Positions 1 through 64,000 of a stretch of DNA of 64,000 nucleotides are shown here, piece after piece. Each line of letters starts with the position of its first letter. Position 1 is the first letter of the stretch. Where the stretch lies: NCBI RefSeq assembly GCF_000973625.1, contig NZ_CP007501.1, forward strand, positions 1,612,001 to 1,676,000, in the 5' to 3' direction. The DNA is from Polynucleobacter duraquae (GTDB taxonomy: Bacteria > Pseudomonadota > Gammaproteobacteria > Burkholderiales > Burkholderiaceae). The notes beneath the pieces are model-generated. The model had not been told where the DNA came from. It saw only the letters and a program-made list of their open reading frames with translations, and searched no databases. Position numbers and translations under genes: made by a program.

Positions 1-98
1 AACAATCAATGATGAGATATTTTTCATAATAAGTAAAAAGTAGGCCGTTAAGATGAGTTTCTATTTTAGAGTTTAGCGCCTTGGAAGTGAATGTCGAT

Positions 99-1400
99 CT
101 AATTAACTGGACATCCATTGGCCAATTGCTTTCCAGCAATACGATCTTTAATCCAAGCCAGATACATAGGAGCTGAGACGCCGGGAGTACTAAAGTGGGT
201 TTGCTCTCCTGGCAACTGGACTCTCTGTATGTTTGCACCCATAGCGCACATCTGCTTTTGATATAACTCATGCTCAATTGGGGGAACTGCAGTGTCTTTA
301 GTGCCCCAGTAAATAACAACTGGTACAACAGGCTTAACTGGTTTCACACTACCATCAATTAATGCTTTTACCCAGGCCAAGGAGTTGCTAGCCTGAGGCT
401 TCAATAAAGACTTGTACTTTTCTCCATAGGCATAATTGAATGAATCGGCCATCACATGTACACACTTATTGCTAGCCAATTTATCCACGAACTCTGCACC
501 CTCATTAGTCAGGATGTCTGTTAGCTTGAGATGTGGGTATGCGGCTTGAGCACCCCAAAGACCCATCACATAGTGAGCGAATAAAAATATATTCGGGACA
601 TTGGCTTGAGTAAATTCATTGATCAACTTATTCGCGCCAAGCTCATCAGTCGGCGGGTTGCGGAGCATAGCTGCTTGATCATCTGGCGCCAAGCCAACAA
701 ACCCAAGATATTGAAGATTGTCTGCTGCAGTGCCTTGAAGGGATTGGTAGTCAAGCAAACTTGCAGCTGCCAGAATTGCTCCGCCACCCTGTGACCAGCC
801 ATAAGCAATCGCCTTCTTGCCAGCACCAGGCCCTTTCATCGAGCTTGCTGCTCTTACAGAATTAATAACATCCCTGCCATTGGTCCCCGCAATCGCATAT
901 TGATGTTTACCACCACCACCCAGCCCCTGATAATCGGTGGCAACAATCACATACCCCTCCTTAATGAATTGCTCAACATTCGGGATACCGTAGTCGGTCC
1001 AAGAGTTGCCATCCGCCAAAAAATATTCATTCAAAGGTGCTGTCGGATCAATTATTTGGGAGGGGCCACAATTTTGAGCCGATCCCGTGGTGCCGTGCGC
1101 CCAGGCCAAAATAGGTCTTCCTTCTTTTGGGGCAGCTCCCAGAGGAGCAATAATGACTCCCGTAGTAATAGTCTTGCGCTCAGCTACATCAGATGAAATG
1201 TAAGCAATTCTCCATGCTTGTGCGCCCTTCACTGATGTTTTAATTTTCTCTTGCTTTACGATTTGCCCTAATTTTCCTACGGGGCTCATTTTTGTGACTG
1301 CTTCATAAAAAGGTGGAAGTGGTGGAGCTGCTTGAACGCACAAGGGAGTCAAGCCAATAAAAAATAGGGCTGATAAAGATACCTTAAATACATTTTTCAT
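99..1400 (-). CDS. Secreted lipase-like alpha/beta hydrolase
   Basis: An exported serine hydrolase resembling the secretory lipase (LIP) family, probably cleaving esters in the periplasm or outside the cell. The first 24 residues form a signal peptide ending in VQA. The nucleophile elbow is GWSQGG with Ser about 203. An Asp follows in WGTKD near 368 and a His in QTHFS near 404, so the triad is complete. The length of 433 aa fits the family. It lies 19 bp downstream of the bicupin gene on the same strand and may be cotranscribed. The substrate cannot be told from sequence. Confidence 0.8.
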   Translation of the reverse strand: MKNVFKVSLSALFFIGLTPLCVQAAPPLPPFYEAVTKMSPVGKLGQIVKQEKIKTSVKGAQAWRIAYISSDVAERKTITTGVIIAPLGAAPKEGRPILAWAHGTTGSAQNCGPSQIIDPTAPLNEYFLADGNSWTDYGIPNVEQFIKEGYVIVATDYQGLGGGGKHQYAIAGTNGRDVINSVRAASSMKGPGAGKKAIAYGWSQGGGAILAAASLLDYQSLQGTAADNLQYLGFVGLAPDDQAAMLRNPPTDELGANKLINEFTQANVPNIFLFAHYVMGLWGAQAAYPHLKLTDILTNEGAEFVDKLASNKCVHVMADSFNYAYGEKYKSLLKPQASNSLAWVKALIDGSVKPVKPVVPVVIYWGTKDTAVPPIEHELYQKQMCAMGANIQRVQLPGEQTHFSTPGVSAPMYLAWIKDRIAGKQLANGCPVN

Positions 1401-1419
1401 AAAAATCCCGTAAATACAA

Positions 1420-2073
1420 TCAATCTAATAAATGCCCAGTCTTAACAAATATAGTGCATCCCTCTTTACTAAAAGGCTGATGCAAACTCAGATGAGGGCT
1501 TCTGATCCATGAGCCAGCGGGATAGCGTCCATGCTCATCCTCAAACACACCATCCACTACAAAGATTTCTTCACCGCCATAGTGCTTGTGTGGATTGAAA
1601 TAGGTTTGGGGAGCCCATCGAACCAAAGTGGATCCATTACCCTGCCGCATGAGGGGCATTACATGGAGACCAGGGACCATGCCTTGATGCCAAGAAGCTG
1701 ATTTTGTATCAACGAGCTCTCGCTCCACCTGCTCAACTCCAAGATGTCGTAGTTTCACAAAAAGAGTACAGCCAGTTTTACTATGGGGTGCATGAGAAGA
1801 TCCGGGGGGATTCATGATGTAAGTGCCAGTTGGATAATCACCGTTTTCATCGCTCAATACCCCGTCAAGGACGAATATCTCTTCACCAAATTCATGAGTG
1901 TGAGTTGGAAATTGAGAATGAGGCAAATAACGAACGATCGAGGTTGCTTTGGCAGTTTCATCGCCAATACGATCCAACATACGTCTCTCAATACCCGCTT
2001 CAGGGCTAGGAACCCAAGGCAAATCATGATGATTCATCACGACTCTCTTGCTGTAGTCAGAGTTGATATTCAT
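1420..2073 (-). CDS. Bicupin protein (ChrR-type cupin domains)
   Basis: A 217-aa protein with two cupin folds. The first spans roughly residues 40-110 with putative metal ligands His58, His60, Glu64 and His94. The second spans roughly 145-212 with His162, His164, Glu168 and His198. Both halves have the spacing of the ChrR cupin-like family. The N-terminal zinc-binding anti-sigma domain of true ChrR is absent, so this is more likely a small metal-dependent enzyme such as a dioxygenase or isomerase than an anti-sigma factor. It follows the leuD-like gene by 67 bp on the same strand, suggesting a shared pathway. No substrate can be assigned. Confidence 0.8.
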   Translation of the reverse strand: MNINSDYSKRVVMNHHDLPWVPSPEAGIERRMLDRIGDETAKATSIVRYLPHSQFPTHTHEFGEEIFVLDGVLSDENGDYPTGTYIMNPPGSSHAPHSKTGCTLFVKLRHLGVEQVERELVDTKSASWHQGMVPGLHVMPLMRQGNGSTLVRWAPQTYFNPHKHYGGEEIFVVDGVFEDEHGRYPAGSWIRSPHLSLHQPFSKEGCTIFVKTGHLLD

Positions 2074-2140
2074 TTATTACATTCAGATATTGAAGAAGAT
2101 ACAAAACATAGCAAGCAATTTAAATGACTGCTTAATAAAC

Positions 2141-2782
2141 TCAATTTAACCTATCCATAGTTTTTCTGGCAACATCCTTTACCCAAGGTTGCTTATTCCA
2201 GTGCTTTTGGGCAAAAGCATCGATTTCTGCCTTGTACTTTAAGGTAAGGCCAATCACATCCAAACCTTCCAAGAACATGCGGCGATGTCTTGCTGACATG
2301 GTGAATGTGAACTCATGATGCAGAGTGCGAACCGTGAGGCTCTCAATATCAATATCTAGGCTTATTGGTGCACCCTGATCATCAGCCTCTTTCATTAAGG
2401 CTTGTACTTGATCTTCAGGCAGCACAACCAACAATAAGCCGTTGCCCATTGCATTGGAGTAGAAAATCTCTGCAAAGCTTGAAGCAATGACTGCCTTAAA
2501 TCCAAACTGCTGCATTCCCCAAACAGCGTGTTCACGACTAGAGCCACATCCATAGTTTGGGCCCGTAATCAACACATTAGTTCCTGCATAAGTAACTTGA
2601 TTCAAAAAGAAGTCAGGCTTTAGCTCTCCATGATCATCAAAGCGCAGGTCATAAAATAAGCCCTGCGCTAAGCCAGACTTATCGATGCCGCGCAAAAACT
2701 GCTTTGGCATGACTTGGTCAGTATCAAAATTGGTAATACGCAATGCGGCGGCATGTCCATTAATTTTAGAAAGCTTATGCAT
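2141..2782 (-). CDS. leuD: 3-isopropylmalate dehydratase small subunit
   Basis: The swivelling small subunit of an aconitase-superfamily hydratase; with LeuC it interconverts 2- and 3-isopropylmalate in leucine synthesis. The N-terminal core carries DTDQ and MPKQFL, and the GxNYGCGSSREHA-type loop is present. The ATG at 2782 is chosen because AAGGAG lies 6 nt upstream and it overlaps the leuC stop by 8 nt; a start at 2809 would extend it without gain. No leuB lies nearby and the pair sits with a dehalogenase-like gene and a bicupin. It may therefore be a paralogue acting on another hydroxy-diacid. Confidence 0.9.
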   Translation of the reverse strand: MHKLSKINGHAAALRITNFDTDQVMPKQFLRGIDKSGLAQGLFYDLRFDDHGELKPDFFLNQVTYAGTNVLITGPNYGCGSSREHAVWGMQQFGFKAVIASSFAEIFYSNAMGNGLLLVVLPEDQVQALMKEADDQGAPISLDIDIESLTVRTLHHEFTFTMSARHRRMFLEGLDVIGLTLKYKAEIDAFAQKHWNKQPWVKDVARKTMDRLN

Positions 2783-4199
2783 TGCTAGCTCCTTGTAATT
2801 TACGTACATCTGTAATCTTGCCCATCACTGCAGCAGCGGCAGCCATAGCAGGACTCATCAAATGGGTAATGGCACCTCTACCTTGACGACCTTCAAAGTT
2901 GCGATTAGTTGTGGAAGCACAGCGTATGCCAGAAGTCAGAACATCATCGTTCATGGCAAGACACATAGAACAACCAGGCTTACGCCATTCAAAACCAGCA
3001 GCAATCAGCTTGTCGGCAATTCCCTCTTTTTCAGCTTGGGCTTTAACGGCGCCAGAGCCAGGCACAACCATGGCTCGAACACCAGCTGCTACTTTGCGAT
3101 CACCGATTGCGGCAAGTACGTTCCGCAAATCTTCAATGCGGCCATTAGTGCAAGAACCGATAAAGACGTGGTCAATTGGTGTGCCTTCTAAAGTTTGACC
3201 ATCAGATAACTTGGTATATCTCAACGCTTGTTCAAGACTCAGCTTATCTAGCGGATCCTTAATAGAATCCTTTTGAGGAATAGAGTCATTAATGGCAATC
3301 GCTTGATCTGGACTGGTTCCCCAGGTTACAAAGGGTGCCATATCAGTTGCATCGAATTCATATTCTTTTTCAAACCGAGCATCTTTATCTGAATATAAGC
3401 TTGCCCAATGCGCTAATGCACGCTCTTTGATCTCACCAGTGATATCAGGACATCTTGCAAATACGTAATCAATGGCTATTTGATCTGGTGCAATTAAAGC
3501 TCCACGAGCACCTGACTCCACTGCCATATTGCATAAAGTAAAGCGCGCCTCAGTACTCAAATCTTTTAACGCAGATCCACTAAACTCCACTACGTAGCCA
3601 ATTGCACCCTTTGCACCAATCTGACTAATGATGTTCAATATCATGTCTTTAGAGGTGGTACCTACTGGCAATATGCCATTGATCTTGATGTGCATATTTT
3701 TAGCTAAGCGGTAGACTAAAGTTTGCGTAGCCAACACGTGCTCAACTTCGGATGTGCCAATACCGAAACCTAGGGCTCCTAGGGCTCCGTAGGTAGTAGT
3801 GTGGCTATCGCCACAAATGATCACCATACCCGGACGTACCATGCCATGCTCAGGGGATACGACATGCTCAATACCTTGCAATGGATGATTGGTATCAAAT
3901 AAGGGGATATGGTGCTTCACACAATTTTTCTTCAGATTAAGGGCTTGCAATGAAGAGGCTGGATCAGCAATCATTCTGGGCATTTCATTATGAGTAGGAA
4001 TGATGTGACTAACCACGGAGATGTTTTGCCCCGGAATAAGTACTCCACGACCTTTTTCATCCAGACCTGAAAACGCTTGTGGACTGGTGTATTCATTCAT
4101 CAAGTGCAAATCGCAGAAGAGCAGCACATTCTCCTCATCCAACTTCACTACCGTATGAGAATCCACTAATTTTTGATATAGGGTTTTAGCGCTCATCAA
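2775..4199 (-). CDS. leuC: 3-isopropylmalate dehydratase large subunit
   Basis: The catalytic [4Fe-4S] subunit of an isopropylmalate-isomerase-type hydratase. The cluster ligands are Cys350 (GSCTNG), Cys410 and Cys413 (GCSMC). The substrate loops include PTHNEM and CGDSHTTTYG. At 474 aa it matches bacterial LeuC and is shorter than aconitase. It overlaps leuD by 8 nt and the upstream hydrolase gene by 4 nt (ATGA), so all three are translationally coupled. The coupling to a dehalogenase-type hydrolase is not a normal leucine-operon layout, so a substrate other than isopropylmalate is possible. Confidence 0.9.
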   Translation of the reverse strand: MMSAKTLYQKLVDSHTVVKLDEENVLLFCDLHLMNEYTSPQAFSGLDEKGRGVLIPGQNISVVSHIIPTHNEMPRMIADPASSLQALNLKKNCVKHHIPLFDTNHPLQGIEHVVSPEHGMVRPGMVIICGDSHTTTYGALGALGFGIGTSEVEHVLATQTLVYRLAKNMHIKINGILPVGTTSKDMILNIISQIGAKGAIGYVVEFSGSALKDLSTEARFTLCNMAVESGARGALIAPDQIAIDYVFARCPDITGEIKERALAHWASLYSDKDARFEKEYEFDATDMAPFVTWGTSPDQAIAINDSIPQKDSIKDPLDKLSLEQALRYTKLSDGQTLEGTPIDHVFIGSCTNGRIEDLRNVLAAIGDRKVAAGVRAMVVPGSGAVKAQAEKEGIADKLIAAGFEWRKPGCSMCLAMNDDVLTSGIRCASTTNRNFEGRQGRGAITHLMSPAMAAAAAVMGKITDVRKLQGASNA

Positions 4200-5104
4200 C
4201 TATCCCGATTTAAAAATGTCGTCACTTTTTCCAGCAAAATCTCTGGAGCTTCCTCTGGAAGATAGTGTCCGCAAGGTAAGGTCCCGCCAATCACACTTCG
4301 ACAAATCGCCTGCCACTCCTCTAGGGGCTTAAAGCATTTATCAACCACTCCGTCTGCGCCCCATAGCACCATCGTTGGCATCTCCAACTTCTTACCAGCT
4401 GCAATATCTTCACGATCATGAATCAAATCAATTCCAGCTGCAGCGCGGTAATCCTCGCACATCCCATGTGCTGCTCCAGGTAAGGCAATACAACGCATGT
4501 ATTCAGCTAAAGCTCTAGGGTCAAAGGGTTTTAATCCGGCATGACGCCTTCCCATTAAATCCCGAATGTAGGCTGCAGGATCCGCATCAATCAGTCGCTC
4601 TGGTAAGGGCGAGGGCTGTATTAGAAAGAACCAGTGCCAGTAGGCTTTCGCAAATGCATCATTGGTTTTTTCATACATAGAGAGAGTAGGCGCAATATCG
4701 AGCATGATCAAGCTTCTGACTGAGGCGGCATGATCCATCGCCAAACGATGTGCGACTCGCGCACCACGATCATGCGCCAGCACATCAAAACGATTAAATC
4801 CAAGCTGCTGCATTACTTCCACCTGATCCTGTGCCATCACTCTCTTTGAATAATTGCTGTGGTCACTTGCACCCTGTGGCTTAGAAGAGTCCCCATAGCC
4901 TCGTAGGTCAGTCATTACTAATGTGTGATTCTTCATGAGCTCAGGCGCAACCTTATGCCAAATGGCATGGGTTTGGGGATGTCCATGCAACAGCAATAGT
5001 GGTGAACCAGACCCACCCACATGACCGGTAATTTGAATCCCATTTACCTCAAAAACACGTGCCTGAAATCCAGGAAATAATGCATCTGATGACATAAATA
5101 CCAT
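4196..5104 (-). CDS. Haloacetate dehalogenase-type alpha/beta hydrolase
   Basis: A 302-aa alpha/beta hydrolase with the full active-site set known from fluoroacetate dehalogenases. It has nucleophile Asp112 in AHDRGAR, Arg113 and Arg116, acidic Asp136, the halide-pocket pair His157-Trp158, a Tyr in CEDYR, and catalytic His280. An Asp nucleophile instead of Ser separates it from esterases. It is the first gene of the block with leuC and leuD, overlapping leuC by 4 nt. Likely reactions are hydrolytic dehalogenation of 2-haloacids or epoxide opening; the residues favour the former. The ATG at 5095 is an alternative start. Confidence 0.8.
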   Translation of the reverse strand: MVFMSSDALFPGFQARVFEVNGIQITGHVGGSGSPLLLLHGHPQTHAIWHKVAPELMKNHTLVMTDLRGYGDSSKPQGASDHSNYSKRVMAQDQVEVMQQLGFNRFDVLAHDRGARVAHRLAMDHAASVRSLIMLDIAPTLSMYEKTNDAFAKAYWHWFFLIQPSPLPERLIDADPAAYIRDLMGRRHAGLKPFDPRALAEYMRCIALPGAAHGMCEDYRAAAGIDLIHDREDIAAGKKLEMPTMVLWGADGVVDKCFKPLEEWQAICRSVIGGTLPCGHYLPEEAPEILLEKVTTFLNRDS

Positions 5105-5174
5105 TCGTATATTGATTTAACCTACAGTAATACTAAGCTGATTTATGTAAGTAATTAAACTTAACACAATACAA

Positions 5175-5202
5175 AAAATACCAACCCGAAGGTTGGTATT
5201 TT
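5175..5202 (-). terminator. Hairpin terminator, duplicate of the tRNA-Ile terminator
   Basis: A 12-bp stem (5175-5186 with 5191-5202) closes a CGAA loop, which reads UUCG on the minus strand and is flanked by A/T runs on both sides. The 32-nt segment from 5175 matches the terminator behind tRNA-Ile(CAT) at 32677 in 29 positions, including one compensatory A-T to G-C change in the stem. It could end transcripts in either direction. It is followed by a decayed tRNA 3' half. Confidence 0.8.
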
Positions 5203-5224
5203 CATTGCTAACGGACTACACAAA

Positions 5225-5253
5225 GACTTAAACCTAGAGCCAAGGAATTATGA
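5225..5253 (-). repeat. Decayed 3' half of tRNA-Ile(CAT)
   Basis: This 29-nt stretch matches the T-arm to anticodon-loop segment of the intact tRNA gene at 32711-32787 in 23 positions and sits in the same position relative to a copied terminator. It looks like an old attachment-site scar. The CCA-end part between 5203 and 5224 is too diverged to align well. Confidence 0.6.
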
Positions 5254-5454
5254 AGGTAGTTACCAAAAGAAAACCAGAAAGATTTTAAGTAGATACAGCG
5301 CGTATTTATCAGCATGTAGTGTTTTGTATGGCGAAATAACCCATGTCGCTACTATTCAGGGTGCAAAAGAAGAGGCTATTGCTTAAATTTCCTAAAGCGG
5401 GCTAAGCTAGAGACTGTTTAATAATTCAATCCCTTAAACAAAGCCGGACTCAAA
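5254..5454. other. Noncoding stretch, part of the 5105-5454 gap
   Basis: No convincing gene is visible. A short plus-strand reading frame without a start runs through 5282-5374 but resembles nothing recognised. Together with the terminator and tRNA remnant to its left, the stretch looks like the edge of inserted DNA. Confidence 0.4.
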
Positions 5455-5658
5455 GTGATAACCATAGAACATAAGGCAAAAACGTACGAATTTAAGACGC
5501 TTGATGAAGCTATGGAGTGGGCTAAGCAACTAGGGGAATTTGTAACGATTAAATTTAATGACCTAGAAATTGCAGGTAAGTTTGGAGTAGACGGTATCAC
5601 TAGCGGTAAATTCCCCAATGGCGAGCCTTATAAATGGAAGAAACGTAGAAGACATTAG
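5455..5658 (+). CDS. Small hypothetical protein, 67 aa
   Basis: A GTG-start reading frame encoding a small alpha/beta-looking protein. It has a regular N-terminal pattern of beta-strand (ITIEHKAKTYEF), helix (DEAMEWAKQL) and strand (FVTIKFNDLE), then a strongly basic tail ending KKRRRH. The amphipathic periodicity suggests a real protein. The Shine-Dalgarno is weak and there are no operon partners. It lies among tRNA scars and fragmented DNA, so it may be a leftover of a mobile element. No function is recognised. Confidence 0.5.
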   Translation: MITIEHKAKTYEFKTLDEAMEWAKQLGEFVTIKFNDLEIAGKFGVDGITSGKFPNGEPYKWKKRRRH

Positions 5659-5789
5659 AAAACTGATTGATTTTCACCATTCGTTAGAGCGGGAGATTCA
5701 TCCGTAATTTGCCAGGATGCTTAGTCGTCATTGTTTTATGAAGCACGACTCAAAAGACAAAATCCCCACCATTGCTAATTTGAATTAAA
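5659..5789. other. Short noncoding spacer with a repeated fragment
   Basis: The segment at about 5758-5779 (CAAAATCCCCACCATTGCTA) closely resembles the stretch at about 8340-8362 just before the perfect tRNA copy, with only a few differences. This is another sign that pieces of this 3-kb mosaic are duplicated. No gene is visible. Confidence 0.4.
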
Positions 5790-6617
5790 TTATTTCAAAA
5801 TCACTAGAGTTGCAGTGGCTCGAGCCCCCCAGCCTGATGGACCCCCAGGGGTATTGCTAACGTAATACATCGGGCCAGCACCTAATTGCAATGGGACACC
5901 ATCAAATACCATTAATCTAGACACACCAGCATAGAGTGGATTGGAAGTTCGATGCGTATCGTAGTTATATTGAGCTTCCATATTGACTGTATAGGTAAAT
6001 GCATTCTTAGTGGTGAAGGCAATAAAGGGCTGACCATATAAGTTGTTTTGTGTCCCAAAGGCTGGATTACCACCCATATTCCATGATTGATAACCAAGCA
6101 ATCCATATGTCCATGGACCCTGACGATTGAGAACAACCCCCGTCACTCCAGCACCAGTTTGTTGCGAACCAAATTTGCCGCTATTGCCGGATGGTGATAC
6201 GGCATAGGGGCCAATACCCCAAATCCAAGATGAATTTGTATTGGGCGCATAAAAAGATTCAATCGTGACACTGGCAATCCCATAACCCGAAAATGATTGC
6301 CCATTAGCAGCCTGAACACTCACCTCCCTTACTCCAGCAACAATAGGCCTAACAATAAAAGTGTCTCCACCACCCAAATTAAATGGCATCACTGGTTGAA
6401 AAAGTAGGGTTTGCTGAGAGCCACCTTGGGTTTTACCAACGCCTCGACTAAATTCGTATTGCAGTGGCACTGAAATCATATCGGCAATCGGGTTGGCTAG
6501 TTTTTTAGCAATATCAACCTTATCCGTACCACCATCAGAAGCGCTACCTTGAGCAGATACCAAGCTTGACAATGCAGCAGTTACACTAATTACAAGAATA
6601 CGTTTGAATAATTTCAT
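5790..6617 (-). CDS. Outer-membrane beta-barrel protein (MetA-pathway phenol-degradation/transporter-like)
   Basis: A 275-aa exported protein with a signal peptide of about 22 residues (SLVSAQG). The body alternates hydrophobic and polar residues, as in beta-barrels. The NPIADMISVP and QPVMPF motifs are typical of a large family often annotated as transporter or phenol-degradation MetA-like. Such proteins are thought to sit in the outer membrane and pass small hydrophobic molecules. It is monocistronic, and the 3' fragment of another outer-membrane gene lies just upstream of it. The exact ligand is unknown. Confidence 0.65.
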   Translation of the reverse strand: MKLFKRILVISVTAALSSLVSAQGSASDGGTDKVDIAKKLANPIADMISVPLQYEFSRGVGKTQGGSQQTLLFQPVMPFNLGGGDTFIVRPIVAGVREVSVQAANGQSFSGYGIASVTIESFYAPNTNSSWIWGIGPYAVSPSGNSGKFGSQQTGAGVTGVVLNRQGPWTYGLLGYQSWNMGGNPAFGTQNNLYGQPFIAFTTKNAFTYTVNMEAQYNYDTHRTSNPLYAGVSRLMVFDGVPLQLGAGPMYYVSNTPGGPSGWGARATATLVILK

Positions 6618-6635
6618 AGGGCCAATCTTTCAAGT

Positions 6636-6800
6636 TCAGAATTTAAAAGCAACAGCAGTTTGTGGGCCATGCATCATATTCTTTTGTAAAATACCGCCAG
6701 CCTTCATGTCGTAATACAGTGAACGATACGTCAATGACGCATCTATCAAACTTCCAAATGATTTGCCAATACCAGTCATTGCAATCCACAAGAAGCTCAC
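6636..6800 (-). pseudogene. 3' stump of an outer-membrane protein gene
   Basis: A minus-strand reading frame ending at 6636-6638 encodes about 48 clear residues. They include SLIDASLTYRSLYYDM and GGILQKN and end in VAFKF, a typical beta-barrel C-terminus with terminal Phe. Upstream of about 6800 the frame loses meaning and reaches a stop near 6828, so the 5' part of the gene is missing. This is a truncated relic, absent from normal start-based calling. The rest of the 6618-6949 gap holds only a terminator. Confidence 0.6.
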
Positions 6801-6885
6801 TACTCTAATAGTAGAACCATATACGGATTAGGGTTGCAGTGGAAGGTATCTGTAGATTACATACACACTAAGTGGCGCAGAAAGA

Positions 6886-6912
6886 AAAACGACTTAGGAG
6901 TTTCCTCCTAAG
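6886..6912 (-). terminator. Terminator of the choloylglycine-hydrolase gene
   Basis: An 8-bp GC-rich stem (6893-6900 with 6905-6912) has a loop reading GAAA on the minus strand, followed on that strand by a U-run from AAAAA at 6886-6890. It lies 38 bp past the stop of the gene ending at 6950. Confidence 0.75.
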
Positions 6913-6949
6913 CCTTTGTTCTAATTCACAAAACTATCATTCATGAATT

Positions 6950-8047
6950 TTAATTAATCAAAATATAAGATTGAGGCTTATTCAAATCATAGAATTTAAC
7001 TTCTTTCGCATTCACATCTACTTTTCTCATGTCAAAAGCCTGAACGTTTGTAGTCTCAAACATCTTGACGTAGTACTTCATATTCTTGTTATCCGCCACA
7101 ACGGTCCACTCTGTAATCTCAACACCACCAGCACCGCCACCATAGGAATTGGTTGCCGGCAAGCTGATCGCTCCAGGTGGAATATCAAAACTTCCTAAAA
7201 TATGCCAAGCTGTATGCGCTTGCTGTTCGGTATTGAGATTCGTGGGTGCAGACTTTGATAAGAATAGTGCGCGGATAAAACGGCTAGGACTCAAGTAATC
7301 GCCAGGTAGGCCATGTAAACCACTACCAGAACTAGGTGGGCTATAGGTCGCACCATTAATTACCATAGGATTTTTCTCAACAGGAGTTAAATTAGCGTAG
7401 TTACCAATATTATTCAATTGCTCTCTGAAAGCCGGATCATTTGTCATGACAGTGGTGGGATTGTCGGTAATGACCAATTCACTCTTTAGGTATTCAATCA
7501 CAATACTTTTTCCCTTAGCATCATGCAATGTCATACGCACTGGAGCTGATTGATTATGGAATGCCGGGATAATTGAACGATTCACTTTAATTTTCCCAAA
7601 ACCCACCTTCACTTCATCGACAGTTGCAAAATTAGTTAATGCATACATTAATATTTGCACAGAGGCGATGCTATTTGCCGAGTCTGCAGAGCTTACCTTT
7701 TGATATTCGGCGGTATTGGGCGCATTTAGCAAGCCTCCAACTAAACCTTTTTCATTCATGCCATCAACCAATACTGGCAAACCAAGACCATTCATACCCG
7801 CCGCTGCATATTTAGTGGTCCAATTCAAACCAGATCCGGGCTTACTATCAACGCCGATACCTAATGCCTTGTAGTTGCGTGGAATGACTGTAAGTTGAGA
7901 CTTCAGCGGCAAACCAAATTCCATCGTACGACCATATACATAGCCACCGTCATTGCCTTTTAATAAAAAACTTGTACAGGCATTTCCGACTATTGGGCTC
8001 ATTGCAAAGATAGTCGCAAGCGCGGCCGCAAAATTTTTTTGAATCAT
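6950..8047 (-). CDS. Choloylglycine hydrolase-family amidase, exported
   Basis: An N-terminal-nucleophile hydrolase of the penicillin V acylase / bile-salt hydrolase family, which cleaves linear amide bonds. A signal peptide of 23 residues ends NA, and cleavage would expose Cys24 (CTSF) as the N-terminal nucleophile. Arg40 in YGRTMEFG, Asn in MTNDP and a late Asn/Arg region match the family. Its export marks it as periplasmic, like Gram-negative relatives implicated in N-acyl-homoserine-lactone or beta-lactam cleavage. It is monocistronic with its own terminator and the natural substrate is unknown. It lies just left of the perfect tRNA copy, so outside the main island. Confidence 0.85.
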   Translation of the reverse strand: MIQKNFAAALATIFAMSPIVGNACTSFLLKGNDGGYVYGRTMEFGLPLKSQLTVIPRNYKALGIGVDSKPGSGLNWTTKYAAAGMNGLGLPVLVDGMNEKGLVGGLLNAPNTAEYQKVSSADSANSIASVQILMYALTNFATVDEVKVGFGKIKVNRSIIPAFHNQSAPVRMTLHDAKGKSIVIEYLKSELVITDNPTTVMTNDPAFREQLNNIGNYANLTPVEKNPMVINGATYSPPSSGSGLHGLPGDYLSPSRFIRALFLSKSAPTNLNTEQQAHTAWHILGSFDIPPGAISLPATNSYGGGAGGVEITEWTVVADNKNMKYYVKMFETTNVQAFDMRKVDVNAKEVKFYDLNKPQSYILIN

Positions 8048-8312
8048 ATTGACATCCTTATCGAATCAATCTGTGACCACTGATCAAGTCAGCATTAGCG
8101 ATACTTTATGACGGCCCCAATGTGGGTACGCCTTCATTACAGCATATCAAACTAAGCTCTCTTTAGCAAAAAGAAAGTCAGTATGGTCACTGTTGTAAGC
8201 AGTAGCTTTGATTTACAAGCGAATCAGGCATCCAAACAAAGTCCCTAGGGCTTAAAGAGACTACAGCGCCTATTTCTCGGTGGAGAATAGGCACGTTAAT
8301 AAAGTCAGGTTA
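8048..8312. other. Upstream region of the amidase gene; no gene visible
   Basis: Part of a 634-bp gene-free stretch. It must hold the amidase promoter, but no convincing -35/-10 pair stands out. An imperfect inverted repeat occurs near 8269-8292. The remainder of the gap (8313-8681) is dissected in the following entries. Confidence 0.4.
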
Positions 8313-8329
8313 GCGTTACGTAATGTAAC
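8313..8329. repeat. Diverged copy of the GCGTTAC palindrome
   Basis: The sequence GCGTTACGTAATGTAAC differs at 2 of 17 positions from the near-perfect pair at 8613 and 27522. It precedes an A-rich tract and the tRNA copy. Confidence 0.5.
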
Positions 8330-8373
8330 CCCAAAAAAAACAAAACCCCCACCATTACTGATGAGGGTTTGCT

Positions 8374-8422
8374 TTTCTGGTGGGCCCACCAGGACTTGAA
8401 CCTGGGACCAAAGGATTATGAG
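8374..8422 (-). repeat. Perfect copy of the 3' half of tRNA-Ile(CAT), putative att site
   Basis: These 49 nt are identical to 32707-32755 in the same orientation. On the minus strand they run from the anticodon loop (CTCATAA) through the T-arm, acceptor strand and CCA plus 4 nt. Identity stops abruptly at the anticodon loop, where the 5' half of the tRNA should begin. That is the structure left when a tyrosine recombinase integrates into a tRNA gene. It is not a functional tRNA. Confidence 0.85.
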
Positions 8423-8518
8423 AGCAGAAGCCCAAGATAGAGCCATATAAACAGGGGGTCTGCGGGTGGTCAGTGTCGGTGTGCAAGCAAATGTGTAAGC
8501 AAATTTGTGGATTTAAGA

Positions 8519-8594
8519 GAAGTGCGAGGTCACTCTTTGGTTTTCAAAACCAAAGGATTTTTGGAGCAACCGTTTCGCACTTCGTTGCTCCAAA
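8519..8594. other. Highly self-complementary segment, possible pseudoknot RNA or recombination site
   Basis: Three elements overlap. A 21-nt palindrome with 10-bp arms spans 8535-8555. An 11-bp hairpin pairs 8560-8570 with 8584-8594. The 13-nt hairpin loop contains TCGCACTTC (8575-8583), a perfect 9-nt complement of GAAGTGCGA at 8519-8527. The last two helices interleave, which permits an H-type pseudoknot. Just before it, GTGCAAGCAAAT and GTGTAAGCAAAT (8481-8504) form a tandem direct repeat. No coding potential is seen. Confidence 0.55.
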
Positions 8595-8612
8595 GTACTT
8601 TTTGGGTAATAT

Positions 8613-8636
8613 GCGTTACTTAAAGTAACACTCAAA
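8613..8636. repeat. Left copy of a 24-bp palindromic direct repeat
   Basis: The core GCGTTACTTAAAGTAAC plus the following 7 nt match 27522-27545 in 23 of 24 positions, in the same orientation. The two copies bracket the acyl-CoA operon and the ABC transporter cluster. The inner 15 nt form an odd-centred palindrome. Confidence 0.7.
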
Positions 8637-8662
8637 AAAAAGCCACCCGAAGGTGGCTAAAA
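8634..8662 (-). terminator. Terminator of the 12-gene catabolic operon
   Basis: A stem AGCCACC/GGTGGCT (8641-8647 with 8652-8658) has a UUCG loop on the minus strand and is followed there by a run of eight U. It lies 20 bp beyond the nitroreductase stop and is the first clear terminator after the acyl-CoA synthetase start at 21497. Confidence 0.85.
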
Positions 8663-8681
8663 TCAGGAGACAGCAATAAAA

Positions 8682-9383
8682 CTATTTAAGCCAAGTTGTA
8701 AATTCATCTGCACTAACGCGAGGAGTATGAAATGTATTTACTAATTCATGTTGATCCGCATAACCCAATGCCATACCGCATACCAGCATTTCATTCTTAT
8801 TTGCCCCAATTAGCGGCAAGATAATTTTGGCGTAGTCATTCCAAGCAGCTTGTGGGCAAGTAGCGAGCCCTTCGCCTCTTGCTGCGATCATAATATTTTC
8901 CAAAAACATTCCGTAGTCGAGCATTGAACCTCTTCCTAGCTCTTTATCTATAGTAAAAAACAGGCATACCGGCGCACCAAATGCCTCAAAATTCTTACGA
9001 TGCTGGGCATGCATCTTCTCTTTGTCGCCCTTGGTTATTCCTAGTAGTCCATACAGACCCCATCCATTCTCACGACGCCTGTCTATGTATGGGCTAAACC
9101 ATTTACTTGGGTAATAGTCATACTCCGATTGATACTCCAGAGCTAAATCAGGATTAATGGCTATATTGTCATAGGCAGCACATACCTTTGTACATAAATC
9201 CTGCAATATATCTCCCTCTAGCGCATAAACTTTCCAAGGCTGAGTATTCGTTCCAGATGGAGCGCGAGCAGATAGATTGAGGATACTCATAACTATATCC
9301 CTTTCAACCGGATCTTTTGTAAATGCTCTTACGGACATTCTAGATTTGATCGCATCAGATACGGATTTAGATTTCATTTTCAA
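8682..9383 (-). CDS. Nitroreductase-family flavoprotein
   Basis: An FMN-dependent NAD(P)H oxidoreductase of the nitroreductase fold, 233 aa, usually a homodimer. The FMN-binding segment SRMSVRAF and the [11 protein letters not shown] motif are near the N-terminus, and the [11 protein letters not shown] region is present. It is the last gene of the operon, overlapping the preceding gene by 4 nt, and is followed by the operon terminator. Family members reduce nitro groups, quinones or activated double bonds. In this context reduction of an unsaturated ring or enoyl intermediate is plausible but not shown. Confidence 0.85.
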
Positions 9384-9985
9384 TTTTGCTTTTTGAATGT
9401 AATTAATGGTTTATTGCTAGGTAAGTTAAAAGTCTTTCTATCAGACTCCACCTTAGATAGTGGAGTGCAGATCTTAAGGCTATTTAGGCTACGTCTAGTA
9501 AGTTCCTTGTACATATCCGTACCCTCTATTTTCCAAGCCATCTCTGCATCACTTAACTCACGCATAACTTTTGCCGGCATTCCCCCTACCAGCATTTTTG
9601 CGGGCACAACCATTCCAGCCTTAACAAATGCGCACGCAGCCACAATTGATGATTCCCCAATTTCCGCGTTATCCATAATGACTGCATTCATTCCAATTAA
9701 TGCATTTTTACGCACAATACAGCCATGTAAAACAGCAGCATGTCCAATATGACCATCTTCCTCAACCAAAGTATCAGTCTCTGGAAATCCATGCAGAACG
9801 CAGGAATCTTGAATATTGACTCCAGCCTCTAGAATAATGCGCCCAAAATCACCCCTAAGAGCAGCAAATGGTGCGATATAACAGTTAGGGCCAATTAATA
9901 CATCGCCAATAACAACTGCCTCTGGATGCACAAAGGCACTAGGATGTACGACTGGCTTAATACCGTCTATTTCATAAAAGGGCAT
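9380..9985 (-). CDS. PaaY/CaiE-like hexapeptide-repeat protein
   Basis: A left-handed beta-helix protein of the gamma-carbonic-anhydrase/PaaY group, 201 aa, expected to be a trimer. Hexapeptide repeats run from about residue 15 to 140, with putative zinc histidines in VLHGF, GHAAV and LHGC. E. coli PaaY has been described as a thioesterase that relieves CoA sequestered in dead-end esters. A similar housekeeping role for a CoA-ester pathway fits this operon. It lies 1 nt after the SSADH gene and overlaps the nitroreductase gene by 4 nt. A carbonic anhydrase role is the alternative. Confidence 0.8.
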
Positions 9986-9986
9986 A

Positions 9987-11444
9987 TTAAGCTGCCGCCT
10001 TAATTCCGCCCATACAAAGATATTTAATTTCTAAGTAGTCCTCTATTCCATGCTTAGATCCTTCGCGGCCTAATCCACTTTCCTTTACTCCACCAAAAGG
10101 AGCAACTTCAGTAGAAATTAAGCCTTCGTTAATACCAACCATTCCGTACTCAAGGGCCTCTGCAACACGCCAAATTCGACTGATGTTTTGACCATAGAAA
10201 TATGCAGCCAATCCAAACTCTGTATCGTTTGCCATCTCAATAGCCTCTGCTTCAGAAGAAAACTTGAATACTGGAGCAAGTGGGCCAAAAGTTTCCTCTC
10301 TAAAGGCCAGCATATCTTTGGTGGCACCTGATACAACAGTTGGTTCAAAGAAAGACTTACCCAATGCATGGCGCTTACCACCTATAACAAGCTTTCCACC
10401 TTTATTTATTGCATCATTAACATGCTCTTCTACTTTGGCCAAGGCTTTGTCATCAATTAGTGGACCAATAATGGTCCCATCTTCGGCACCATTTCCCACT
10501 TTTAAAGTACTTACAGCTTTAGCTAGTTTTTCAACAAATGCATCATAGATAATATCTTGCGCCATGATCCTGTTAGCACATACGCAAGTTTGACCCGCAT
10601 TCCGATATTTTGAAATGATTGCACCCTTAACAGCTTCATCCAAATCAGCGTCATCAAAGACAATAAATGGCGCATTGCCACCCAACTCCATCGAAGTCTT
10701 TTTAACTGTAGTAGCGCACTGAACCATCAGCAACTTGCCAATTTCAGTAGACCCAGTAAAGCTCAACTTCTTGACTATTGGGTTAGAAGAAAGTTCACCC
10801 CCGATTTCAGCGGCAGATCCAGTGACACAGGAGAACACACCAGCAGGAACACCCGCCTCCTCGGCCAACTGACAAAGAGCTAGAGCACTAAATGGAGTCT
10901 GGCTTGCAGGCTTTAATACGATGGTGCACCCAGCTGCTAAGGCAGGGCCCACCTTACGAGTAATCATTGCAGCAGGAAAATTCCAAGGCGTAATCGCCGC
11001 ACATACACCAATAGGCTGCTTAATAACGACTAAACGTTTATCGGCACCGTGCGGCGGAATGGTTTCACCATACACACGCTTAGCCTCTTCACCAAACCAC
11101 TCAATAAACGAGGCCGCATAAGCAATTTCACCCCGACTCTCAACCAAAGGCTTGCCTTGTTCAGCAGTCATTAGTTGTGCAAGGGATTCCTGGTTTTTCA
11201 TAATAAGATCAAACCAATTACGTAGAATCTTAGCCCGCTCTTTTGCTGTTTTATCTCGCCATGCTGGCAATGCTTTATTGGCACACTCAATTGCTCTTCG
11301 TGTTTCAACTACTCCCATTTTGGGGACTGTACCAATTAGATCACCAGTAGCGGGATTAGTTACCTTGATAGTCTCTTTACTATCAGCATCAACCCATTGG
11401 CCATCAATGTAGGCTTTTTCAAACTTGAAAGGCAAGTTACTCAT
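9987..11444 (-). CDS. gabD: NAD(P)-dependent succinate-semialdehyde dehydrogenase
   Basis: An aldehyde dehydrogenase of the GabD group, 485 aa, oxidising succinate semialdehyde to succinate. It has the catalytic Cys in GQTCVCANR, the general-base Glu in MELGGNAPF and the cofactor loop [10 protein letters not shown]. Typical GabD starts and ends are present. In this operon, with a lactonase and an Fe-dependent alcohol dehydrogenase, it could finish a 4-hydroxybutyrate route. It might also oxidise an aldehyde formed upstream. The assignment to the family is firm; the substrate in this organism is inferred. Confidence 0.88.
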
Positions 11445-11498
11445 GTTGTATTTGCTCGATTAATATATTTCAAAGAAGATTTGTTTCCTGTTGGGGAA

Positions 11499-12245
11499 TT
11501 AGGTCATGCTAAATCCACCGCTAATGCTGATAATTTGACCGGTAATCCAACTACCCGCGTCAGAAGCCAAAAGTACAACCATAGGAGCAACGTCTGCAGG
11601 AGTGCCAAGTCTTCTTAATGGGTAAAACTTAGTGAGTTTTTCACGATTAGCCTCTATAAATGCAGGATCATGAGCTGTTTCAATTAAGCCTAATGCAATC
11701 GCATTAGCAGTCATGCCGGAACGTGTTTCACGCGCCAAAGATTTCATTAAAGCCACGTTACCTGCGCGAGTTGCTGCAGCCAAAGCCAATCCCGATTCAC
11801 CGACACGTGATGAATCCCCGACGATTGAAATAATTCTACCGTTACCTTTTTCAAGATAAGGCAAAGCAGCATGGCAGCAATTGAGGGTTCCATAAAAACA
11901 AACATCAGTTTGCTGGCGCCACTCTTCCGGGGTGGAATCAATAAACCGCTTTCTAAAAACTAACCCTGCATTATTTACGAGGATATTTAATCCTCCAAAC
12001 TCTTCTACAGTTTTAGCAACCATCGCCTTAACTGAATCTATATTAGAGATGTCGCAACCAATAGCCATTGCCCTGCCGCCAAGATCTTGAATTTCTTTAA
12101 CTACAGCTTCGGCGCGCTCTTTTGATCCGTTGTAATTAACTACTACTGCTGCACCATCAGCTGCTAAGGCAAGCGAAATTTCACGACCCACATCACGCGC
12201 GCCACCAGTAATAAGAGCAACTCCTCCCGTAAGATCTGTCTTCAT
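11499..12245 (-). CDS. SDR-fold protein lacking the catalytic Ser-Tyr-Lys
   Basis: A 248-aa short-chain dehydrogenase/reductase fold, FabG-like over its whole length. The cofactor loop TGGARDVGREI (about residues 13-23), the NNAG motif (91-94) and the C-terminal GQIISISGG are intact, so NAD(P) binding should be kept. Alignment by eye to FabG puts Gly143, Ala156 and Arg160 where the catalytic Ser, Tyr and Lys belong. The protein therefore probably cannot act as a classical SDR. It may have a different reaction or a structural role. It is preserved in frame within a tight operon. Confidence 0.8.
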   Translation of the reverse strand: MKTDLTGGVALITGGARDVGREISLALAADGAAVVVNYNGSKERAEAVVKEIQDLGGRAMAIGCDISNIDSVKAMVAKTVEEFGGLNILVNNAGLVFRKRFIDSTPEEWRQQTDVCFYGTLNCCHAALPYLEKGNGRIISIVGDSSRVGESGLALAAATRAGNVALMKSLARETRSGMTANAIALGLIETAHDPAFIEANREKLTKFYPLRRLGTPADVAPMVVLLASDAGSWITGQIISISGGFSMT

Positions 12246-12273
12246 ATTTTTTCCTTATAGTCTTTTTTAAGAA

Positions 12274-14673
12274 TTAATTTTTATTAATTAGCTGAAAAAT
12301 ACGCTCTGGAGTCACGGGAAGCTCATTCACCTCACACCCAAAACTAGATAACGCGTCAGTAACTGCATTCGCAATTGCAGCTGGAGCACCAATAGTGCCG
12401 CCCTCTCCCACACCTCTGAAACCTCCAAGCGTATTAGGAGCTTTAATATCCATGTGAACTATCTTGACATCAGGTATTTCAAGGGCGGTAGGAATTGCAT
12501 AATCTACCAAGCTAGCTGTAAGTACTTGCCCAACTTCGTCATACACAACCTCTTCTAGCAATGCCGCTCCGATTCCCTGTGCAACCGCACCTCGAATTTG
12601 TCCATCAACGATCAATGGATTAATCATTTGCCCGCAGTCTTCCGCAATGACATACCTCTTGATATCCACTTTAAATGTAATTGGATCTACCTCAACCTCA
12701 ACCATATGAGTAGCGCTACTCGTGGTACCAAAAATTGGGTCATATGTTTTGGTAACAGTTAATTCCAATCTATGATCAGCAGGAATTCTGCCCATCTCCG
12801 AGTACACGGTTTTAGCCAATTTAGAAAAATCAATACTATTTGATGCGCTTAATTGCTCGATCGAGCTATTCATAAAGCGCAAATCCTCAACACTAGTATT
12901 AAATAAGTATGCGGCCATAGAGGCCATCCGACTCTTCAACTCCTGCGCAGCTAATATGCCTGCACCGCTACTAAGCACTGCTGTTCTGCTAGCATAACTA
13001 CCAGTTCCATGTGGAACTGCTGAACTATCGCCCGTAATAACGCGAATATCCTGAATCTTGGCACCTAATTCATCCGCCACCACTTGAGCTAATGTAGTTT
13101 CATGACCTTGACCATGTGCAGCACATCCAAATGCAGCAGTGATTGCGCCAGTTGAATCTAAAGAAATGATGCACGTATCTGTGCCAGTATTGATCGGCAT
13201 TCCAGGTGATGCTGAAATTTTCGAACCAATTCCAGAGAGTTCTGCGTAAGAGGCAACACCAATACCGACCCATCTACCTTCAGCTCGAGCTTTAGATTGA
13301 TACTCTCGTCTTTCGTTATAAGAAAATGCTTCACCAGCTGCTACCAATCCTTCGGTAAATGCTGACTTATCCCAAACAATGCCACTCGGGGTTTTGTATG
13401 GAAACTCTTCGGGGCGAACCATATTTTTTAACCGCAGTTCGACTGGATCCATACCCAGCTTTTTTGCAGCCATATTCATCAAACGCTCCATCACAAAAGT
13501 GGATGTAGGTCTGCCAACACCACGATATGGACCTGTTGGCGCCTTTGGTGTAGTCACTGCAATCACACTGCCATGATATGCGGGCACACGATAAGGTCCC
13601 GGCATAAAACTAATAATCTGAACTGGCTCTATACCTGCTGTCCAGGGATAGATAGAGTAGGCACCAATATCGCTAATCACCTCAGCAGCTAATCCCAAGA
13701 TATTTCCCGAGGCATCAACAGCTAATCGCGCCTTAATACGCTCATCAAATGCCTGACTTGTGGAAATTAAATCCTCAAGGCGATCCCCTGTCCACTTGAT
13801 AGATTTTTGGACCTTTTTTGCCAAAGCGCAAACAATCATTTCTTCGGGATAGAGGGATGTTTTGCCTCCGAAACCACCACCGACGTCTGGTGAAGTAACG
13901 CTTAATTGGCTACCAGACATATTCAATAGTTCAGCCAAAGCATCGCGAATAATTCCTGGTACCTGACTTGATGTGTAAAGCTTAATAGCGCCCCTACTTT
14001 TTTCATAGTCCGCAAGGTAAACCCGGTTTTCCATTGCTACAGAAGTTTTTCGATGAAAACGGAACTCCGCCTCAATTAATGCGTGAGGGCTCTCAAATGC
14101 CCGATCAACTTCACCTTTAACAAAAGATCTCTTAACTAATATATTGCTAGTTAAATCTTCATGTAATAAAGGAGCATTAGGTTGACTGGCCTTAATTGGA
14201 TCAAACTCAATAGTCAAAGGCTCCAAAGTTACCTCTAATAAATTGAGTGCATCTTCTGCAATATATCGACTAGACGCCAAAATCACCGCAATAGGCTCAC
14301 CTACATAACGAACTACGCCATTAGCCAATGGATAAATTACTGTTGACTGGTAGTCGGCCATCCTAGAAAAAGCAACTGCAGGTTTAACCTGATCGGCAAT
14401 ATCCTGCCAGGTATAGACACCGTAGACGCCAGGAAGTGCTTTAGCTTCCTCAGTATTGATTGATAGTACTTTTGCATAAGGCTTATCACTACGATAAACA
14501 CTCATATGCAAAATATCGCCAAGCTCAATATCGTCAACATATCTACCCATGCCACAAAGTAAGCGCGCATCTTCAGTGCGACGAACAGGCTGACCAACCA
14601 GACGTTCCCCTGAGCCACTTTTCACAGGCTCATATCCTCGCTCATGCACTAAGGACGAAAAAACCTTACTCAT
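12274..14673 (-). CDS. Molybdenum hydroxylase large subunit (CoxL/XDH family)
   Basis: The molybdopterin-cytosine-dinucleotide-binding subunit of a three-part xanthine-oxidase-family hydroxylase, 799 aa. Cofactor motifs GGGFGGK, PYRGVGRP and GQGHETT are present. The catalytic Glu lies in GVGEGGTIG near the C-terminus. The active-site loop is not the AYxCSFR of true CO dehydrogenase, so the substrate is organic. The ATG at 14673 is chosen because it overlaps the lactonase stop by 8 nt and starts the family-typical N-terminus; an in-frame start at 14766 would run far into that gene. It probably hydroxylates a ring carbon next to a heteroatom or carbonyl, using the CoxS and CoxM partners. Confidence 0.88.
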   Translation of the reverse strand: MSKVFSSLVHERGYEPVKSGSGERLVGQPVRRTEDARLLCGMGRYVDDIELGDILHMSVYRSDKPYAKVLSINTEEAKALPGVYGVYTWQDIADQVKPAVAFSRMADYQSTVIYPLANGVVRYVGEPIAVILASSRYIAEDALNLLEVTLEPLTIEFDPIKASQPNAPLLHEDLTSNILVKRSFVKGEVDRAFESPHALIEAEFRFHRKTSVAMENRVYLADYEKSRGAIKLYTSSQVPGIIRDALAELLNMSGSQLSVTSPDVGGGFGGKTSLYPEEMIVCALAKKVQKSIKWTGDRLEDLISTSQAFDERIKARLAVDASGNILGLAAEVISDIGAYSIYPWTAGIEPVQIISFMPGPYRVPAYHGSVIAVTTPKAPTGPYRGVGRPTSTFVMERLMNMAAKKLGMDPVELRLKNMVRPEEFPYKTPSGIVWDKSAFTEGLVAAGEAFSYNERREYQSKARAEGRWVGIGVASYAELSGIGSKISASPGMPINTGTDTCIISLDSTGAITAAFGCAAHGQGHETTLAQVVADELGAKIQDIRVITGDSSAVPHGTGSYASRTAVLSSGAGILAAQELKSRMASMAAYLFNTSVEDLRFMNSSIEQLSASNSIDFSKLAKTVYSEMGRIPADHRLELTVTKTYDPIFGTTSSATHMVEVEVDPITFKVDIKRYVIAEDCGQMINPLIVDGQIRGAVAQGIGAALLEEVVYDEVGQVLTASLVDYAIPTALEIPDVKIVHMDIKAPNTLGGFRGVGEGGTIGAPAAIANAVTDALSSFGCEVNELPVTPERIFQLINKN

Positions 14674-15427
14674 AAAAAGCTGGTCCCTTACGCATGGATT
14701 GCCACTGGGCATCGTCATGTCCAAATAAAATCTTTGCACCGCCCGATTGAATGCGCCTAACCTCAACCATGGATGCCAAAGATAGGTCTGGATTCCATGT
14801 ATTTTTAGGATTAAGTTCCAAATCTAAATTTGCCTGCATTGGGACAGCATCTGAGGCCAATAAAAAGGAGCCATCTTTATCTAAATTCACCATGGCGCCT
14901 ATCATTCCAGGTGTGTGACCTGGCAAGGGAAGTAACACAACTTTGCCATTACCAAGCAGATCATATTGACCGGTGATAGTTTTAATTTCGTTTGCATGCT
15001 TCCAATCTTTAGGGATGTAACCTTTTTGTAAGCCATCTTCAGCTTGTGCAGCTTCTAATTCAAACAAATGACAAAAAATAGTAGCGCGCTTAAAAAATTC
15101 ATTACACCCACAATGATCTGAGTGGAAATGTGAATTTATAACAACATCAATATCATCTGGTTTGAGGCCTACAGAGTCCAGCTGTGTTATTAAATTATCT
15201 TGTGGCGAATTTATTGGGACCATTACTTTTGCCATAGAACCCCAACGATCTTCAGCATTTTTAGCTACTGAAGGATGGCACCCAGTGTCAAATAAGATAT
15301 TGCCCTGCTCGTGACGAATGAGATAACAGGTTACTGGTAACTCAATAGTTTCAGTTTTTTCAGCAGCAGGCAAATACACACTCTTACGCATTTTTAAGCG
15401 ACCGCCTGATAACGCGTGCATTTTCAT
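14666..15427 (-). CDS. Metallo-beta-lactamase-fold lactonase
   Basis: A 253-aa dinuclear-zinc hydrolase of the AiiA/AttM (BlcC) N-acyl-homoserine/gamma-butyrolactone lactonase group. The zinc ligands are complete: the SHFHSDH motif, the His in PGHTPG, the Asp in LASDAV and the last His in FGHDD. No signal peptide is seen, so it acts in the cytoplasm. It is embedded between molybdenum-hydroxylase subunit genes, overlapping coxS by 4 nt and coxL by 8 nt. A lactone made by that hydroxylase is therefore a more likely substrate than a quorum signal. Confidence 0.85.
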   Translation of the reverse strand: MKMHALSGGRLKMRKSVYLPAAEKTETIELPVTCYLIRHEQGNILFDTGCHPSVAKNAEDRWGSMAKVMVPINSPQDNLITQLDSVGLKPDDIDVVINSHFHSDHCGCNEFFKRATIFCHLFELEAAQAEDGLQKGYIPKDWKHANEIKTITGQYDLLGNGKVVLLPLPGHTPGMIGAMVNLDKDGSFLLASDAVPMQANLDLELNPKNTWNPDLSLASMVEVRRIQSGGAKILFGHDDAQWQSMRKGPAFYE

Positions 15428-15954
15428 AATGACCGCTCCGTTCTAGGTGAGATATCCTCAATGCTGATAACACCAGCATCACGTTTACGAGCACATTCCC
15501 GAACGGCATCAACAATCCCTTGATACCCCGTACAGCGACAAAGATTTCCGGACAATAGCTCTCGGATTTCTTCGTCAGTTTTTAAAGGGTACTTTTGCAG
15601 CATCTCAGTGGAAGTCATCAGCATTCCAGGTGTACAAAATCCGCACTGAAGACCGTGATTCTCATTAAACGCTTTTTGCAATGGATTGAGATTATCAGGA
15701 GAGCCTAAGCTTTCAACAGTGCAAATTTCTAAGCCGTTAGCCTGAACCGCAAGCATTAAACACGATCTTGAGCTGGCACCATCCACTAAAATAGTACATG
15801 AGCCACATACACCATGCTCACAGCCCACATGAGTGCCAGTTAATCCTAAATTGATACGTAAATAATCAGATAGCAATAGCCTTGGATCAACCAGATCTTC
15901 GTGCACTACACCATTCACAATGACCCATAAAGAGATTTTTTCAATTTCACCCAT
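15424..15954 (-). CDS. Molybdenum hydroxylase 2[2Fe-2S] subunit (CoxS type)
   Basis: The small electron-transfer subunit of the molybdenum hydroxylase, 176 aa. The plant-ferredoxin-type cluster is bound by Cys45, Cys50, Cys53 and Cys65. The second cluster uses Cys104, Cys107, Cys139 and Cys141 in the all-helical C-terminal domain. All eight ligands are intact. It passes electrons from the Mo centre of the CoxL-type subunit to FAD in the CoxM-type subunit. It lies 1 nt after coxM, consistent with a fixed complex. Confidence 0.93.
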   Translation of the reverse strand: MGEIEKISLWVIVNGVVHEDLVDPRLLLSDYLRINLGLTGTHVGCEHGVCGSCTILVDGASSRSCLMLAVQANGLEICTVESLGSPDNLNPLQKAFNENHGLQCGFCTPGMLMTSTEMLQKYPLKTDEEIRELLSGNLCRCTGYQGIVDAVRECARKRDAGVISIEDISPRTERSL

Positions 15955-15955
15955 A

Positions 15956-16828
15956 TTATTTCTCTATAGTCGCCTTATTCCATGCGGATTTAAAATTTCT
16001 CTTGAATAACTGTCCAGCTAAATGCAGACGGTACTCAGAAGATGCATGTAAATCTGTATTAGGCATAAGAAAATCACCTAAACTTTCTCGAACCGTTTCT
16101 AATAATCCATCAGAATAAGTCTGGCCATTAAGGCGCGACTCGATAGAATCAAGCCTTAAAGCAGTCTCGCCAACGCCCATCATGCTTATCTTGACATTTT
16201 GAATTCGGCTATCCGCGTCTTTATCTACCAATACACCAACTGCTGCCAGGGCAAAATCGCCATCACGTTGTGCAAATTCTTCAAAAGCCCAACCAGTGTG
16301 AGCCTTCAATTTTGAAAACTGAATTTGCGTCAATATTTCATCTTCAGCCAAAACAGTAGACAATGATCCTGCAAAAAATTTATCAGCCTGAATAGTGCGC
16401 TTTTGATCTATAGATTCACAATATATTTTTGCATCGAGCAAAAGACATAACATGGGATATTCGGCCGCAGGATCAGCATGAGATAAGCTGCCGCCAATCG
16501 TTCCACGATTACGAATTGCAAGATGAGCTACATGTTTTAAGGCTTCATGCATTACGGGTAAATCTTTTTTAACAAGATTGGAACTTGCCACCGCGCTATG
16601 ACGAGTAAGAGATCCAATCGTAATTTGATCACCCTCTTCTCGAATAAAATCAAGTTCAACTAACTTCCCAATATCAATTAATAACGATGGCTGAACCACC
16701 CGAAAATTCAGCATGGGCATCAAGCTTTGGCCGCCAGCTATGACTTTGGCATCATCTGAGTGGCGTAAATGTTGTAACGCCTCCTCTAAAGAGTACGCGC
16801 AAAGATAGTTAAACGGAACTGGTTTCAT
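15956..16828 (-). CDS. Molybdenum hydroxylase FAD subunit (CoxM type)
   Basis: The FAD-binding medium subunit, 290 aa. The N-terminal motif AGGQSLMPML binds the pyrophosphate, and the family signature RNRGTIGGSLSHADPA is present. The C-terminal CO_deh_flav_C-type domain follows. Its start codon overlaps the stop of the upstream gene (TAATG), a coupling signal. No [4Fe-4S] insertion like that of 4-hydroxybenzoyl-CoA reductase is seen, which argues for an oxidising hydroxylase rather than a ring-reducing enzyme. Confidence 0.92.
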   Translation of the reverse strand: MKPVPFNYLCAYSLEEALQHLRHSDDAKVIAGGQSLMPMLNFRVVQPSLLIDIGKLVELDFIREEGDQITIGSLTRHSAVASSNLVKKDLPVMHEALKHVAHLAIRNRGTIGGSLSHADPAAEYPMLCLLLDAKIYCESIDQKRTIQADKFFAGSLSTVLAEDEILTQIQFSKLKAHTGWAFEEFAQRDGDFALAAVGVLVDKDADSRIQNVKISMMGVGETALRLDSIESRLNGQTYSDGLLETVRESLGDFLMPNTDLHASSEYRLHLAGQLFKRNFKSAWNKATIEK

Positions 16829-18315
16829 TAATTTCCCTGAAACTGTGGTTCGCGTTTTTCTGCAAAGGCTTTTCGGCCCTCATGGTAATCATTGCTTTTA
16901 CCTGCAGCAGCAATTAACTCCTCAGCTAAATCACTGTCTAAAGCGCCACGGCCCATAGCAATACCATTGAGCAAATATTTGGCCCCGGAGATACTTAATG
17001 GAGCATTAGAAGCAAGCAGCTTTGCAAATCCTCGAGCAGTCACCATTGGATCATCTGACAATTTTTGATCCACTGATTTCTTTTTACCAAACAAACTCTC
17101 GAGTAAAGTTGGCTTAGCCTCAGACTCAATTGCTCCAGTCATATGATCAATAAAGCCTAACTTTAGGGCTTCAGGAGCACCAAAACGTTGCGAGCCAAAC
17201 AAAATTTTCTTAGCTTGCACTAACCCAACTAGATTGAGTAGTTTTTGAGTGCCTTTTACACCATAGATAATTGATAGACGAGCTGCCGGAATGCCAAATT
17301 TTGAAGTGCTAGCTGCGTATCGGAAATCACATGACATAGCTAAGTGAGCGCCACCACCCAAACAAAAGCCACGAATTACTGCAATAGTTGGTTTATTAAT
17401 ATTTGCAATAGCATCGCAGCATGCATCAACAGCCACCTCATAATCCCAAACCTGCTTATCTGTAGAGCGCACTTTTCCAAACTCAGTTATATCAGCACCA
17501 GCGCTAAAGTCCTCACCAGCACCCGTCAGAATTACTGTTCTGACATTTGGGTCTCTTTCTAGCGCGCCTAAAATTCCAGGAATAGCTTTCCACATACCCA
17601 AAGACATGGCATTTTTTGTTTTAGGTCTATTCAAAGTAACCACTGCAATATGATCAGAAATCCATATTTTGATCTTGTCATCAACCCACACATCCATCAC
17701 ATCTGGATCATTAGATCCAAACATAAATGCAGTCGGACCTATGCCATAACCTAATTTTGCATCCCCACTACCGACTACTAAACTTGCTGCTCTTGCTGGC
17801 AGGGCCGGCGCAGCACCTAAAGACTCCTGTTGATATTGAGAGAAATCAAGGCCTGCTGCTGGCTTTGCATCTAAACCGCCAACAGCTCTACCAAAATTCT
17901 CAAAAAAATCATCTGCATTTTTCCGCGCTGTTGCATCAATTAACCTTGATCCAAGTTGAGCCAATTTCCCACCTACATTTGCCTTTACTGTATAGCGAAG
18001 TAAAGTCAAAGATTGGTCAAGCTCTTCAAGCTCAACCCTAATCTCTGCTTTAGCAAATCCTGCCATGCCGCCTTGACCCTCTCCAACCAATGTATAGCTT
18101 GCTGGCGCCTTAATGTCGGACAGGCTTACATTTCCCAAAAAACGAGCCTTAATTGGCCCGACTTTAGAAACCACTACAGCGGTATAGGAAGTGTCAGATA
18201 GCTTTTGTAATTCTTCGCAGCCAGGTATGCTCTTTTTTAAAATCTCCGGATCATTCAAGGCATCCCAAACAACACTTCGTGATGCCTCTAATCGCGCTTC
18301 GCCTACCATATCCAT
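16828..18315 (-). CDS. CoxG (SRPBCC)-crotonase fusion protein
   Basis: A 495-aa two-domain protein. Residues 1-145 are a CoxG-type SRPBCC domain, a family linked to maturation or membrane attachment of Mo hydroxylases. Residues 150-205 form a poorly conserved linker. Residues 215-495 are a crotonase (enoyl-CoA hydratase/isomerase) domain. The oxyanion-hole segments FSAGAD and LGGGAHL are present. The two catalytic glutamates of enoyl-CoA hydratase appear replaced by His324 and Ala344, so another reaction such as CoA-thioester hydrolysis or decarboxylation is likelier. In 2-furoate degraders a crotonase-family HmfE is assigned to 2-oxoglutaroyl-CoA hydrolysis; similarity in role here is inference. 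Confidence 0.82.
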   Translation of the reverse strand: MDMVGEARLEASRSVVWDALNDPEILKKSIPGCEELQKLSDTSYTAVVVSKVGPIKARFLGNVSLSDIKAPASYTLVGEGQGGMAGFAKAEIRVELEELDQSLTLLRYTVKANVGGKLAQLGSRLIDATARKNADDFFENFGRAVGGLDAKPAAGLDFSQYQQESLGAAPALPARAASLVVGSGDAKLGYGIGPTAFMFGSNDPDVMDVWVDDKIKIWISDHIAVVTLNRPKTKNAMSLGMWKAIPGILGALERDPNVRTVILTGAGEDFSAGADITEFGKVRSTDKQVWDYEVAVDACCDAIANINKPTIAVIRGFCLGGGAHLAMSCDFRYAASTSKFGIPAARLSIIYGVKGTQKLLNLVGLVQAKKILFGSQRFGAPEALKLGFIDHMTGAIESEAKPTLLESLFGKKKSVDQKLSDDPMVTARGFAKLLASNAPLSISGAKYLLNGIAMGRGALDSDLAEELIAAAGKSNDYHEGRKAFAEKREPQFQGN

Positions 18316-18343
18316 CTGAATTCTCCGGGTGAGGATTTATTAA

Positions 18344-18790
18344 TTAATTTGGCTTTACAAGTTGTTGCAATACGTCGCGAACGTTTTGTGGAAGTGGCGT
18401 TGGCTTATTACTCTTTCGATCAACATAAACGTGTACGAAATGACCCATCGCAGAAGCAATATCATCTTCATTTTTGAAAATTGCTACTTCATATTTCACG
18501 CTACTATTTCCTAAATGTGCCACTTTCAGTCCAACATGAATCATGTCTGGATATGCAATTGGTGAAAAATACTTACATTGAGTTTCAATCACCAATCCGA
18601 TGGTTTCACTTTTAACCACATCCAAAACATTTCTCTGAATAAGATAGCGATTTACTGCTGTATCAAAAAAAGAGTAGTACACGACATTATTGATATGCCC
18701 ATAAGCATCGTTATCCATCCATCTTGAATGAACATCTTCAAACGCCACAAAGTCAGAACGTACTGGTGGGGAAGGTTTTTTATCGCTCAT
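18344..18790 (-). CDS. Hotdog-fold acyl-CoA thioesterase
   Basis: A 148-aa single-hotdog protein of the 4-hydroxybenzoyl-CoA thioesterase/YbgC group. The signature RWMDNDAYGHINN is at about residues 24-36, with the catalytic Asp in the DNDAYGH segment. It hydrolyses acyl- or aroyl-CoA to the free acid and CoA. It overlaps the Fe-ADH gene by 4 nt and precedes the CoxG-crotonase gene by 28 nt. It could release the pathway product from CoA or recycle CoA from dead-end esters. Confidence 0.85.
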   Translation of the reverse strand: MSDKKPSPPVRSDFVAFEDVHSRWMDNDAYGHINNVVYYSFFDTAVNRYLIQRNVLDVVKSETIGLVIETQCKYFSPIAYPDMIHVGLKVAHLGNSSVKYEVAIFKNEDDIASAMGHFVHVYVDRKSNKPTPLPQNVRDVLQQLVKPN

Positions 18791-19935
18791 AAAGCCTCTC
18801 TATATAGTTGTGCAGCATCATTCAAAGTAATTTCACGGGGGCTATTTTGCAATAACCTCGTTTGAAGCATCGCATCTGTAGCCAATTGATCTACATCTTC
18901 CGCAGTGATGCCTACCTCAACCAATCTTTGTGGCAAACCTAGTGCACCTGCAAGGCCCCCAAGATAGTTGGCTAGTTGAGTAGCCTGCTCTACGGTTGAA
19001 CCTTGCAAACCAGGTTTGATAATTTGCCCCAGCTCAGCATACATGCTATGTGCAGCCTCCAAATTAAAGCGCATGACAGGTCCAAGCATAAGTGAGTTTG
19101 AAAGGCCATGTGGAACGTGGAATCTTGCACCTATTGGGTAAGCCAATGCATGCACACCTGCTACTGGTGCATTAGTAAAAGCCATTCCGGCGAGACAGGC
19201 GCCTAACAACATGTTTTCGCGTGCATCAATATCGCCACCAGCTTTAACAGCCTGATGAAGATTGCTAGCCAATAAACGTAAAGCCTCCTTGGCCAAGCAA
19301 TCAGAAACAGGATTTTTTAATCGCTTTGTTGTAAAGGCTTCAATAGCATGAACCATCGCATCAATTCCAGTTGCAGCTGTAACATGAGCCGGAAGTCCTA
19401 AAGTTAGTTCGGCATCAAGCAAGGCAACGTCTGGAAGTAATTGAGGGGAAACCACACCCTTCTTCTCACTCTCGCTAACAGTAACAATAGAAATAGTTGT
19501 TACCTCAGAGCCAGTACCCGCCGTTGTGGGAACCAAGATCAAAGGCAAGCGTGGACCTTTGGCCATACCGACGCCATATACTTCTGATAATTTTTCTTTA
19601 CCTGAAGCTAATAGGGCAACTAATTTGGCCACATCCATTGAACTGCCACCACCAAAGCCAATGATGTAATCCGCCTTGGAATCTTGGGCAGCTTTTACAG
19701 CAGAATCAATAACCGATACCGGTGGATCAGCCTGTACATCCGAAAATATTTGTACTGGCAAGCTAATTTCTTTAAATTGGGGCAAAGCCTTTTCTAGTAA
19801 GCCAGCAGATAAAACTCCTGGATCGGTAACAATGAAGGCTGATTTTCCGCCCCTCTCAGCAATTCTTTTAGCAAGATTTCTAGCTCCGCCTCTTTCGACA
19901 AGAATTGAACGTGTTGAGTGAAAGTCAAATTGCAT
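18787..19935 (-). CDS. Iron-containing (group III) alcohol dehydrogenase
   Basis: A 382-aa Fe-dependent alcohol dehydrogenase. The NAD-binding glycine-rich GGGSSMDVAK and the TTAGTGSEVT motif are present. Metal-binding histidines lie in MVHAIEAF and in the GVHALAYPIGARFHVPHG region. Members include 4-hydroxybutyrate dehydrogenases, maleylacetate reductases and butanol dehydrogenases. With SSADH and the lactonase in the same operon, 4-hydroxybutyrate oxidation is a reasonable candidate. Oxidation of a furfuryl- or benzyl-type alcohol is another. Confidence 0.85.
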   Translation of the reverse strand: MQFDFHSTRSILVERGGARNLAKRIAERGGKSAFIVTDPGVLSAGLLEKALPQFKEISLPVQIFSDVQADPPVSVIDSAVKAAQDSKADYIIGFGGGSSMDVAKLVALLASGKEKLSEVYGVGMAKGPRLPLILVPTTAGTGSEVTTISIVTVSESEKKGVVSPQLLPDVALLDAELTLGLPAHVTAATGIDAMVHAIEAFTTKRLKNPVSDCLAKEALRLLASNLHQAVKAGGDIDARENMLLGACLAGMAFTNAPVAGVHALAYPIGARFHVPHGLSNSLMLGPVMRFNLEAAHSMYAELGQIIKPGLQGSTVEQATQLANYLGGLAGALGLPQRLVEVGITAEDVDQLATDAMLQTRLLQNSPREITLNDAAQLYREAL

Positions 19936-19955
19936 GTTTGCCCCTTGCTAAATTT

Positions 19956-21497
19956 CTAGATTGCTTCTTTTAATTTAAAGCGCATTACTTTTCCGGAGCC
20001 CGTTCTTGGTATCTCTTTCACCACATGAATTTGCGCAGGAACTTTGTATGAGGAGAGATGGCCTTTTGTAAAATCAATTAGCTCTTCAGCTCCTATTGAC
20101 TTACCATCCCTGAGAACTATAAAAACAACTGGAATTTCTCCGAGATGTTTATGCTCAATTCCAACTGCAGCACAATCTAGAATTGCTGGGTGACGCAGGA
20201 CTGCCTCTTCAATTTCTCCGGGCGCAATATTTTGACCGCCTCGAATAATGAGCTCTTTTAAGCGACCTGTAATAGTGAGATAACCATTAGCGTCTGCTTT
20301 TGCCAAATCACCAGTGTGATACCAGCCATTCTTTAATGCTGCTGCAGTCTCGGTTGGCTTATTGTGATAACCAACCATTACATTTGGGCCGCGAACGATA
20401 AGTTCGCCCTCCTGTCCCGGACCCAAGTCAGCACCGGTAGTAGGATCAACGATTCGAACTGCCACACCAACTACTGGCAATCCACAAGAACCAAGGGTTC
20501 TGCCCCAAACAGGAGAATTCATTGTGACCATTGTTGAGGTTTCGGTAATGCCATATCCGTCTAACAACTTGATGGCAAAAAACTCTTCGAACCCTCTATT
20601 AAGATCTGCTGGCAATATTGCGCCCGCCGAGATACACAAACGCATACCATTTAATTTAACTGCAGAATCTGCTTTTGCAGACTCAAGAATGTAATGGAAC
20701 ATTGTTGGCACGCCAGGAAGGACCGTAAAGTTTCCTGTTTTCAACAAAGTTAATACTTGACTAGATGAGTATTTCTCAACAATAAATTCACTAGCACCGG
20801 CGGCAATAATAGAGAGCACTGAAAAATTCAGAGCATAAGAGTGGAACAAGGGTAACGGCGATAGAACAACATCTTTGTCATTTATCTCAGCAATTGGGAT
20901 CCAGCACGCTGCTACCACCCAAAGCATTGAGCGCAACGTTAGCTGAACACCTTTAGCTTTACCAGTTGTTCCAGAGGTATAAACAATAAAGGCGACTTCA
21001 TCAATGCTAGTTTGAATCTCCTCCTCGACTAATTGAGGAGAATCTGCACAGTATTCAGAAAAATTTTCGCATCCTAATGCCCGATCTTCGTCAACAATGA
21101 TAATTTGAAGACTTGTACCTATCTCATCTTTGAGTCCGCCAAGCAGAGCTAAACGATCTTTAGTTGTGATGATTGCCTTAGCCCCAGAATCGGTAATTCT
21201 GTAACTGACCTCTCCAGGGGCCGCATCATGAGATATTGGAACAGCCACTAAGCCGGAGCGAACTACGCCAAAGCAACTTAATACCCAATTCACTGAATTG
21301 GGTAGATAGATGGCGACCTTATCAGCGCTTAAGAATCCCTGACTTCGAAGCTTTTTGGAAATATTTCCACTTTGACGGTTTAATTCAAAGTAGCTAGCCT
21401 CTTTATAGCTGTCCCAATAGGCTACTTTTGACCCATATTGAACCGCTCTTTGCTCCAAAAGCTTGCCAAGTGGCTTTATTACGTCCGTCTTAATCAT
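19956..21497 (-). CDS. AMP-forming acyl-CoA synthetase
   Basis: A 513-aa adenylate-forming ligase that activates a carboxylic acid with ATP and CoA. The P-loop-like motif YTSGTTGKAKG, the GYGITETS adenylate motif, the WYHTGDLAK hinge region and the C-terminal catalytic Lys in GSGKVMRFK are all intact. It is the first gene of the minus-strand operon, which fits substrate activation as the first step. It diverges from the importer operon across a 310-bp regulatory gap. The acid cannot be identified; a furoate- or aromatic-acid-type substrate is inferred from the downstream genes. Confidence 0.88.
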   Translation of the reverse strand: MIKTDVIKPLGKLLEQRAVQYGSKVAYWDSYKEASYFELNRQSGNISKKLRSQGFLSADKVAIYLPNSVNWVLSCFGVVRSGLVAVPISHDAAPGEVSYRITDSGAKAIITTKDRLALLGGLKDEIGTSLQIIIVDEDRALGCENFSEYCADSPQLVEEEIQTSIDEVAFIVYTSGTTGKAKGVQLTLRSMLWVVAACWIPIAEINDKDVVLSPLPLFHSYALNFSVLSIIAAGASEFIVEKYSSSQVLTLLKTGNFTVLPGVPTMFHYILESAKADSAVKLNGMRLCISAGAILPADLNRGFEEFFAIKLLDGYGITETSTMVTMNSPVWGRTLGSCGLPVVGVAVRIVDPTTGADLGPGQEGELIVRGPNVMVGYHNKPTETAAALKNGWYHTGDLAKADANGYLTITGRLKELIIRGGQNIAPGEIEEAVLRHPAILDCAAVGIEHKHLGEIPVVFIVLRDGKSIGAEELIDFTKGHLSSYKVPAQIHVVKEIPRTGSGKVMRFKLKEAI

Positions 21498-21807
21498 TCA
21501 CAATCCCTCTAACTATTTAATTTAAGACCTCTATTTGACAGCCTAAAAGAGGGACTAAATTAACCCTAAAGTAACTATTATTATTAGACCATATAACAAT
21601 ATTATATTAAAAATATTTTTTCAAAATTAGGTATAAACACTTATAAAAGTGTTTAACTTATTGTTTATAAAGAACTTATTTTTAATTTAACCTTAGAAAT
21701 AGATTTATTGCTTAAAAATTTATACTTGTCTTAATGAACTTATATTACTAGTATTCAATCTGTAGCAAGACCAACCATAAGTGCACCTAGAGACAAGGAG
21801 TTTTTAA
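21498..21807. promoter_or_regulatory. Divergent promoter region with a perfect inverted repeat
   Basis: A very AT-rich 310-bp gap between the catabolic operon and the importer operon. It holds a perfect inverted repeat with arms TAAACACTT (21634-21642) and AAGTGTTTA (21647-21655), the best candidate for an operator. The natural binder would be the tandem HxlR protein encoded at the end of the importer operon. Shorter similar pieces (TTGTTTATAAAG near 21660) follow. The importer gene has a clear Shine-Dalgarno (AAGGAG) before its ATG at 21808. Exact promoters could not be fixed. Confidence 0.55.
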
Positions 21808-23028
21808 ATGTTTAAGAAAAAGTTAATTGCATCGATCAGCATCCTAGCAATGTCATCCGCCATGGTAGCTCCACCTGCTTTCGCTCAAGCGTCAAATGAC
21901 GTAATTCGTATCGGCGTACTTACTGATATGACAGGTCAATTCTCACATGAAGCTGGTGAAGGCTCAGTTGCAGCGGTAAAGATGGCGGTTGAAGATTTTG
22001 GCGGGAAGGTTCTGGGGAAGCCAATTGAAGTGATATTTGCTGACCATCAAAATAAACCTGATATTGGAGCCGCAAAAGCGCGGGAGTGGTACGACAAAGG
22101 CATTGATATGATTGCCGGTCTAATAAACTCAGGGGTCGCACTTTCCGTAACTAACGTTGCAAAAGATAAAAATAAAATAGCAATTATTAATGGTTCGGGT
22201 AGCTCTAAGATCACCAATGAAGGATGTACTCCCGTTAGCATTCATTACGCATACGATACTTATGCGTTAGCTACTGGTACAACAAAATACTTAATCAAAG
22301 AGAAGAATTTAGATACTTGGTATTTTTTAACTGCTGACTATGCATTTGGTCACGCACTTGAGGGCGACGCCACAGCTAGCATTAAAGCATTAGGAGGAAC
22401 GGTAGTTGGTTCTACACGCTACCCAATGGATACTGCAGATCATTCATCCTTCCTCTTAAGAGCACAGGCCTCAAAGGCAAAAGTAGTTGCAATGGCTGGC
22501 TCAGGTCAAAGTTTTATTAACGCTGTTAAATCCTCCCAAGAATTCGGAATAACCAGAGGCGGCCAAACCTTAGCAGGACTATTAGTTTGGGATACCGATG
22601 TTCATGCGCTAGGTTTAAAACAAGCACAAGGCTTGATCATGACTACAGCATTTTACTGGGATAGAACCCCTGAGACTCGTGCATGGTCTAAACGATTCCA
22701 AGATCGCATGAAGCGTATGCCACATATGGGTGATGCTGGTGACTACTCTTCAACTATGCATTATTTAAAAGCGATTCAGGCCGCAGGTACAGATGAAACT
22801 GGTGCAGTAATGGCAAAGATGAAGTCAACACCTATTAATGACTTCTTCGCTACCAATGGACGTATTCGTGAAGATGGTCGTATGGTCCATGATATGTATG
22901 TTTATCAAGTCAAGACTCCTGCTGAATCCAAATACGCATGGGATTACCTCTCAATCAAAGAAACAATTCCTGCAGCACAAGCATTCCGCCCACTTAGTGA
23001 AAGTTCCTGCTACTTGGTAAAGAAATAA
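21808..23028 (+). CDS. Branched-chain-type ABC importer substrate-binding protein
   Basis: A periplasmic binding protein of the LivJ/LivK-like superfamily, 406 aa. The signal peptide of about 27 residues ends AFAQA. The mature N-terminus (IRIGVLTDMTGQFS) and the GPGSVAAV-like helix region match the family used for amino acids, urea and aromatic acids. Strong spacing to a good ribosome-binding site and a following hairpin suggest high expression. It is the first gene of the importer operon, divergent from the CoA synthetase, and so probably captures the acid that the operon degrades. Confidence 0.9.
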   Translation: MFKKKLIASISILAMSSAMVAPPAFAQASNDVIRIGVLTDMTGQFSHEAGEGSVAAVKMAVEDFGGKVLGKPIEVIFADHQNKPDIGAAKAREWYDKGIDMIAGLINSGVALSVTNVAKDKNKIAIINGSGSSKITNEGCTPVSIHYAYDTYALATGTTKYLIKEKNLDTWYFLTADYAFGHALEGDATASIKALGGTVVGSTRYPMDTADHSSFLLRAQASKAKVVAMAGSGQSFINAVKSSQEFGITRGGQTLAGLLVWDTDVHALGLKQAQGLIMTTAFYWDRTPETRAWSKRFQDRMKRMPHMGDAGDYSSTMHYLKAIQAAGTDETGAVMAKMKSTPINDFFATNGRIREDGRMVHDMYVYQVKTPAESKYAWDYLSIKETIPAAQAFRPLSESSCYLVKK

Positions 23029-23045
23029 TAAGAATCATGTCTAAC

Positions 23046-23072
23046 GAAGCCTCCTTAAGGGGGCTTCTTTTT
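23046..23072 (+). terminator. Attenuator-type terminator after the binding-protein gene
   Basis: A 9-bp stem (23046-23054 with 23059-23067, one G-U pair) with a TTAA loop and a run of T. It lies between the binding-protein gene and the ATPase genes, so it likely lowers expression of the membrane complex relative to the abundant binding protein. Confidence 0.8.
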
Positions 23073-23090
23073 TAATAAAGTGGTGACGCC

Positions 23091-23858
23091 GTGAATTCAC
23101 ATGATGTAATTCTCAATACTCAAGAGCTGACTAAATCATTCAAAGGATTTACTGCAGTAGATAATGTCAACCTATCGGTAGAACGAGGGAGTATTCACGC
23201 TCTAATTGGTCCTAATGGCGCAGGAAAAACCACATGCTTTAATTTGTTGACGAAATTTTTAAGCCCATCATCGGGAAAAATATTTTTCAATGGACTTGAT
23301 ATTACCAATGAGAAGCCCGCTCAAATCGCAAGAAGAGGTGTAATCAGATCATTCCAGATCTCCGCTGTCTTCCCCCACTTAACAGTCTTAGAAAATGTAC
23401 GTGTAGCCTTGCAACGTGGACTAGGGACTGAGTTTCACTTCTGGAAACCTGAGTCATCTTTAAATGTTCTCAATGAACGCGCAGAAGAACTATTGGTTGA
23501 AGTAGGGCTGGAAAAATTTACCAATGAAGAAACATTGAACTTAGCATATGGTAGAAAAAGAGCGCTCGAGATTGCAACAACTCTGGCTATGGAGCCCGAA
23601 CTTATGCTACTAGATGAGCCCACACAAGGTATGGGTCATGAGGATGTAGAGCGTGTAACTGAATTAATTGACCGTGTTGCAAAAGGACGTACGATTTTGA
23701 TGGTTGAACACAATATGAATGTTATTGCTTCAATTGCTGATCGAATTACTGTATTGCAACGTGGATCCATATTGGCAGAAGGTCCATACAAAGAAGTATC
23801 TAATAATCCGGCTGTAATTGAAGCTTATATGGGCAGTCACACAGAGGTGACAGTATGA
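23091..23858 (+). CDS. ABC importer ATP-binding protein, LivG type
   Basis: One of two ATPases powering the importer, 255 aa. Walker A is GPNGAGKTT, the signature region is LAYGRKRALEIA and Walker B is LMLLDEPTQG, all canonical. The GTG start at 23091 follows the attenuator hairpin and has only a weak Shine-Dalgarno, consistent with lower translation. It overlaps the second ATPase gene by 4 nt, as expected for a heterodimer. Confidence 0.9.
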   Translation: MNSHDVILNTQELTKSFKGFTAVDNVNLSVERGSIHALIGPNGAGKTTCFNLLTKFLSPSSGKIFFNGLDITNEKPAQIARRGVIRSFQISAVFPHLTVLENVRVALQRGLGTEFHFWKPESSLNVLNERAEELLVEVGLEKFTNEETLNLAYGRKRALEIATTLAMEPELMLLDEPTQGMGHEDVERVTELIDRVAKGRTILMVEHNMNVIASIADRITVLQRGSILAEGPYKEVSNNPAVIEAYMGSHTEVTV

Positions 23859-24559
23859 GCACAAAGGCACTGGAGGTAAAGAATCTACAGTCATGGTACG
23901 GAGAATCTCATATACTGCACGGAATTGACTTTACTGTTGATGATGGTGAAGTCGTTACCCTTCTTGGTAGAAACGGTGCAGGACGCAGCACTACACTTAA
24001 ATCAATTCTCGGCCTTACTGATCACCGTACTGGAGTAGTAAATATTTATGGCTCCGACACTATCGCACTTCCATCTCATAAAATTACATGCCTAGGAGTT
24101 GGCTACTGTCCAGAAGAGCGAGGAATTTTTGCAAGCTTAAGTGCTGAAGAAAATCTTTTGTTGCCCCCAGAAATAGCAGATGGCGGGATGAACTTAGATG
24201 AAATTTACGAGATGTTTCCAAATCTATATGAAAGGCGCCATAGCCCTGGCACACGCCTCTCTGGGGGTGAGCAGCAAATGTTAGCGATGGCGCGGATTTT
24301 AAGAACCGGCGCAAAACTGCTTTTGCTAGATGAGATCACCGAAGGCTTGGCTCCTGTAATTGTCCAAAGGCTTGGGAAAGTGGTCACAAAACTCAAAAAT
24401 CGCGGGTTTACGATTGTTCTGGTTGAGCAAAATTTTCGCTTTGCAGCACCTCTAGCAGATCGACATTATGTTGTTGAGCATGGCAAGATTGTTGAAGTAG
24501 TTAAGAAAAACGAGTTAGCAGCAAAAACAGTATTGCTAAATGAATACTTAGGGGTCTAA
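23855..24559 (+). CDS. ABC importer ATP-binding protein, LivF type, Walker-A Arg
   Basis: The second ATPase of the importer, 234 aa. The ABC signature LSGGEQQ and Walker B LLLLDEITEG are normal. Walker A reads GRNGAGRST, placing Arg44 where the nearly invariant lysine should be. Either this site is degenerate and the partner site does the ATP hydrolysis, or this is a LivF subgroup that tolerates Arg. The gene is intact and sits between the other ATPase and the permeases, so it is not a pseudogene. Confidence 0.88.
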   Translation: MSTKALEVKNLQSWYGESHILHGIDFTVDDGEVVTLLGRNGAGRSTTLKSILGLTDHRTGVVNIYGSDTIALPSHKITCLGVGYCPEERGIFASLSAEENLLLPPEIADGGMNLDEIYEMFPNLYERRHSPGTRLSGGEQQMLAMARILRTGAKLLLLDEITEGLAPVIVQRLGKVVTKLKNRGFTIVLVEQNFRFAAPLADRHYVVEHGKIVEVVKKNELAAKTVLLNEYLGV

Positions 24560-24564
24560 TTTAT

Positions 24565-25485
24565 ATGTTTGAACTTCTTGGAATTACCCCACAAGGGCTG
24601 GCTGCTCAGCTCTTAGTGGGGCTTATTAATGGCTCTTTCTATGCCATTTTGAGTTTGGGCCTAGCTATTATCTTTGGCTTACTCAACATCATTAATTTTT
24701 CGCATGGTGCTCAGTACACCATGGGAGCTTTTATTGCGTGGATTGGTTTGACTCAAGTTGGCCAATGGTTTGGATTTCCTGATTTCTCAATTAATTATTG
24801 GTTTGCATTAATTTTGGTGCCTTTGGTAATGGCAGGCTTTGGTTTAATTCTTGAGCGCACAATGCTCAAACGCCTATATCACCTTGATCACCTTTATGGC
24901 CTGCTATTAACTTTTGGATTGGCTTTGATTATTGAGGGCATGTTCCGCCATTGGTACGGAATTTCTGGCGAGAGTTATCCGGCACCTGAACTATTACAAG
25001 GCGTTATTCCATTAGAGTCGATTGGCATTATTTTGCCCAAATATCGTTTGTGGGTAGTGATTGCCTCTTTGGTGGTTTGTTTCTCCACCTGGTATGTCAT
25101 TGAGAGAACGAAGTTGGGTTCTTATCTTCGCGCTGGAACTGAAAATCCAAAACTACTTCAGGCGTTCGGCATCAACGTCCCTTTGATGATTTCTTTGGCT
25201 TATGCCTATGGTGTTGGTTTGGCTGGTTTTGCTGGTGTTCTGGCCGCACCTATTTTTCAAGTCAACCCACTGATGGGTTCGAACCTCATCATTGTAGTTT
25301 TTGCAGTTGTCGTGATTGGTGGCATGGGCTCCATCATGGGTTCTATCTTGACTGGCCTCGCTTTAGGTTTGATTGAGGGCTTAACTAAAGTGTTTTATCC
25401 AGAAGCATCTGGCGTGGTTATTTTTGTGATCATGGCAATTGTGTTGCTCATTCGCCCTGCTGGACTTTTCGGCCGGGAGAAATAA
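24565..25485 (+). CDS. ABC importer permease, LivH type
   Basis: An integral membrane permease of the branched-chain amino-acid type, 306 aa with about eight hydrophobic segments. The LLNIINFSHGA region typical of LivH is at about residue 40. It starts 5 bp after the ATPase gene and abuts the LivM-type gene, with which it forms the channel. Its codon choice looks somewhat different from that of the upstream ATPase genes, by eye only. Confidence 0.88.
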   Translation: MFELLGITPQGLAAQLLVGLINGSFYAILSLGLAIIFGLLNIINFSHGAQYTMGAFIAWIGLTQVGQWFGFPDFSINYWFALILVPLVMAGFGLILERTMLKRLYHLDHLYGLLLTFGLALIIEGMFRHWYGISGESYPAPELLQGVIPLESIGIILPKYRLWVVIASLVVCFSTWYVIERTKLGSYLRAGTENPKLLQAFGINVPLMISLAYAYGVGLAGFAGVLAAPIFQVNPLMGSNLIIVVFAVVVIGGMGSIMGSILTGLALGLIEGLTKVFYPEASGVVIFVIMAIVLLIRPAGLFGREK

Positions 25486-26409
25486 GTGAGTTTAAAAATA
25501 AAATTGCTTTATGGCATTTTGGTTTTAATTGCCCTGCTGCTGCCCTTTCAGGACTTTATCTATTTAGTGTTTGCAATGAAGGTGTTGTGCTTCGCCCTTT
25601 TTGCTTGCGCCTTTAATTTGTTACTAGGCTTTACTGGTCTTCTTTCTTTTGGCCACGCCGCCTTCTTTGGAACCGCCGCCTACATTACTGCGTATTTTTG
25701 TAAAGAAGCCGGCCTATCCCCTGAGTTGGGAGTTGTCTTGGGCGTCTTGGGCTCTGGCATTTTAGGATTTTTGATTGGCTCCTTAGCAATTCGTCGTCAA
25801 GGCATTTATTTTGCGATGGTGACATTGGCGCTTTCCCAAATGGTTTACTTTTTGGCGGTACAACTTCCATTCACTGGTGGCGAGGACGGCATTCAAGGGG
25901 TGCCACGTGGCATGCTGTTTGGCTTGATTGATTTAAAAGATGACGTCAGCATGTATTACTTTGTTTTGGCTATTTTCTTGCTTGGATTTGCGCTGATCGT
26001 TCGTACTGTGCATTCTCCTTTTGGCCAGGTTTTAAAAGCTATTCGTGAGAATGAACCGCGTGCAGTTTCTTTGGGTTACGACGTTGACCGTTTTAAGTTA
26101 ATGTCTTTCGTGATTTCAGCCGCCCTCTCTGGTTTGGCAGGGTCGATGAAGTCTTTAGTATTCCAGTTAGCAACGTTGACCGATGTTCACTGGCATATGT
26201 CAGGCGAAGTTGTTTTGATGACCTTATTGGGCGGCATGGGAACCATTCTTGGTCCAGTGGTTGGCGCCGGCATTGTGGTCGGCTTGCAAAACTATTTAGC
26301 CAATATTGGATCTTGGAGCACTATTGCAACTGGATTTATCTTTGTTGTTTGTGTCTTGGCTTTTCGTCGAGGCGTTGTTGGTGAAATTACGGCCATATTT
26401 AAAAAATAG
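25486..26409 (+). CDS. ABC importer permease, LivM type
   Basis: The second permease subunit, 307 aa with about eight to ten hydrophobic segments. The family motif LLGFTGLLSFGHAAFFG is near residue 47, and an EAA-like loop (AIRENEPRA) contacts the ATPase. The GTG start lies directly after the LivH-type stop, indicating translational coupling. The HxlR regulator gene follows after 18 bp. Confidence 0.88.
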   Translation: MSLKIKLLYGILVLIALLLPFQDFIYLVFAMKVLCFALFACAFNLLLGFTGLLSFGHAAFFGTAAYITAYFCKEAGLSPELGVVLGVLGSGILGFLIGSLAIRRQGIYFAMVTLALSQMVYFLAVQLPFTGGEDGIQGVPRGMLFGLIDLKDDVSMYYFVLAIFLLGFALIVRTVHSPFGQVLKAIRENEPRAVSLGYDVDRFKLMSFVISAALSGLAGSMKSLVFQLATLTDVHWHMSGEVVLMTLLGGMGTILGPVVGAGIVVGLQNYLANIGSWSTIATGFIFVVCVLAFRRGVVGEITAIFKK

Positions 26410-26427
26410 TAGAAAATATCACTCATA

Positions 26428-27411
26428 GTGAACAAACTCGCAGAAAACATTGAACCAATCATGGCGGAGGCATGCTCCGTCAGAAGAACAGTCAACATAA
26501 TTGGTGATGGCTGGTCTTTTATGATTCTAAGAGAATGTTACTTTGGCGTACGCCGCTTTCAAGATTTTCAAGAAATCTTAAATATTCCTCGCGGAACTCT
26601 AACGGCAAGATTGAATACGTTGGTTGCTGAAAATATCCTGAGAAAGACAACATCCGACCCAAGTAAAAAACGACTTGAATATAGACTTACGAAACAAGGT
26701 ATTGATTTATATAAAGTGATGATTGCGCTAATGTCATATGGAGATAAGTGGATTGATGCATCTCCAAAACAACCCCTAAAGTTAAAACATAAAATATGTA
26801 ATCACGAATCCCACCCGTTTGTAGGGTGCCCCCATTGCAGACAAGAAATTACTGCCTCAGAAGTTACCTATAGAAATGGGCCAGGATTTGGACTTGAGTC
26901 CGCGTATCCGGGACCTAAACTTCGTAAGTCCGCTGACCCTTTATTGATTGAAAGAAGAAGACCAAGCTCGGTTGCTAGGGCATTACGAACTATTGGGGAT
27001 CAGTGGGGCTTCATGGTGCTTAGGGAGGCATTCTTCAAGGTGAGGCGATTTGATCAAATCCAAGCTAAGCTGGGAATTGCACCCAACACCTTAGCTAACC
27101 GACTTAATCACTTTTTAAATGAAGGTATGTTTCAAAAAGTTCAGTATCAAAGCAATCCAGAGCGCTTTGAATATCGATTGACACCAAAAGGTCGAGCAAT
27201 ATTTTCTAGTTTTATGGCCATGCTTGCATGGGGGGATAAGTGGCTATCCAAAGATGGTCCTCCAATCATATTGAGCCATCAAAAATGTGGGCATGACTTC
27301 ACACCTTTAGTAATGTGCGACTTCTGTAAGAATGAAATTCATGCAAAAGACATGCACTATGACACTGTATATTCCGATCCAAAAAAATCCGTTCAGCACA
27401 CAGACTCATAA
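26428..27411 (+). CDS. Tandem HxlR regulator with two Cys-rich knuckles
   Basis: A 327-aa transcription regulator made of two HxlR-type winged-helix units, residues 14-112 and 178-275. Each unit is followed by a possible zinc knuckle: C124, H126, C134, C137 in the first and C287, H289, C297, C300 in the second. Ordinary HxlR proteins are about 110-150 aa and act as dimers, so this is a fused dimer. It is last in the importer operon and is the obvious candidate to sense the pathway substrate and bind the 21634-21655 inverted repeat. The GTG start is uncertain; ATG at 26461 is an alternative. Confidence 0.82.
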   Translation: MNKLAENIEPIMAEACSVRRTVNIIGDGWSFMILRECYFGVRRFQDFQEILNIPRGTLTARLNTLVAENILRKTTSDPSKKRLEYRLTKQGIDLYKVMIALMSYGDKWIDASPKQPLKLKHKICNHESHPFVGCPHCRQEITASEVTYRNGPGFGLESAYPGPKLRKSADPLLIERRRPSSVARALRTIGDQWGFMVLREAFFKVRRFDQIQAKLGIAPNTLANRLNHFLNEGMFQKVQYQSNPERFEYRLTPKGRAIFSSFMAMLAWGDKWLSKDGPPIILSHQKCGHDFTPLVMCDFCKNEIHAKDMHYDTVYSDPKKSVQHTDS

Positions 27412-27521
27412 TAATTCACCAAAATCTATAAACACCTCATAACTCTAATTTCAAACCGATTTATCTATGGGGCTGCCATTAAAACTGTGCAATTTTGCCT
27501 ACACACTTTTTGACCCTCCAA

Positions 27522-27545
27522 GCGTTACTTAAAGTAACGCTCAAA
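27522..27545. repeat. Right copy of the 24-bp palindromic direct repeat
   Basis: The first 19 nt, GCGTTACTTAAAGTAACGC, are a perfect odd-centred palindrome. The 24-nt unit matches 8613-8636 with one difference. It lies 110 bp past the regulator gene, at the right end of the catabolic block. Confidence 0.7.
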
Positions 27546-27551
27546 TGATTA

Positions 27552-27609
27552 AACCTAACCTTTAGTCTCAAAAGCTAGCTTTTTGTGAGTTTTAGGTCCT
27601 ATTTAGGTT
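27552..27609. other. Hairpin-rich intergenic segment
   Basis: AACCTAA (27552-27558) and TTAGGTT (27603-27609) can close a long imperfect hairpin around the perfect palindrome AAAAGCTAGCTTTT (27570-27583). It could act as a terminator for the TctC-type gene, but no clean U-run is seen. Its position next to the direct repeat makes an element end another option. Confidence 0.4.
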
Positions 27610-27613
27610 CTCT

Positions 27614-27637
27614 GGTTATGAGTCCTGCTTTAATCAA
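27614..27637 (-). repeat. Possible remnant of the 5' half of tRNA-Ile(CAT)
   Basis: On the minus strand TTGATTAAAGCAGGACTCATAACC resembles the D-arm to anticodon-loop segment of the intact tRNA, with two small gaps and a few substitutions. It ends at the same anticodon loop where the perfect 3'-half copy at 8374-8422 begins. The match is short and overlaps the TctC stop codon, so chance cannot be excluded. Confidence 0.35.
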
Positions 27638-28604
27638 TTGTCATTTTAGAAGTTTGAATCACTTTACCCCAGCGATCCAACTCCTTGCGTGTGAAGTCAC
27701 CCAGCTCTGCAGGCGTCATTGTTTGAATAGTTGTTCCAGCGCCGTCCGCTCTAGTTCTGGCTTCTGGCGAGTTCAAAGCCGATCCCAGTGCTAGATTCAG
27801 TTTTTGGATGATCTCTGGATTAGTGCCTGCAGGCGCAAACATGGCAAACCATGAATCTAATTCATAATTTGGCAAGCCAGCCTCATCTGTTGTTGGCATC
27901 TGTGGCAAAGCGCCAAGGCGCTTCTTTCCAGTTACGGCTAAACCACGCAAGCTTCCCGCTTGAATTTGACTGACAACGCCAGCTGGAGTTGTAATAAACA
28001 TATCAACCTGCCCACCTATTAAATCTTGAACTGCAGGGCCCGATCCGCGATAAGGAATATGGGTAATGAATGTTCCTGTTTGTTGTTTAAAGAGTTCACC
28101 TGCAATGTGTTGAATGGATCCAGATCCCGAAGAGGCGTAATTCAGCTTACCAGGATTCTTCTTTGCATACGAAATCAGTTCCTTCAAATTATTAATTGGT
28201 AACTTAGGGTTAATTGCAATCACCTGCGGAGCTACCGTCATCATCCCTACTGGAGCAAAATCACGAATCGGGTCCCAGCCCGCCTGCTTAAATAAATGGG
28301 GATTTCCAACATGGTATCCGCTGTAACTCACGAGCAAGGTATAGCCATCGGGCTTGGATCGGGCAACGAATTGATTTCCAATATTGCCGGATCCTCCGGG
28401 TTTATTGTCAACTAGTACCGGGACACCTAATGTCTTACTCATGGATTCCGCCACCAGCCGCGCAGAAAAATCGGTTGTTCCTCCCGGCGCTGTTGGCACA
28501 ACTAAGGTGATTGGCTTATTAGGCCAGCTTTGAGCCTGTACACCAGCGGATGCAAAGAAAATACAGATGAGGCTGGTTGCAATTAATTTGATATTTTTGA
28601 GCAT
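27630..28604 (-). CDS. TctC/Bug-family periplasmic solute-binding protein
   Basis: A 324-aa extracytoplasmic receptor of the tripartite tricarboxylate transporter (Bug) family. The signal peptide is about 24 residues (GVQAQS). The mature start WPNKPITLVVP and the GGTTDFSAR and DNKPGGSGN segments are family hallmarks. No TctA or TctB gene is adjacent, as is common for Bug proteins in Burkholderiales. It ends the LysR-controlled minus-strand operon and probably binds the carboxylic acid used by that operon. Confidence 0.9.
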   Translation of the reverse strand: MLKNIKLIATSLICIFFASAGVQAQSWPNKPITLVVPTAPGGTTDFSARLVAESMSKTLGVPVLVDNKPGGSGNIGNQFVARSKPDGYTLLVSYSGYHVGNPHLFKQAGWDPIRDFAPVGMMTVAPQVIAINPKLPINNLKELISYAKKNPGKLNYASSGSGSIQHIAGELFKQQTGTFITHIPYRGSGPAVQDLIGGQVDMFITTPAGVVSQIQAGSLRGLAVTGKKRLGALPQMPTTDEAGLPNYELDSWFAMFAPAGTNPEIIQKLNLALGSALNSPEARTRADGAGTTIQTMTPAELGDFTRKELDRWGKVIQTSKMTID

Positions 28605-28616
28605 GGTATTTAGTCC

Positions 28617-29012
28617 TTAAGTAGTTAGCTCGGAAATCTCAATCAAATTCTGATCGGGATCGCGTACGTAAACGGAATTGATTTTTTGAGTTGCGCCTGT
28701 CCGAATGACTGGCCCCTCAATAATGGGCCACTGCACTTGATTTAACTTGGCCATTACTTCATTCAGTGGTCGGTCAGCAATAAAACATAAATCCAAGGAT
28801 CCCGGCGTTGGAATATCGGCCTTGGGCTCAAACTCTTTCCCTTTGATGTGTAGATTAATCTTTTGATTACCAAAACGAAAGGCTTTGCGTTCAACCGGCG
28901 GCGTTCCGCCAATAAAAGACTCGAGCTGCATACCGAGTACCCGGGTGTAAAAATCAATGCAGGCCGCTTCTTTTGCGGTTGTTAAAACCAGGTGGTCTAA
29001 GTGATCAATCAT
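28617..29012 (-). CDS. VOC-family (glyoxalase/dioxygenase fold) protein
   Basis: A 131-aa vicinal-oxygen-chelate protein starting MIDHLDHLVL. Metal ligands are likely His7 at the N-terminus, a His in INLHIKG and a Glu in NLIEIS. The ATG at 29012 is preferred: it has AGGGAG upstream and sits 10 bp after the lyase stop, whereas the longer frame to 29138 would overlap that gene. Such proteins include glyoxalases, epimerases and ring-cleavage enzymes. The reaction is unknown. Confidence 0.82.
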   Translation of the reverse strand: MIDHLDHLVLTTAKEAACIDFYTRVLGMQLESFIGGTPPVERKAFRFGNQKINLHIKGKEFEPKADIPTPGSLDLCFIADRPLNEVMAKLNQVQWPIIEGPVIRTGATQKINSVYVRDPDQNLIEISELTT

Positions 29013-29022
29013 ATCGCTCTCC

Positions 29023-29943
29023 CTATTGGCATGGCGGCTCTGGATGCAGATCATGAATGCGCCCGGCTTTAGCGACTTGACCAGGAATATCATGCCCCAC
29101 AATCCGGGGGAGTCCTTTTGCAATCGACAGCAGTGCATCTAATTGAATACCTGTGTCATATCCCATCGCATCCACCATGTGAATGGCGTCTTCACTGCAT
29201 ACGTTACCACTAGCTCCAGGGGCATAAGGACAGCCCCCTAAACCTCCCAATGAGCCGTCAAATCGGGTAATTCCAGACTCTACCGAAGCTAGTATGTTCG
29301 CTAATCCCATGCCCCTCGTATTATGAAAATGCATGGTGAGCTGCAGGTGTTTGAATTGATTGTGGAGGACGTCGATCATTTTTTTCACCTGCACAGGCTG
29401 AGCCATACCCGTCGTGTCACAAATGGTCACACCACGAACGCCTAAGTTATCAAAACGACTTACATAATTCATAACAACATCTTGGGGAACGTCCCCTTCC
29501 ATCGGGCAACCAAATGCAGTTGATAAAGAAACGTTGATTGGGATTCGGCCGTTGATGAATTCAATAACCTCACGCAAAGCTGAGAAACTCTCTTCACGCC
29601 CCATCCGTAAATTACTGCGATTATGGGTTTCTGAAGTTGACATGACTAAATTCAGCTCATCTGCTTTTGAATCTAAGGCGCGCTGTGCGCCCCGTAAATT
29701 AGGCACCAAAACCGAATACTCCACTTTGGGATTGCGCTGAATTCGGCTCATCACTTCTTCAGCATCTTTCAGCATCGGAATTGCTTTGGGCGATGTAAAT
29801 GAGGTGACCTCTACCTTTGCATAACCACATTGACTTAAGGCGTCGATCAATTCAATTTTTTGATCGGTTGGAATAAAGTTTGGCTCAATCTGAAAACCAT
29901 CCCGCGTGGCAACTTCATTAAAGTAAATTCGATTCATATTCAT
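29023..29943 (-). CDS. HMG-CoA-lyase-like enzyme
   Basis: A TIM-barrel lyase/aldolase of the hydroxymethylglutaryl-CoA lyase (HMGL-like) family, about 306 aa. The divalent-metal site uses the Asp in EVATRDGFQ and the His in MHFHNTRG. The catalytic Cys loop GLGGCPYAPGASGN is intact. It cleaves a 3-hydroxyacyl-CoA into acetyl-CoA and a keto acid. The ATG at 29943, one nt past the CoA-transferase stop, is preferred over the TTG at 29961. The neighbouring CoA-transferase would supply the CoA ester, so the pair could split a branched hydroxy-diacid such as a citramalate-type compound. Confidence 0.87.
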   Translation of the reverse strand: MNMNRIYFNEVATRDGFQIEPNFIPTDQKIELIDALSQCGYAKVEVTSFTSPKAIPMLKDAEEVMSRIQRNPKVEYSVLVPNLRGAQRALDSKADELNLVMSTSETHNRSNLRMGREESFSALREVIEFINGRIPINVSLSTAFGCPMEGDVPQDVVMNYVSRFDNLGVRGVTICDTTGMAQPVQVKKMIDVLHNQFKHLQLTMHFHNTRGMGLANILASVESGITRFDGSLGGLGGCPYAPGASGNVCSEDAIHMVDAMGYDTGIQLDALLSIAKGLPRIVGHDIPGQVAKAGRIHDLHPEPPCQ

Positions 29944-29944
29944 C

Positions 29945-31144
29945 TCAGTGTGTAAATGCAATACCTTTATCTTTTAAAGCGGCAATCTGCTGGCTAGTAA
30001 GTCCAATCTCCTGCAAGATTTGATCAGTTTGCTCCCCCACCTCGGGTGCTAACGATTTCATCGAGCCCGGGGTTCTTGATAGCTTTGGAATAATGCCAGG
30101 AACCTGAAGTGCACTGCCATCCTTCAAGTAAATTGTTTCGATCATTCCGCGGGCGTGGTAGTGCGGATCCTTGGCAATATCTTCAATCGTAAATATCTTT
30201 CCGGCAGGAACACTGGCATGATCCAGTGCTTCAAGAGCCTGTTCTACCGAAATCTGACTGGCCCAAACGCCGATTGCCTGATCCAACTCATCAACCCGCT
30301 TCACTCGCCCATCATTACTGGCGAATTCTGCATCTTCAGCCAAATCTTCTCGTCCTATGAGTTTCATGAGGCGCTTGAAAATACTATCGCCATTGCCTGC
30401 AATCAAAACGTATTTTCCATCCTGGCACTGGTATGCATTGGATGGCGCGATACCAGGTAATGCACTGCCAGCTGCTTGGCGGACTTCACCAAACGCACTG
30501 TATTCTGGTAATAAACTCTCCATGCAATTAAACACCGCCTCATACAGTGCAATATCGATGACTTGTCCTTTGCCACTGGTGTGCCGCTCCTGTAATGCGA
30601 GCAGTATTCCAATAACACCATGCAGTGCGGCGAGAGTATCTCCAATGCTGACACCGACTCGTACTGGAGTTCTCCCAAGCTCAGCAGTTAAATGTCGTAA
30701 ACCACCCATTGCTTCAGCTACTACGCCAAATCCAGGCTTATCACGGTAAGGACCTGTCTGCCCATAACCACTAATGCGCAGCACGATTAATTTGGGATTG
30801 ATCAGCAGCAAATCCTGAGGGTCTAGACCCCAAGACTCCAAGGTGCCTGGACGAAAATTCTCAATCAGAATATCCGCCTCCTTTATCAGACTCCTGACAA
30901 TCTCCTGCGCTTCAAAGAGTTTCAAGTCCAATGAGAGTGAACGCTTATTACGCGACTGAACCTGCCACCAAACCGATGTACCGTCTTTTAGCAAGCGCCA
31001 TTTGCGCAGGGCATCTCCAACAATTGGTGCCTCGATCTTAATAACATCCGCACCAAAATCGGCCAATGTTTTTGCAGCAAAAGGCCCAGCAATGAGCTGA
31101 CCCATTTCAATTACTTTGAGATTTGCTAAAGGCTCCATGGTCAT
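29945..31144 (-). CDS. CaiB/BaiF family III CoA-transferase
   Basis: A 399-aa family III CoA-transferase that moves CoA between carboxylic acids. The N-terminal VIEMGQLIAGPFA, the ADVIKIE motif and the catalytic Asp in GDTLAALHG are present. It is the first gene of the minus-strand operon, divergent from the LysR gene by 108 bp. It probably activates the acid that the HMGL-like lyase then cleaves. Confidence 0.9.
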   Translation of the reverse strand: MTMEPLANLKVIEMGQLIAGPFAAKTLADFGADVIKIEAPIVGDALRKWRLLKDGTSVWWQVQSRNKRSLSLDLKLFEAQEIVRSLIKEADILIENFRPGTLESWGLDPQDLLLINPKLIVLRISGYGQTGPYRDKPGFGVVAEAMGGLRHLTAELGRTPVRVGVSIGDTLAALHGVIGILLALQERHTSGKGQVIDIALYEAVFNCMESLLPEYSAFGEVRQAAGSALPGIAPSNAYQCQDGKYVLIAGNGDSIFKRLMKLIGREDLAEDAEFASNDGRVKRVDELDQAIGVWASQISVEQALEALDHASVPAGKIFTIEDIAKDPHYHARGMIETIYLKDGSALQVPGIIPKLSRTPGSMKSLAPEVGEQTDQILQEIGLTSQQIAALKDKGIAFTH

Positions 31145-31212
31145 TCTTAAGATAATTTGGTTGTCTTACTTTATGTCGGTTTAAGGCTTTTGTGAATTGC
31201 TTTATACAGCAC

Positions 31213-31237
31213 AAGCCTTCTCATTTTGCGAAGGCTT
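31213..31237. promoter_or_regulatory. Inverted repeat upstream of the LysR gene
   Basis: AAGCCTTC (31213-31220) and GAAGGCTT (31230-31237) form a perfect 8-bp inverted repeat separated by 9 nt, in the 108-bp divergent gap. LysR regulators usually bind such interrupted dyads, so it is the best candidate operator. It could also be a hairpin in the LysR leader RNA. Confidence 0.45.
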
Positions 31238-31252
31238 AGCTAGAATAGCTTC

Positions 31253-32182
31253 ATGCACAATCCAATCAATCCCGGCAGAGTCGATTTTGTCACCCTCAAG
31301 CTCTTTTGTGCTGTTGCAAAAGCGCAAAGCATTACCAAAGGCGCTCAAGAATGCAGCTTAGCTCTCTCGGCAGCTAGCCGGCGCATGTCTGAACTAGAAG
31401 AAACCGTGGGTCTTATTTTATTGGAGCGCTCCGCAAAAGGTGTGACCCTGACGCAAGCTGGTCATACCGTTATGCAACATGCATTACGGCTGTTCCAAGG
31501 CTTCGAGCAATTCAGCAATGAGATCGGCGACTACTCAAAGGGGATTAAAGGGCATGTGCGACTTTGGGCCAATATGTCTGCACTCTCTGAATTTCTACCC
31601 TCAGCACTTGCCTCTTTTTTATTACAGCACCCCCAAATCCAGGTTGAGGTTGAGGAGCAACTCAGTAGCGATATCGTCAAAGCGTTGGTTGATGGTATTG
31701 CAGATATTGGCGTATTTGCCGAGGGGACACCGGTCACCGGCCTAGACACTGTAGTTATAGGCGGTGATGAACTTGTGATTGCATGCAGTAAAGATCACCC
31801 GCTCCACAAAAATAAAAATAAGATCGTTTCGTTTAAAGATTGTCTTCAATATGACTTTGTTGGCCTAAATCGCGGTAGCGCCTTGCTGGAACTCACGTCA
31901 AGGCATGCAGAAAAGTTGGGGGAACGGATGCGCCTGCGTATTCAGGTACGTAGTTATGATGCGATGTGCAAAATGATCTCTGCCAATTTAGGAATCGGAG
32001 TGATGCCGATTCAAGCTTGCTCCGCTCACTTGCAGGCTATGGATCTTGCTGCCATAAAAATCAGGGATCCTTGGTCGGCACGAAATCTCTTGTTAGCTAC
32101 CAATGCAGGCTCCGCACTATCTCCATCCTCTGCCCTGTTAGTCGAGTTTCTGAATAAAAACTGTCAACCTAAGCGCAAATAA
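31253..32182 (+). CDS. LysR-family transcriptional regulator
   Basis: A 309-aa LysR regulator. The N-terminal winged helix (residues 10-70, with ITKGAQECSLALSAASRRM as recognition region) is followed by a periplasmic-binding-like effector domain. It is transcribed divergently from the CoA-transferase operon, the classic layout for a LysR protein that activates its neighbour in response to a pathway compound. Nothing appears truncated. Confidence 0.9.
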   Translation: MHNPINPGRVDFVTLKLFCAVAKAQSITKGAQECSLALSAASRRMSELEETVGLILLERSAKGVTLTQAGHTVMQHALRLFQGFEQFSNEIGDYSKGIKGHVRLWANMSALSEFLPSALASFLLQHPQIQVEVEEQLSSDIVKALVDGIADIGVFAEGTPVTGLDTVVIGGDELVIACSKDHPLHKNKNKIVSFKDCLQYDFVGLNRGSALLELTSRHAEKLGERMRLRIQVRSYDAMCKMISANLGIGVMPIQACSAHLQAMDLAAIKIRDPWSARNLLLATNAGSALSPSSALLVEFLNKNCQPKRK

Positions 32183-32184
32183 AA

Positions 32185-32214
32185 AACGACCTAGGAATTT
32201 TCCCCTAAGTCGTT
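32185..32214. terminator. Hairpin terminator at the LysR 3' end
   Basis: An 11-bp stem with one mismatch (32185-32195 with 32204-32214) starts 3 nt past the LysR stop. The A-run at 32181-32186 gives a strong U-run on the minus strand, where a decayed tRNA half lies upstream. It may serve both directions. Confidence 0.65.
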
Positions 32215-32218
32215 GATA

Positions 32219-32251
32219 TTTCTGGTGAGTCCACCAAGACCTGAATCTAGG
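32219..32251 (-). repeat. Decayed 3' half of tRNA-Ile(CAT)
   Basis: Aligned from the same GAAA-CCA end, 27 of the first 33 nt match the intact tRNA gene at 32707-32739; beyond that the similarity fades. It sits directly behind a terminator hairpin, as the intact tRNA does, about 490 bp from it. Confidence 0.6.
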
Positions 32252-32362
32252 TTCTAGGATATTAGATTATTAATCTAACAAATAGGACCGAAAAGTGTGT
32301 CATAAAAAAATAATTCAGCCCTATAAACTGAAGGCTAGCTTATAGCAATTAATCCAATCACT

Positions 32363-32635
32363 TTATTCTTTACGGCTGGCCAAGTAGCGCACACCTTTCA
32401 CGCCATAACGCTCAGAATGTAATTGATTCGGCTCTAAATGAAAGACATCCCCAGATCGATAGACAGTCGTTTTTCCATTAATCTCGATCTCTATTTCCCC
32501 ATCGAGAACAAGAGCCATGGGCTCAAAATCATGGCGATGCGGACCTAGCTCACCAGCATCACGCTCAACCAACACAGCCGCAGGAAATCCCTTTTCTTTT
32601 AACAGAGCTTCAAAAGTGGTGTGATTTATAGGCAT
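32363..32635 (-). CDS. Small single-domain cupin protein
   Basis: A 90-aa minimal cupin. The motif LGPHRHDFEPMA gives two His ligands and the second motif LEPNQLHSERYG supplies a third His. Such small cupins bind metal and are often of unknown function or act as sugar- or small-molecule-binding modules. It lies alone between a decayed and an intact tRNA copy, so it may itself be inserted cargo. Confidence 0.75.
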   Translation of the reverse strand: MPINHTTFEALLKEKGFPAAVLVERDAGELGPHRHDFEPMALVLDGEIEIEINGKTTVYRSGDVFHLEPNQLHSERYGVKGVRYLASRKE

Positions 32636-32676
32636 TTATATATTTAACCTCAAAATAGAATCAAAAGAAATGAAAA

Positions 32677-32704
32677 AAAATACCAGCCCGAAGACTGGTA
32701 TTTT
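32677..32704 (-). terminator. Terminator of tRNA-Ile(CAT)
   Basis: A 10-bp stem with one internal mismatch and a UUCG-type loop on the minus strand, followed by a U-run. It lies 7 bp downstream of the tRNA CCA end. Confidence 0.85.
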
Positions 32705-32710
32705 CATTTC

Positions 32711-32787
32711 TGGTGGGCCCACCAGGACTTGAACCTGGGACCAAAGGATTATGAGTCCTCTGCTCTAACCAACTGAGCTATAGGCCC
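32711..32787 (-). tRNA. ileX: tRNA-Ile(CAT), lysidine-type isoleucine tRNA
   Basis: A complete 77-nt cloverleaf on the minus strand. The acceptor GGGCCTA pairs with TGGGCCC, the D-arm is AGCTCAGTTGGTTAGAGC, the anticodon loop is CTCATAA, the T-arm GGTTCAAGTCC, and CCA is encoded. The body matches tRNA-Ile2 types, whose CAT anticodon is converted to lysidine-containing LAU to read AUA, rather than elongator tRNA-Met. It follows rpoD by 13 bp on the same strand. Its 3' half recurs at three other places in the window. Confidence 0.93.
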
Positions 32788-32800
32788 GTTAGTCTTTGGA

Positions 32801-35353
32801 TCAATCCTCTTCGAGGAAGGTCTTGAGTTTGTCGCTACGGCTTGGATGACGCATTTTTCTCAAGGCCTTAGCTTCAATCTGACGAATACGCTCACGTGTC
32901 ACATCAAACTGCTTACCCACTTCTTCGAGAGTATGGTCTGTGCTCATCTCAACACCAAAGCGCATACGCAATACTTTTGCTTCGCGTGGTGTTAATGAAT
33001 CTAGAACGTCCTTCACTACATCGCGCATCGAGTCATGCAAAGCTGCTTCAGCTGGTGCCAAAGTATTGCTATCTTCAATGAAGTCACCCAAGTTTGAGTC
33101 CGCATCGTCACCAATTGGTGTTTCCATGGAGATTGGCTCTTTAGCAATCTTCATAATCTTACGAATCTTGTCCTCAGGAATTTCCATCTTGAGAGCCAAG
33201 GTTGCAGCATCTGGCTCATGACCAGTCTCTTGCAAGATTTGACGGCTAATACGGTTCATCTTGTTGATCGTCTCAATCATATGAACTGGGATACGGATCG
33301 TACGTGCCTGGTCAGCAATAGAACGGGTAATCGCCTGACGAATCCACCAAGTCGCATAAGTAGAGAACTTATAACCACGACGGTATTCAAACTTATCTAC
33401 CGCCTTCATCAAACCGATATTACCTTCCTGAATCAAGTCCAAGAACTGCAAACCACGGTTAGTGTATTTCTTAGCAATCGAGATTACCAAACGTAAGTTG
33501 GCAACCGTCATCTCACGTTTCGCTTCACGCGCACGCTTCTCACCAGCAATCATCTGCTTGTTTACTTCTTTTAATTCTGGGAGTGGCAATACAACACGCG
33601 TCTGAATGTCGATCAACTTCTGCTGTAATTCCTGAATCGCTGGGACGTTACGTTGCAGCAATGCGGTGTATGGCTTGTTTTCTTTGAGGAGCTTAGTTAC
33701 CCACTCTAGATTCATCGACATTTTCGGGAAGTCTTTTAATACTTCGCTACGATTAACACCAACTTTATCTACCAACAAGCTCACAATGCCACGCTCGAGC
33801 TTCCAAACTTGGTCCACTTGTGAACGCATGGTGTCACATAATTTCTCAACACTTTTTGCAGTCAAGCGGAAACCAAGCAACTCGCCACGAATAGCTTCTT
33901 GCGCCTTGATATACGCTGGACAGTTATAGCCCTCTTTATCAAAAGCACGACGCATCTTGTCAGACTGGGTGCGCACAATTGCAAACTTCTCTAGAGAGAT
34001 CTGCTTTAACTCCTCGAGTTGCTTAGCGTTAGCTGTAGCTGCACCACCGCCGCCGCCTTCATCTTCACCGCCTTCATCGTCGCCCTCTTCAGCATCTGGG
34101 TCAATCTCTGGCTCTTCAGGTCCAAGCTTAATATCTTCAGCATTAGGATCAACCAATCCATCTACAAACTGATCAATCTCCATCTCGCCACTAGCAATCT
34201 TGTCTACGTTAGCCAAGATCTCGCCAATGGTGACAGGGCAAGCAGCCAAAGCCATCACCATATCTTTAAGGCCTGCTTCAATCTTCTTCGCGATCACGAT
34301 CTCGCCTTCGCGAGTCAGCAAATCGACAGTACCCATCTCGCGCATATACATACGCACTGGATCGGTTGTACGGCCGAACTCTGAGTCAACAGTAGCTAAA
34401 GCAGCTTCAGCCTCTTCTTCAGCCTCTTCTTCGGAAGTGGTTGCTGAAGCATTTTCATTGAGGAGGAGCGTCTCAGCATCTGGAGCCTGCTCATACACAG
34501 TAATGTTGATGTCGTTTAAGAGGCTGATCAATGTTTCTAATGCATCGGCATCTGACAACTCATCAGACATCACGTCATTCATTTCGCCATGAGTTAAGTA
34601 ACCCTTGGACTTACCCATTTTGATCAATGTCTTTAGACGGGTACGACGTAGTTCTTGCTGCTCTTCAGAGCCTAACTGTTGTGCTGCGAATTCTTTTAAG
34701 AGTGCTTTTTCTTTTGCCTTACGCTCGCGCGCTTTTTGACGATCAGTCAGAACTGGCTCAGCACCTTCCGCAGGAGCATCCGCTTTGGGTTTACGACCTT
34801 TTTTTACCTCTTCAGTCGCAACAATCTCAGTCTCAACTGCTTTTGCTTTTTTACCTTTGACTTCTTTGGCTTCCGGAACTTCCTTAGAAGCTTTAGCTGC
34901 CTTAGCAGGCTTTAACTCAACCTTAGGAGTGGCGACTTTACCTTTTTTAGGTGCTTCCACTTTTGCTACTGGTTTAGCGATGGTCTTTACTGCAGCTTTT
35001 ACCGCTTTAGCGGGGGCCTTCACTAGCTTAGCTACTACTTTTGTTGGTGCCTTAGCTTTAGCTACTGGTTTAGCTAGCGCCTTAGCTTTTGCTGCTGGCT
35101 TGGCTGATGTTTTTACTAGTGCTTTAGCTTTGGCTACTGGTTTAGCAGGCGCTTTAGCTTTTGCCACTGGCTTGGCTGTTGCTTTGACTTTCGCTACTGG
35201 CTTAGCTGATGCTTTTGCTGGTGCTTTGGCTTTGGCTACTGGTTTAGCAGGTGCCTTGGCTTTTGCCGCTGGCTTGGTTGGTGCTTTGGCTTTTGCTGCT
35301 GGCTTAGCTGGCTTAGTTGATTTAGCTGCTGGTTTTTTCTTGGTATTAGGCAT
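32801..35353 (-). CDS. rpoD: Primary sigma factor RpoD with histone-H1-like N-terminal tail
   Basis: The housekeeping sigma-70 factor, 850 aa. Residues 1-150 are a Lys/Ala/Pro-rich tract of near-tandem [14 protein letters not shown] units, like histone H1 tails. Region 1.1 follows at about 220-290 and region 1.2 ([11 protein letters not shown]) after it. The non-conserved region holds an acidic/glycine run near 400-420. Regions 2 ([12 protein letters not shown]), 3 and 4 ([14 protein letters not shown]) end the protein. E. coli RpoD is 613 aa; the excess is mainly the tail. Gene order after dnaG is conserved. Confidence 0.96.
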
Positions 35354-35576
35354 TTATTAGCACTTACTCACGTTACTGATGATTGTTCTCGACTGCATAG
35401 GCGCAGCCACTAAGTCCACTTGCCCCAAATTTCTTCAAAATAAAGCGCAAGTGGCTGAATTAAATCGGTTTTTTTCTGGGAATAGAGGATTATAGTCGAT
35501 TGTGACTTTTTTACCCCGATCTGCACTCAAAATATGGGGTAAATTTCGGGTTTTCTGGGCTTAAATCAGAAAATGC

Positions 35577-37526
35577 TTAGGAGAATTTCAGTCTTTCGCC
35601 CAGTTCGCGGTATCGAGCCCGATCTTGCTCTGTAGCAGTGCTTCCGGCAATCTTTTGGGCGATTTCTGTCATTTCTGTTTTCAGATGGGTCAGCTCCAGT
35701 TTTTTGAAAGCCCCATCTAAATCTGCCATCGCTCCTTCAATCTCTAAATCCGAGCCCATTACCCGCTTTCTTAAGACTTCATAGAGCGGTGCCAACTCGC
35801 TGCGAGATAGCTGCTCTTGGAATAAAGCAAAAGCCCCAGCACCTACCGCTGGTGGCTTACCGTTTTCACCGGGAATCAATTCAACCTGATCACACTGAGT
35901 CAATAAATCCTTCATGAGCTCTAATGCTTTTTCTGAGCGCAGCTCGGAAGCCTGTAAAGCAAGCGCCCTCTTGTTAGCATCGAGTGCTTTTCCTAAATGC
36001 GGAAACTGAATCAAGACGCGCAACATTTGCTCAGCCAAATCGGTAGGAGCTTGCGGAGGTGGGATATTGATTACAGGCGCTCTTTTAGCTGAAACCTTAG
36101 AAGCCTGCCAAGGCGCGCCCTGGGTTCGGTTGCCGCTATTAGCTTGCACAAAGTTGGGTGCGCGTTGATTCGTTGTTGCATATGAACCTTGCTGCACTGG
36201 TGCAGGCACTATCGTCAATCCACAGAAAGACTCTAACTCTGCAGGTGTTGAATTCGTACGGATAGCAAGCTCACGCAAGATTTGCGTACGCAGAGCGATT
36301 GGCGGCATGGATAGCAACATCGGTTTTGCTGCATGATGCGTTTGCGCCCTTCCTTCAGGCGTTGTCAGCTCATGATCTTGACTTGCAATCTTAAAGAAGA
36401 AACTGGAAATCGACATGGCTTCTTTGATGACTTTTTCAAAGGCAGGCGCACCATAGGCACGGACATAACTATCGGGATCATGCTCTGTCGGCAAAAATAA
36501 GAAACGTATTTCTTTGTCATCTGACATTAATGGGAGGCATGCTTCTAAGGCACGTTGCGCCGCACGTTGTCCAGCAGAGTCACCATCAAAGGAAAACACA
36601 ATACGATCAGTTTGGCGCAACAACATGCGTACGTGGTTTGCAGTACAAGCTGTACCTAATGTGGCTACAGCATTCGGAAAGCCTAATTGCGCAAGTGCCA
36701 CAACATCCATATAGCCCTCGCACACCAAAACATATTCTTGCGAGCGGATAGCTTGCCTTGCCTCGAATAATCCGTACAGCGTATTGCCTTTAGAGAACAG
36801 TGGTGTTTCTGGAGAATTTAAATACTTGGGCTCACCTTGATCCAAGATGCGTCCACCAAAGCCAATAGTCTGACCCTTAGGATTACGAATCGGAAACATG
36901 ATGCGATCACGAAAGCGATCGTAGCGTCTGGCAGTTTGGTTATTGTCAGTCTGCTCACTCTGAATGAGTAAACCACCTTCAAGCAAAGTCTTTGCCACTT
37001 CATCATTGGCATAAGTGCCAAAGACTGCTTCAAGACCCTGCCAACCATCAGGCGCATAACCCAAGGCATAACGCTTAGCGATCTCACCGGTAAGGCCGCG
37101 CCCCTTCAAATATTCCACTGCACGCGGTGCTACTTTGAGTTGTTGGCGATACCAATCGGCAGCAGCACTCATCACTTCACTTAACGCCATAGTCTGCTGT
37201 TGGCGGGCAACATCATTTGCAGTTCGCTCTTCACGCGGTACGTCCAATCCTGCAGAACGAGCTAAGTCCTCAATGGCATCGACATAACCAAGACCGGAGT
37301 ACTCCATCAGAAAACTAATGGCAGAGCCGTGCGCTCCACAACCAAAGCAGTGATAGAACTGCTTGGTAGGTGATACTGAAAATGAAGGAGATTTCTCAGA
37401 ATGAAAGGGGCACAAACCTTGAAAGTTCGCGCCCGCTTTTTTTAACTTCACGTGCTGCCCAACCACATCCACGATGTCAACCCGATTTAATAAATCGGCG
37501 ATGAAGGATTGGGGTATGAGAGCCAT
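35577..37526 (-). CDS. dnaG: DNA primase
   Basis: Synthesises RNA primers for replication. The N-terminal CHC2 zinc site uses CPFHSEK and the CFGCGAHG motif (residues 39-65). The TOPRIM catalytic core carries the acidic Glu in LVCEGYMD and the Asp in SFDGDSAGQ. The C-terminal helicase-binding domain follows a low-complexity linker at about 430-480. The length of 649 aa is typical. It lies between yqeY and rpoD in the conserved macromolecular-synthesis operon. Confidence 0.96.
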   Translation of the reverse strand: MALIPQSFIADLLNRVDIVDVVGQHVKLKKAGANFQGLCPFHSEKSPSFSVSPTKQFYHCFGCGAHGSAISFLMEYSGLGYVDAIEDLARSAGLDVPREERTANDVARQQQTMALSEVMSAAADWYRQQLKVAPRAVEYLKGRGLTGEIAKRYALGYAPDGWQGLEAVFGTYANDEVAKTLLEGGLLIQSEQTDNNQTARRYDRFRDRIMFPIRNPKGQTIGFGGRILDQGEPKYLNSPETPLFSKGNTLYGLFEARQAIRSQEYVLVCEGYMDVVALAQLGFPNAVATLGTACTANHVRMLLRQTDRIVFSFDGDSAGQRAAQRALEACLPLMSDDKEIRFLFLPTEHDPDSYVRAYGAPAFEKVIKEAMSISSFFFKIASQDHELTTPEGRAQTHHAAKPMLLSMPPIALRTQILRELAIRTNSTPAELESFCGLTIVPAPVQQGSYATTNQRAPNFVQANSGNRTQGAPWQASKVSAKRAPVINIPPPQAPTDLAEQMLRVLIQFPHLGKALDANKRALALQASELRSEKALELMKDLLTQCDQVELIPGENGKPPAVGAGAFALFQEQLSRSELAPLYEVLRKRVMGSDLEIEGAMADLDGAFKKLELTHLKTEMTEIAQKIAGSTATEQDRARYRELGERLKFS

Positions 37527-37555
37527 CAGTATGGGATGAGGCTTAGCTGATTAAC

Positions 37556-38002
37556 TTACTTAGCCAGCGCCGCTTTTACTAAACCAGAAACTTTGCCCAT
37601 ATCGGCTTTACCAGCCAATTGACCTTTGAGAATGCCAATCACTTTGCCCATATCCTGTGGACCAGCAGCACCAGTCGATGCAACTGCTGCAGCCACAGCC
37701 GCCTCTACTTCAGCATCAGACAACTGTGCGGGTAAGTAATCTTGCAGAATGACCATCTCAGCTGCTTCGATCGCTACTAAATCATCACGATTGGCTTTTT
37801 CAAATTGAGAGATGGAGTCTTTGCGCTGCTTAATCATCTTCTCGATGGTGGCGATGACACTGGCATCATCCATCACAATGCGATCATCCACTTCGCGCTG
37901 CTTGATGGCGGCCAATAGAAGACGAATAGTTCCAAGGCGCGCTACTTCTTTTGCACGCATCGCGTTTTTCATATCTTCAGTAATTTGATCTTTTAGACTC
38001 AT
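37556..38002 (-). CDS. yqeY: GatB/YqeY-domain protein
   Basis: A 148-aa protein of the YqeY family, related to the tail domain of the amidotransferase subunit GatB and thought to bind tRNA. The start MSLKDQITEDMK at 38002 is standard for the family; the frame extends to 38089 but would run through the rpsU terminator. It sits between rpsU and dnaG, the usual place in this operon. Confidence 0.92.
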   Translation of the reverse strand: MSLKDQITEDMKNAMRAKEVARLGTIRLLLAAIKQREVDDRIVMDDASVIATIEKMIKQRKDSISQFEKANRDDLVAIEAAEMVILQDYLPAQLSDAEVEAAVAAAVASTGAAGPQDMGKVIGILKGQLAGKADMGKVSGLVKAALAK

Positions 38003-38055
38003 GGCATTTTTCCCGGTATTAAATATCTCATAAATTGCTGGCGACTCAAAAGCAA

Positions 38056-38086
38056 AAACCCGCTGCGTTTCACCGTCAGCGGGTTT
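38056..38086 (-). terminator. Terminator or attenuator after rpsU
   Basis: A 10-bp perfect GC-rich stem (38056-38065 with 38077-38086) with a U-rich tail on the minus strand. It lies between rpsU and yqeY and would reduce read-through from the ribosomal gene into dnaG and rpoD, as in the E. coli operon. Confidence 0.85.
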
Positions 38087-38121
38087 CAAAGCCTCTCGGT
38101 GAGGAGAGCTTTTAAATTCGA

Positions 38122-38334
38122 TTAGTAAAGCTTTTTAGGCAACATCTGGCTGCGAATACGCTTGTAATGGCGTTTAGCAGCAGCCGCCTTTTTACGCTTA
38201 CGCTCAGCCGTTGGCTTCTCGTAGAACTCGCGGGCACGCAAGTCTGTCAAAAGGCCATTCTTTTCAATGGTGCGCTTGAAACGGCGCAATGCCACTTCAA
38301 AAGGTTCGTTCTCACGGAGGCGGACTGTAGTCAT
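38122..38334 (-). CDS. rpsU: Ribosomal protein S21
   Basis: A 70-aa basic small-subunit protein needed for translation initiation. It has the family start [20 protein letters not shown] and a lysine-rich tail. It heads the rpsU-yqeY-dnaG-rpoD block. Confidence 0.97.
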
Positions 38335-38411
38335 ACTTGTTTAACTCGTATATGCTCGAAAAATATCGATAAATTAACTGAAATGCGATTCTAGCACGAC
38401 CAAGCAAAAAA

Positions 38412-39485
38412 ATGATTGTTTTAGGCATAGAAACTTCTTGCGATGAGACCGGGGTAGCCCTTTATGACACTACCTCCTGGGAAAACCATGCCCCAGCCCA
38501 TCAGGGCATCCTAGGACAGGCACTGCACTCCCAAATTGCTATGCATCGAGACTATGGCGGCGTTGTTCCAGAATTGGCCTCCAGAGACCACATCAGACGG
38601 GTTTTACCCCTTCTGGATGACACTTTGCATGAGGCTGGGCTTAAATTAAGGGATATTGATGCCATCGCCTATACCCAGGGCCCTGGATTAGCTGGCGCTC
38701 TGCTCGTGGGCAGTGCTTTTGCCAAATCCCTAGCTCAGGGGCTCAATTTACCCTCGATTGGGGTGCACCACCTCGAAGGGCACCTGCTTTCACCACTTTT
38801 GGGGGGTTCTGTACCGGAATTTCCTTTTATCGCCCTCCTAGTCTCAGGTGGACATACCCAGCTCATGCTGGTGAGCGGAGTTGGTAAGTACCAACTTCTG
38901 GGTGAAACCCTGGACGACGCTGCGGGTGAAGCCTTTGATAAAACAGCCAAATTATTAGGCTTGGACTACCCAGGCGGTGCCGCCATCTCCAAATTGGCAG
39001 AAAAAGGGCAATCCGGAAGATTTGATTTGCCAAGGCCAATGCTGCACTCAGGGGATTTGGACTTTTCTTTCTCTGGACTTAAAACAGCGGTTCTGAACCA
39101 GGTGAAAAAATTTGAGGCGCTGGGAATTACTGATTCTGATGAGATAGCCACTTTTCATGCGGATCTCGCACGAAGCTTTGTCGATGCCTTAGTTGCGGTA
39201 CTAGTGAGCAAATCAGAGAAAGCACTCAGACAAACCGGCTGTAAACACTTAGTACTAGCAGGTGGTGTGGGTGCCAATTTGCAATTACGCGCGGCACTGA
39301 ATGCCAGTGCCAAGAAGAATCGCTTCGAAGTGCACTACCCACCGGTCAATCTATGTACCGATAACGGTGTCATGATTGCTTTTGCTGGAGCACTGCGCAT
39401 GTTGGCAGAAAATAACGGCTCTACAACTTCAGGCGCTTTTGATATCAAACCCCGCTGGGATTTGGCGAGCAATAATCTTACTTAG
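38412..39485 (+). CDS. tsaD: tRNA N6-threonylcarbamoyladenosine transferase
   Basis: The catalytic subunit (formerly Gcp/YgjD) that transfers threonylcarbamoyl to A37 of ANN-reading tRNAs. It has an ASKHA-fold ATPase core. The metal-binding motif HLEGH is at about residues 120-124, the N-terminus [12 protein letters not shown] is the family signature, and [10 protein letters not shown] closes the protein. It is 357 aa, the expected length. It diverges from rpsU, as is common. Confidence 0.96.
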
Positions 39486-39500
39486 ATTATTGCGGGGTTT
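39447..39500. terminator. Bidirectional terminator between tsaD and folE2
   Basis: The outer arms AAACCCCGC (39447-39455) and GCGGGGTTT (39492-39500) enclose an inner hairpin AATAATCT/AGATTATT (39471-39478 with 39484-39491). It overlaps the last codons of tsaD and serves the convergent pair. Confidence 0.65.
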
Positions 39501-39501
39501 A

Positions 39502-40329
39502 TTACTTAGTCAGACTAATTTTGGCGTAGGCGCTATGGTTATGAATCGACTCAAAGTTCTCAGCCTCAACCACTAAAGACAAAATACGCTGATCACCTTT
39601 AAGCTGGCCCGCTACATCGCGCACTAAGTCTTCCACAAACTTCGGATTGTCATAAGCGCGCTCGGTAACCCACTTCTCATCAGGTCGCTTGAGTAAGCCC
39701 CACAACTCACTGGATGCTTGGCTCTCAGCGGCTGCAACCAAATCTTCTACCGTCATCTTGGTTTGCGAATCCAGCTCTACTGACATGGTCACGTGTGAGC
39801 GTTGATTGTGCGCACCATACTCCGAAATCTCTTTAGAGCAAGGGCATAGGCTCATCACCGGAACTAGAGCGCGCAGATTTAACTCAATATCAATTGCACC
39901 AGATGCATTTTGTTTTGCTCTTGCAGTCCAAGTCACTTCGTAATCCATCAAGCTTTCAACACCAGATACAGGCGCGGCTTTTTTTACGAAGTGGGTGTAG
40001 GTAAATTGAATGCGACCTTCAGTGGCATTGAGCAGGGGCAGCATCTCACGCACCATGACAACAACGGATGCACTATCAATAGGCTCATTGTGTTTTTGCA
40101 AGAGTGCAATGAAGCGAGACATGTGAGTGCCCTTCACATGCGCAGGCAAAGCTACATCCATTTCAAAATGGCCAACCGCTGGCATTACACCCGTCTGAGT
40201 GCGAATATTCAATGGATGACGTAATCCCCGAATCCCCACCTGCTCAATTGGTAAAGCGCGCTCGTCATGCGAAGACTGTATGTCTGGCATGGATTGCGGT
40301 TTGAGGAAGGCGGTATTGATGTCGTTCAT
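39502..40329 (-). CDS. folE2: GTP cyclohydrolase, FolE2 type
   Basis: A COG1469-type GTP cyclohydrolase I that makes dihydroneopterin triphosphate for folate or queuosine. The zinc-binding Cys lies in the conserved LCPCSKEIS motif. The ATG at 40329 (MNDINTAF) is preferred to the TTG at 40347; the product is 275 aa. Its FolE2 form tolerates metals other than zinc. It lies 25 bp after dxs and may be cotranscribed. Confidence 0.93.
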   Translation of the reverse strand: MNDINTAFLKPQSMPDIQSSHDERALPIEQVGIRGLRHPLNIRTQTGVMPAVGHFEMDVALPAHVKGTHMSRFIALLQKHNEPIDSASVVVMVREMLPLLNATEGRIQFTYTHFVKKAAPVSGVESLMDYEVTWTARAKQNASGAIDIELNLRALVPVMSLCPCSKEISEYGAHNQRSHVTMSVELDSQTKMTVEDLVAAAESQASSELWGLLKRPDEKWVTERAYDNPKFVEDLVRDVAGQLKGDQRILSLVVEAENFESIHNHSAYAKISLTK

Positions 40330-40354
40330 GGCTCTATTTTCAGGCAAAAATGAC

Positions 40355-42262
40355 TTATTTGCCTACAGCCACAGGATTTGTTGCAGTTTTAACTAGAAAA
40401 CGCAGGGAAATAGCCTTTGCAATCCCCGCAACGTCCAAGCCACATTGACTCATCAAGAGTTTGTAATCACCATGCTCCACGAATACATCAGGTAGACCTA
40501 ATTGCAAAAGGGGTTTGTTTATCCCCATCGCAGAAAGTGCCTCCAAGCACGCACTGCCTGCACCACCCTGAATGGCACCATCTTCAATCGTCACAAAATA
40601 ATCATGGTCTTGCGCCAAAGATTTGAGAAGCTCAAGATCTAATGGTTTAACAAAACGCATATTGGCCACTGAGGCATTGATTTGTTCAGCCACTTCAAGT
40701 GCTGGATAGAGCAGAGTTCCGAAAGCCAAGATCGCTATGCGCTGACCGGCAGGCGCACTCGACTGACGACGTACTTCACCTTTACCTAATGGCACAGTAC
40801 GTAATTCTTTAGAAGGAATCGTTCCGACACCAGCACCGCGTGGATAGCGCACTGCGCTTGGGTGCGGCTGATGAAATGCAGTCGTCAATAAATCACGACA
40901 CTCCGCTTCGTCTGCCGGTGTCAAGACCAACATATTCGGAATACAACGTAAGAACGGAATGTCATACGCACCAGCATGTGTTGCGCCATCTGCACCCACT
41001 AATCCTGCACGATCCAATGCAAACAACACTGGCAAATCCTGAATCGCGACATCATGAATCAGTTGATCGTAGGCGCGCTGCAAGAATGTTGAGTAAATAG
41101 CTACTACTGGCTTCATACCTTCACATGCCATACCAGCAGCGAAAGTCACTGCATGCTGCTCAGCGATACCCACATCGTAATAACGCTTAGGGAAATTCTT
41201 TTCAAATTCCACTAGGCCAGAGCCTTCACGCATTGCTGGGGTAATACCAATCAATAATGGATCGGCGTGCGCCATATCGCACAACCACTCACCGAACACT
41301 TGAGTGAAGGTTTTGGGAGAAGGAGTGGTGGACTTCTTCAGACCCTCTTCTGGATTGAACTTGCTCGGACCGTGATAGAGCACTGGGTCTGCTTCAGCCA
41401 ACTCATAGCCTTGACCTTTGCGAGTGACTACATGCAAGAACTGGGGACCGCGCCCCTCAAGCGCCAAGCGGCGTACGTTTTGCAACATCGGAATGAGGGC
41501 ATCTAAGTCATGGCCATCGATTGGGCCGAAATAGTTGAAACCAAACTCTTCAAAAATGGTGGATGGAGAAACCATGCCCTTTGCATGATCTTCTAAGCGT
41601 TTAGCAAACTCGCGCAAAGGCGGTGCAATAGATAAAACGCTGTCGATACCCTTCTTGGTTGCAGAGTAAATATTGCCACTTAATAGTCGAGCGAGATGTC
41701 GATTGAGTGCACCTACAGCTGGCGAGATCGACATGTCGTTGTCATTCAGGATGACTACTAATGGTAGGTCCTCATACACGCCCGCATTGTTCATGGCTTC
41801 AAATGCCATTCCACCCGTCATGGCGCTATCGCCAATCACTGCAACGGCGACTTGCTTCTCACCCTTAGTTTGAAAAGCGCGAGCCATGCCCATCGCCGCA
41901 GATATACTCGTTGAAGAATGGCCGGTACCAAAGGCATCGTATTCACTTTCAGCGCGACGGGGGAAACCTGACAAACCATCCAACTGGCGCAAGCTACCCA
42001 TACGCTCACGACGGCCAGTCAAAATTTTGTGCGGATAACTTTGGTGACCCACATCCCACACAATTCGATCCTGCGGTGTATCAAAAACGTAATGCAAGGC
42101 AATGGATAACTCGACCGTACCCAAGTTAGAAGAAAGATGTCCGCCCGTCTTAGATACTGAATCCAACACAAACTGGCGCAACTCATCTGCAAGCGCAGGC
42201 AGTTGCTCGCGAGAGAGTTTTTTTAGATCTGCAGGGGAATGAATGGAATTTAAAGTCATCAA
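40355..42262 (-). CDS. dxs: 1-deoxy-D-xylulose-5-phosphate synthase
   Basis: The first enzyme of the MEP isoprenoid pathway, condensing pyruvate and glyceraldehyde-3-phosphate with thiamine diphosphate. The cofactor motif [16 protein letters not shown], the [13 protein letters not shown] segment and the transketolase-type C-terminal [14 protein letters not shown] region are present. The length of 635 aa is normal. It is directly downstream of ispA, giving the isoprenoid block xseB-ispA-dxs. Confidence 0.96.
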
Positions 42263-42275
42263 ATCTTTAGTAATC

Positions 42276-43178
42276 TTATTTACCTCTATTAACCACTAAT
42301 AGAGCCAAATCTTTCAGGGCTTGAGCTTTAGCGCCAAAACTCTCTAAGCTGGCAATTGCCGTTTCTTGTAAATCGGTTGCCGCTTTCTTGGCATAGTCTA
42401 AACCCATCAAGGTCACATAGGTGGGCTTGTCGTTGGCTGCGTCTTTTCCTGCGGTTTTACCCAAAGTTTGACTATCTGCGGTGACATCCAAAACATCATC
42501 CACAATTTGAAAGGCTAGGCCTAAAGCTTCAGAGTAGTTTTTGAGATGCTGCATTTGAATCGCATTGAGCTTGGCAGCAATGCCGCCCATCTGCACAGAA
42601 CAAGAAAGTAGAGCACCTGTTTTCATCGCATGCATTTGTTTTAAGCCTGTGAGATCTAATTTTTTACCCACACTCTCCAAATCAATTGCCTGACCACCAG
42701 CCATACCGCGCGAACCAGACGCACTAGCCAATGCACTGATCATTGCCAAGCGCGTATTCCCATCGCACTGCGTATTTGCCAAAACCTCAAATGCACGAGT
42801 CTGTAATGCATCGCCAACCAATAAAGCAGTCGCCTCGTCATAAGCCTTATGTACAGTAGGACGTCCACGGCGTAAATCATCGTCATCCATACAAGGCAAA
42901 TCATCGTGGACCAAAGAGTAGGCGTGAATACATTCAATTGCAAACGCAGCAGAATCTAGAGCGTTATTTTTCTCTTCACCGGAATCATCACCTAGCTCAC
43001 CAGCGGCATAAACCAATAAAGGACGAATACGCTTACCGCCACCTTGAGCGGCGTAACGCATGGCTGCGTGCAAACGTACAGGATTAGCATTTGCAGCATC
43101 GAGCAAACTCTCGAGAACCAATTCAGTTCGCTGCCCGTGAGCACGAACCCAATCTTCAAATGAAAGTGCGTGGTTCAT
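42276..43178 (-). CDS. ispA: Farnesyl diphosphate synthase
   Basis: An all-helical polyprenyl synthase making farnesyl diphosphate from IPP and DMAPP. The first aspartate-rich motif is [14 protein letters not shown] and the second is DDVLD. It is 300 aa. It sits 21 bp after xseB and 13 bp before dxs. Confidence 0.95.
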
Positions 43179-43199
43179 AAGGCAAAGTCTTAGAGGGGC

Positions 43200-43433
43200 T
43201 TAGGCCTCAAATACCCGAACTTGCTGCTCAACTTGAGCAAGCATAGCCTGGCAATGTTTTAGAAGTGCTGCACCACGCTGATAAGCCAAAAGTGTCTCTT
43301 CCAAAGAGAATTTGCCCGATTCCATATCCGAAATCAGCTTTTCCAGCTCCTTGACAGCCTGCTCATAACGCAAATTAGGGTCGATTTGCAGCTCAAGACC
43401 GGGCTTCTGATCTTCAGATTTCTTCGCTGGCAT
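43200..43433 (-). CDS. xseB: Exodeoxyribonuclease VII small subunit
   Basis: A 77-aa helical protein with the XseB signature YEQAVKELEKLISDMESGK and the LEETLLAYQRG segment. It pairs with XseA to degrade single-stranded DNA. It leads the isoprenoid block, a conserved arrangement in proteobacteria, and diverges from the Rieske gene. Confidence 0.95.
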   Translation of the reverse strand: MPAKKSEDQKPGLELQIDPNLRYEQAVKELEKLISDMESGKFSLEETLLAYQRGAALLKHCQAMLAQVEQQVRVFEA

Positions 43434-43595
43434 TAGCTTATTTCCTTCAAATTTCTTAGAGATGTAGCCCCCTATATTAAAGCGAGATGAGGGTCAGATG
43501 GGTATAATCGCTTCCTTCCTTTCCAATATCGATCCGTCGATGGTTGGATTGGTTATTCCGCTTAGCTTCGGCTGACGTTTTCGGGGGTGGGGAGA

Positions 43596-44702
43596 ATGAC
43601 TAATCTGGCTACCGCGCAGCAGCTTGCGCCGTCCAACTTACAACTGCCGGTTTCGGCCTATTTTGACGTTGATCTCTATCAGCGTGAAATTGAACTGCTT
43701 TTTAAGCGGGGCCCAGGCTATGTTGGTCACGAACTCATGGTTCCCGAGATGGGCTCCTACCAAACTTTGACATCTGAGAATGAAGGCCGCCTATTGGTTA
43801 GAAACCAAGCCGGCGTTGAACTCCTCTCTAATGTCTGCCGTCATCGCCAAGCACTCATGCTCAATGGCAAAGGTAAGGCAGACAATATTGTTTGCCCCCT
43901 GCACCGCTGGACCTACGATTTAAACGGTCAGCTCATGGGCGCACCCCATTTTGAAGATAAGCCTTGCCTTAATCTCGGTAAATCACCTTTGCAGAATTGG
44001 CAAGGACTCTTATTTGAAGGTCCACGTGATGTGCGTACCGATCTTGCCAAGCTTGGCGTAGCTGATGATCTCAACTTTGAAGGCTACGTTCTAGATCATG
44101 TTGAGGTCCATGAATGCAATTACAACTGGAAGACTTTTATTGAGGTCTATCTTGAGGACTATCACGTAGTGCCCTTTCATCCAGGCTTAGGTAAGTTTGT
44201 TTCTTGCGAAGACTTGCGCTGGGAATTCGGTGACTGGCACAGCGTGCAGACGGTCGGTATTCACAAGAATTTAGAGAAACCTGGCTCACCCGTGTATCAA
44301 AAGTGGCATGAAGCAGTATTGCGCCACCATGAAGGCAAGACCCCGCGCCATGGCGCCATCTGGCTTACCTACTACCCTAACGTGATGGTCGAGTGGTACC
44401 CCGGTGTTTTATGTGTTTCCACCTTACATCCAATGGGCCCTAATAAAACACGTAATGTAGTGGAGTTTTATTACCCTGAAGAAATCGCGCTCTTTGAACG
44501 CGAATTCGTAGAGGCAGAGCGTGCAGCCTATATGGAAACTTGTATTGAGGATGATGAAATTGCGGAGCGTATGGATGCTGGTCGCGCTGCTCTGTTAGCT
44601 CGCGGTCAAAATGAAGTGGGTCCATACCAAAGCCCCATGGAAGATGGCATGCAACATTTCCATGAATGGTATCGTCGTGCCATGAATTATCAAGGCGCAT
44701 AA
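43596..44702 (+). CDS. Rieske-type aromatic-ring-hydroxylating oxygenase alpha subunit
   Basis: A 368-aa oxygenase. The [2Fe-2S] Rieske site uses C81, H83, C100 and H103 from the ATG at 43596. The mononuclear iron pocket follows in LEDYHVVPFH, with its 2-His motif, and a late Asp. The beta subunit and reductase genes are not adjacent. Close homologues usually sit beside xseB in Burkholderiales, and their substrate is unknown. A GTG at 43587 is an alternative start. Confidence 0.88.
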   Translation: MTNLATAQQLAPSNLQLPVSAYFDVDLYQREIELLFKRGPGYVGHELMVPEMGSYQTLTSENEGRLLVRNQAGVELLSNVCRHRQALMLNGKGKADNIVCPLHRWTYDLNGQLMGAPHFEDKPCLNLGKSPLQNWQGLLFEGPRDVRTDLAKLGVADDLNFEGYVLDHVEVHECNYNWKTFIEVYLEDYHVVPFHPGLGKFVSCEDLRWEFGDWHSVQTVGIHKNLEKPGSPVYQKWHEAVLRHHEGKTPRHGAIWLTYYPNVMVEWYPGVLCVSTLHPMGPNKTRNVVEFYYPEEIALFEREFVEAERAAYMETCIEDDEIAERMDAGRAALLARGQNEVGPYQSPMEDGMQHFHEWYRRAMNYQGA

Positions 44703-44740
44703 TTAAGCAACACCAATCTCGCCCTCAATAGGAAACCATC

Positions 44741-45571
44741 ATGACGCCTCTCATTACTGCAAACCAGTTAGAAGAAATCATTAATAGTGGTGAGAATGTT
44801 TTGCTGTGCGATTGCCGCTTTGATTTAGTCGATCCGCTAGCTGGTCGTAAGTCTTATTTAGAAGGCCATATTCCAGGCGCACTCTTTGTGGACCTAGACC
44901 ACGATTTATCTGGTGAAAAGACGGGCAAGAATGGTCGTCACCCACTTCCCACCCCAGAAGCCTGGGCCCAAACCAAATCGCGTCTGGGCATTGACTCCAA
45001 TACCTTAGTGATTGCCTACGACAATCAGGGTTCTGTATATGCCAGTCGCCTCTGGTGGATGCTTAAAGCTACTGGCCATGCCAATGTTCAAGTATTAGAT
45101 GGCGGTCTAGATGCTTGGAATGGTCCGATTGGCACTATGCCACGCGAATCCAATCCAACAACAACGCCAGTGCCTACAATGCCTTATGTTGGCTTAGTGA
45201 CAGTAGAAGAAGTTGTTCACAATCTCCAGGCAAAAACAAATCTCATTATTGATGCTCGTGCAAATGATCGCTTCCATGGTCAAAATGAAACTTTAGATCC
45301 TGTAGGTGGACATATCCCTAACGCAATTAATTACTGTTTTAGAGAAAATCTTTCCAGAAAAAGTTTTAAGGCTCCAGAACAACTTTTTAAAGACTTTGTA
45401 GATCTCTTGGGCTCAACCAAACCTTCCGAGGTGATTCATCAATGTGGCTCTGGAGTTACGGCCTGTCATAACCTACTAGCCATGGAACTCGCTGGCCTCA
45501 AGGGCTCACGTGTATACGCAGGTAGCTGGAGTGAATGGTGTGCCGACCCAAGCCGACCAGTAGCTCTTTAA
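44741..45571 (+). CDS. sseA: 3-mercaptopyruvate sulfurtransferase
   Basis: A two-domain rhodanese-fold sulfurtransferase, 276 aa. The active loop CGSGVTA with the catalytic Cys is in the C-terminal domain and is typical of mercaptopyruvate rather than thiosulfate enzymes. The N-terminal domain is catalytically inactive. It lies 38 bp after the Rieske gene and may be cotranscribed. Its end overlaps the convergent ZIP gene by 4 nt. Confidence 0.88.
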   Translation: MTPLITANQLEEIINSGENVLLCDCRFDLVDPLAGRKSYLEGHIPGALFVDLDHDLSGEKTGKNGRHPLPTPEAWAQTKSRLGIDSNTLVIAYDNQGSVYASRLWWMLKATGHANVQVLDGGLDAWNGPIGTMPRESNPTTTPVPTMPYVGLVTVEEVVHNLQAKTNLIIDARANDRFHGQNETLDPVGGHIPNAINYCFRENLSRKSFKAPEQLFKDFVDLLGSTKPSEVIHQCGSGVTACHNLLAMELAGLKGSRVYAGSWSEWCADPSRPVAL

Positions 45572-46341
45572 TGCAAGAGTGAAAGCAGAATTACCAAGCC
45601 AACACCACAGGCAATCAAAATCGTTTGACGCAAAGACTCAGCCCAATGTGGGCGCCGGTGCATTTGTGGTATCAGATCGCTCACCGCAATATAAATAAAA
45701 CTACTTGAGGCAATGACTAACAAATACGGCATTGCCGCATGCGCCCTCTCCAAAAAGAAGTACGCCAAGACGCCACCTAGCACCGCAGCTAAGCCACAAA
45801 TTAAGTTGTACATCAAAGCACGAGTGCGAGTAAATCCAGCATTCAGCAGTACGATGAAATCACCAATTTCTTGCGGAATCTCGTGAGCAATGATGGCGAT
45901 CGCAGTAAAGATACCCACCTGGTAATCCGCCATAAAGGCAGCAGCAATCAAAACACCATCAACAAAGTTGTGTATGCCATCGCCGACCAAAATCATCCAA
46001 CCACTGCGACCCGCTACTTCTGCATCATGACCATGGTGATGATCATGACCATCCCCTTCGTGATGATGGCTATGACGTAATAAAGAGATTTTCTCAAGCA
46101 AGAAAAAACCTAAGAGCCCTGCAAGCAAGGTGGCAAATAAGAGCTGAGGATTCACACCCGGCATCGTAAATGCCTCGGGTAATGAATGCAGCAAGGCGGT
46201 GGCCAGCAAAATACCCACTGACACACTCACCATGCTGTGAACCATCTTCGACAGAAAAGACAAAGAAAAACTTGCGGCAACGAGAACGCTAGCGGTTCCC
46301 GCTAGCGCCGTTACCAACAAGATGCTTTGCAGTACTGACAT
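45568..46341 (-). CDS. ZIP-family metal transporter
   Basis: A 257-aa membrane protein with about eight hydrophobic segments. A histidine-rich cytoplasmic loop (about residues 90-108) lies between the third and fourth. The conserved helices DGIHNFVDG and AHEIPQEIGDF form the metal path. It probably imports zinc or another divalent cation. It lies 5 bp after the dienelactone-hydrolase gene. Confidence 0.9.
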   Translation of the reverse strand: MSVLQSILLVTALAGTASVLVAASFSLSFLSKMVHSMVSVSVGILLATALLHSLPEAFTMPGVNPQLLFATLLAGLLGFFLLEKISLLRHSHHHEGDGHDHHHGHDAEVAGRSGWMILVGDGIHNFVDGVLIAAAFMADYQVGIFTAIAIIAHEIPQEIGDFIVLLNAGFTRTRALMYNLICGLAAVLGGVLAYFFLERAHAAMPYLLVIASSSFIYIAVSDLIPQMHRRPHWAESLRQTILIACGVGLVILLSLLH

Positions 46342-46346
46342 GGAAG

Positions 46347-47243
46347 TTAGGCAACCCCGTTTTGTTTAAACCAAGCAATACATTTTTCCCAACCATCTTT
46401 TGCAGGACCTTCGCGATAAGTAGCTCGGTAATCTGCATGGAAGGCATGCGGTGCATCAGGATAAATCTCAAAGCGAGAGGCTTTGGCTGCTGGATTTTTG
46501 GGGGCTGCTTTTGCAAGCGCTTCACGCATTTGCTCAACACTCTCTAGGGAGATGCCAGTATCAGCGCCACCATACAAGCCAAGTACTGGCGCCTTGAGAT
46601 CAGCAGCAATATCGACTGGGTGGCGCGGATTACCTTCCGTTTTCTCACCAATAACACGACCATACCAAGCTACGCCAGCCTTAACCTGAGGCAGTGTGGC
46701 CGATAACCAAGTAATGCGACCACCCCAGCAAAATCCAGTAACGCCAACTTTTTTCAAGTTGCCACCGTTCTTGCCGGCCCATACTAAGGCTGCTTGTAAG
46801 TCATTGAGAACTTGAGTATCTCCCGTTGGGGCAACGATATTTTTTTGAATCTCGGCAATGGTGCCGTAAGTATTCGGATCGCCAGCACGAGTAAAAAATT
46901 CTGGGGCAATCGCTAGGTAACCCAATTTAGCAAAACGTCTAGTGACATCTGCAATGTATTCGTGTACACCAAAGATTTCGCTAGCAACAATCACAATCGG
47001 CAAATTACCTTTGGCTTTTTCTGGACGTGAAACATAGGCAGGCATCTGAAAACTTCCTACTGGAATCATTTGCTCGCCCGCCTTAATGCCAGTGAAATCC
47101 GTTTGGATCGCTGCGGCCATGACTGGCTCAGAAGCGGCTACAAAACCAATTCCCATAGTTGTTGCTGTGACAGCAGAGGCTTTCATAAAACCCCTTCTAT
47201 CGCTGGACACCATGTTTGAACCCTGATCTTTTTTCGTTGTCAT
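46347..47243 (-). CDS. Tat-exported dienelactone-hydrolase-family protein
   Basis: A 298-aa alpha/beta hydrolase. The N-terminus has a twin-arginine signal (DRRGFMK) followed by a hydrophobic segment ending near residue 45, so it is folded before export. The nucleophile is Cys in GFCWGGR, and the triad is completed by an Asp in LYGGAD and His in PHAFHAD. The cysteine nucleophile separates it from ordinary lipases and matches carboxymethylenebutenolidase. ATG at residue 11 is an alternative start. Confidence 0.9.
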   Translation of the reverse strand: MTTKKDQGSNMVSSDRRGFMKASAVTATTMGIGFVAASEPVMAAAIQTDFTGIKAGEQMIPVGSFQMPAYVSRPEKAKGNLPIVIVASEIFGVHEYIADVTRRFAKLGYLAIAPEFFTRAGDPNTYGTIAEIQKNIVAPTGDTQVLNDLQAALVWAGKNGGNLKKVGVTGFCWGGRITWLSATLPQVKAGVAWYGRVIGEKTEGNPRHPVDIAADLKAPVLGLYGGADTGISLESVEQMREALAKAAPKNPAAKASRFEIYPDAPHAFHADYRATYREGPAKDGWEKCIAWFKQNGVA

Positions 47244-47259
47244 CTCTTAGTCTCCTAAT

Positions 47260-50085
47260 TTAGTGCGCTTCTTCCCAATTATCGCCAATCCCAATACCAA
47301 CTACCAAAGGAACCTTTAGTTCAGCTACCTTGCACATTAAATCAGGTAGCTTTGCTTGCAAAAGCTCCAGCTCATCTAGCGGCACATCAAATACCAGCTC
47401 ATCGTGGACCTGAAGGAGCATGCGGGTCTTCAACTGCTCTTGTTCTAACCAGTTTTCGACCGCAATCATGGCCAATTTGATCAGGTCGGCCGCTGTCCCC
47501 TGCATTGGCGCATTAATTGCAGCCCGCTCTGCTCCTTGGCGGCGAGGACCACTCCCCTTAATTTCTGGGAGCCATAGACGCCTACCAAAGACCGTCTCGA
47601 CATAACCATTCTCTCTGGCCTCCAAGCGAGTGCGCTCCATATACTGAGCCACTCCCGGATAACGATCAAAGTACTTAGCAATGTAGTTTTGGGCTGCTGA
47701 GCGCTCAATACCCAGATTACCGGCTAGACCAAAGGCACTCATGCCATAAATTAAGCCAAAGTTAATGACCTTGGCATAGCGGCGCTGCTCTGAATTAACG
47801 CTTTCTAATGGCACTCCAAAGATCTCAGCAGCGGTAGCTTGGTGTACGTCTTTACCAGCAGCGAATGCAGCTAATAGATTTTCATCCTCAGCAATGTGCG
47901 CCATGATGCGCAATTCAATTTGAGAATAGTCGGCAGAAAGTAACTTACAACCCTCAGCCGGAATGAACGCTTCCCGAATGCGACGGCCCTCTTCCGTGCG
48001 CACAGGAATGTTCTGCAAGTTCGGATCGCTTGAAGCCAAACGTCCAGTCACCGCAGTCGCCTGAGAAAAACTCGTATGTACTCGTCCCGTTTTAGGGTCA
48101 GCCATACGTGGGAGCTTCTCGATATAAGTCGACATCAATTTAGCGAGACTGCGGTAATCCAAGATACGCGCAGGTAAGGGATAGTCTTCCGCCAACTTTT
48201 GCAGCACTTCCTCATCAGTCGATGGCGCACCCGATGGTGTCTTTTTAATTACGGGGAGCTCTAACTGCCCAAATAAAATCTCTGCGATCTGCTTAGGGGA
48301 TTGAATATTAAATGGTTGCCCAGCTAGCTTATGAATCTCACCCTCTAGAGCTAACAGTCGTTTGCCAACTTCTTGACCTTGCTGAGATAGCAAGGCAGAG
48401 TCAATCCGAATCCCATTACGCTCCATGATGCCCAAGACCCGCATTGCTGGCATCTCGATATTTCCATAAATGTAAAGAAGGCCAGGACTTGCCTGAATTT
48501 GTGGCCACAATACATGGTGCAACCGTAGAGTAATGTCAGCATCTTCTGCTGCGTAGTCGGTGGCAATTTTCAGATCTACTTGATCAAAGCCAATCTGATG
48601 GACGCCCTTACCGCATACCTCTTCATACTTAATAGTTTTCATGCCGAGATGTCGCTCGGCTAAGTTATCCATGTTGTGAGGCATATGCGATTCGAGCACA
48701 TAAGATTCCAACATGGTGTCAAAAGTAATACCTTGCAAAGCAACGCCATAGTTCGCAAAGATATGACTGTCGTACTTGAGGTTTTGCCCTAGCTTTAAAT
48801 TAGTCGCGCTTTCTAGCCAAGGCTTCATGCGCGCCAAAACCAGTTCTCGACTGAGCTGAGCTTCTCCATTACGATGCGCTACCGGTATATAACAAGCCTC
48901 TCCAGGGGTGACGCAAAGCGAAATACCGACAAGCTCTGCAGCCAGTGCATCTAAGCTAGTGGTCTCAGTATCAACTGCCGTAAGAGCAGCGCCTTCAATT
49001 TTTTTAATCCAACGATCCAGCGCCATTTCATCAACTACGCACTCATAGCGTTTTGCAATCGCTCCATGCAGATCCGTTGTTTCTTGCGATAAGGCAGTGG
49101 TCGCTTCTGTGGCAGTGGGGCCAAACTTTTTAACTGCATCTTTTACATTTGCTTCGGCAGTATTTTTGATGGGGCTACCAGCCAAATCAAAATCACTGAC
49201 GGCCTCAGGAACTGCACCACTTAACTGCCTCTCCACGTCACGTAACCAAGTCTTAAATGCATAGCGCTCAAACAACTCACGCAAGAGCGGCGCGTCTTCA
49301 GGTTTCGCATGCAGGTCATCTAAGCCTGGAAGATGCGGCGATAAATCGCAATCGGTTTTGACGGTAATGAGTTGTCGTGCTTGTGGAAGCCACTCCAAAC
49401 TATTTCGTAAGTTTTCACCTACAACACCTTTTACTTGATCGGCATTCGCCATCAAATTATCTAAATCACCAAACTCAGCCAACCATTTGTTTGCTGTTTT
49501 AGGGCCGGCCTTAGGAACGCCCGGTACGTTATCGACCGTGTCGCCAATGATGGAGAGGTAATCTACGATGCGCTCTGGAGGTACGCCAAATTTTTCAATC
49601 ACACCATTGATGTCCAACTTCTCATTGGTCATCGTATTAATTAAGGTGACAGAGGCATTCACTAACTGGGCCAAATCTTTGTCGCCAGTAGAAATAATGG
49701 TCTCCCAGCCAGCCTGAGTTGCTTGACTAGCCAAGGTGGCAATCACATCATCAGCCTCAACCCCAGAAACCATTAATACCGGCCAGCCCAAGGCTTTCAC
49801 CATGGCATGGATCGGCTCAATCTGTTTTACCAAATCCTCAGGCATGGGGGAGCGATGCGCTTTGTACTCGGGATACATTTCATCCCGGAAAGTCTTGCCT
49901 TTGGCATCAAAAACACAGGCAATGTGATCAGCCTTGAGTTCTGAGCGGGCTCGGCGCATCATATTCACCATTCCATAGATGGCTCCCGTTGGGTCACCTG
50001 CCCCATTTCTGAGGTCTGGCATGGCATGAAAGGCGCGATAGAGGTAGCTAGAGCCGTCTACCAACAAGAGTCTATGTTTAGTCAT
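47260..50085 (-). CDS. polA: DNA polymerase I
   Basis: A 941-aa polymerase for gap filling and repair. The 5'-3' flap-nuclease domain is at about 1-290. The 3'-5' proofreading domain retains the acidic DTETTS motif, so it should be active. The polymerase domain has DYSQIELR and the C-terminal HDELVFDV. The ATG at 50085 (MTKHRLLLVDG) is chosen; a start at 50133 would add 16 uninformative residues. Confidence 0.96.
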   Translation of the reverse strand: MTKHRLLLVDGSSYLYRAFHAMPDLRNGAGDPTGAIYGMVNMMRRARSELKADHIACVFDAKGKTFRDEMYPEYKAHRSPMPEDLVKQIEPIHAMVKALGWPVLMVSGVEADDVIATLASQATQAGWETIISTGDKDLAQLVNASVTLINTMTNEKLDINGVIEKFGVPPERIVDYLSIIGDTVDNVPGVPKAGPKTANKWLAEFGDLDNLMANADQVKGVVGENLRNSLEWLPQARQLITVKTDCDLSPHLPGLDDLHAKPEDAPLLRELFERYAFKTWLRDVERQLSGAVPEAVSDFDLAGSPIKNTAEANVKDAVKKFGPTATEATTALSQETTDLHGAIAKRYECVVDEMALDRWIKKIEGAALTAVDTETTSLDALAAELVGISLCVTPGEACYIPVAHRNGEAQLSRELVLARMKPWLESATNLKLGQNLKYDSHIFANYGVALQGITFDTMLESYVLESHMPHNMDNLAERHLGMKTIKYEEVCGKGVHQIGFDQVDLKIATDYAAEDADITLRLHHVLWPQIQASPGLLYIYGNIEMPAMRVLGIMERNGIRIDSALLSQQGQEVGKRLLALEGEIHKLAGQPFNIQSPKQIAEILFGQLELPVIKKTPSGAPSTDEEVLQKLAEDYPLPARILDYRSLAKLMSTYIEKLPRMADPKTGRVHTSFSQATAVTGRLASSDPNLQNIPVRTEEGRRIREAFIPAEGCKLLSADYSQIELRIMAHIAEDENLLAAFAAGKDVHQATAAEIFGVPLESVNSEQRRYAKVINFGLIYGMSAFGLAGNLGIERSAAQNYIAKYFDRYPGVAQYMERTRLEARENGYVETVFGRRLWLPEIKGSGPRRQGAERAAINAPMQGTAADLIKLAMIAVENWLEQEQLKTRMLLQVHDELVFDVPLDELELLQAKLPDLMCKVAELKVPLVVGIGIGDNWEEAH

Positions 50086-50167
50086 ACCGCAATCGTACAA
50101 TCTAGTTGCTAACTGCCTACAGATCAGGTTCAAATCCTCCTGAAAAGAGGCCTAAAAAAGGTGAAAA

Positions 50168-50575
50168 ATGATGCACGCACTAACTAACTTACTCCACTCT
50201 TCTTTGAGCCAAACCCTTGTTCTGACAAGCTTTTTAATGGCTTTCGCCTCTTTTAGCCTAAATTCAGCACACGCCCAAAATAACTCGCAAGCGCTCAGCC
50301 CCTCCGAGTTGCAGCGTATTAATAATCAACCTTTAGCGCCTGCAGTGAGCGCTTCTCAAGCAACCAGCGCGCCTAAAAGTCGTAAACCGAGCTTTCAACA
50401 CAAAGAATCTACTGGTACTGAAATTACCGAGTACAAAGATACCAATGCGCCCACTCAGGTGGATGTGAAGACTCGCTACACCAACTACGAAATGGCACCT
50501 CCGGCAACGGTCATGCCTGGCGTACCAAAAGAAACTGACCTGATCAGCGTACCGAGTATCCGAGTTCCTTTTTAA
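50168..50575 (+). CDS. Small exported protein, possible DUF2782
   Basis: A 135-aa protein with a signal peptide of about 36 residues (NSAHAQN). The mature part is low-complexity, rich in Pro, Ser and Gln, with a conserved-looking segment TEITEYKDTNAPTQVDVK. DUF2782 proteins are encoded between polA and thrB in related bacteria, and the position here matches. The similarity is too weak to be certain. It lies 9 bp before thrB, probably in one operon. Confidence 0.65.
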   Translation: MMHALTNLLHSSLSQTLVLTSFLMAFASFSLNSAHAQNNSQALSPSELQRINNQPLAPAVSASQATSAPKSRKPSFQHKESTGTEITEYKDTNAPTQVDVKTRYTNYEMAPPATVMPGVPKETDLISVPSIRVPF

Positions 50576-50584
50576 TCTTTACTC

Positions 50585-51562
50585 ATGGCCGTCTTTACCC
50601 CCATTGAACTGAGCGATATCTCCGCTTGGATATCAAGTGACTTTGATATCGGACAGGCTCTCGATATTCGTGGAATTCATGGTGGTATTGAAAACTCCAA
50701 CTTCTTTCTCGACACCGAAAAAGATGGCAAAAAACAAGAGTATGTTCTGACTATTTTCGAAAGACTGTCTGCAGAGCAACTTCCGTACTATCTAGATCTG
50801 ATGCGCCACTTGGCTAATAAAAGTATTCCAGTACCTAAGCCACTTGAAAATAAACAGGGGCAAATTTTATTTACACTGAAAGGTAAGCCTGCAGCAATTG
50901 TGAGCAAGCTTCCCGGCGTTTCTAGGCTTGCACCCGAAGCTAAGCATTGCGCTCTGATTGGCGAGTACTTAGCCAAAATGCATTTGGCTAGTAGCGACTT
51001 TAAGCATACTCAAGAGAATCTTCGCAGTCTTGCTTGGTGGCAAAAAACAGTCCCGCAAGTGTTGTCACACTTAAGTGATGCACAAAAAGAATTGCTGACT
51101 AGCGAGCTCGCAACTCAAGAACAATTCTTTACCTCAGAGGTTTATGCATTGCTTCCTCAGGGAGCAAGCCATTGCGACCTTTTTAGAGATAATGTGCTAT
51201 TTGATCCTCAAGGCACAAGCGATGGCTCTCAAGATCAGCTAGGTGGTTTCTTCGACTTTTATTTCGCTGGAACAGACAAGTGGTTATTTGATTTAGCAGT
51301 TACTGCAAATGATTGGTGTCTTGCTGACAACAAGCAAGACTTAGATCCCGCTCGCTTCAAGGCACTAATGGATGCCTATCAAGCTGTTCGCCCACTAAGC
51401 AAAGAAGAACAGGCAAGCTGGCCCCTGATGGTGCGTGCTGCAGCTCTGCGATTCTGGATTTCCCGCCTGTGGGATTTTTATTTGCCACGTGATGCGCAAA
51501 TGCTCACCCCACATGACCCCCGTCATTTCGAAAATATTCTTTTAAGTCGTAAGGCAATATGA
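50585..51562 (+). CDS. thrB: Homoserine kinase
   Basis: A 325-aa homoserine kinase of the aminoglycoside-phosphotransferase fold (ThrB type II), phosphorylating homoserine on the way to threonine. The catalytic loop SHCDLFRDNVLFD with Asp and Asn is followed by the metal-binding Asp in FFDFY. The GGIENSNFF loop near the N-terminus binds nucleotide. Overlap of 4 nt with the next gene shows an operon. Confidence 0.92.
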   Translation: MAVFTPIELSDISAWISSDFDIGQALDIRGIHGGIENSNFFLDTEKDGKKQEYVLTIFERLSAEQLPYYLDLMRHLANKSIPVPKPLENKQGQILFTLKGKPAAIVSKLPGVSRLAPEAKHCALIGEYLAKMHLASSDFKHTQENLRSLAWWQKTVPQVLSHLSDAQKELLTSELATQEQFFTSEVYALLPQGASHCDLFRDNVLFDPQGTSDGSQDQLGGFFDFYFAGTDKWLFDLAVTANDWCLADNKQDLDPARFKALMDAYQAVRPLSKEEQASWPLMVRAAALRFWISRLWDFYLPRDAQMLTPHDPRHFENILLSRKAI

Positions 51563-52341
51563 AACTGAACTCCGTCGCTCCAAAAGAGGGCTACACCTGG
51601 ATACGTCAAGGCATTTGGCTTTTTAAACAAAATCCTTTGGGGTTTTTGATGCTGGTATTCATGTATATATTTGTAGCGCAACTTGCAGTGCTCGTACCTG
51701 TGATTGGCATCTTTGCCGTCTTATTACTCACGCCTACTTTGTCGGTGGGCTTTATGACTGCCTGTCGCCTGGCAATTCAAAAAGAGCGTATTCGACCCTC
51801 GGTATACGTGATTGCCCTGCAATCCACCCCCTTGGTTCGAAAACGTATTCTCCAATTGGGATTGGTCTACGCCGCACTCATACTAGCTCTCAGCTTTATC
51901 TTAAGTATGTTGGTAGATTTTGAGCTGCTTATCCCACTGATGACTAACGACAAGCCCATCACTTCGGAAGCCATTAATCAGATTTATCTAATTCTCTTTT
52001 TTGGCGGCCTTCTGTATGTGCCAGTTGCGATGTTGATGTGGTTTTCCCCCGTACTCGTTGCTTGGTCTGATATGCCCATAGCGCAAGCGCTTTTTTCCAG
52101 TGCTGTTGCTTGCTGGACTAATCGAGGTGCATTCTTCATCTATCTCGCAATTTGGGGTGCAATCTTAATCGCCATCCCTTTGACGATTGGCTCCATCTTT
52201 GATGCTCTCGACCTAGGCCAAGCTGCATCATTTATCATCGCCCCCATTTCTATGGCGGGGCTCACTGTAATGCACTGCTCTTTCTTTGCTACTTGGAAGG
52301 CATGCTTTGCCGAAAAAGAATCGGCTACTTTGATCGCTTAA
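51559..52341 (+). CDS. BPSS1780-family membrane protein
   Basis: A 260-aa integral membrane protein with about six hydrophobic segments. The N-terminal IRQGIWLFKQNPLGF and the TPTLSVGFMTACR region are the hallmarks of the BPSS1780 family, which is widespread in Burkholderiales and functionally uncharacterised. It is translationally coupled to thrB and converges on uvrD with a 4-nt overlap. Confidence 0.85.
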   Translation: MKLNSVAPKEGYTWIRQGIWLFKQNPLGFLMLVFMYIFVAQLAVLVPVIGIFAVLLLTPTLSVGFMTACRLAIQKERIRPSVYVIALQSTPLVRKRILQLGLVYAALILALSFILSMLVDFELLIPLMTNDKPITSEAINQIYLILFFGGLLYVPVAMLMWFSPVLVAWSDMPIAQALFSSAVACWTNRGAFFIYLAIWGAILIAIPLTIGSIFDALDLGQAASFIIAPISMAGLTVMHCSFFATWKACFAEKESATLIA

Positions 52342-54725
52342 TCGATCGCAGCAAGCTTAGCAATACTGAGCTGCAGCCATTTCACGCCATGGCGCTTGAA
52401 ATTTACCTGAGCGCGCGCATCAGCATCATTACCCTCTAGGCCTGTAACGCGCCCCTCACCAAACTTGGTGTGGAATACATTTTGCCCAATCGTAAATGGG
52501 TAATTTCCTCGTGGTGGTGCGGCCATTCTAGTTACGGCGGTTGAGGCAGAGCCTACTCGGCCAATTTGCCTTGCAGGTCGCTCGCGTTCATTACCACTGT
52601 CAAAGAAATCATTCGATCCAAACTCACGCTGACGTGTATAGCCATCTTGCCAAGTTGACCCTGAGCGACCGCCATTTCCATTGCCAGTACCACCCCAACG
52701 GGCATCTTTGACTTTTGGAGTGAGCCACTTCAGCGAATCACATGGCAACTCTTCTAAGAAGCGAGATGGCATGTTGTAGCGAACTTGACCGTGCAACATC
52801 CGTGACTGTGTGTGAGAGAGATAGAGGCGCTCTTTTGCGCGTGTAATCGCCACATACATTAAGCGACGCTCTTCTTCTAAACCATGCTGCTCATTAATAC
52901 TGTTCTCATGTGGGAATAACCCCTCTTCTAAGCCAGTAATAAATACAGAGGTGAACTCCAAGCCTTTAGCAGAGTGCACTGTCATCAGCTGCACAGCATC
53001 TTGGCCTGCCTGGGCCTGGTTATCACCGGCCTCAAGTGAAGCGTGCGAGAGAAATGCAGCCAACGGCGAGACCTCGACTACGCCAGGGGCATTCTCACCA
53101 GGCAATGTGGCAGCAGTGGCATCCTGACCATAACCTTCTTCTGCAATAAATGCGGTTGCAGCGTTAATTAATTCTTGTAAGTTTTCTACACGGTCCTGGC
53201 CTTCGCGCTCTGAAAGGTAGTGCTGAATCAAACCACTGTTTTGAATCACGAATTCCACTGTCTCAGGCAATGTGTTGTAACGAGTAGCTTCACGCATATG
53301 GTCCACCAGGCGTACAAAGCCACCTAAGGAGGCACCAGCTTTACCGTCTAATGTCGATGCCGCTAAATACAAAGAACTATTTTGTGCACGAGCTGCATCT
53401 TGCACAGCCTCAATCGATCTTGCACCAATACCGCGTGTTGGGAAATTCACTACGCGCGAGAAGGAGGTGTCGTCATTCGGATTTTCTAGCAGACGTAAAT
53501 ACGCTAAGGCATGTTTAATCTCTGCGCGCTCGAAGAAGCGCAGTCCACCGTAAACCCGATATGGAATCGCTGCAGAAAATAAGGCATGCTCAATAATGCG
53601 TGACTGAGCATTGCTTCTGTAGAGCAAGGCAATTTCAGTGCGTTTGATACCACTACTCACCAGGGCTTTAATTTCATCTACAAGCCATGCAGCTTCAGCA
53701 TGATCACTCGGCGCATCATAGATGCGAACGAGCTCACCATGACCTGCATCGGTACGCAAGTTCTTGCCTAGACGATCCGTATTATTGGAAATGAGGTAAT
53801 TGGCCGTATCTAAGATGTGGCCATGTGAGCGGTAGTTCTGCTCAAGCTTGACCATCATCGGGTGATATTGCTTTTCATACAAACGCATGTTCTCCACATC
53901 TGCGCCGCGGAATGCATAAATACTTTGATCATCATCGCCTACCGCAAAAACTGCACTACTTCCCATGCCGCTGACATTGACACGACTCGCATCATGACCA
54001 GATAGTAATTTGAGCCAAGCGTATTGCAAGGCATTGGTATCTTGAAACTCATCAATCAAAATATGACGGAAGCGCTCTTGGTAGTGCGTCCGAATGGCCT
54101 CGTTATGTTTGAGCAATTCATAACTACGTAATAAGAGTTCAGCAAAGTCGACTACACCTTCACGCTGGCACTGCTCATCGTAGGCTTCATAGAGTTGAGC
54201 CATCTTCGCCTGAAAGTCGTCCCCTACGGATAATTCTTTAGCGCGCTGACCACGCTCTTTGGCATGGGCAATGAAATATTGCAACTGCTTAGGTGGGTAT
54301 TTCTCATCATCGACCTTTAAGCCCTTCAAAAGGCGCTTAATGGCGGAAAGCTGATCCTGGGTATCCAAAATCTGAAAAGTAGACGGCAAACCTGCTTCTT
54401 TGTGATGCGCACGCAATAAACGGTTGCAAAGACCATGAAAAGTACCGATCCACATGCCTCGAGTGTTAATAGGCAGCATGGCGCTTAAGCGCAGCATCAT
54501 CTCTTTAGCGGCCTTATTAGTAAAGGTCACCGCTAGGACGCCAATAGGTGAAACCTGGCCTGTTTGGATCAACCAAGCTATACGGGTCGTGAGAACGCGG
54601 GTTTTTCCACTGCCAGCGCCAGCCAAAATCAGGGCTGACTGGGCTTGGCCATTTTCATTTACCGGCGGGAGGGTCACTGCCTCGCGTTGTTCTGGATTAA
54701 GGTTTGCGAGTAGGTCTGAGTACAT
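52338..54725 (-). CDS. uvrD: UvrD/Rep-family DNA helicase
   Basis: A 795-aa superfamily 1A helicase working in excision and mismatch repair. Walker A is AGAGSGKTR, motif II is DEFQDTN, motif [14 protein letters not shown] and motif [14 protein letters not shown]. The C-terminal Tudor-like tail ([13 protein letters not shown]) typical of UvrD and PcrA is present. It diverges from valS across a short gap. Confidence 0.93.
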
Positions 54726-54749
54726 CGCCCCAATTATAATTTGCCTCTT

Positions 54750-57641
54750 ATGCCAAATGCTTCGAATACCCCTAATTCATCAGCGGCCAGTTCACTAGAC
54801 GAACTAGCCAAATCCTACGAACCTGCCCCAATTGAAGCTTATTGGGGTCCGGAATGGGAACGCCGAGGCATTGCCGACGCTACCCTAGATGAGGGCAAGG
54901 GAGATTTCTCAATTCAGTTGCCGCCACCGAATGTGACCGGCACACTGCATATGGGTCACGCTTTTAATCAAACCATCATGGACGGCTTGGTGCGTCATGC
55001 CCGTATGTCCGGTAAAAATACTTTATGGGTTCCTGGTACCGACCATGCTGGTATCGCCACACAAATTGTCGTTGAGCGCCAGCTTGATGTACAGAAGATC
55101 TCTCGCCATGATTTAGGTCGCGAGAAATTCTTAGAAAAAGTGTGGGAGTGGAAAGAAACTTCTGGCAATACCATTACCCGTCAGATTCGTCGCTTAGGTG
55201 CCTCAATTGATTGGGGTAAAGAATATTTCACGATGGACAGCAAGATGTCCAAAGCAGTTGTTGAGGTATTCGTTCGCCTGCATGAACAAGGATTAATTTA
55301 CCGCGGTAAACGTTTGGTGAACTGGGATCCAGTCCTCGGTACTGCTGTTTCAGATCTAGAGGTAGTGAGTGAGGAAGAAGATGGTTCCATGTGGCATATC
55401 CGCTATCCATTAGCAGATGGCTCCGGACACCTAACCGTTGCCACCACGCGCCCAGAGACTTTATTGGGTGACGTGGCCGTCATGGTCAATCCAGAAGACG
55501 AGCGCTACAAACACCTCATTGGTAAATCAGTACAGTTACCGCTGTGCGATCGCGAGATTCCGATCATTGCCGATGACTATGTTGATTTGGCTTTTGGTAC
55601 TGGTGTCGTCAAAGTGACACCTGCACATGACTTCAACGACTATGCCGTTGGACAACGCCATCAGTTGCCACTCATCAATGTCTTGACTCTAGATGCCAAG
55701 ATTAATGAGAATGCACCTGCGGTTTATCAAGGCCTTGAGCGATTTGCTGCCCGTAAACAAATTGTTGCAGACTTAGATACAGCTGGTTTATTAGAAAAAG
55801 TACAGCCACATAAATTGATGGTACCTCGTGGTGATCGCACCCAAACCATCATTGAGCCGATGCTCACTGACCAATGGTTTGTCGCCGTATCTAAACCAAG
55901 TCCTGATAACCAATATCAACCAGGCTCTTCTATCGCAGGCGCTGCGCTAGATGCAGTAAAAAATGGTGACATTAAGCTCGTTCCAGAAAACTGGATTAGC
56001 ACCTACTCCCAGTGGCTGGAAAATATTCAGGATTGGTGCATCTCTCGACAACTTTGGTGGGGGCATCAAATCCCCGCCTGGTATGGTGATGACGGACAGA
56101 TTTTTGTAGCACGCTCCGAAGCAGAGGCGAAAGCGAAGGCTGCTACTGCTGGCTATACCGGTCAACTGAATCGTGATCCTGATGTTTTGGATACTTGGTT
56201 TAGCTCTGCCTTGGTACCCTTTAGCTCATTAGGCTGGCCAGAAGAAACGCCTGCCCTGAATCATTTCTTACCATCATCAGTCTTGGTTACTGGTTTTGAC
56301 ATCATTTTCTTCTGGGTAGCCAGAATGGTCATGATGACTTGTCACTTTACTGGCAAGGTGCCATTTCATACGGTGTATGTTCATGGCTTAGTACGTGATG
56401 CCGAAGGCCAGAAGATGAGTAAATCCAAAGGTAATACTTTGGATCCGATCGATTTAATTGACGGTATCAAGATTGAAGATCTAGTTGCTAAACGCACCAC
56501 TGGCTTGATGAATCCAAAGCAAGCTGAAAGCATTGGCAAAAAAACTAAGAAAGAGTTTCCGGAAGGAATTCCTGCATTTGGCACAGATGCTCTGCGCTTT
56601 ACCTTCGCCTCACTTGCATCACTAGGTCGAAATATTAATTTTGATCAGAAGCGCTGTGAAGGCTATCGCAACTTCTGCAACAAACTTTGGAATGCCACTC
56701 GTTTTGTGCTGATGAATTGCCCTGGCAATGACCAAGAGAACGGCTTTGCTCCTTGTGACAGCCAGTGCGGTCCAGAGGGGCAGCTTGATTTCTCTCCAGC
56801 CGATCGTTGGATTGTTTCTTTATTACAAAGAACAGAGGCTGATGTTGCTAAAGGCTTTCAGAACTATCGCTTTGACAACATTGCTAACAGCATCTATCAG
56901 TTTGTTTGGGATGAGTATTGCGATTGGTATCTAGAGTTAGCCAAGGTACAACTCCAAACTGGAACGCCTGCGCAGCAACGCGCTACTCGCCGCACTCTCT
57001 TGCGTGTTTTAGAAACGATCTTGCGCATGGCGCATCCACTCATTCCATTCATTACCGAAACCCTCTGGCAAACCGTTGGGCCAAAGGTTGGTAAAGAGCT
57101 AGCTAAACAAGATAAACAAACCATTGCGCTGCAGCCATACCCAGTTGCTCAACTCGATAAGATTGATGAGCAAAGCGAAGCTTGGGTTGCCCAGATTAAA
57201 TCGATTGTGGACGCTTGCCGTAATCTACGTGGCGAGATGCAAGTCTCTCCTGCACTCAAGGTACCCCTCTGGATTAGTGGGCCACAAGATTTCTTGAGCA
57301 AAGCAAGTCCGTACCTAACTGCTTTAGCCAAGCTATCTGAAGTCAAAATCTACGATGACGAGTCCGCTTTAGAAAAGGATGCCCCCGGCGCACCAATGGC
57401 TTTGGTTGGTAATCTGAAGTTGCTACTCAAAATTGAAGTAGATGTGGCAGCCGAGAGAATTCGTCTAGGCAAAGAAATCGAACGCTTAGCTAATGAGATC
57501 ACCAAAGCACGTAGCAAGCTTGGCAATGAAAGCTTTGTAGCTCGCGCTCCAGAAGAGGTGGTGGCTCAAGAAAAGCAACGTCTTACTGGCTTTGAGCAAA
57601 ACCACGAGAAACTTGTTGCACAATTAGAACGACTGAAATAA
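54750..57641 (+). CDS. valS: Valyl-tRNA synthetase
   Basis: A class Ia synthetase of about 963 aa. The HIGH-type motif is LHMGHAF and the KMSKS loop is QKMSKSKGN. The editing CP1 domain lies between them, and a C-terminal coiled coil ([16 protein letters not shown]) ends the protein. The ATG at 54750 is preferred to the TTG at 54741. The region after KMSKS carries an insertion of about 30 residues common in betaproteobacterial ValS. Confidence 0.95.
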
Positions 57642-57669
57642 AGCCTCAATAAAACTGATCGGAGTTGAA

Positions 57670-58554
57670 ATGCCATTAAGCACTAAAGCCGTTACCAAAG
57701 CCGTCTTCCCGGTTGCGGGTTTGGGCACTCGTTTCTTGCCAGCCACTAAGGCTAGCCCGAAAGAGATGCTCAATGTAGTGGATAAACCACTCATTCAGTA
57801 TGCGGTTGAGGAAGCGATTGCTGCTGGCATCACCGAAATGATTTTCGTGACCGGCCGCAGTAAGCGTGCCATTGAAGATCACTTTGATAAAGCTTACGAG
57901 CTTGAGGCCGAACTTGAAGCAAAAAATAAACAAGCTCTTTTAGAGATCGTACGAAGTGTAAAACCTAGCCATGTGGATTGTGTCTACGTACGCCAACCTG
58001 AAGCTTTGGGCTTGGGTCATGCAGTTTTATGCGCAGAAAAGCTCGTACGTGATGAGCCTTTTGCCATCATCCTTGCGGATGACTTGCTCGATGGCCAGCC
58101 GCCAGTACTAAAGCAAATGCTCAAAGTCTTTGATGAGCAAAATGGCTCTGTCTTGGCAGTGGAAAAAATTGATCCCTCTAAAAGCAGCTCCTACGGCATT
58201 ATTTCCGGAGTAGAAGTATCCAAAGGTATCTATCGCTTAAATGGCATTGTGGAAAAGCCGCAGCCTCAGGATGCGCCATCCAACCTAGCGGTAGTAGGTC
58301 GCTATGTTCTTTCTTCAGATATCTTTAGTCACATTCGCAATCTGAAGCCCGGCGCTGGCGGTGAAATCCAGCTCACTGATGCGATTGCCTCATTACTCAA
58401 AGAAGACCCCGTATTTGCTTATGAATACGACGGTGTGCGCTATGACTGCGGGAGCAAGCTTGGCTACCTCAAGGCGTCAGTAGAATTTGCTTTACGGCAT
58501 CCAGAAGTGAAGACTGAGTTTGCCGCTTACTTAAAGAATCGTTCTTTAACCTAA
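57670..58554 (+). CDS. galU: UTP-glucose-1-phosphate uridylyltransferase
   Basis: A 294-aa nucleotidyltransferase making UDP-glucose. The signature [20 protein letters not shown] is at residues 16-35, and the LADDLLDG metal-binding segment follows. A GGAGTT ribosome-binding site precedes the ATG. It lies 28 bp after valS and ends at a bidirectional terminator. Confidence 0.95.
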
Positions 58555-58586
58555 GCATCACAATCAATCTCCAGTGCGAGAAAAGT

Positions 58587-58616
58587 AAAAAGGCAGAAAA
58601 TAATTTCTGCCTTTTT
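58587..58616. terminator. Bidirectional terminator between galU and tusA
   Basis: A 13-bp stem (58587-58599 with 58604-58616), with A- and T-runs in its flanks, separates the convergent galU and tusA-alaS units. Confidence 0.88.
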
Positions 58617-58642
58617 CTTTGGAGCTTTAGGCTCAGCGCGCC

Positions 58643-58882
58643 TTATCTTCTCTTGAGAAAGAAAACCAATACGTCTCCCTCAGTACTGCTAGCGAGCAGT
58701 TCATTACCGGTCTGTTTTGCAAATGCAGGAAAGTCATGCGCAGCACCAGCATCCGTAGCTTTCACTTTCAGCACTTCGCCGGACTGCATGGTAGCTAGAG
58801 CTTTCTTGGTACGCAAAATTGGGAGCGGGCAATTCATGCCGATCGCATCGACCTCGAGATTAAATTCGATAACGTCACTCAT
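58643..58882 (-). CDS. TusA-family sulfurtransferase
   Basis: A 79-aa SirA/TusA-fold sulfur carrier. The conserved CPLPI motif contains the persulfide-forming Cys18. TusA relays sulfur for tRNA thiolation and molybdenum cofactor maturation; several TusA-like paralogues exist, so the exact role is open. It overlaps alaS by 4 nt. Confidence 0.9.
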
Positions 58883-61503
58883 TTAGATGCCACCCAATCT
58901 TTTACGCCGGCTAAAGCAGCCCCTAACTTGCTTGGGTCGGTACCGCCGGCCATCGCCATCTCTGGTTTACCGCCACCCTTACCGCCGACTTGCTGGGCAA
59001 CGAAGTTGACTAAGTCCCCTGCTTTTACCTTAGCAATCGAGTCCGCAGTCACGCCGGCAATCAGACTCACCTTATCACCCTGCACTGAAGCCAAAACAAT
59101 TGCGGCAGTCTTTAGCTTTCCTTTTAAGGCATCCATAGTCTCGCGTAAGACCTGAGCATCAGCACCATCTAGGCGAGCCGCCAATACTTTAAGGCCATTG
59201 ACATCAACTGCTTGTGTTGCCAACTCATCGCCTTGGCTTGCAGCAAGCTTGGAGTTCACCTTATCTAACTCACGCTCAGCCTGACGCAAACTATCTTGAA
59301 GTTGAGTAACACGACTCACTAAATCACCAGGGTGAGTTTTGAGAACTGCAGCGGCTTCATTGATTTTGTCTTCTAAACCTTGTAAAAAGATCAGGGCATT
59401 TTTCCCAGTCACCGCCTCAACACGACGAATGCCAGCCGCTACACCACCTTCAGAAAAAATCTTCAAGCTTCCGATATCACCAGTACGTCCAACGTGAGTT
59501 CCGCCGCACAGCTCTTTAGAGCTGCCGATTTCTAGTACACGAACTTCGTCTGCATACTTTTCACCGAAAAGCATTGTGGCACCGGTTTTTTGAGCGTCAT
59601 CCAAAGACATCACTTTTCCAGAAGTCGCAGTATTTGCCAAAATTTCAGCATTCACAATATCCTCTATCCGTCGAATTTCTTGCGCAGTAATAGGTGCATT
59701 GTGAGTAAAGTCAAAGCGGGTTTTAGTGGCATCAACTAATGAGCCTTTTTGCTGCACATGATCACCCAAGACTTCACGCAATGCTTTATGCAAAATATGC
59801 GTAGCACTGTGGTTACGCATTGTTTCTGTTCTTTGCTGAGCATCTACCAAGGCATTAAGCACATCACCTACCTTGAGCTCACCCTCTTGTACTTCACCCT
59901 GATGACCAAAAACATCTGCCTGAATCTTGAAGGTATCTTCAACTGCAAAGCGAACTACTTCATTTCGTAACTCACCCTTGTCTCCAACCTGTCCACCAGA
60001 CTCAGCGTAAAAAGGCGTGTTGTCTAACACAATCACTGCTGCATCACCAGCCTTGATGGACTGTACTGCAGAACCATCGACATAGAGTGCGGTGACTTTA
60101 GCGCCCTCATGCTTCAAAGTATCGTAACCATGAAACCGGGTTGGCTTACCGGAGTACTCCAAGCCTTGCGCCACTTTGAACTTACCGGCTGCTCTTGCTT
60201 GGTCACGCTGCTTTTGCATTGCCAAGTCAAAACCTTCGGCATCGACAGTAACATCGCGCTCACGGCATACGTCAGCAGTCAGATCCAATGGGAAGCCAAA
60301 GGTATCGTGTAAGCGGAAGGCAGTTTCACCATCAATTGTCTTGGCGCCACCAGCAAGTGCACCTTCCAAAATTTCCATACCGTTAGCAATAGTCTGAAAG
60401 AAACGCTCTTCCTCCTGCTTGATTACCTCAACCACTTTATCTTTTGCTGCCTGCAACTCTGGATAAGCCTGACCCATCTCTTTTACGAGGGCGGGAACGA
60501 GTTGATAAAAGAACGGTTTGCGCGCGCCCAATTTATAGCCATGACGAATCGCACGGCGCGTAATGCGACGCAAAACATAACCACGACCAGCATTACCTGG
60601 AATCACACCATCCACCACAATAAAGCTACAAGCGCGAATGTGATCGGCAATGACTTTGAGAGACGGACTAGTTGGATCGCAATTATCACCACCGGCTGCA
60701 TCAACAGCTTCTTTAGCTGCTTTGAGCAAATTCACAAAGAGGTCAATTTCATAGTTGGAGTGCACGTGCTGCAACACTGCCGCAATACGCTCAAGCCCCA
60801 TACCAGTATCGACGCTAGGCTTAGGCAATGGATGCATATTGCCCGCTTCATCGCGATTGAACTGCATGAATACGTTATTCCAGATCTCAATATAGCGATC
60901 GCCATCTTCATCAGGACTACCAGGAGGGCCGCCAGCAATATGTGGACCATGGTCATAGAAGATTTCAGTACAAGGGCCGCATGGACCTGTATCACCCATC
61001 ATCCAGAAGTTATCTGAAGCGTAACGAGCACCTTTGTTATCGCCAATGCGAATAATGCGCTCAGCTGGAACACCGATTTGCTTATTCCAAATCTCATAAG
61101 CCTCATCATCATCTGCGTAGACAGTGACTAGTAACTTTTCTTCTGGCAGCTTAAAGACATCCGTCAATAGGCCCCAGGCAAACTGAATTGCATCTTTCTT
61201 AAAGTAATCCCCAAAAGAGAAATTACCCAGCATTTCAAAGAAGGTGTGGTGACGCGCTGTATAACCAACGTTATCCAAGTCATTGTGCTTACCACCTGCA
61301 CGGATACATTTTTGCGCTGTGGTCGCACGGCTATAAGGACGCTTGTCAAAACCCAAAAAAACGTCTTTGAACTGATTCATCCCCGCATTCGTAAACAATA
61401 GGGTTGGGTCGTCTCCAGGCACTACAGGGCTGGATGGGACAATTTGATGGCCTTTTTGGGCAAAGTAGTCCAGGTACGCCTGGCGAATTTGAGAGACTTT
61501 CAT
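58879..61503 (-). CDS. alaS: Alanyl-tRNA synthetase
   Basis: A class II synthetase of 874 aa. The catalytic domain starts [14 protein letters not shown]. The editing domain has the [11 protein letters not shown] and CGGTHV zinc motifs, and the C-terminal C-Ala domain follows. The ATG at 61503 is the family start; the frame to 61560 adds only noise. It diverges from tctB by 122 bp. Confidence 0.96.
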
Positions 61504-61625
61504 GCCAATAATTATCGCATTGGCACTAGCCGGGGGCAAACCTTGCGTAAAGCACCTCAATCCTGCCTTACAATCCCTAACATCAATAAATAGATCGGCA
61601 ATTAAGTCGATACGAGGAGCTCAAC

Positions 61626-62087
61626 TTGAAAATTCGCAATCAACGGGATTTTGGCGCAGGAATCATGTACATGGTTATTGGCCTTTTCTTTACCATCGTA
61701 GCTACCCAGTACCCCATGGGTACTGCAGCCAAGATGGGGCCAGGCTACTTCCCATTTTGGCTCGGTATTCTGATGACCCTTATAGGACTTTTAGTTCTGA
61801 TTAAGTCTATGGGTGCCAAGGCTGCAATTGAGTCTATTCCCAAGTTCAACTGGAAGATCATTACGCAAATTACAGGCTCGGTAGTGCTCTATGCCTTATT
61901 ACTGCCACGCATGGGCTTCTTAGTAGCTATAGTGGTCTTGGTACTGGTTTCAGCTAGCGCCAGCAAAGAATTCACTTGGAAAGGTTCTTTGATCAATGCT
62001 GCCTTTCTAGTCACCTTTACTTATTCAGTCTTTGTTGTGGGCCTCAAGCTTCAGTTCCCACTACTACCAGCATTCCTACAACAATAA
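61626..62087 (+). CDS. tctB: Tripartite tricarboxylate transporter TctB subunit
   Basis: The small membrane subunit of a TTT uptake system, 153 aa with four hydrophobic segments. The typical GPGYFPFWLGILM motif follows the first one. The TTG start is backed by a GAGGAG ribosome-binding site 7 nt upstream. TctA follows after 18 bp. No TctC binding-protein gene is next to the pair. Confidence 0.9.
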   Translation: MKIRNQRDFGAGIMYMVIGLFFTIVATQYPMGTAAKMGPGYFPFWLGILMTLIGLLVLIKSMGAKAAIESIPKFNWKIITQITGSVVLYALLLPRMGFLVAIVVLVLVSASASKEFTWKGSLINAAFLVTFTYSVFVVGLKLQFPLLPAFLQQ

Positions 62088-62105
62088 CGAACCGGGACTC
62101 TAAAA

Positions 62106-63608
62106 ATGGATTTATTTGCTAATTTAGCGCTCGGTTTCGACACGGCGTTTACCTTACAAAATCTGATGTACTGCCTGATTGGCTGTATCTTGGGTACATT
62201 AATTGGCGTTTTGCCAGGTCTAGGTCCAATTGCGACAATTGCAATGCTTTTGCCAGCCACCTACGCATTGCCTCCAATTGCCGCTTTGATTATGTTGGCC
62301 GGTATTTACTACGGCTCACAGTACGGCGGTTCTACCACCGCAATTTTGCTCAACATCCCAGGGGAAACATCCTCGGTGGTGACGGCGATTGACGGTTATC
62401 AAATGGCCAGAAATGGTCGAGCAGGCGTAGCTCTATTTACTGCCGGCATGGGTTCATTCTTTGCCGGTTGCGTAGCAACACTAGTGTTGGCTGCATTTGC
62501 TGCACCACTCTCCCAACTGGCATTTAAGTTTGGTCCCGCCGAGTACTTCTCCTTGATGGTTCTAGGACTGATTGGTGCGGTCGTACTTGCTTCAGGCTCC
62601 TTAATCAAGGCGATCGGCATGATCATCTTGGGTCTCTTGATGGGCTTGATCGGTACTGACGTGAACTCTGGCGTATCACGCTATGCTTTTGACATCCCTG
62701 AATTAAGTGACGGCATTGGATTCGTAGCCGTTGCAATGGGCGTCTTTGGTTTTGCGGAAATTATGGGTAACCTAGAAAAAACTGGTGATGACGAGGGCTT
62801 CCTCAACAAACTCACTAGCATGGTTCCCTCTAAGCAAGATATCAAGCGCATGATTCCATCCATCTTGCGCGGTACAACGATCGGCTCCATTTTGGGCATC
62901 CTGCCAGGCGGAGGCGCTGCTTTGGCAGCCTTTGGCGCCTACTCAGTTGAAAAGAAATCTTCCAAGTACAGCCATGAGTTTGGTAAGGGTGCGATTGAGG
63001 GTGTAGCAGGTCCTGAAGCAGCAAATAATGCTGCCGCTCAAACCTCCTTCATCCCATTGCTCACCTTAGGCATCCCACCGAATGCCGTCATGGCTTTGAT
63101 GGTTGGTGCGATGACAATTCATAACATTCAGCCTGGCCCACAAGTCATGACCAGTAACCCAGCCTTGTTCTGGGGTCTGATCGCCTCTATGTGGATTGGT
63201 AACGTGATGTTGATTCTCTTGAACTTGCCACTCATTGGTATTTGGGTAAAGCTCTTGAAGATTCCTTATCGCTTCCTCTACCCAGCAATTCTGGTGTTCT
63301 GCTGTATCGGTGTGTATACCGTTAATAACACTGTATTTGACGTTTACGTAACCGCAGCCTTTGGTTTAATTGGCTACCTCTTCTTTAAGTTGGGTTGCGA
63401 ACCACCTCCATTGCTCTTAGGTTTCGTGCTTGGGCCAATGATGGAGGAGAACTTCCGTCGCGCCCTCTTGCTATCACGCGGCGACTTCACAACCTTCGTG
63501 ACCCGACCACTCTCCTTAGGTTTGCTGATTGCAGCAGCGCTCCTAGTTGTGATCGTGGCCTTACCTGCAGTTAAGAAAACCCGTGAAGAGGCATTCGTAG
63601 AAGAGTAA
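62106..63608 (+). CDS. tctA: Tripartite tricarboxylate transporter TctA subunit
   Basis: The large permease subunit, 500 aa with about eleven hydrophobic segments. The two inverted-repeat signature loops GVLPGLGPIATIAMLLP and GILPGGGAALAAFGAY, the Na+-coupled translocation elements, are intact. It forms the secondary transporter with TctB and relies on separately encoded TctC/Bug receptors, one of which could be the protein at 27630-28604. Confidence 0.94.
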   Translation: MDLFANLALGFDTAFTLQNLMYCLIGCILGTLIGVLPGLGPIATIAMLLPATYALPPIAALIMLAGIYYGSQYGGSTTAILLNIPGETSSVVTAIDGYQMARNGRAGVALFTAGMGSFFAGCVATLVLAAFAAPLSQLAFKFGPAEYFSLMVLGLIGAVVLASGSLIKAIGMIILGLLMGLIGTDVNSGVSRYAFDIPELSDGIGFVAVAMGVFGFAEIMGNLEKTGDDEGFLNKLTSMVPSKQDIKRMIPSILRGTTIGSILGILPGGGAALAAFGAYSVEKKSSKYSHEFGKGAIEGVAGPEAANNAAAQTSFIPLLTLGIPPNAVMALMVGAMTIHNIQPGPQVMTSNPALFWGLIASMWIGNVMLILLNLPLIGIWVKLLKIPYRFLYPAILVFCCIGVYTVNNTVFDVYVTAAFGLIGYLFFKLGCEPPPLLLGFVLGPMMEENFRRALLLSRGDFTTFVTRPLSLGLLIAAALLVVIVALPAVKKTREEAFVEE

Positions 63609-63632
63609 TTCTCGAGTGCCTCCCAGAAATGA

Positions 63633-63659
63633 GCCCGCAGCAGTTTGCGGGCTTTTTTC
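63633..63659 (+). terminator. Terminator after tctA
   Basis: An 8-bp GC-rich stem (63633-63640 with 63647-63654) followed by six T. It separates tctBA from glnS. Confidence 0.9.
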
Positions 63660-63692
63660 TTTATAGGCAGGGGTTTTCTCTACAATGGGCGC

Positions 63693-64000
63693 ATGTCCCA
63701 AGATAGCAAACCATCAAAATCACCTGCCGGCACTCTTGCTGAGCCCTCTAACTTTTTGCGCCAGATCATCGATCACGACCTGGCGAGTGGGGCCTACCAG
63801 AATCGCACTAATCGAGATGGTCAAGCTATCCCCTCGATCATTACTCGCTTTCCACCAGAACCCAATGGCTATCTTCATATTGGCCATGCAAAAAGTATTT
63901 GCTTAAACTTTGGCTTAGCTGCTGATTACAACAATCAAGCGGGCGGTGCGCGTTGCAATATGCGCTTGGATGACACCAATCCAGTCAAAGAAGATATTGA
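63693..64000 (+). CDS. glnS: Glutaminyl-tRNA synthetase (5' part)
   Basis: The first 102 codons of a class Ib synthetase, cut by the window edge. The start [11 protein letters not shown] is followed by [14 protein letters not shown] and the HIGH motif in [15 protein letters not shown], then MRLDDTNP, all diagnostic of GlnRS. It is presumed to continue beyond the window. Confidence 0.93.

Follow-up and report, generated by a model that had tools for sequence, protein, structure and literature searches.

A candidate CoA-dependent pathway for an oxygen-heteroaromatic acid, possibly 3-furoate, in Polynucleobacter duraquae and other proteobacteria

Results

Our analysis of a 64,000-nucleotide stretch of the Polynucleobacter duraquae genome (the window) points to an operon by which an O-heteroaromatic acid, with 3-furoate the likeliest, would be taken up and degraded completely to succinate, a reading to which we give about half of our confidence. 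Twelve genes on the minus strand (21497-8682) overlap or lie at most 54 nt apart, the largest gap separating SDR and SSADH, in the order ligase-FeADH-4HBT-CoxG/ECH-CoxM-CoxS-lactonase-CoxL-SDR-SSADH-PaaY-nitroreductase (Table 1), with the Fe-ADH and 4HBT thioesterase genes between the ligase and the CoxG-crotonase fusion. An earlier sequence-only reading had described twelve tightly spaced genes with one terminator, and both the gene coordinates and the hairpin bear this out. Taken alone, the terminator scan is weak evidence for the operon end (22 terminator-like sites in 8000-27900 vs 17.0, sd 3.3, in shuffles). The divergent five-gene importer with its regulator was likewise confirmed at 21808-27411 (SBP-LivG-LivF-LivH-LivM and a double HxlR protein), the two arms being separated by 310 nt. 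The operon is presumably inducible via the HxlR protein. As called earlier, genes and strands stand; the start of CoxL had to be moved, being most likely ATG 14673 with an 8-nt overlap with the lactonase stop and not TTG 14766 of the mechanical ORF, and the ECH-type gene turned out to encode CoxG and crotonase as a fusion. The general idea of import and CoA-dependent, molybdenum hydroxylase-based breakdown of a small ring acid is backed by the gene content.

Table 1. Features of the operon and its divergent arm (positions in the window).
Feature	Position	Strand	Evidence and occurrence
Intrinsic-terminator-like hairpin with T-tract	8641..8658	-	directly after last operon stop
Nitroreductase-family flavoprotein	8682..9383	-	Pfam Nitroreductase
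PaaY/CaiE-like hexapeptide protein, possible housekeeping thioesterase	9380..9985	-	TIGR02287 312.6 bits
Succinate-semialdehyde dehydrogenase (SSADH)	9987..11444	-	NF008415 847 bits (cut-off 828), TIGR01780 747 (cut-off 646)
SDR with conserved GDSSRxGE and no Ser-Tyr-Lys, putative conjugate (C=C) reductase	11499..12245	-	residue comparison
CoxL-type molybdopterin subunit, motif PTGPYRGVGRP	12274..14673	-	corrected start
Metallo-beta-lactamase-fold lactonase (AiiA/AttM-like), SHFHSDH metal motif	14666..15427	-	Pfam Lactamase_B; 29/30 loci
CoxS-type [2Fe-2S] subunit	15424..15954	-	Pfam Fer2_2, Fer2
CoxM-type FAD subunit of molybdenum hydroxylase	15956..16828	-	Pfam FAD_binding_5, CO_deh_flav_C
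CoxG-crotonase fusion, crotonase without both hydratase Glu, proposed decarboxylase	16828..18315	-	Pfam COXG 5-145, ECH_1 221-393
4HBT hotdog thioesterase, proposed 4-hydroxybutyryl-CoA hydrolase	18344..18790	-	Pfam 4HBT_2/4HBT; 25/30 loci
Fe-dependent alcohol dehydrogenase (Fe-ADH), proposed 4-hydroxybutyrate dehydrogenase	18787..19935	-	Pfam Fe-ADH; 17/30 loci
AMP-forming acyl-CoA ligase, proposed 3-furoyl-CoA synthetase	19956..21497	-	Pfam AMP-binding 290 bits; 26/30 loci
Peripla_BP_6 substrate-binding protein (SBP) of importer	21808..23028	+	Pfam; 17/30 loci
LivG-type ATPase	23091..23858	+	profile matches
LivF-type ATPase	23855..24559	+	profile matches
LivH-type permease	24565..25485	+	profile matches
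LivM-type permease	25486..26409	+	profile matches
Tandem HxlR-domain transcriptional regulator	26428..27411	+	Pfam HxlR, 2 stretches; 21/30 loci

The window cluster is regarded as a unit because the same neighbourhood recurs in many genera. Thirty loci from alpha-, beta- and gammaproteobacteria were tabulated, and each gene of a core set (CoxG, crotonase, CoxM, CoxS, lactonase, CoxL, SDR, ligase, thioesterase) is present in 25-29 of them, SDR, crotonase and lactonase being about equally conserved (28, 28 and 29 loci). SSADH was found in 12 and FeADH in 17 of the 30 loci, some of which are incomplete; L027, a 21-kb stretch, yielded homologues of none of the genes for ligase, 4HBT, FeADH and SSADH when searched at E 1e-4. 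The gene set is rare. Its carriers include isolates from bean, soybean and Lotus as well as betaproteobacteria, it sometimes resides on plasmids, part of them typed as conjugative, and a decayed remnant lies on the Rhizobium etli symbiosis plasmid p42d. Annotation of the cluster genes is generic only. Judging from their distribution, PaaY-like protein and nitroreductase seem to be additions of individual lineages: at the thresholds used here PaaY occurs in one of the 30 loci and the window's nitroreductase in none, some loci stopping short of the region. A different nitroreductase-family gene lies nearby in L027. The window's PaaY-like protein narrowly misses the TIGR02287 cut-off of 319.6 bits.

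All 29 cluster CoxL proteins (the window counted once) fall into a single clade of the CoxL tree and carry PYRGVGR in the loop in which 15 sequences of CO dehydrogenase type show CSFR. Proteins of CoxM, CoxS, CoxL and CoxG type are common to the cluster and aerobic CO dehydrogenase (cox), but the cluster CoxL lacks the AYRCSFR active-site loop of the latter and forms its separate clade. CoxG is the quinone-binding electron carrier of CO dehydrogenase in the relevant passages of PMC13240472.

The SDR and the crotonase probably perform new chemistry, because the catalytic residues typical of the two families are missing from the aligned sequences. All 120 best homologues of the SDR have Gly, Ala/Gly/Val and Arg at the triad positions (aligned to FabG 3sj7). 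At the two catalytic Glu positions (aligned to 5z7r) the window crotonase has His and Ala, and its 120 best homologues have His (119) or Asn (1) and Ala (119) or Ser (1). A beta-oxidation reading of the pair as hydratase and 3-hydroxyacyl-CoA dehydrogenase was rejected because of these losses, which tell what the two proteins do not do and not which reactions they catalyze. None of the middle-step enzymes has a characterised close relative, and the best PDB matches of the crotonase profile are hydratases, none of them decarboxylases. Methylmalonyl-CoA decarboxylase, likewise of the crotonase family, offers a parallel to the proposed reaction, in which a malonyl-type CoA ester would also lose CO2, but the substrate would here be 2-(2-hydroxyethyl)malonyl-CoA and no close sequence relationship is shown. 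In the betaproteobacterial loci examined the crotonase is fused to CoxG, and in one protein (P0105) a single chain comprises 4HBT and CoxG-crotonase, which joins thioesterase with crotonase.

Both SSADH cut-offs are passed not only by the window protein but also by its Cupriavidus homologue (L016; 852 and 735 bits against 828 and 646). The Aminobacter homologue (L095) stays just under the first (814.5 bits) and above the second (722 bits), and an aldehyde dehydrogenase at the same place in L031 misses both (278 of 828 and 306 of 646 bits). The Fe-ADH lies below the cut-offs of the NCBIfam Fe-ADH models, with 246 of 500 bits for 4-hydroxybutyrate dehydrogenase, and no NCBIfam family shown for ligase or Fe-ADH reaches its cut-off.

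The pathway probably passes through 4-hydroxybutyryl-CoA, because the Bradyrhizobium elkanii cluster (L096) is without thioesterase, Fe-ADH and SSADH and has a 4-hydroxybutyryl-CoA dehydratase homologue, a case from one lineage only. The search, confined to its 30-kb stretch, brought up nothing homologous to 4HBT, FeADH or SSADH even with the threshold at E 1e-4, and the dehydratase gene lies between SBP and CoxG. The protein is a clear homologue of solved dehydratases over its full length, scoring 797 bits to 6vjr and 574 to 1u8v with the next family at 130; of the NCBIfam models only those of HpaB match it, below cut-off. At E 1e-80 or better the gene is present in 7 of 72,556 plasmid records, four of these seven being records of the B. 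elkanii-type cluster. With the threshold tightened to E 1e-150, three of 142 sampled alphaproteobacterial genomes carry it. A tblastn search of the loci collected by then recovered only L096, the query's own locus, and no second independent dehydratase-bearing cluster; L020 has a distant HpaB-type gene with 23% identity to the query. The homologue links this version of the cluster to the known 4-hydroxybutyryl-CoA dehydratase (AbfD) pathways, but here 4-hydroxybutyryl-CoA would come from a ring acid.

Discussion

In the route that we propose, ABC import of 3-furoate would be followed by ligation to 3-furoyl-CoA. CoxLMS would hydroxylate C2, yielding 2-oxo-2,5-dihydrofuran-3-carbonyl-CoA, while CoxG would pass the electrons to quinone. 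The triad-less SDR would place a hydride onto the doubly activated C=C to give 2-oxotetrahydrofuran-3-carbonyl-CoA (or act after lactone opening), the lactonase would open the ring to 2-(2-hydroxyethyl)malonyl-CoA, and the glutamate-less crotonase would decarboxylate this ester to 4-hydroxybutyryl-CoA. Thioesterase, Fe-ADH and SSADH would then lead via 4-hydroxybutyrate and succinate semialdehyde to succinate, whereas the B. elkanii dehydratase would form crotonyl-CoA instead. Sequence comparison establishes which genes and enzyme families are present, their synteny, the lost catalytic residues and the dehydratase of the B. elkanii cluster, and the support for the 4-hydroxybutyryl-CoA node is good. 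We infer the substrate, the regiochemistry, the steps from hydroxylation to decarboxylation, the electron route and the regulation. Among the ring acids considered on paper, 3-furoate fits best and would give exactly unsubstituted 4-hydroxybutyryl-CoA plus CO2 with every core enzyme used. Hydroxylation of 3-furoyl-CoA at C5, also considered on paper, would lead to formylsuccinyl-CoA with no need for the 4-hydroxybutyrate enzymes, and C2 is preferred because the C5 route leaves these enzymes without a role. Lactonase, SDR and SSADH, which the sequence-only reading could not place, would find their function in a 3-furoate-type route. To our knowledge, 3-furoate is not known to be abundant in freshwater or the rhizosphere. 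No such 3-furoate pathway was found among the matches listed from open-access PMC text, and the matches listed for Polynucleobacter and furans contained nothing of use.

The evidence for 4-hydroxybutyryl-CoA fixes the end of the pathway only. A substituted furan-3-carboxylate, a dihydrofuran acid or another O-heterocycle could reach the same node with CoxLMS oxidising a different C-H, and the window's PaaY and nitroreductase additions could serve substituted substrates. By our reasoning, however, ring substituents would normally be kept into the C4 acid, and SSADH and dehydratase would have to tolerate them; we consider such a substrate possible, if rather unlikely. Molybdenum hydroxylases often act on N-heterocycles and CoxL has quinoline 2-oxidoreductase as its top relative in the PDB, which would suit an N- or S-heteroaromatic acid (pyrrole-, thiophene- or pyridine-carboxylate). 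Yet none of the 12 operon genes resembles an amidase, deaminase, aminotransferase or sulfur gene, and such rings would end up as amino or thio acids and not as 4-hydroxybutyryl-CoA, which makes these acids improbable. From the candidates named earlier we retain the furan carboxylates, with 3-furoate preferred. The Blc/AttKLM operon of Agrobacterium uses an MBL lactonase, an alcohol dehydrogenase and SSADH to arrive at succinate, a gene set matched by lactonase, Fe-ADH and SSADH here. The HxHxDH metal-binding motif of AiiA/AttM AHL lactonases is present in the window lactonase as SHFHSDH, and its PDB relatives are mostly labelled AHL lactonases (the top one beta-lactamase). Quorum quenching or gamma-butyrolactone use, with a separate role for the molybdenum enzyme, would nevertheless be very surprising: the lactonase gene overlaps CoxS on one side and CoxL on the other, its product is far under the AHL-lactonase cut-offs (136.7 bits to the AttM model, cut-off 390), and the lactonase is hardly more conserved than SDR and crotonase. 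Blc/AttKLM is not known to have a ligase, molybdenum hydroxylase, SDR, crotonase or thioesterase, all of which the window cluster adds.

The 2-furoate pathway had earlier been taken as the closest template. In Cupriavidus basilensis HMF14, hmfABCDE serves 2-furoate catabolism with 2-oxoglutarate as product (PMC6678421), and the pathway sections of that paper describe a CoA ligase, a molybdenum-dependent furoyl-CoA dehydrogenase, a lactone intermediate and CoA release; in published work the gene for lactone opening is unassigned or putative. The window cluster likewise combines a CoA ligase with a CoxLMS-type dehydrogenase. The window's ligase, CoxLMS, lactonase and thioesterase could be read likewise as leading to 2-oxoglutarate, with Fe-ADH and aldehyde dehydrogenase oxidising furfuryl alcohol and furfural upstream. 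However, the five-gene core as given in those sections is without SDR, Fe-ADH, SSADH or assigned lactonase, and the window operon differs in gene order and probably in CoxL clade. The same genome already has, at about 829 kb, a separate set (CoxL-CoxM-CoxS-ligase-ECH) that follows the order of hmfABCDE beside an AraC regulator; the hmfA-like protein of this set, named by gene order and the AraC neighbour, falls outside the 29-member CoxL clade, albeit on a long branch and in a tree without authenticated HmfA. The aldehyde dehydrogenase is an SSADH by curated cut-off, and the B. elkanii dehydratase would have no place. The later genes of the route suggest 4-hydroxybutyryl-CoA and succinate, not 2-oxoglutarate. 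The template thus fits poorly; given the separate set in hmf order and the evidence for 4-hydroxybutyryl-CoA, 2-furoate was dropped as first-choice substrate, and we deem it a doubtful alternative.

Conclusions

Somewhat more tentatively, at slightly less than even confidence, we propose an undescribed 3-furoate pathway in which reduction of an acyl-butenolide CoA ester would fall to a triad-less SDR, and decarboxylation of 2-(2-hydroxyethyl)malonyl-CoA to 4-hydroxybutyryl-CoA to a CoxG-linked, glutamate-less crotonase. Its carriers would be bacteria living in freshwater, in soil or in association with roots, with part of the clusters on plasmids typed as conjugative. This offers a concrete, testable pathway for a generically annotated cluster. 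If true, it would add to the known CoA-dependent opening of furans a second route, which feeds into metabolism at 4-hydroxybutyryl-CoA; two enzyme families would gain new reactions, and the decayed remnant on Rhizobium etli p42d would gain a meaning.

Methods

Species-representative genomes were scanned using aligned CoxG-crotonase fusion proteins as the query; at least 80 loci were obtained, the best 80 were used and 25 of these were compared ORF by ORF. Rhizobial copies were added from plasmid records using CoxL as query. The table of 30 loci comprises 24 scan loci, five plasmid loci and one locus from genome G456; L022 (a 3.3-kb piece) and an Aminobacter SR38 locus were left out. For the counts per gene, the identity threshold was set separately for each gene.

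Results

The host genome is a single contig of 2.03 Mb, and the window covers positions 1,612,001-1,676,000. The sequence-only reading had described twelve tightly packed minus-strand genes ending at one terminator, with an importer and a regulator in divergent orientation, and this layout was borne out: the genes overlap or lie at most 54 nt apart, the 3' end carries a hairpin with a T-tract, and the divergent arm encodes a branched-chain-type ABC importer together with a regulator protein containing two HxlR domains. The CoxL start most likely overlaps the lactonase stop. G+C content is 41-43% in the cluster, 46-49% right of 28 kb and in between (43-45%) in the left flank. The strong hairpin within the importer arm may raise the ratio of binding protein (SBP) to permease or work as an attenuator.

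Positions of features in the window and in other loci
Feature	Sequence	Positions	Strand	Remarks
Twelve-gene operon	window	21497-8682	minus	
Hairpin and T-tract	window	8658-8641	minus	operon 3' end
CoxL start (most likely)	window	14673	minus	ATG
Terminator-like hairpin	window	23046-23067		separates binding-protein gene from remaining importer genes
Choloylglycine-hydrolase-family amidase gene	window	6950-8047	minus	downstream of operon
Second Mo-hydroxylase set	L122 (own genome, 820-839 kb of contig)	8307-18136		AraC, CoxL with C-terminal CoxG domain, CoxM, CoxS, ligase, ECH, importer genes
Third Mo-hydroxylase cluster	L121 (own genome, 1234-1253 kb of contig)	7301-18720		CoxG, SDR, TetR regulator, FAD monooxygenase-like gene, Urate_ox_N-domain gene, importer genes
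Nitroreductase-family gene	L027	19253-20026		near gammaproteobacterial cluster version
Decayed cluster remnant	L133 (Rhizobium etli CFN 42 p42d)	14877-17080		

The cluster is rare. At E 1e-80 or better the CoxG-crotonase fusion was found in one of 150 family genomes, namely the window's own. For CoxL, with E 1e-200 as the cut-off, the counts were 2 of 398 phylum genomes and 2 of 399 order genomes (own included) and, in the order of G456, 1 of 390 (G456 itself). The best CoxL match in 24 other genomes of the genus reached 503 bits and 35% identity, against 1,849 bits for the own gene. Carriers were Ramlibacter, Paraburkholderia, Cupriavidus, Pseudorhodoferax, Rhodobacteraceae, Pseudohoeflea, Xanthobacter, Aquabacter, Rhizobium, Sinorhizobium, Agrobacterium, Aminobacter and Bradyrhizobium elkanii. 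At most other loci among the best 80 the match was confined to the CoxG part, and a CoxL search across all collected loci found no further relatives with at least 48% identity.

Among the 30 loci, several of them incomplete (contig end or limit of the stretch fetched) and some of them near relatives (e.g. L018/L019, L023/L024, L094/L097/L129), CoxG, CoxM, CoxS and lactonase were each counted in 29 and crotonase, CoxL and SDR in 28, the CoxG-crotonase and CoxL counts being partly by construction because the loci were retrieved with these proteins; ligase followed with 26, thioesterase 25, HxlR 21, SBP and Fe-ADH 17 each, LivF 13, SSADH 12, LivG 11, LivH and LivM 10 each, a dehydratase and the PaaY-like protein one each, and the window's nitroreductase none. 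The nitroreductase-family gene near the L027 cluster suggests that the window's nitroreductase may matter in some hosts. The betaproteobacterial loci seen, as well as L027, encode CoxG and crotonase as one fused protein; in the alphaproteobacterial loci and L031 the two are separate genes. In the p42d remnant the lactonase is full-length (52.6% identity), CoxM and CoxS are partial, and CoxL is reduced to pieces of 66 and 26 residues; CoxL is likewise broken in L134 (Rhizobium acidisoli). The lactonase occurs on 42 Rhizobium plasmids, versus 19 plasmid records, among the CoxL matches listed, with CoxL at more than 50% identity.

The motif PYRGVGR is present in 29 of 29 cluster CoxL proteins (window counted once), mostly inside PTGPYRGVGRP, and AYRCSFR in 15 CODH-type rows; PYRGVGR is not unique to the cluster, as L004 has it at 37% identity outside the clade. 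In a CoxL tree of 85 rows the 29 cluster rows form a single clade (SH-aLRT 100, by a quick method with several long branches flagged). The solved structures closest in sequence are those of quinoline 2-oxidoreductase, CODH and 6-hydroxypseudooxynicotine dehydrogenase. The third Mo-hydroxylase cluster of the genome has a CoxL with close relatives in several genomes of the genus, as seen in the same tree.

In an alignment with FabG (3sj7), the Ser, Tyr and Lys positions are occupied in the SDR by Gly, Ala and Arg. Across the best 120 of 6358 homologues these positions hold Gly in 120, Gly/Ala/Val in 64/54/2 and Arg in 120, and all 120 carry GDSSRVGE, GDSSRIGE or GDSSRVGD. In the crotonase, aligned to 5z7r, both hydratase glutamates are replaced, by His in 119 and Asn in 1, and by Ala in 119 and Ser in 1, of the best 120 of 641 homologues; in the locus alignment the first of these positions is Gly in L031. 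With these residues lost, both proteins probably do not perform standard beta-oxidation chemistry.

The window's aldehyde dehydrogenase scores above curated SSADH cut-offs, as does that of L016 (Cupriavidus); that of L095 (Aminobacter) passes one of two and that of L031 none. In the 30-kb stretch L096 (B. elkanii pK07G), homologues of thioesterase, Fe-ADH and SSADH are absent even at E 1e-4, and a protein annotated as HpaB-type hydroxylase is encoded between SBP and CoxG. It scores 797 and 574 bits against structures of vinylacetyl-CoA isomerase/4-hydroxybutyryl-CoA dehydratase and 130 bits against the best HpaB; in NCBIfam it hits HpaB models only, under cut-off. At E 1e-80 its gene was found in 7 of 72,556 plasmid records, and four of these, at 99% or more, are the B. 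elkanii cluster plasmids, so that the dehydratase case represents one lineage; in a sample of 142 alphaproteobacterial genomes, 3 had the gene at E 1e-150.

Discussion

Thioesterase, Fe-ADH and SSADH on one side and the dehydratase on the other are alternative uses of one CoA ester, which by gene content points to a pathway running through 4-hydroxybutyryl-CoA. A natural 4HBT-CoxG-crotonase fusion (P0105, a single record that may be an artefact) fits crotonase and thioesterase as putative consecutive steps. Against a uniform pathway end speaks that no ligase, 4HBT, Fe-ADH or SSADH homologues were found in the 21 kb of L027, and no close Fe-ADH or SSADH within the stretches of L017, L018 and L030.

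By chemical reasoning, the enzymes demand a CoA ester, Mo-catalysed hydroxylation, a lactone, a reduction without strong acid catalyst, a CoA-ester step independent of acid-base glutamates, and a C4 omega-hydroxyacyl-CoA; 3-furoate would suit every one of these. Hydroxylation of 3-furoyl-CoA at C2, the electrophilic carbon beside oxygen, would give an acyl butenolide, whose doubly activated C=C would accept hydride to form 2-oxotetrahydrofuran-3-carbonyl-CoA; lactone hydrolysis would lead to 2-(2-hydroxyethyl)malonyl-CoA and decarboxylation to 4-hydroxybutyryl-CoA. We infer the crotonase to be the decarboxylase, although the best PDB matches of its profile are hydratases; methylmalonyl-CoA decarboxylase is a model for this step. 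The role of CoxG as quinone-binding electron carrier for CODH, as described in PMC13240472, fits a possible electron route to the respiratory chain.

Other ring acids were considered on the same chemical grounds: 2-furoate would yield 2-oxoglutaryl-CoA, and N- or S-heterocycles would yield amino or thio acids. The second Mo-hydroxylase set of the genome (~828-838 kb) bears on 2-furoate. HmfE of the known hmfABCDE set is presumably an ECH-family protein. As described in PMC6678421, the hmf locus has the order large-medium-small-ligase-fifth gene and an AraC neighbour, and L122 agrees in both, so 2-furoate is probably already served by its own cluster; judged by gene order and content, L122 is likely that cluster.

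As to 3-furoate, plants contain 3-furoyl esters, such as Maytenus agarofurans (PMC8347511), and a source in freshwater or legumes is a candidate only. Among the matches listed in open-access PMC text, including those for 3-furoyl-CoA, 4-hydroxybutyryl-CoA dehydratase in Bradyrhizobium, and furan with Mo hydroxylase or lactonase, no gene-level 3-furoate pathway was found; a report elsewhere is possible. CoA-dependent furan opening using a Mo hydroxylase is already known, and the cluster would add a variant of it.
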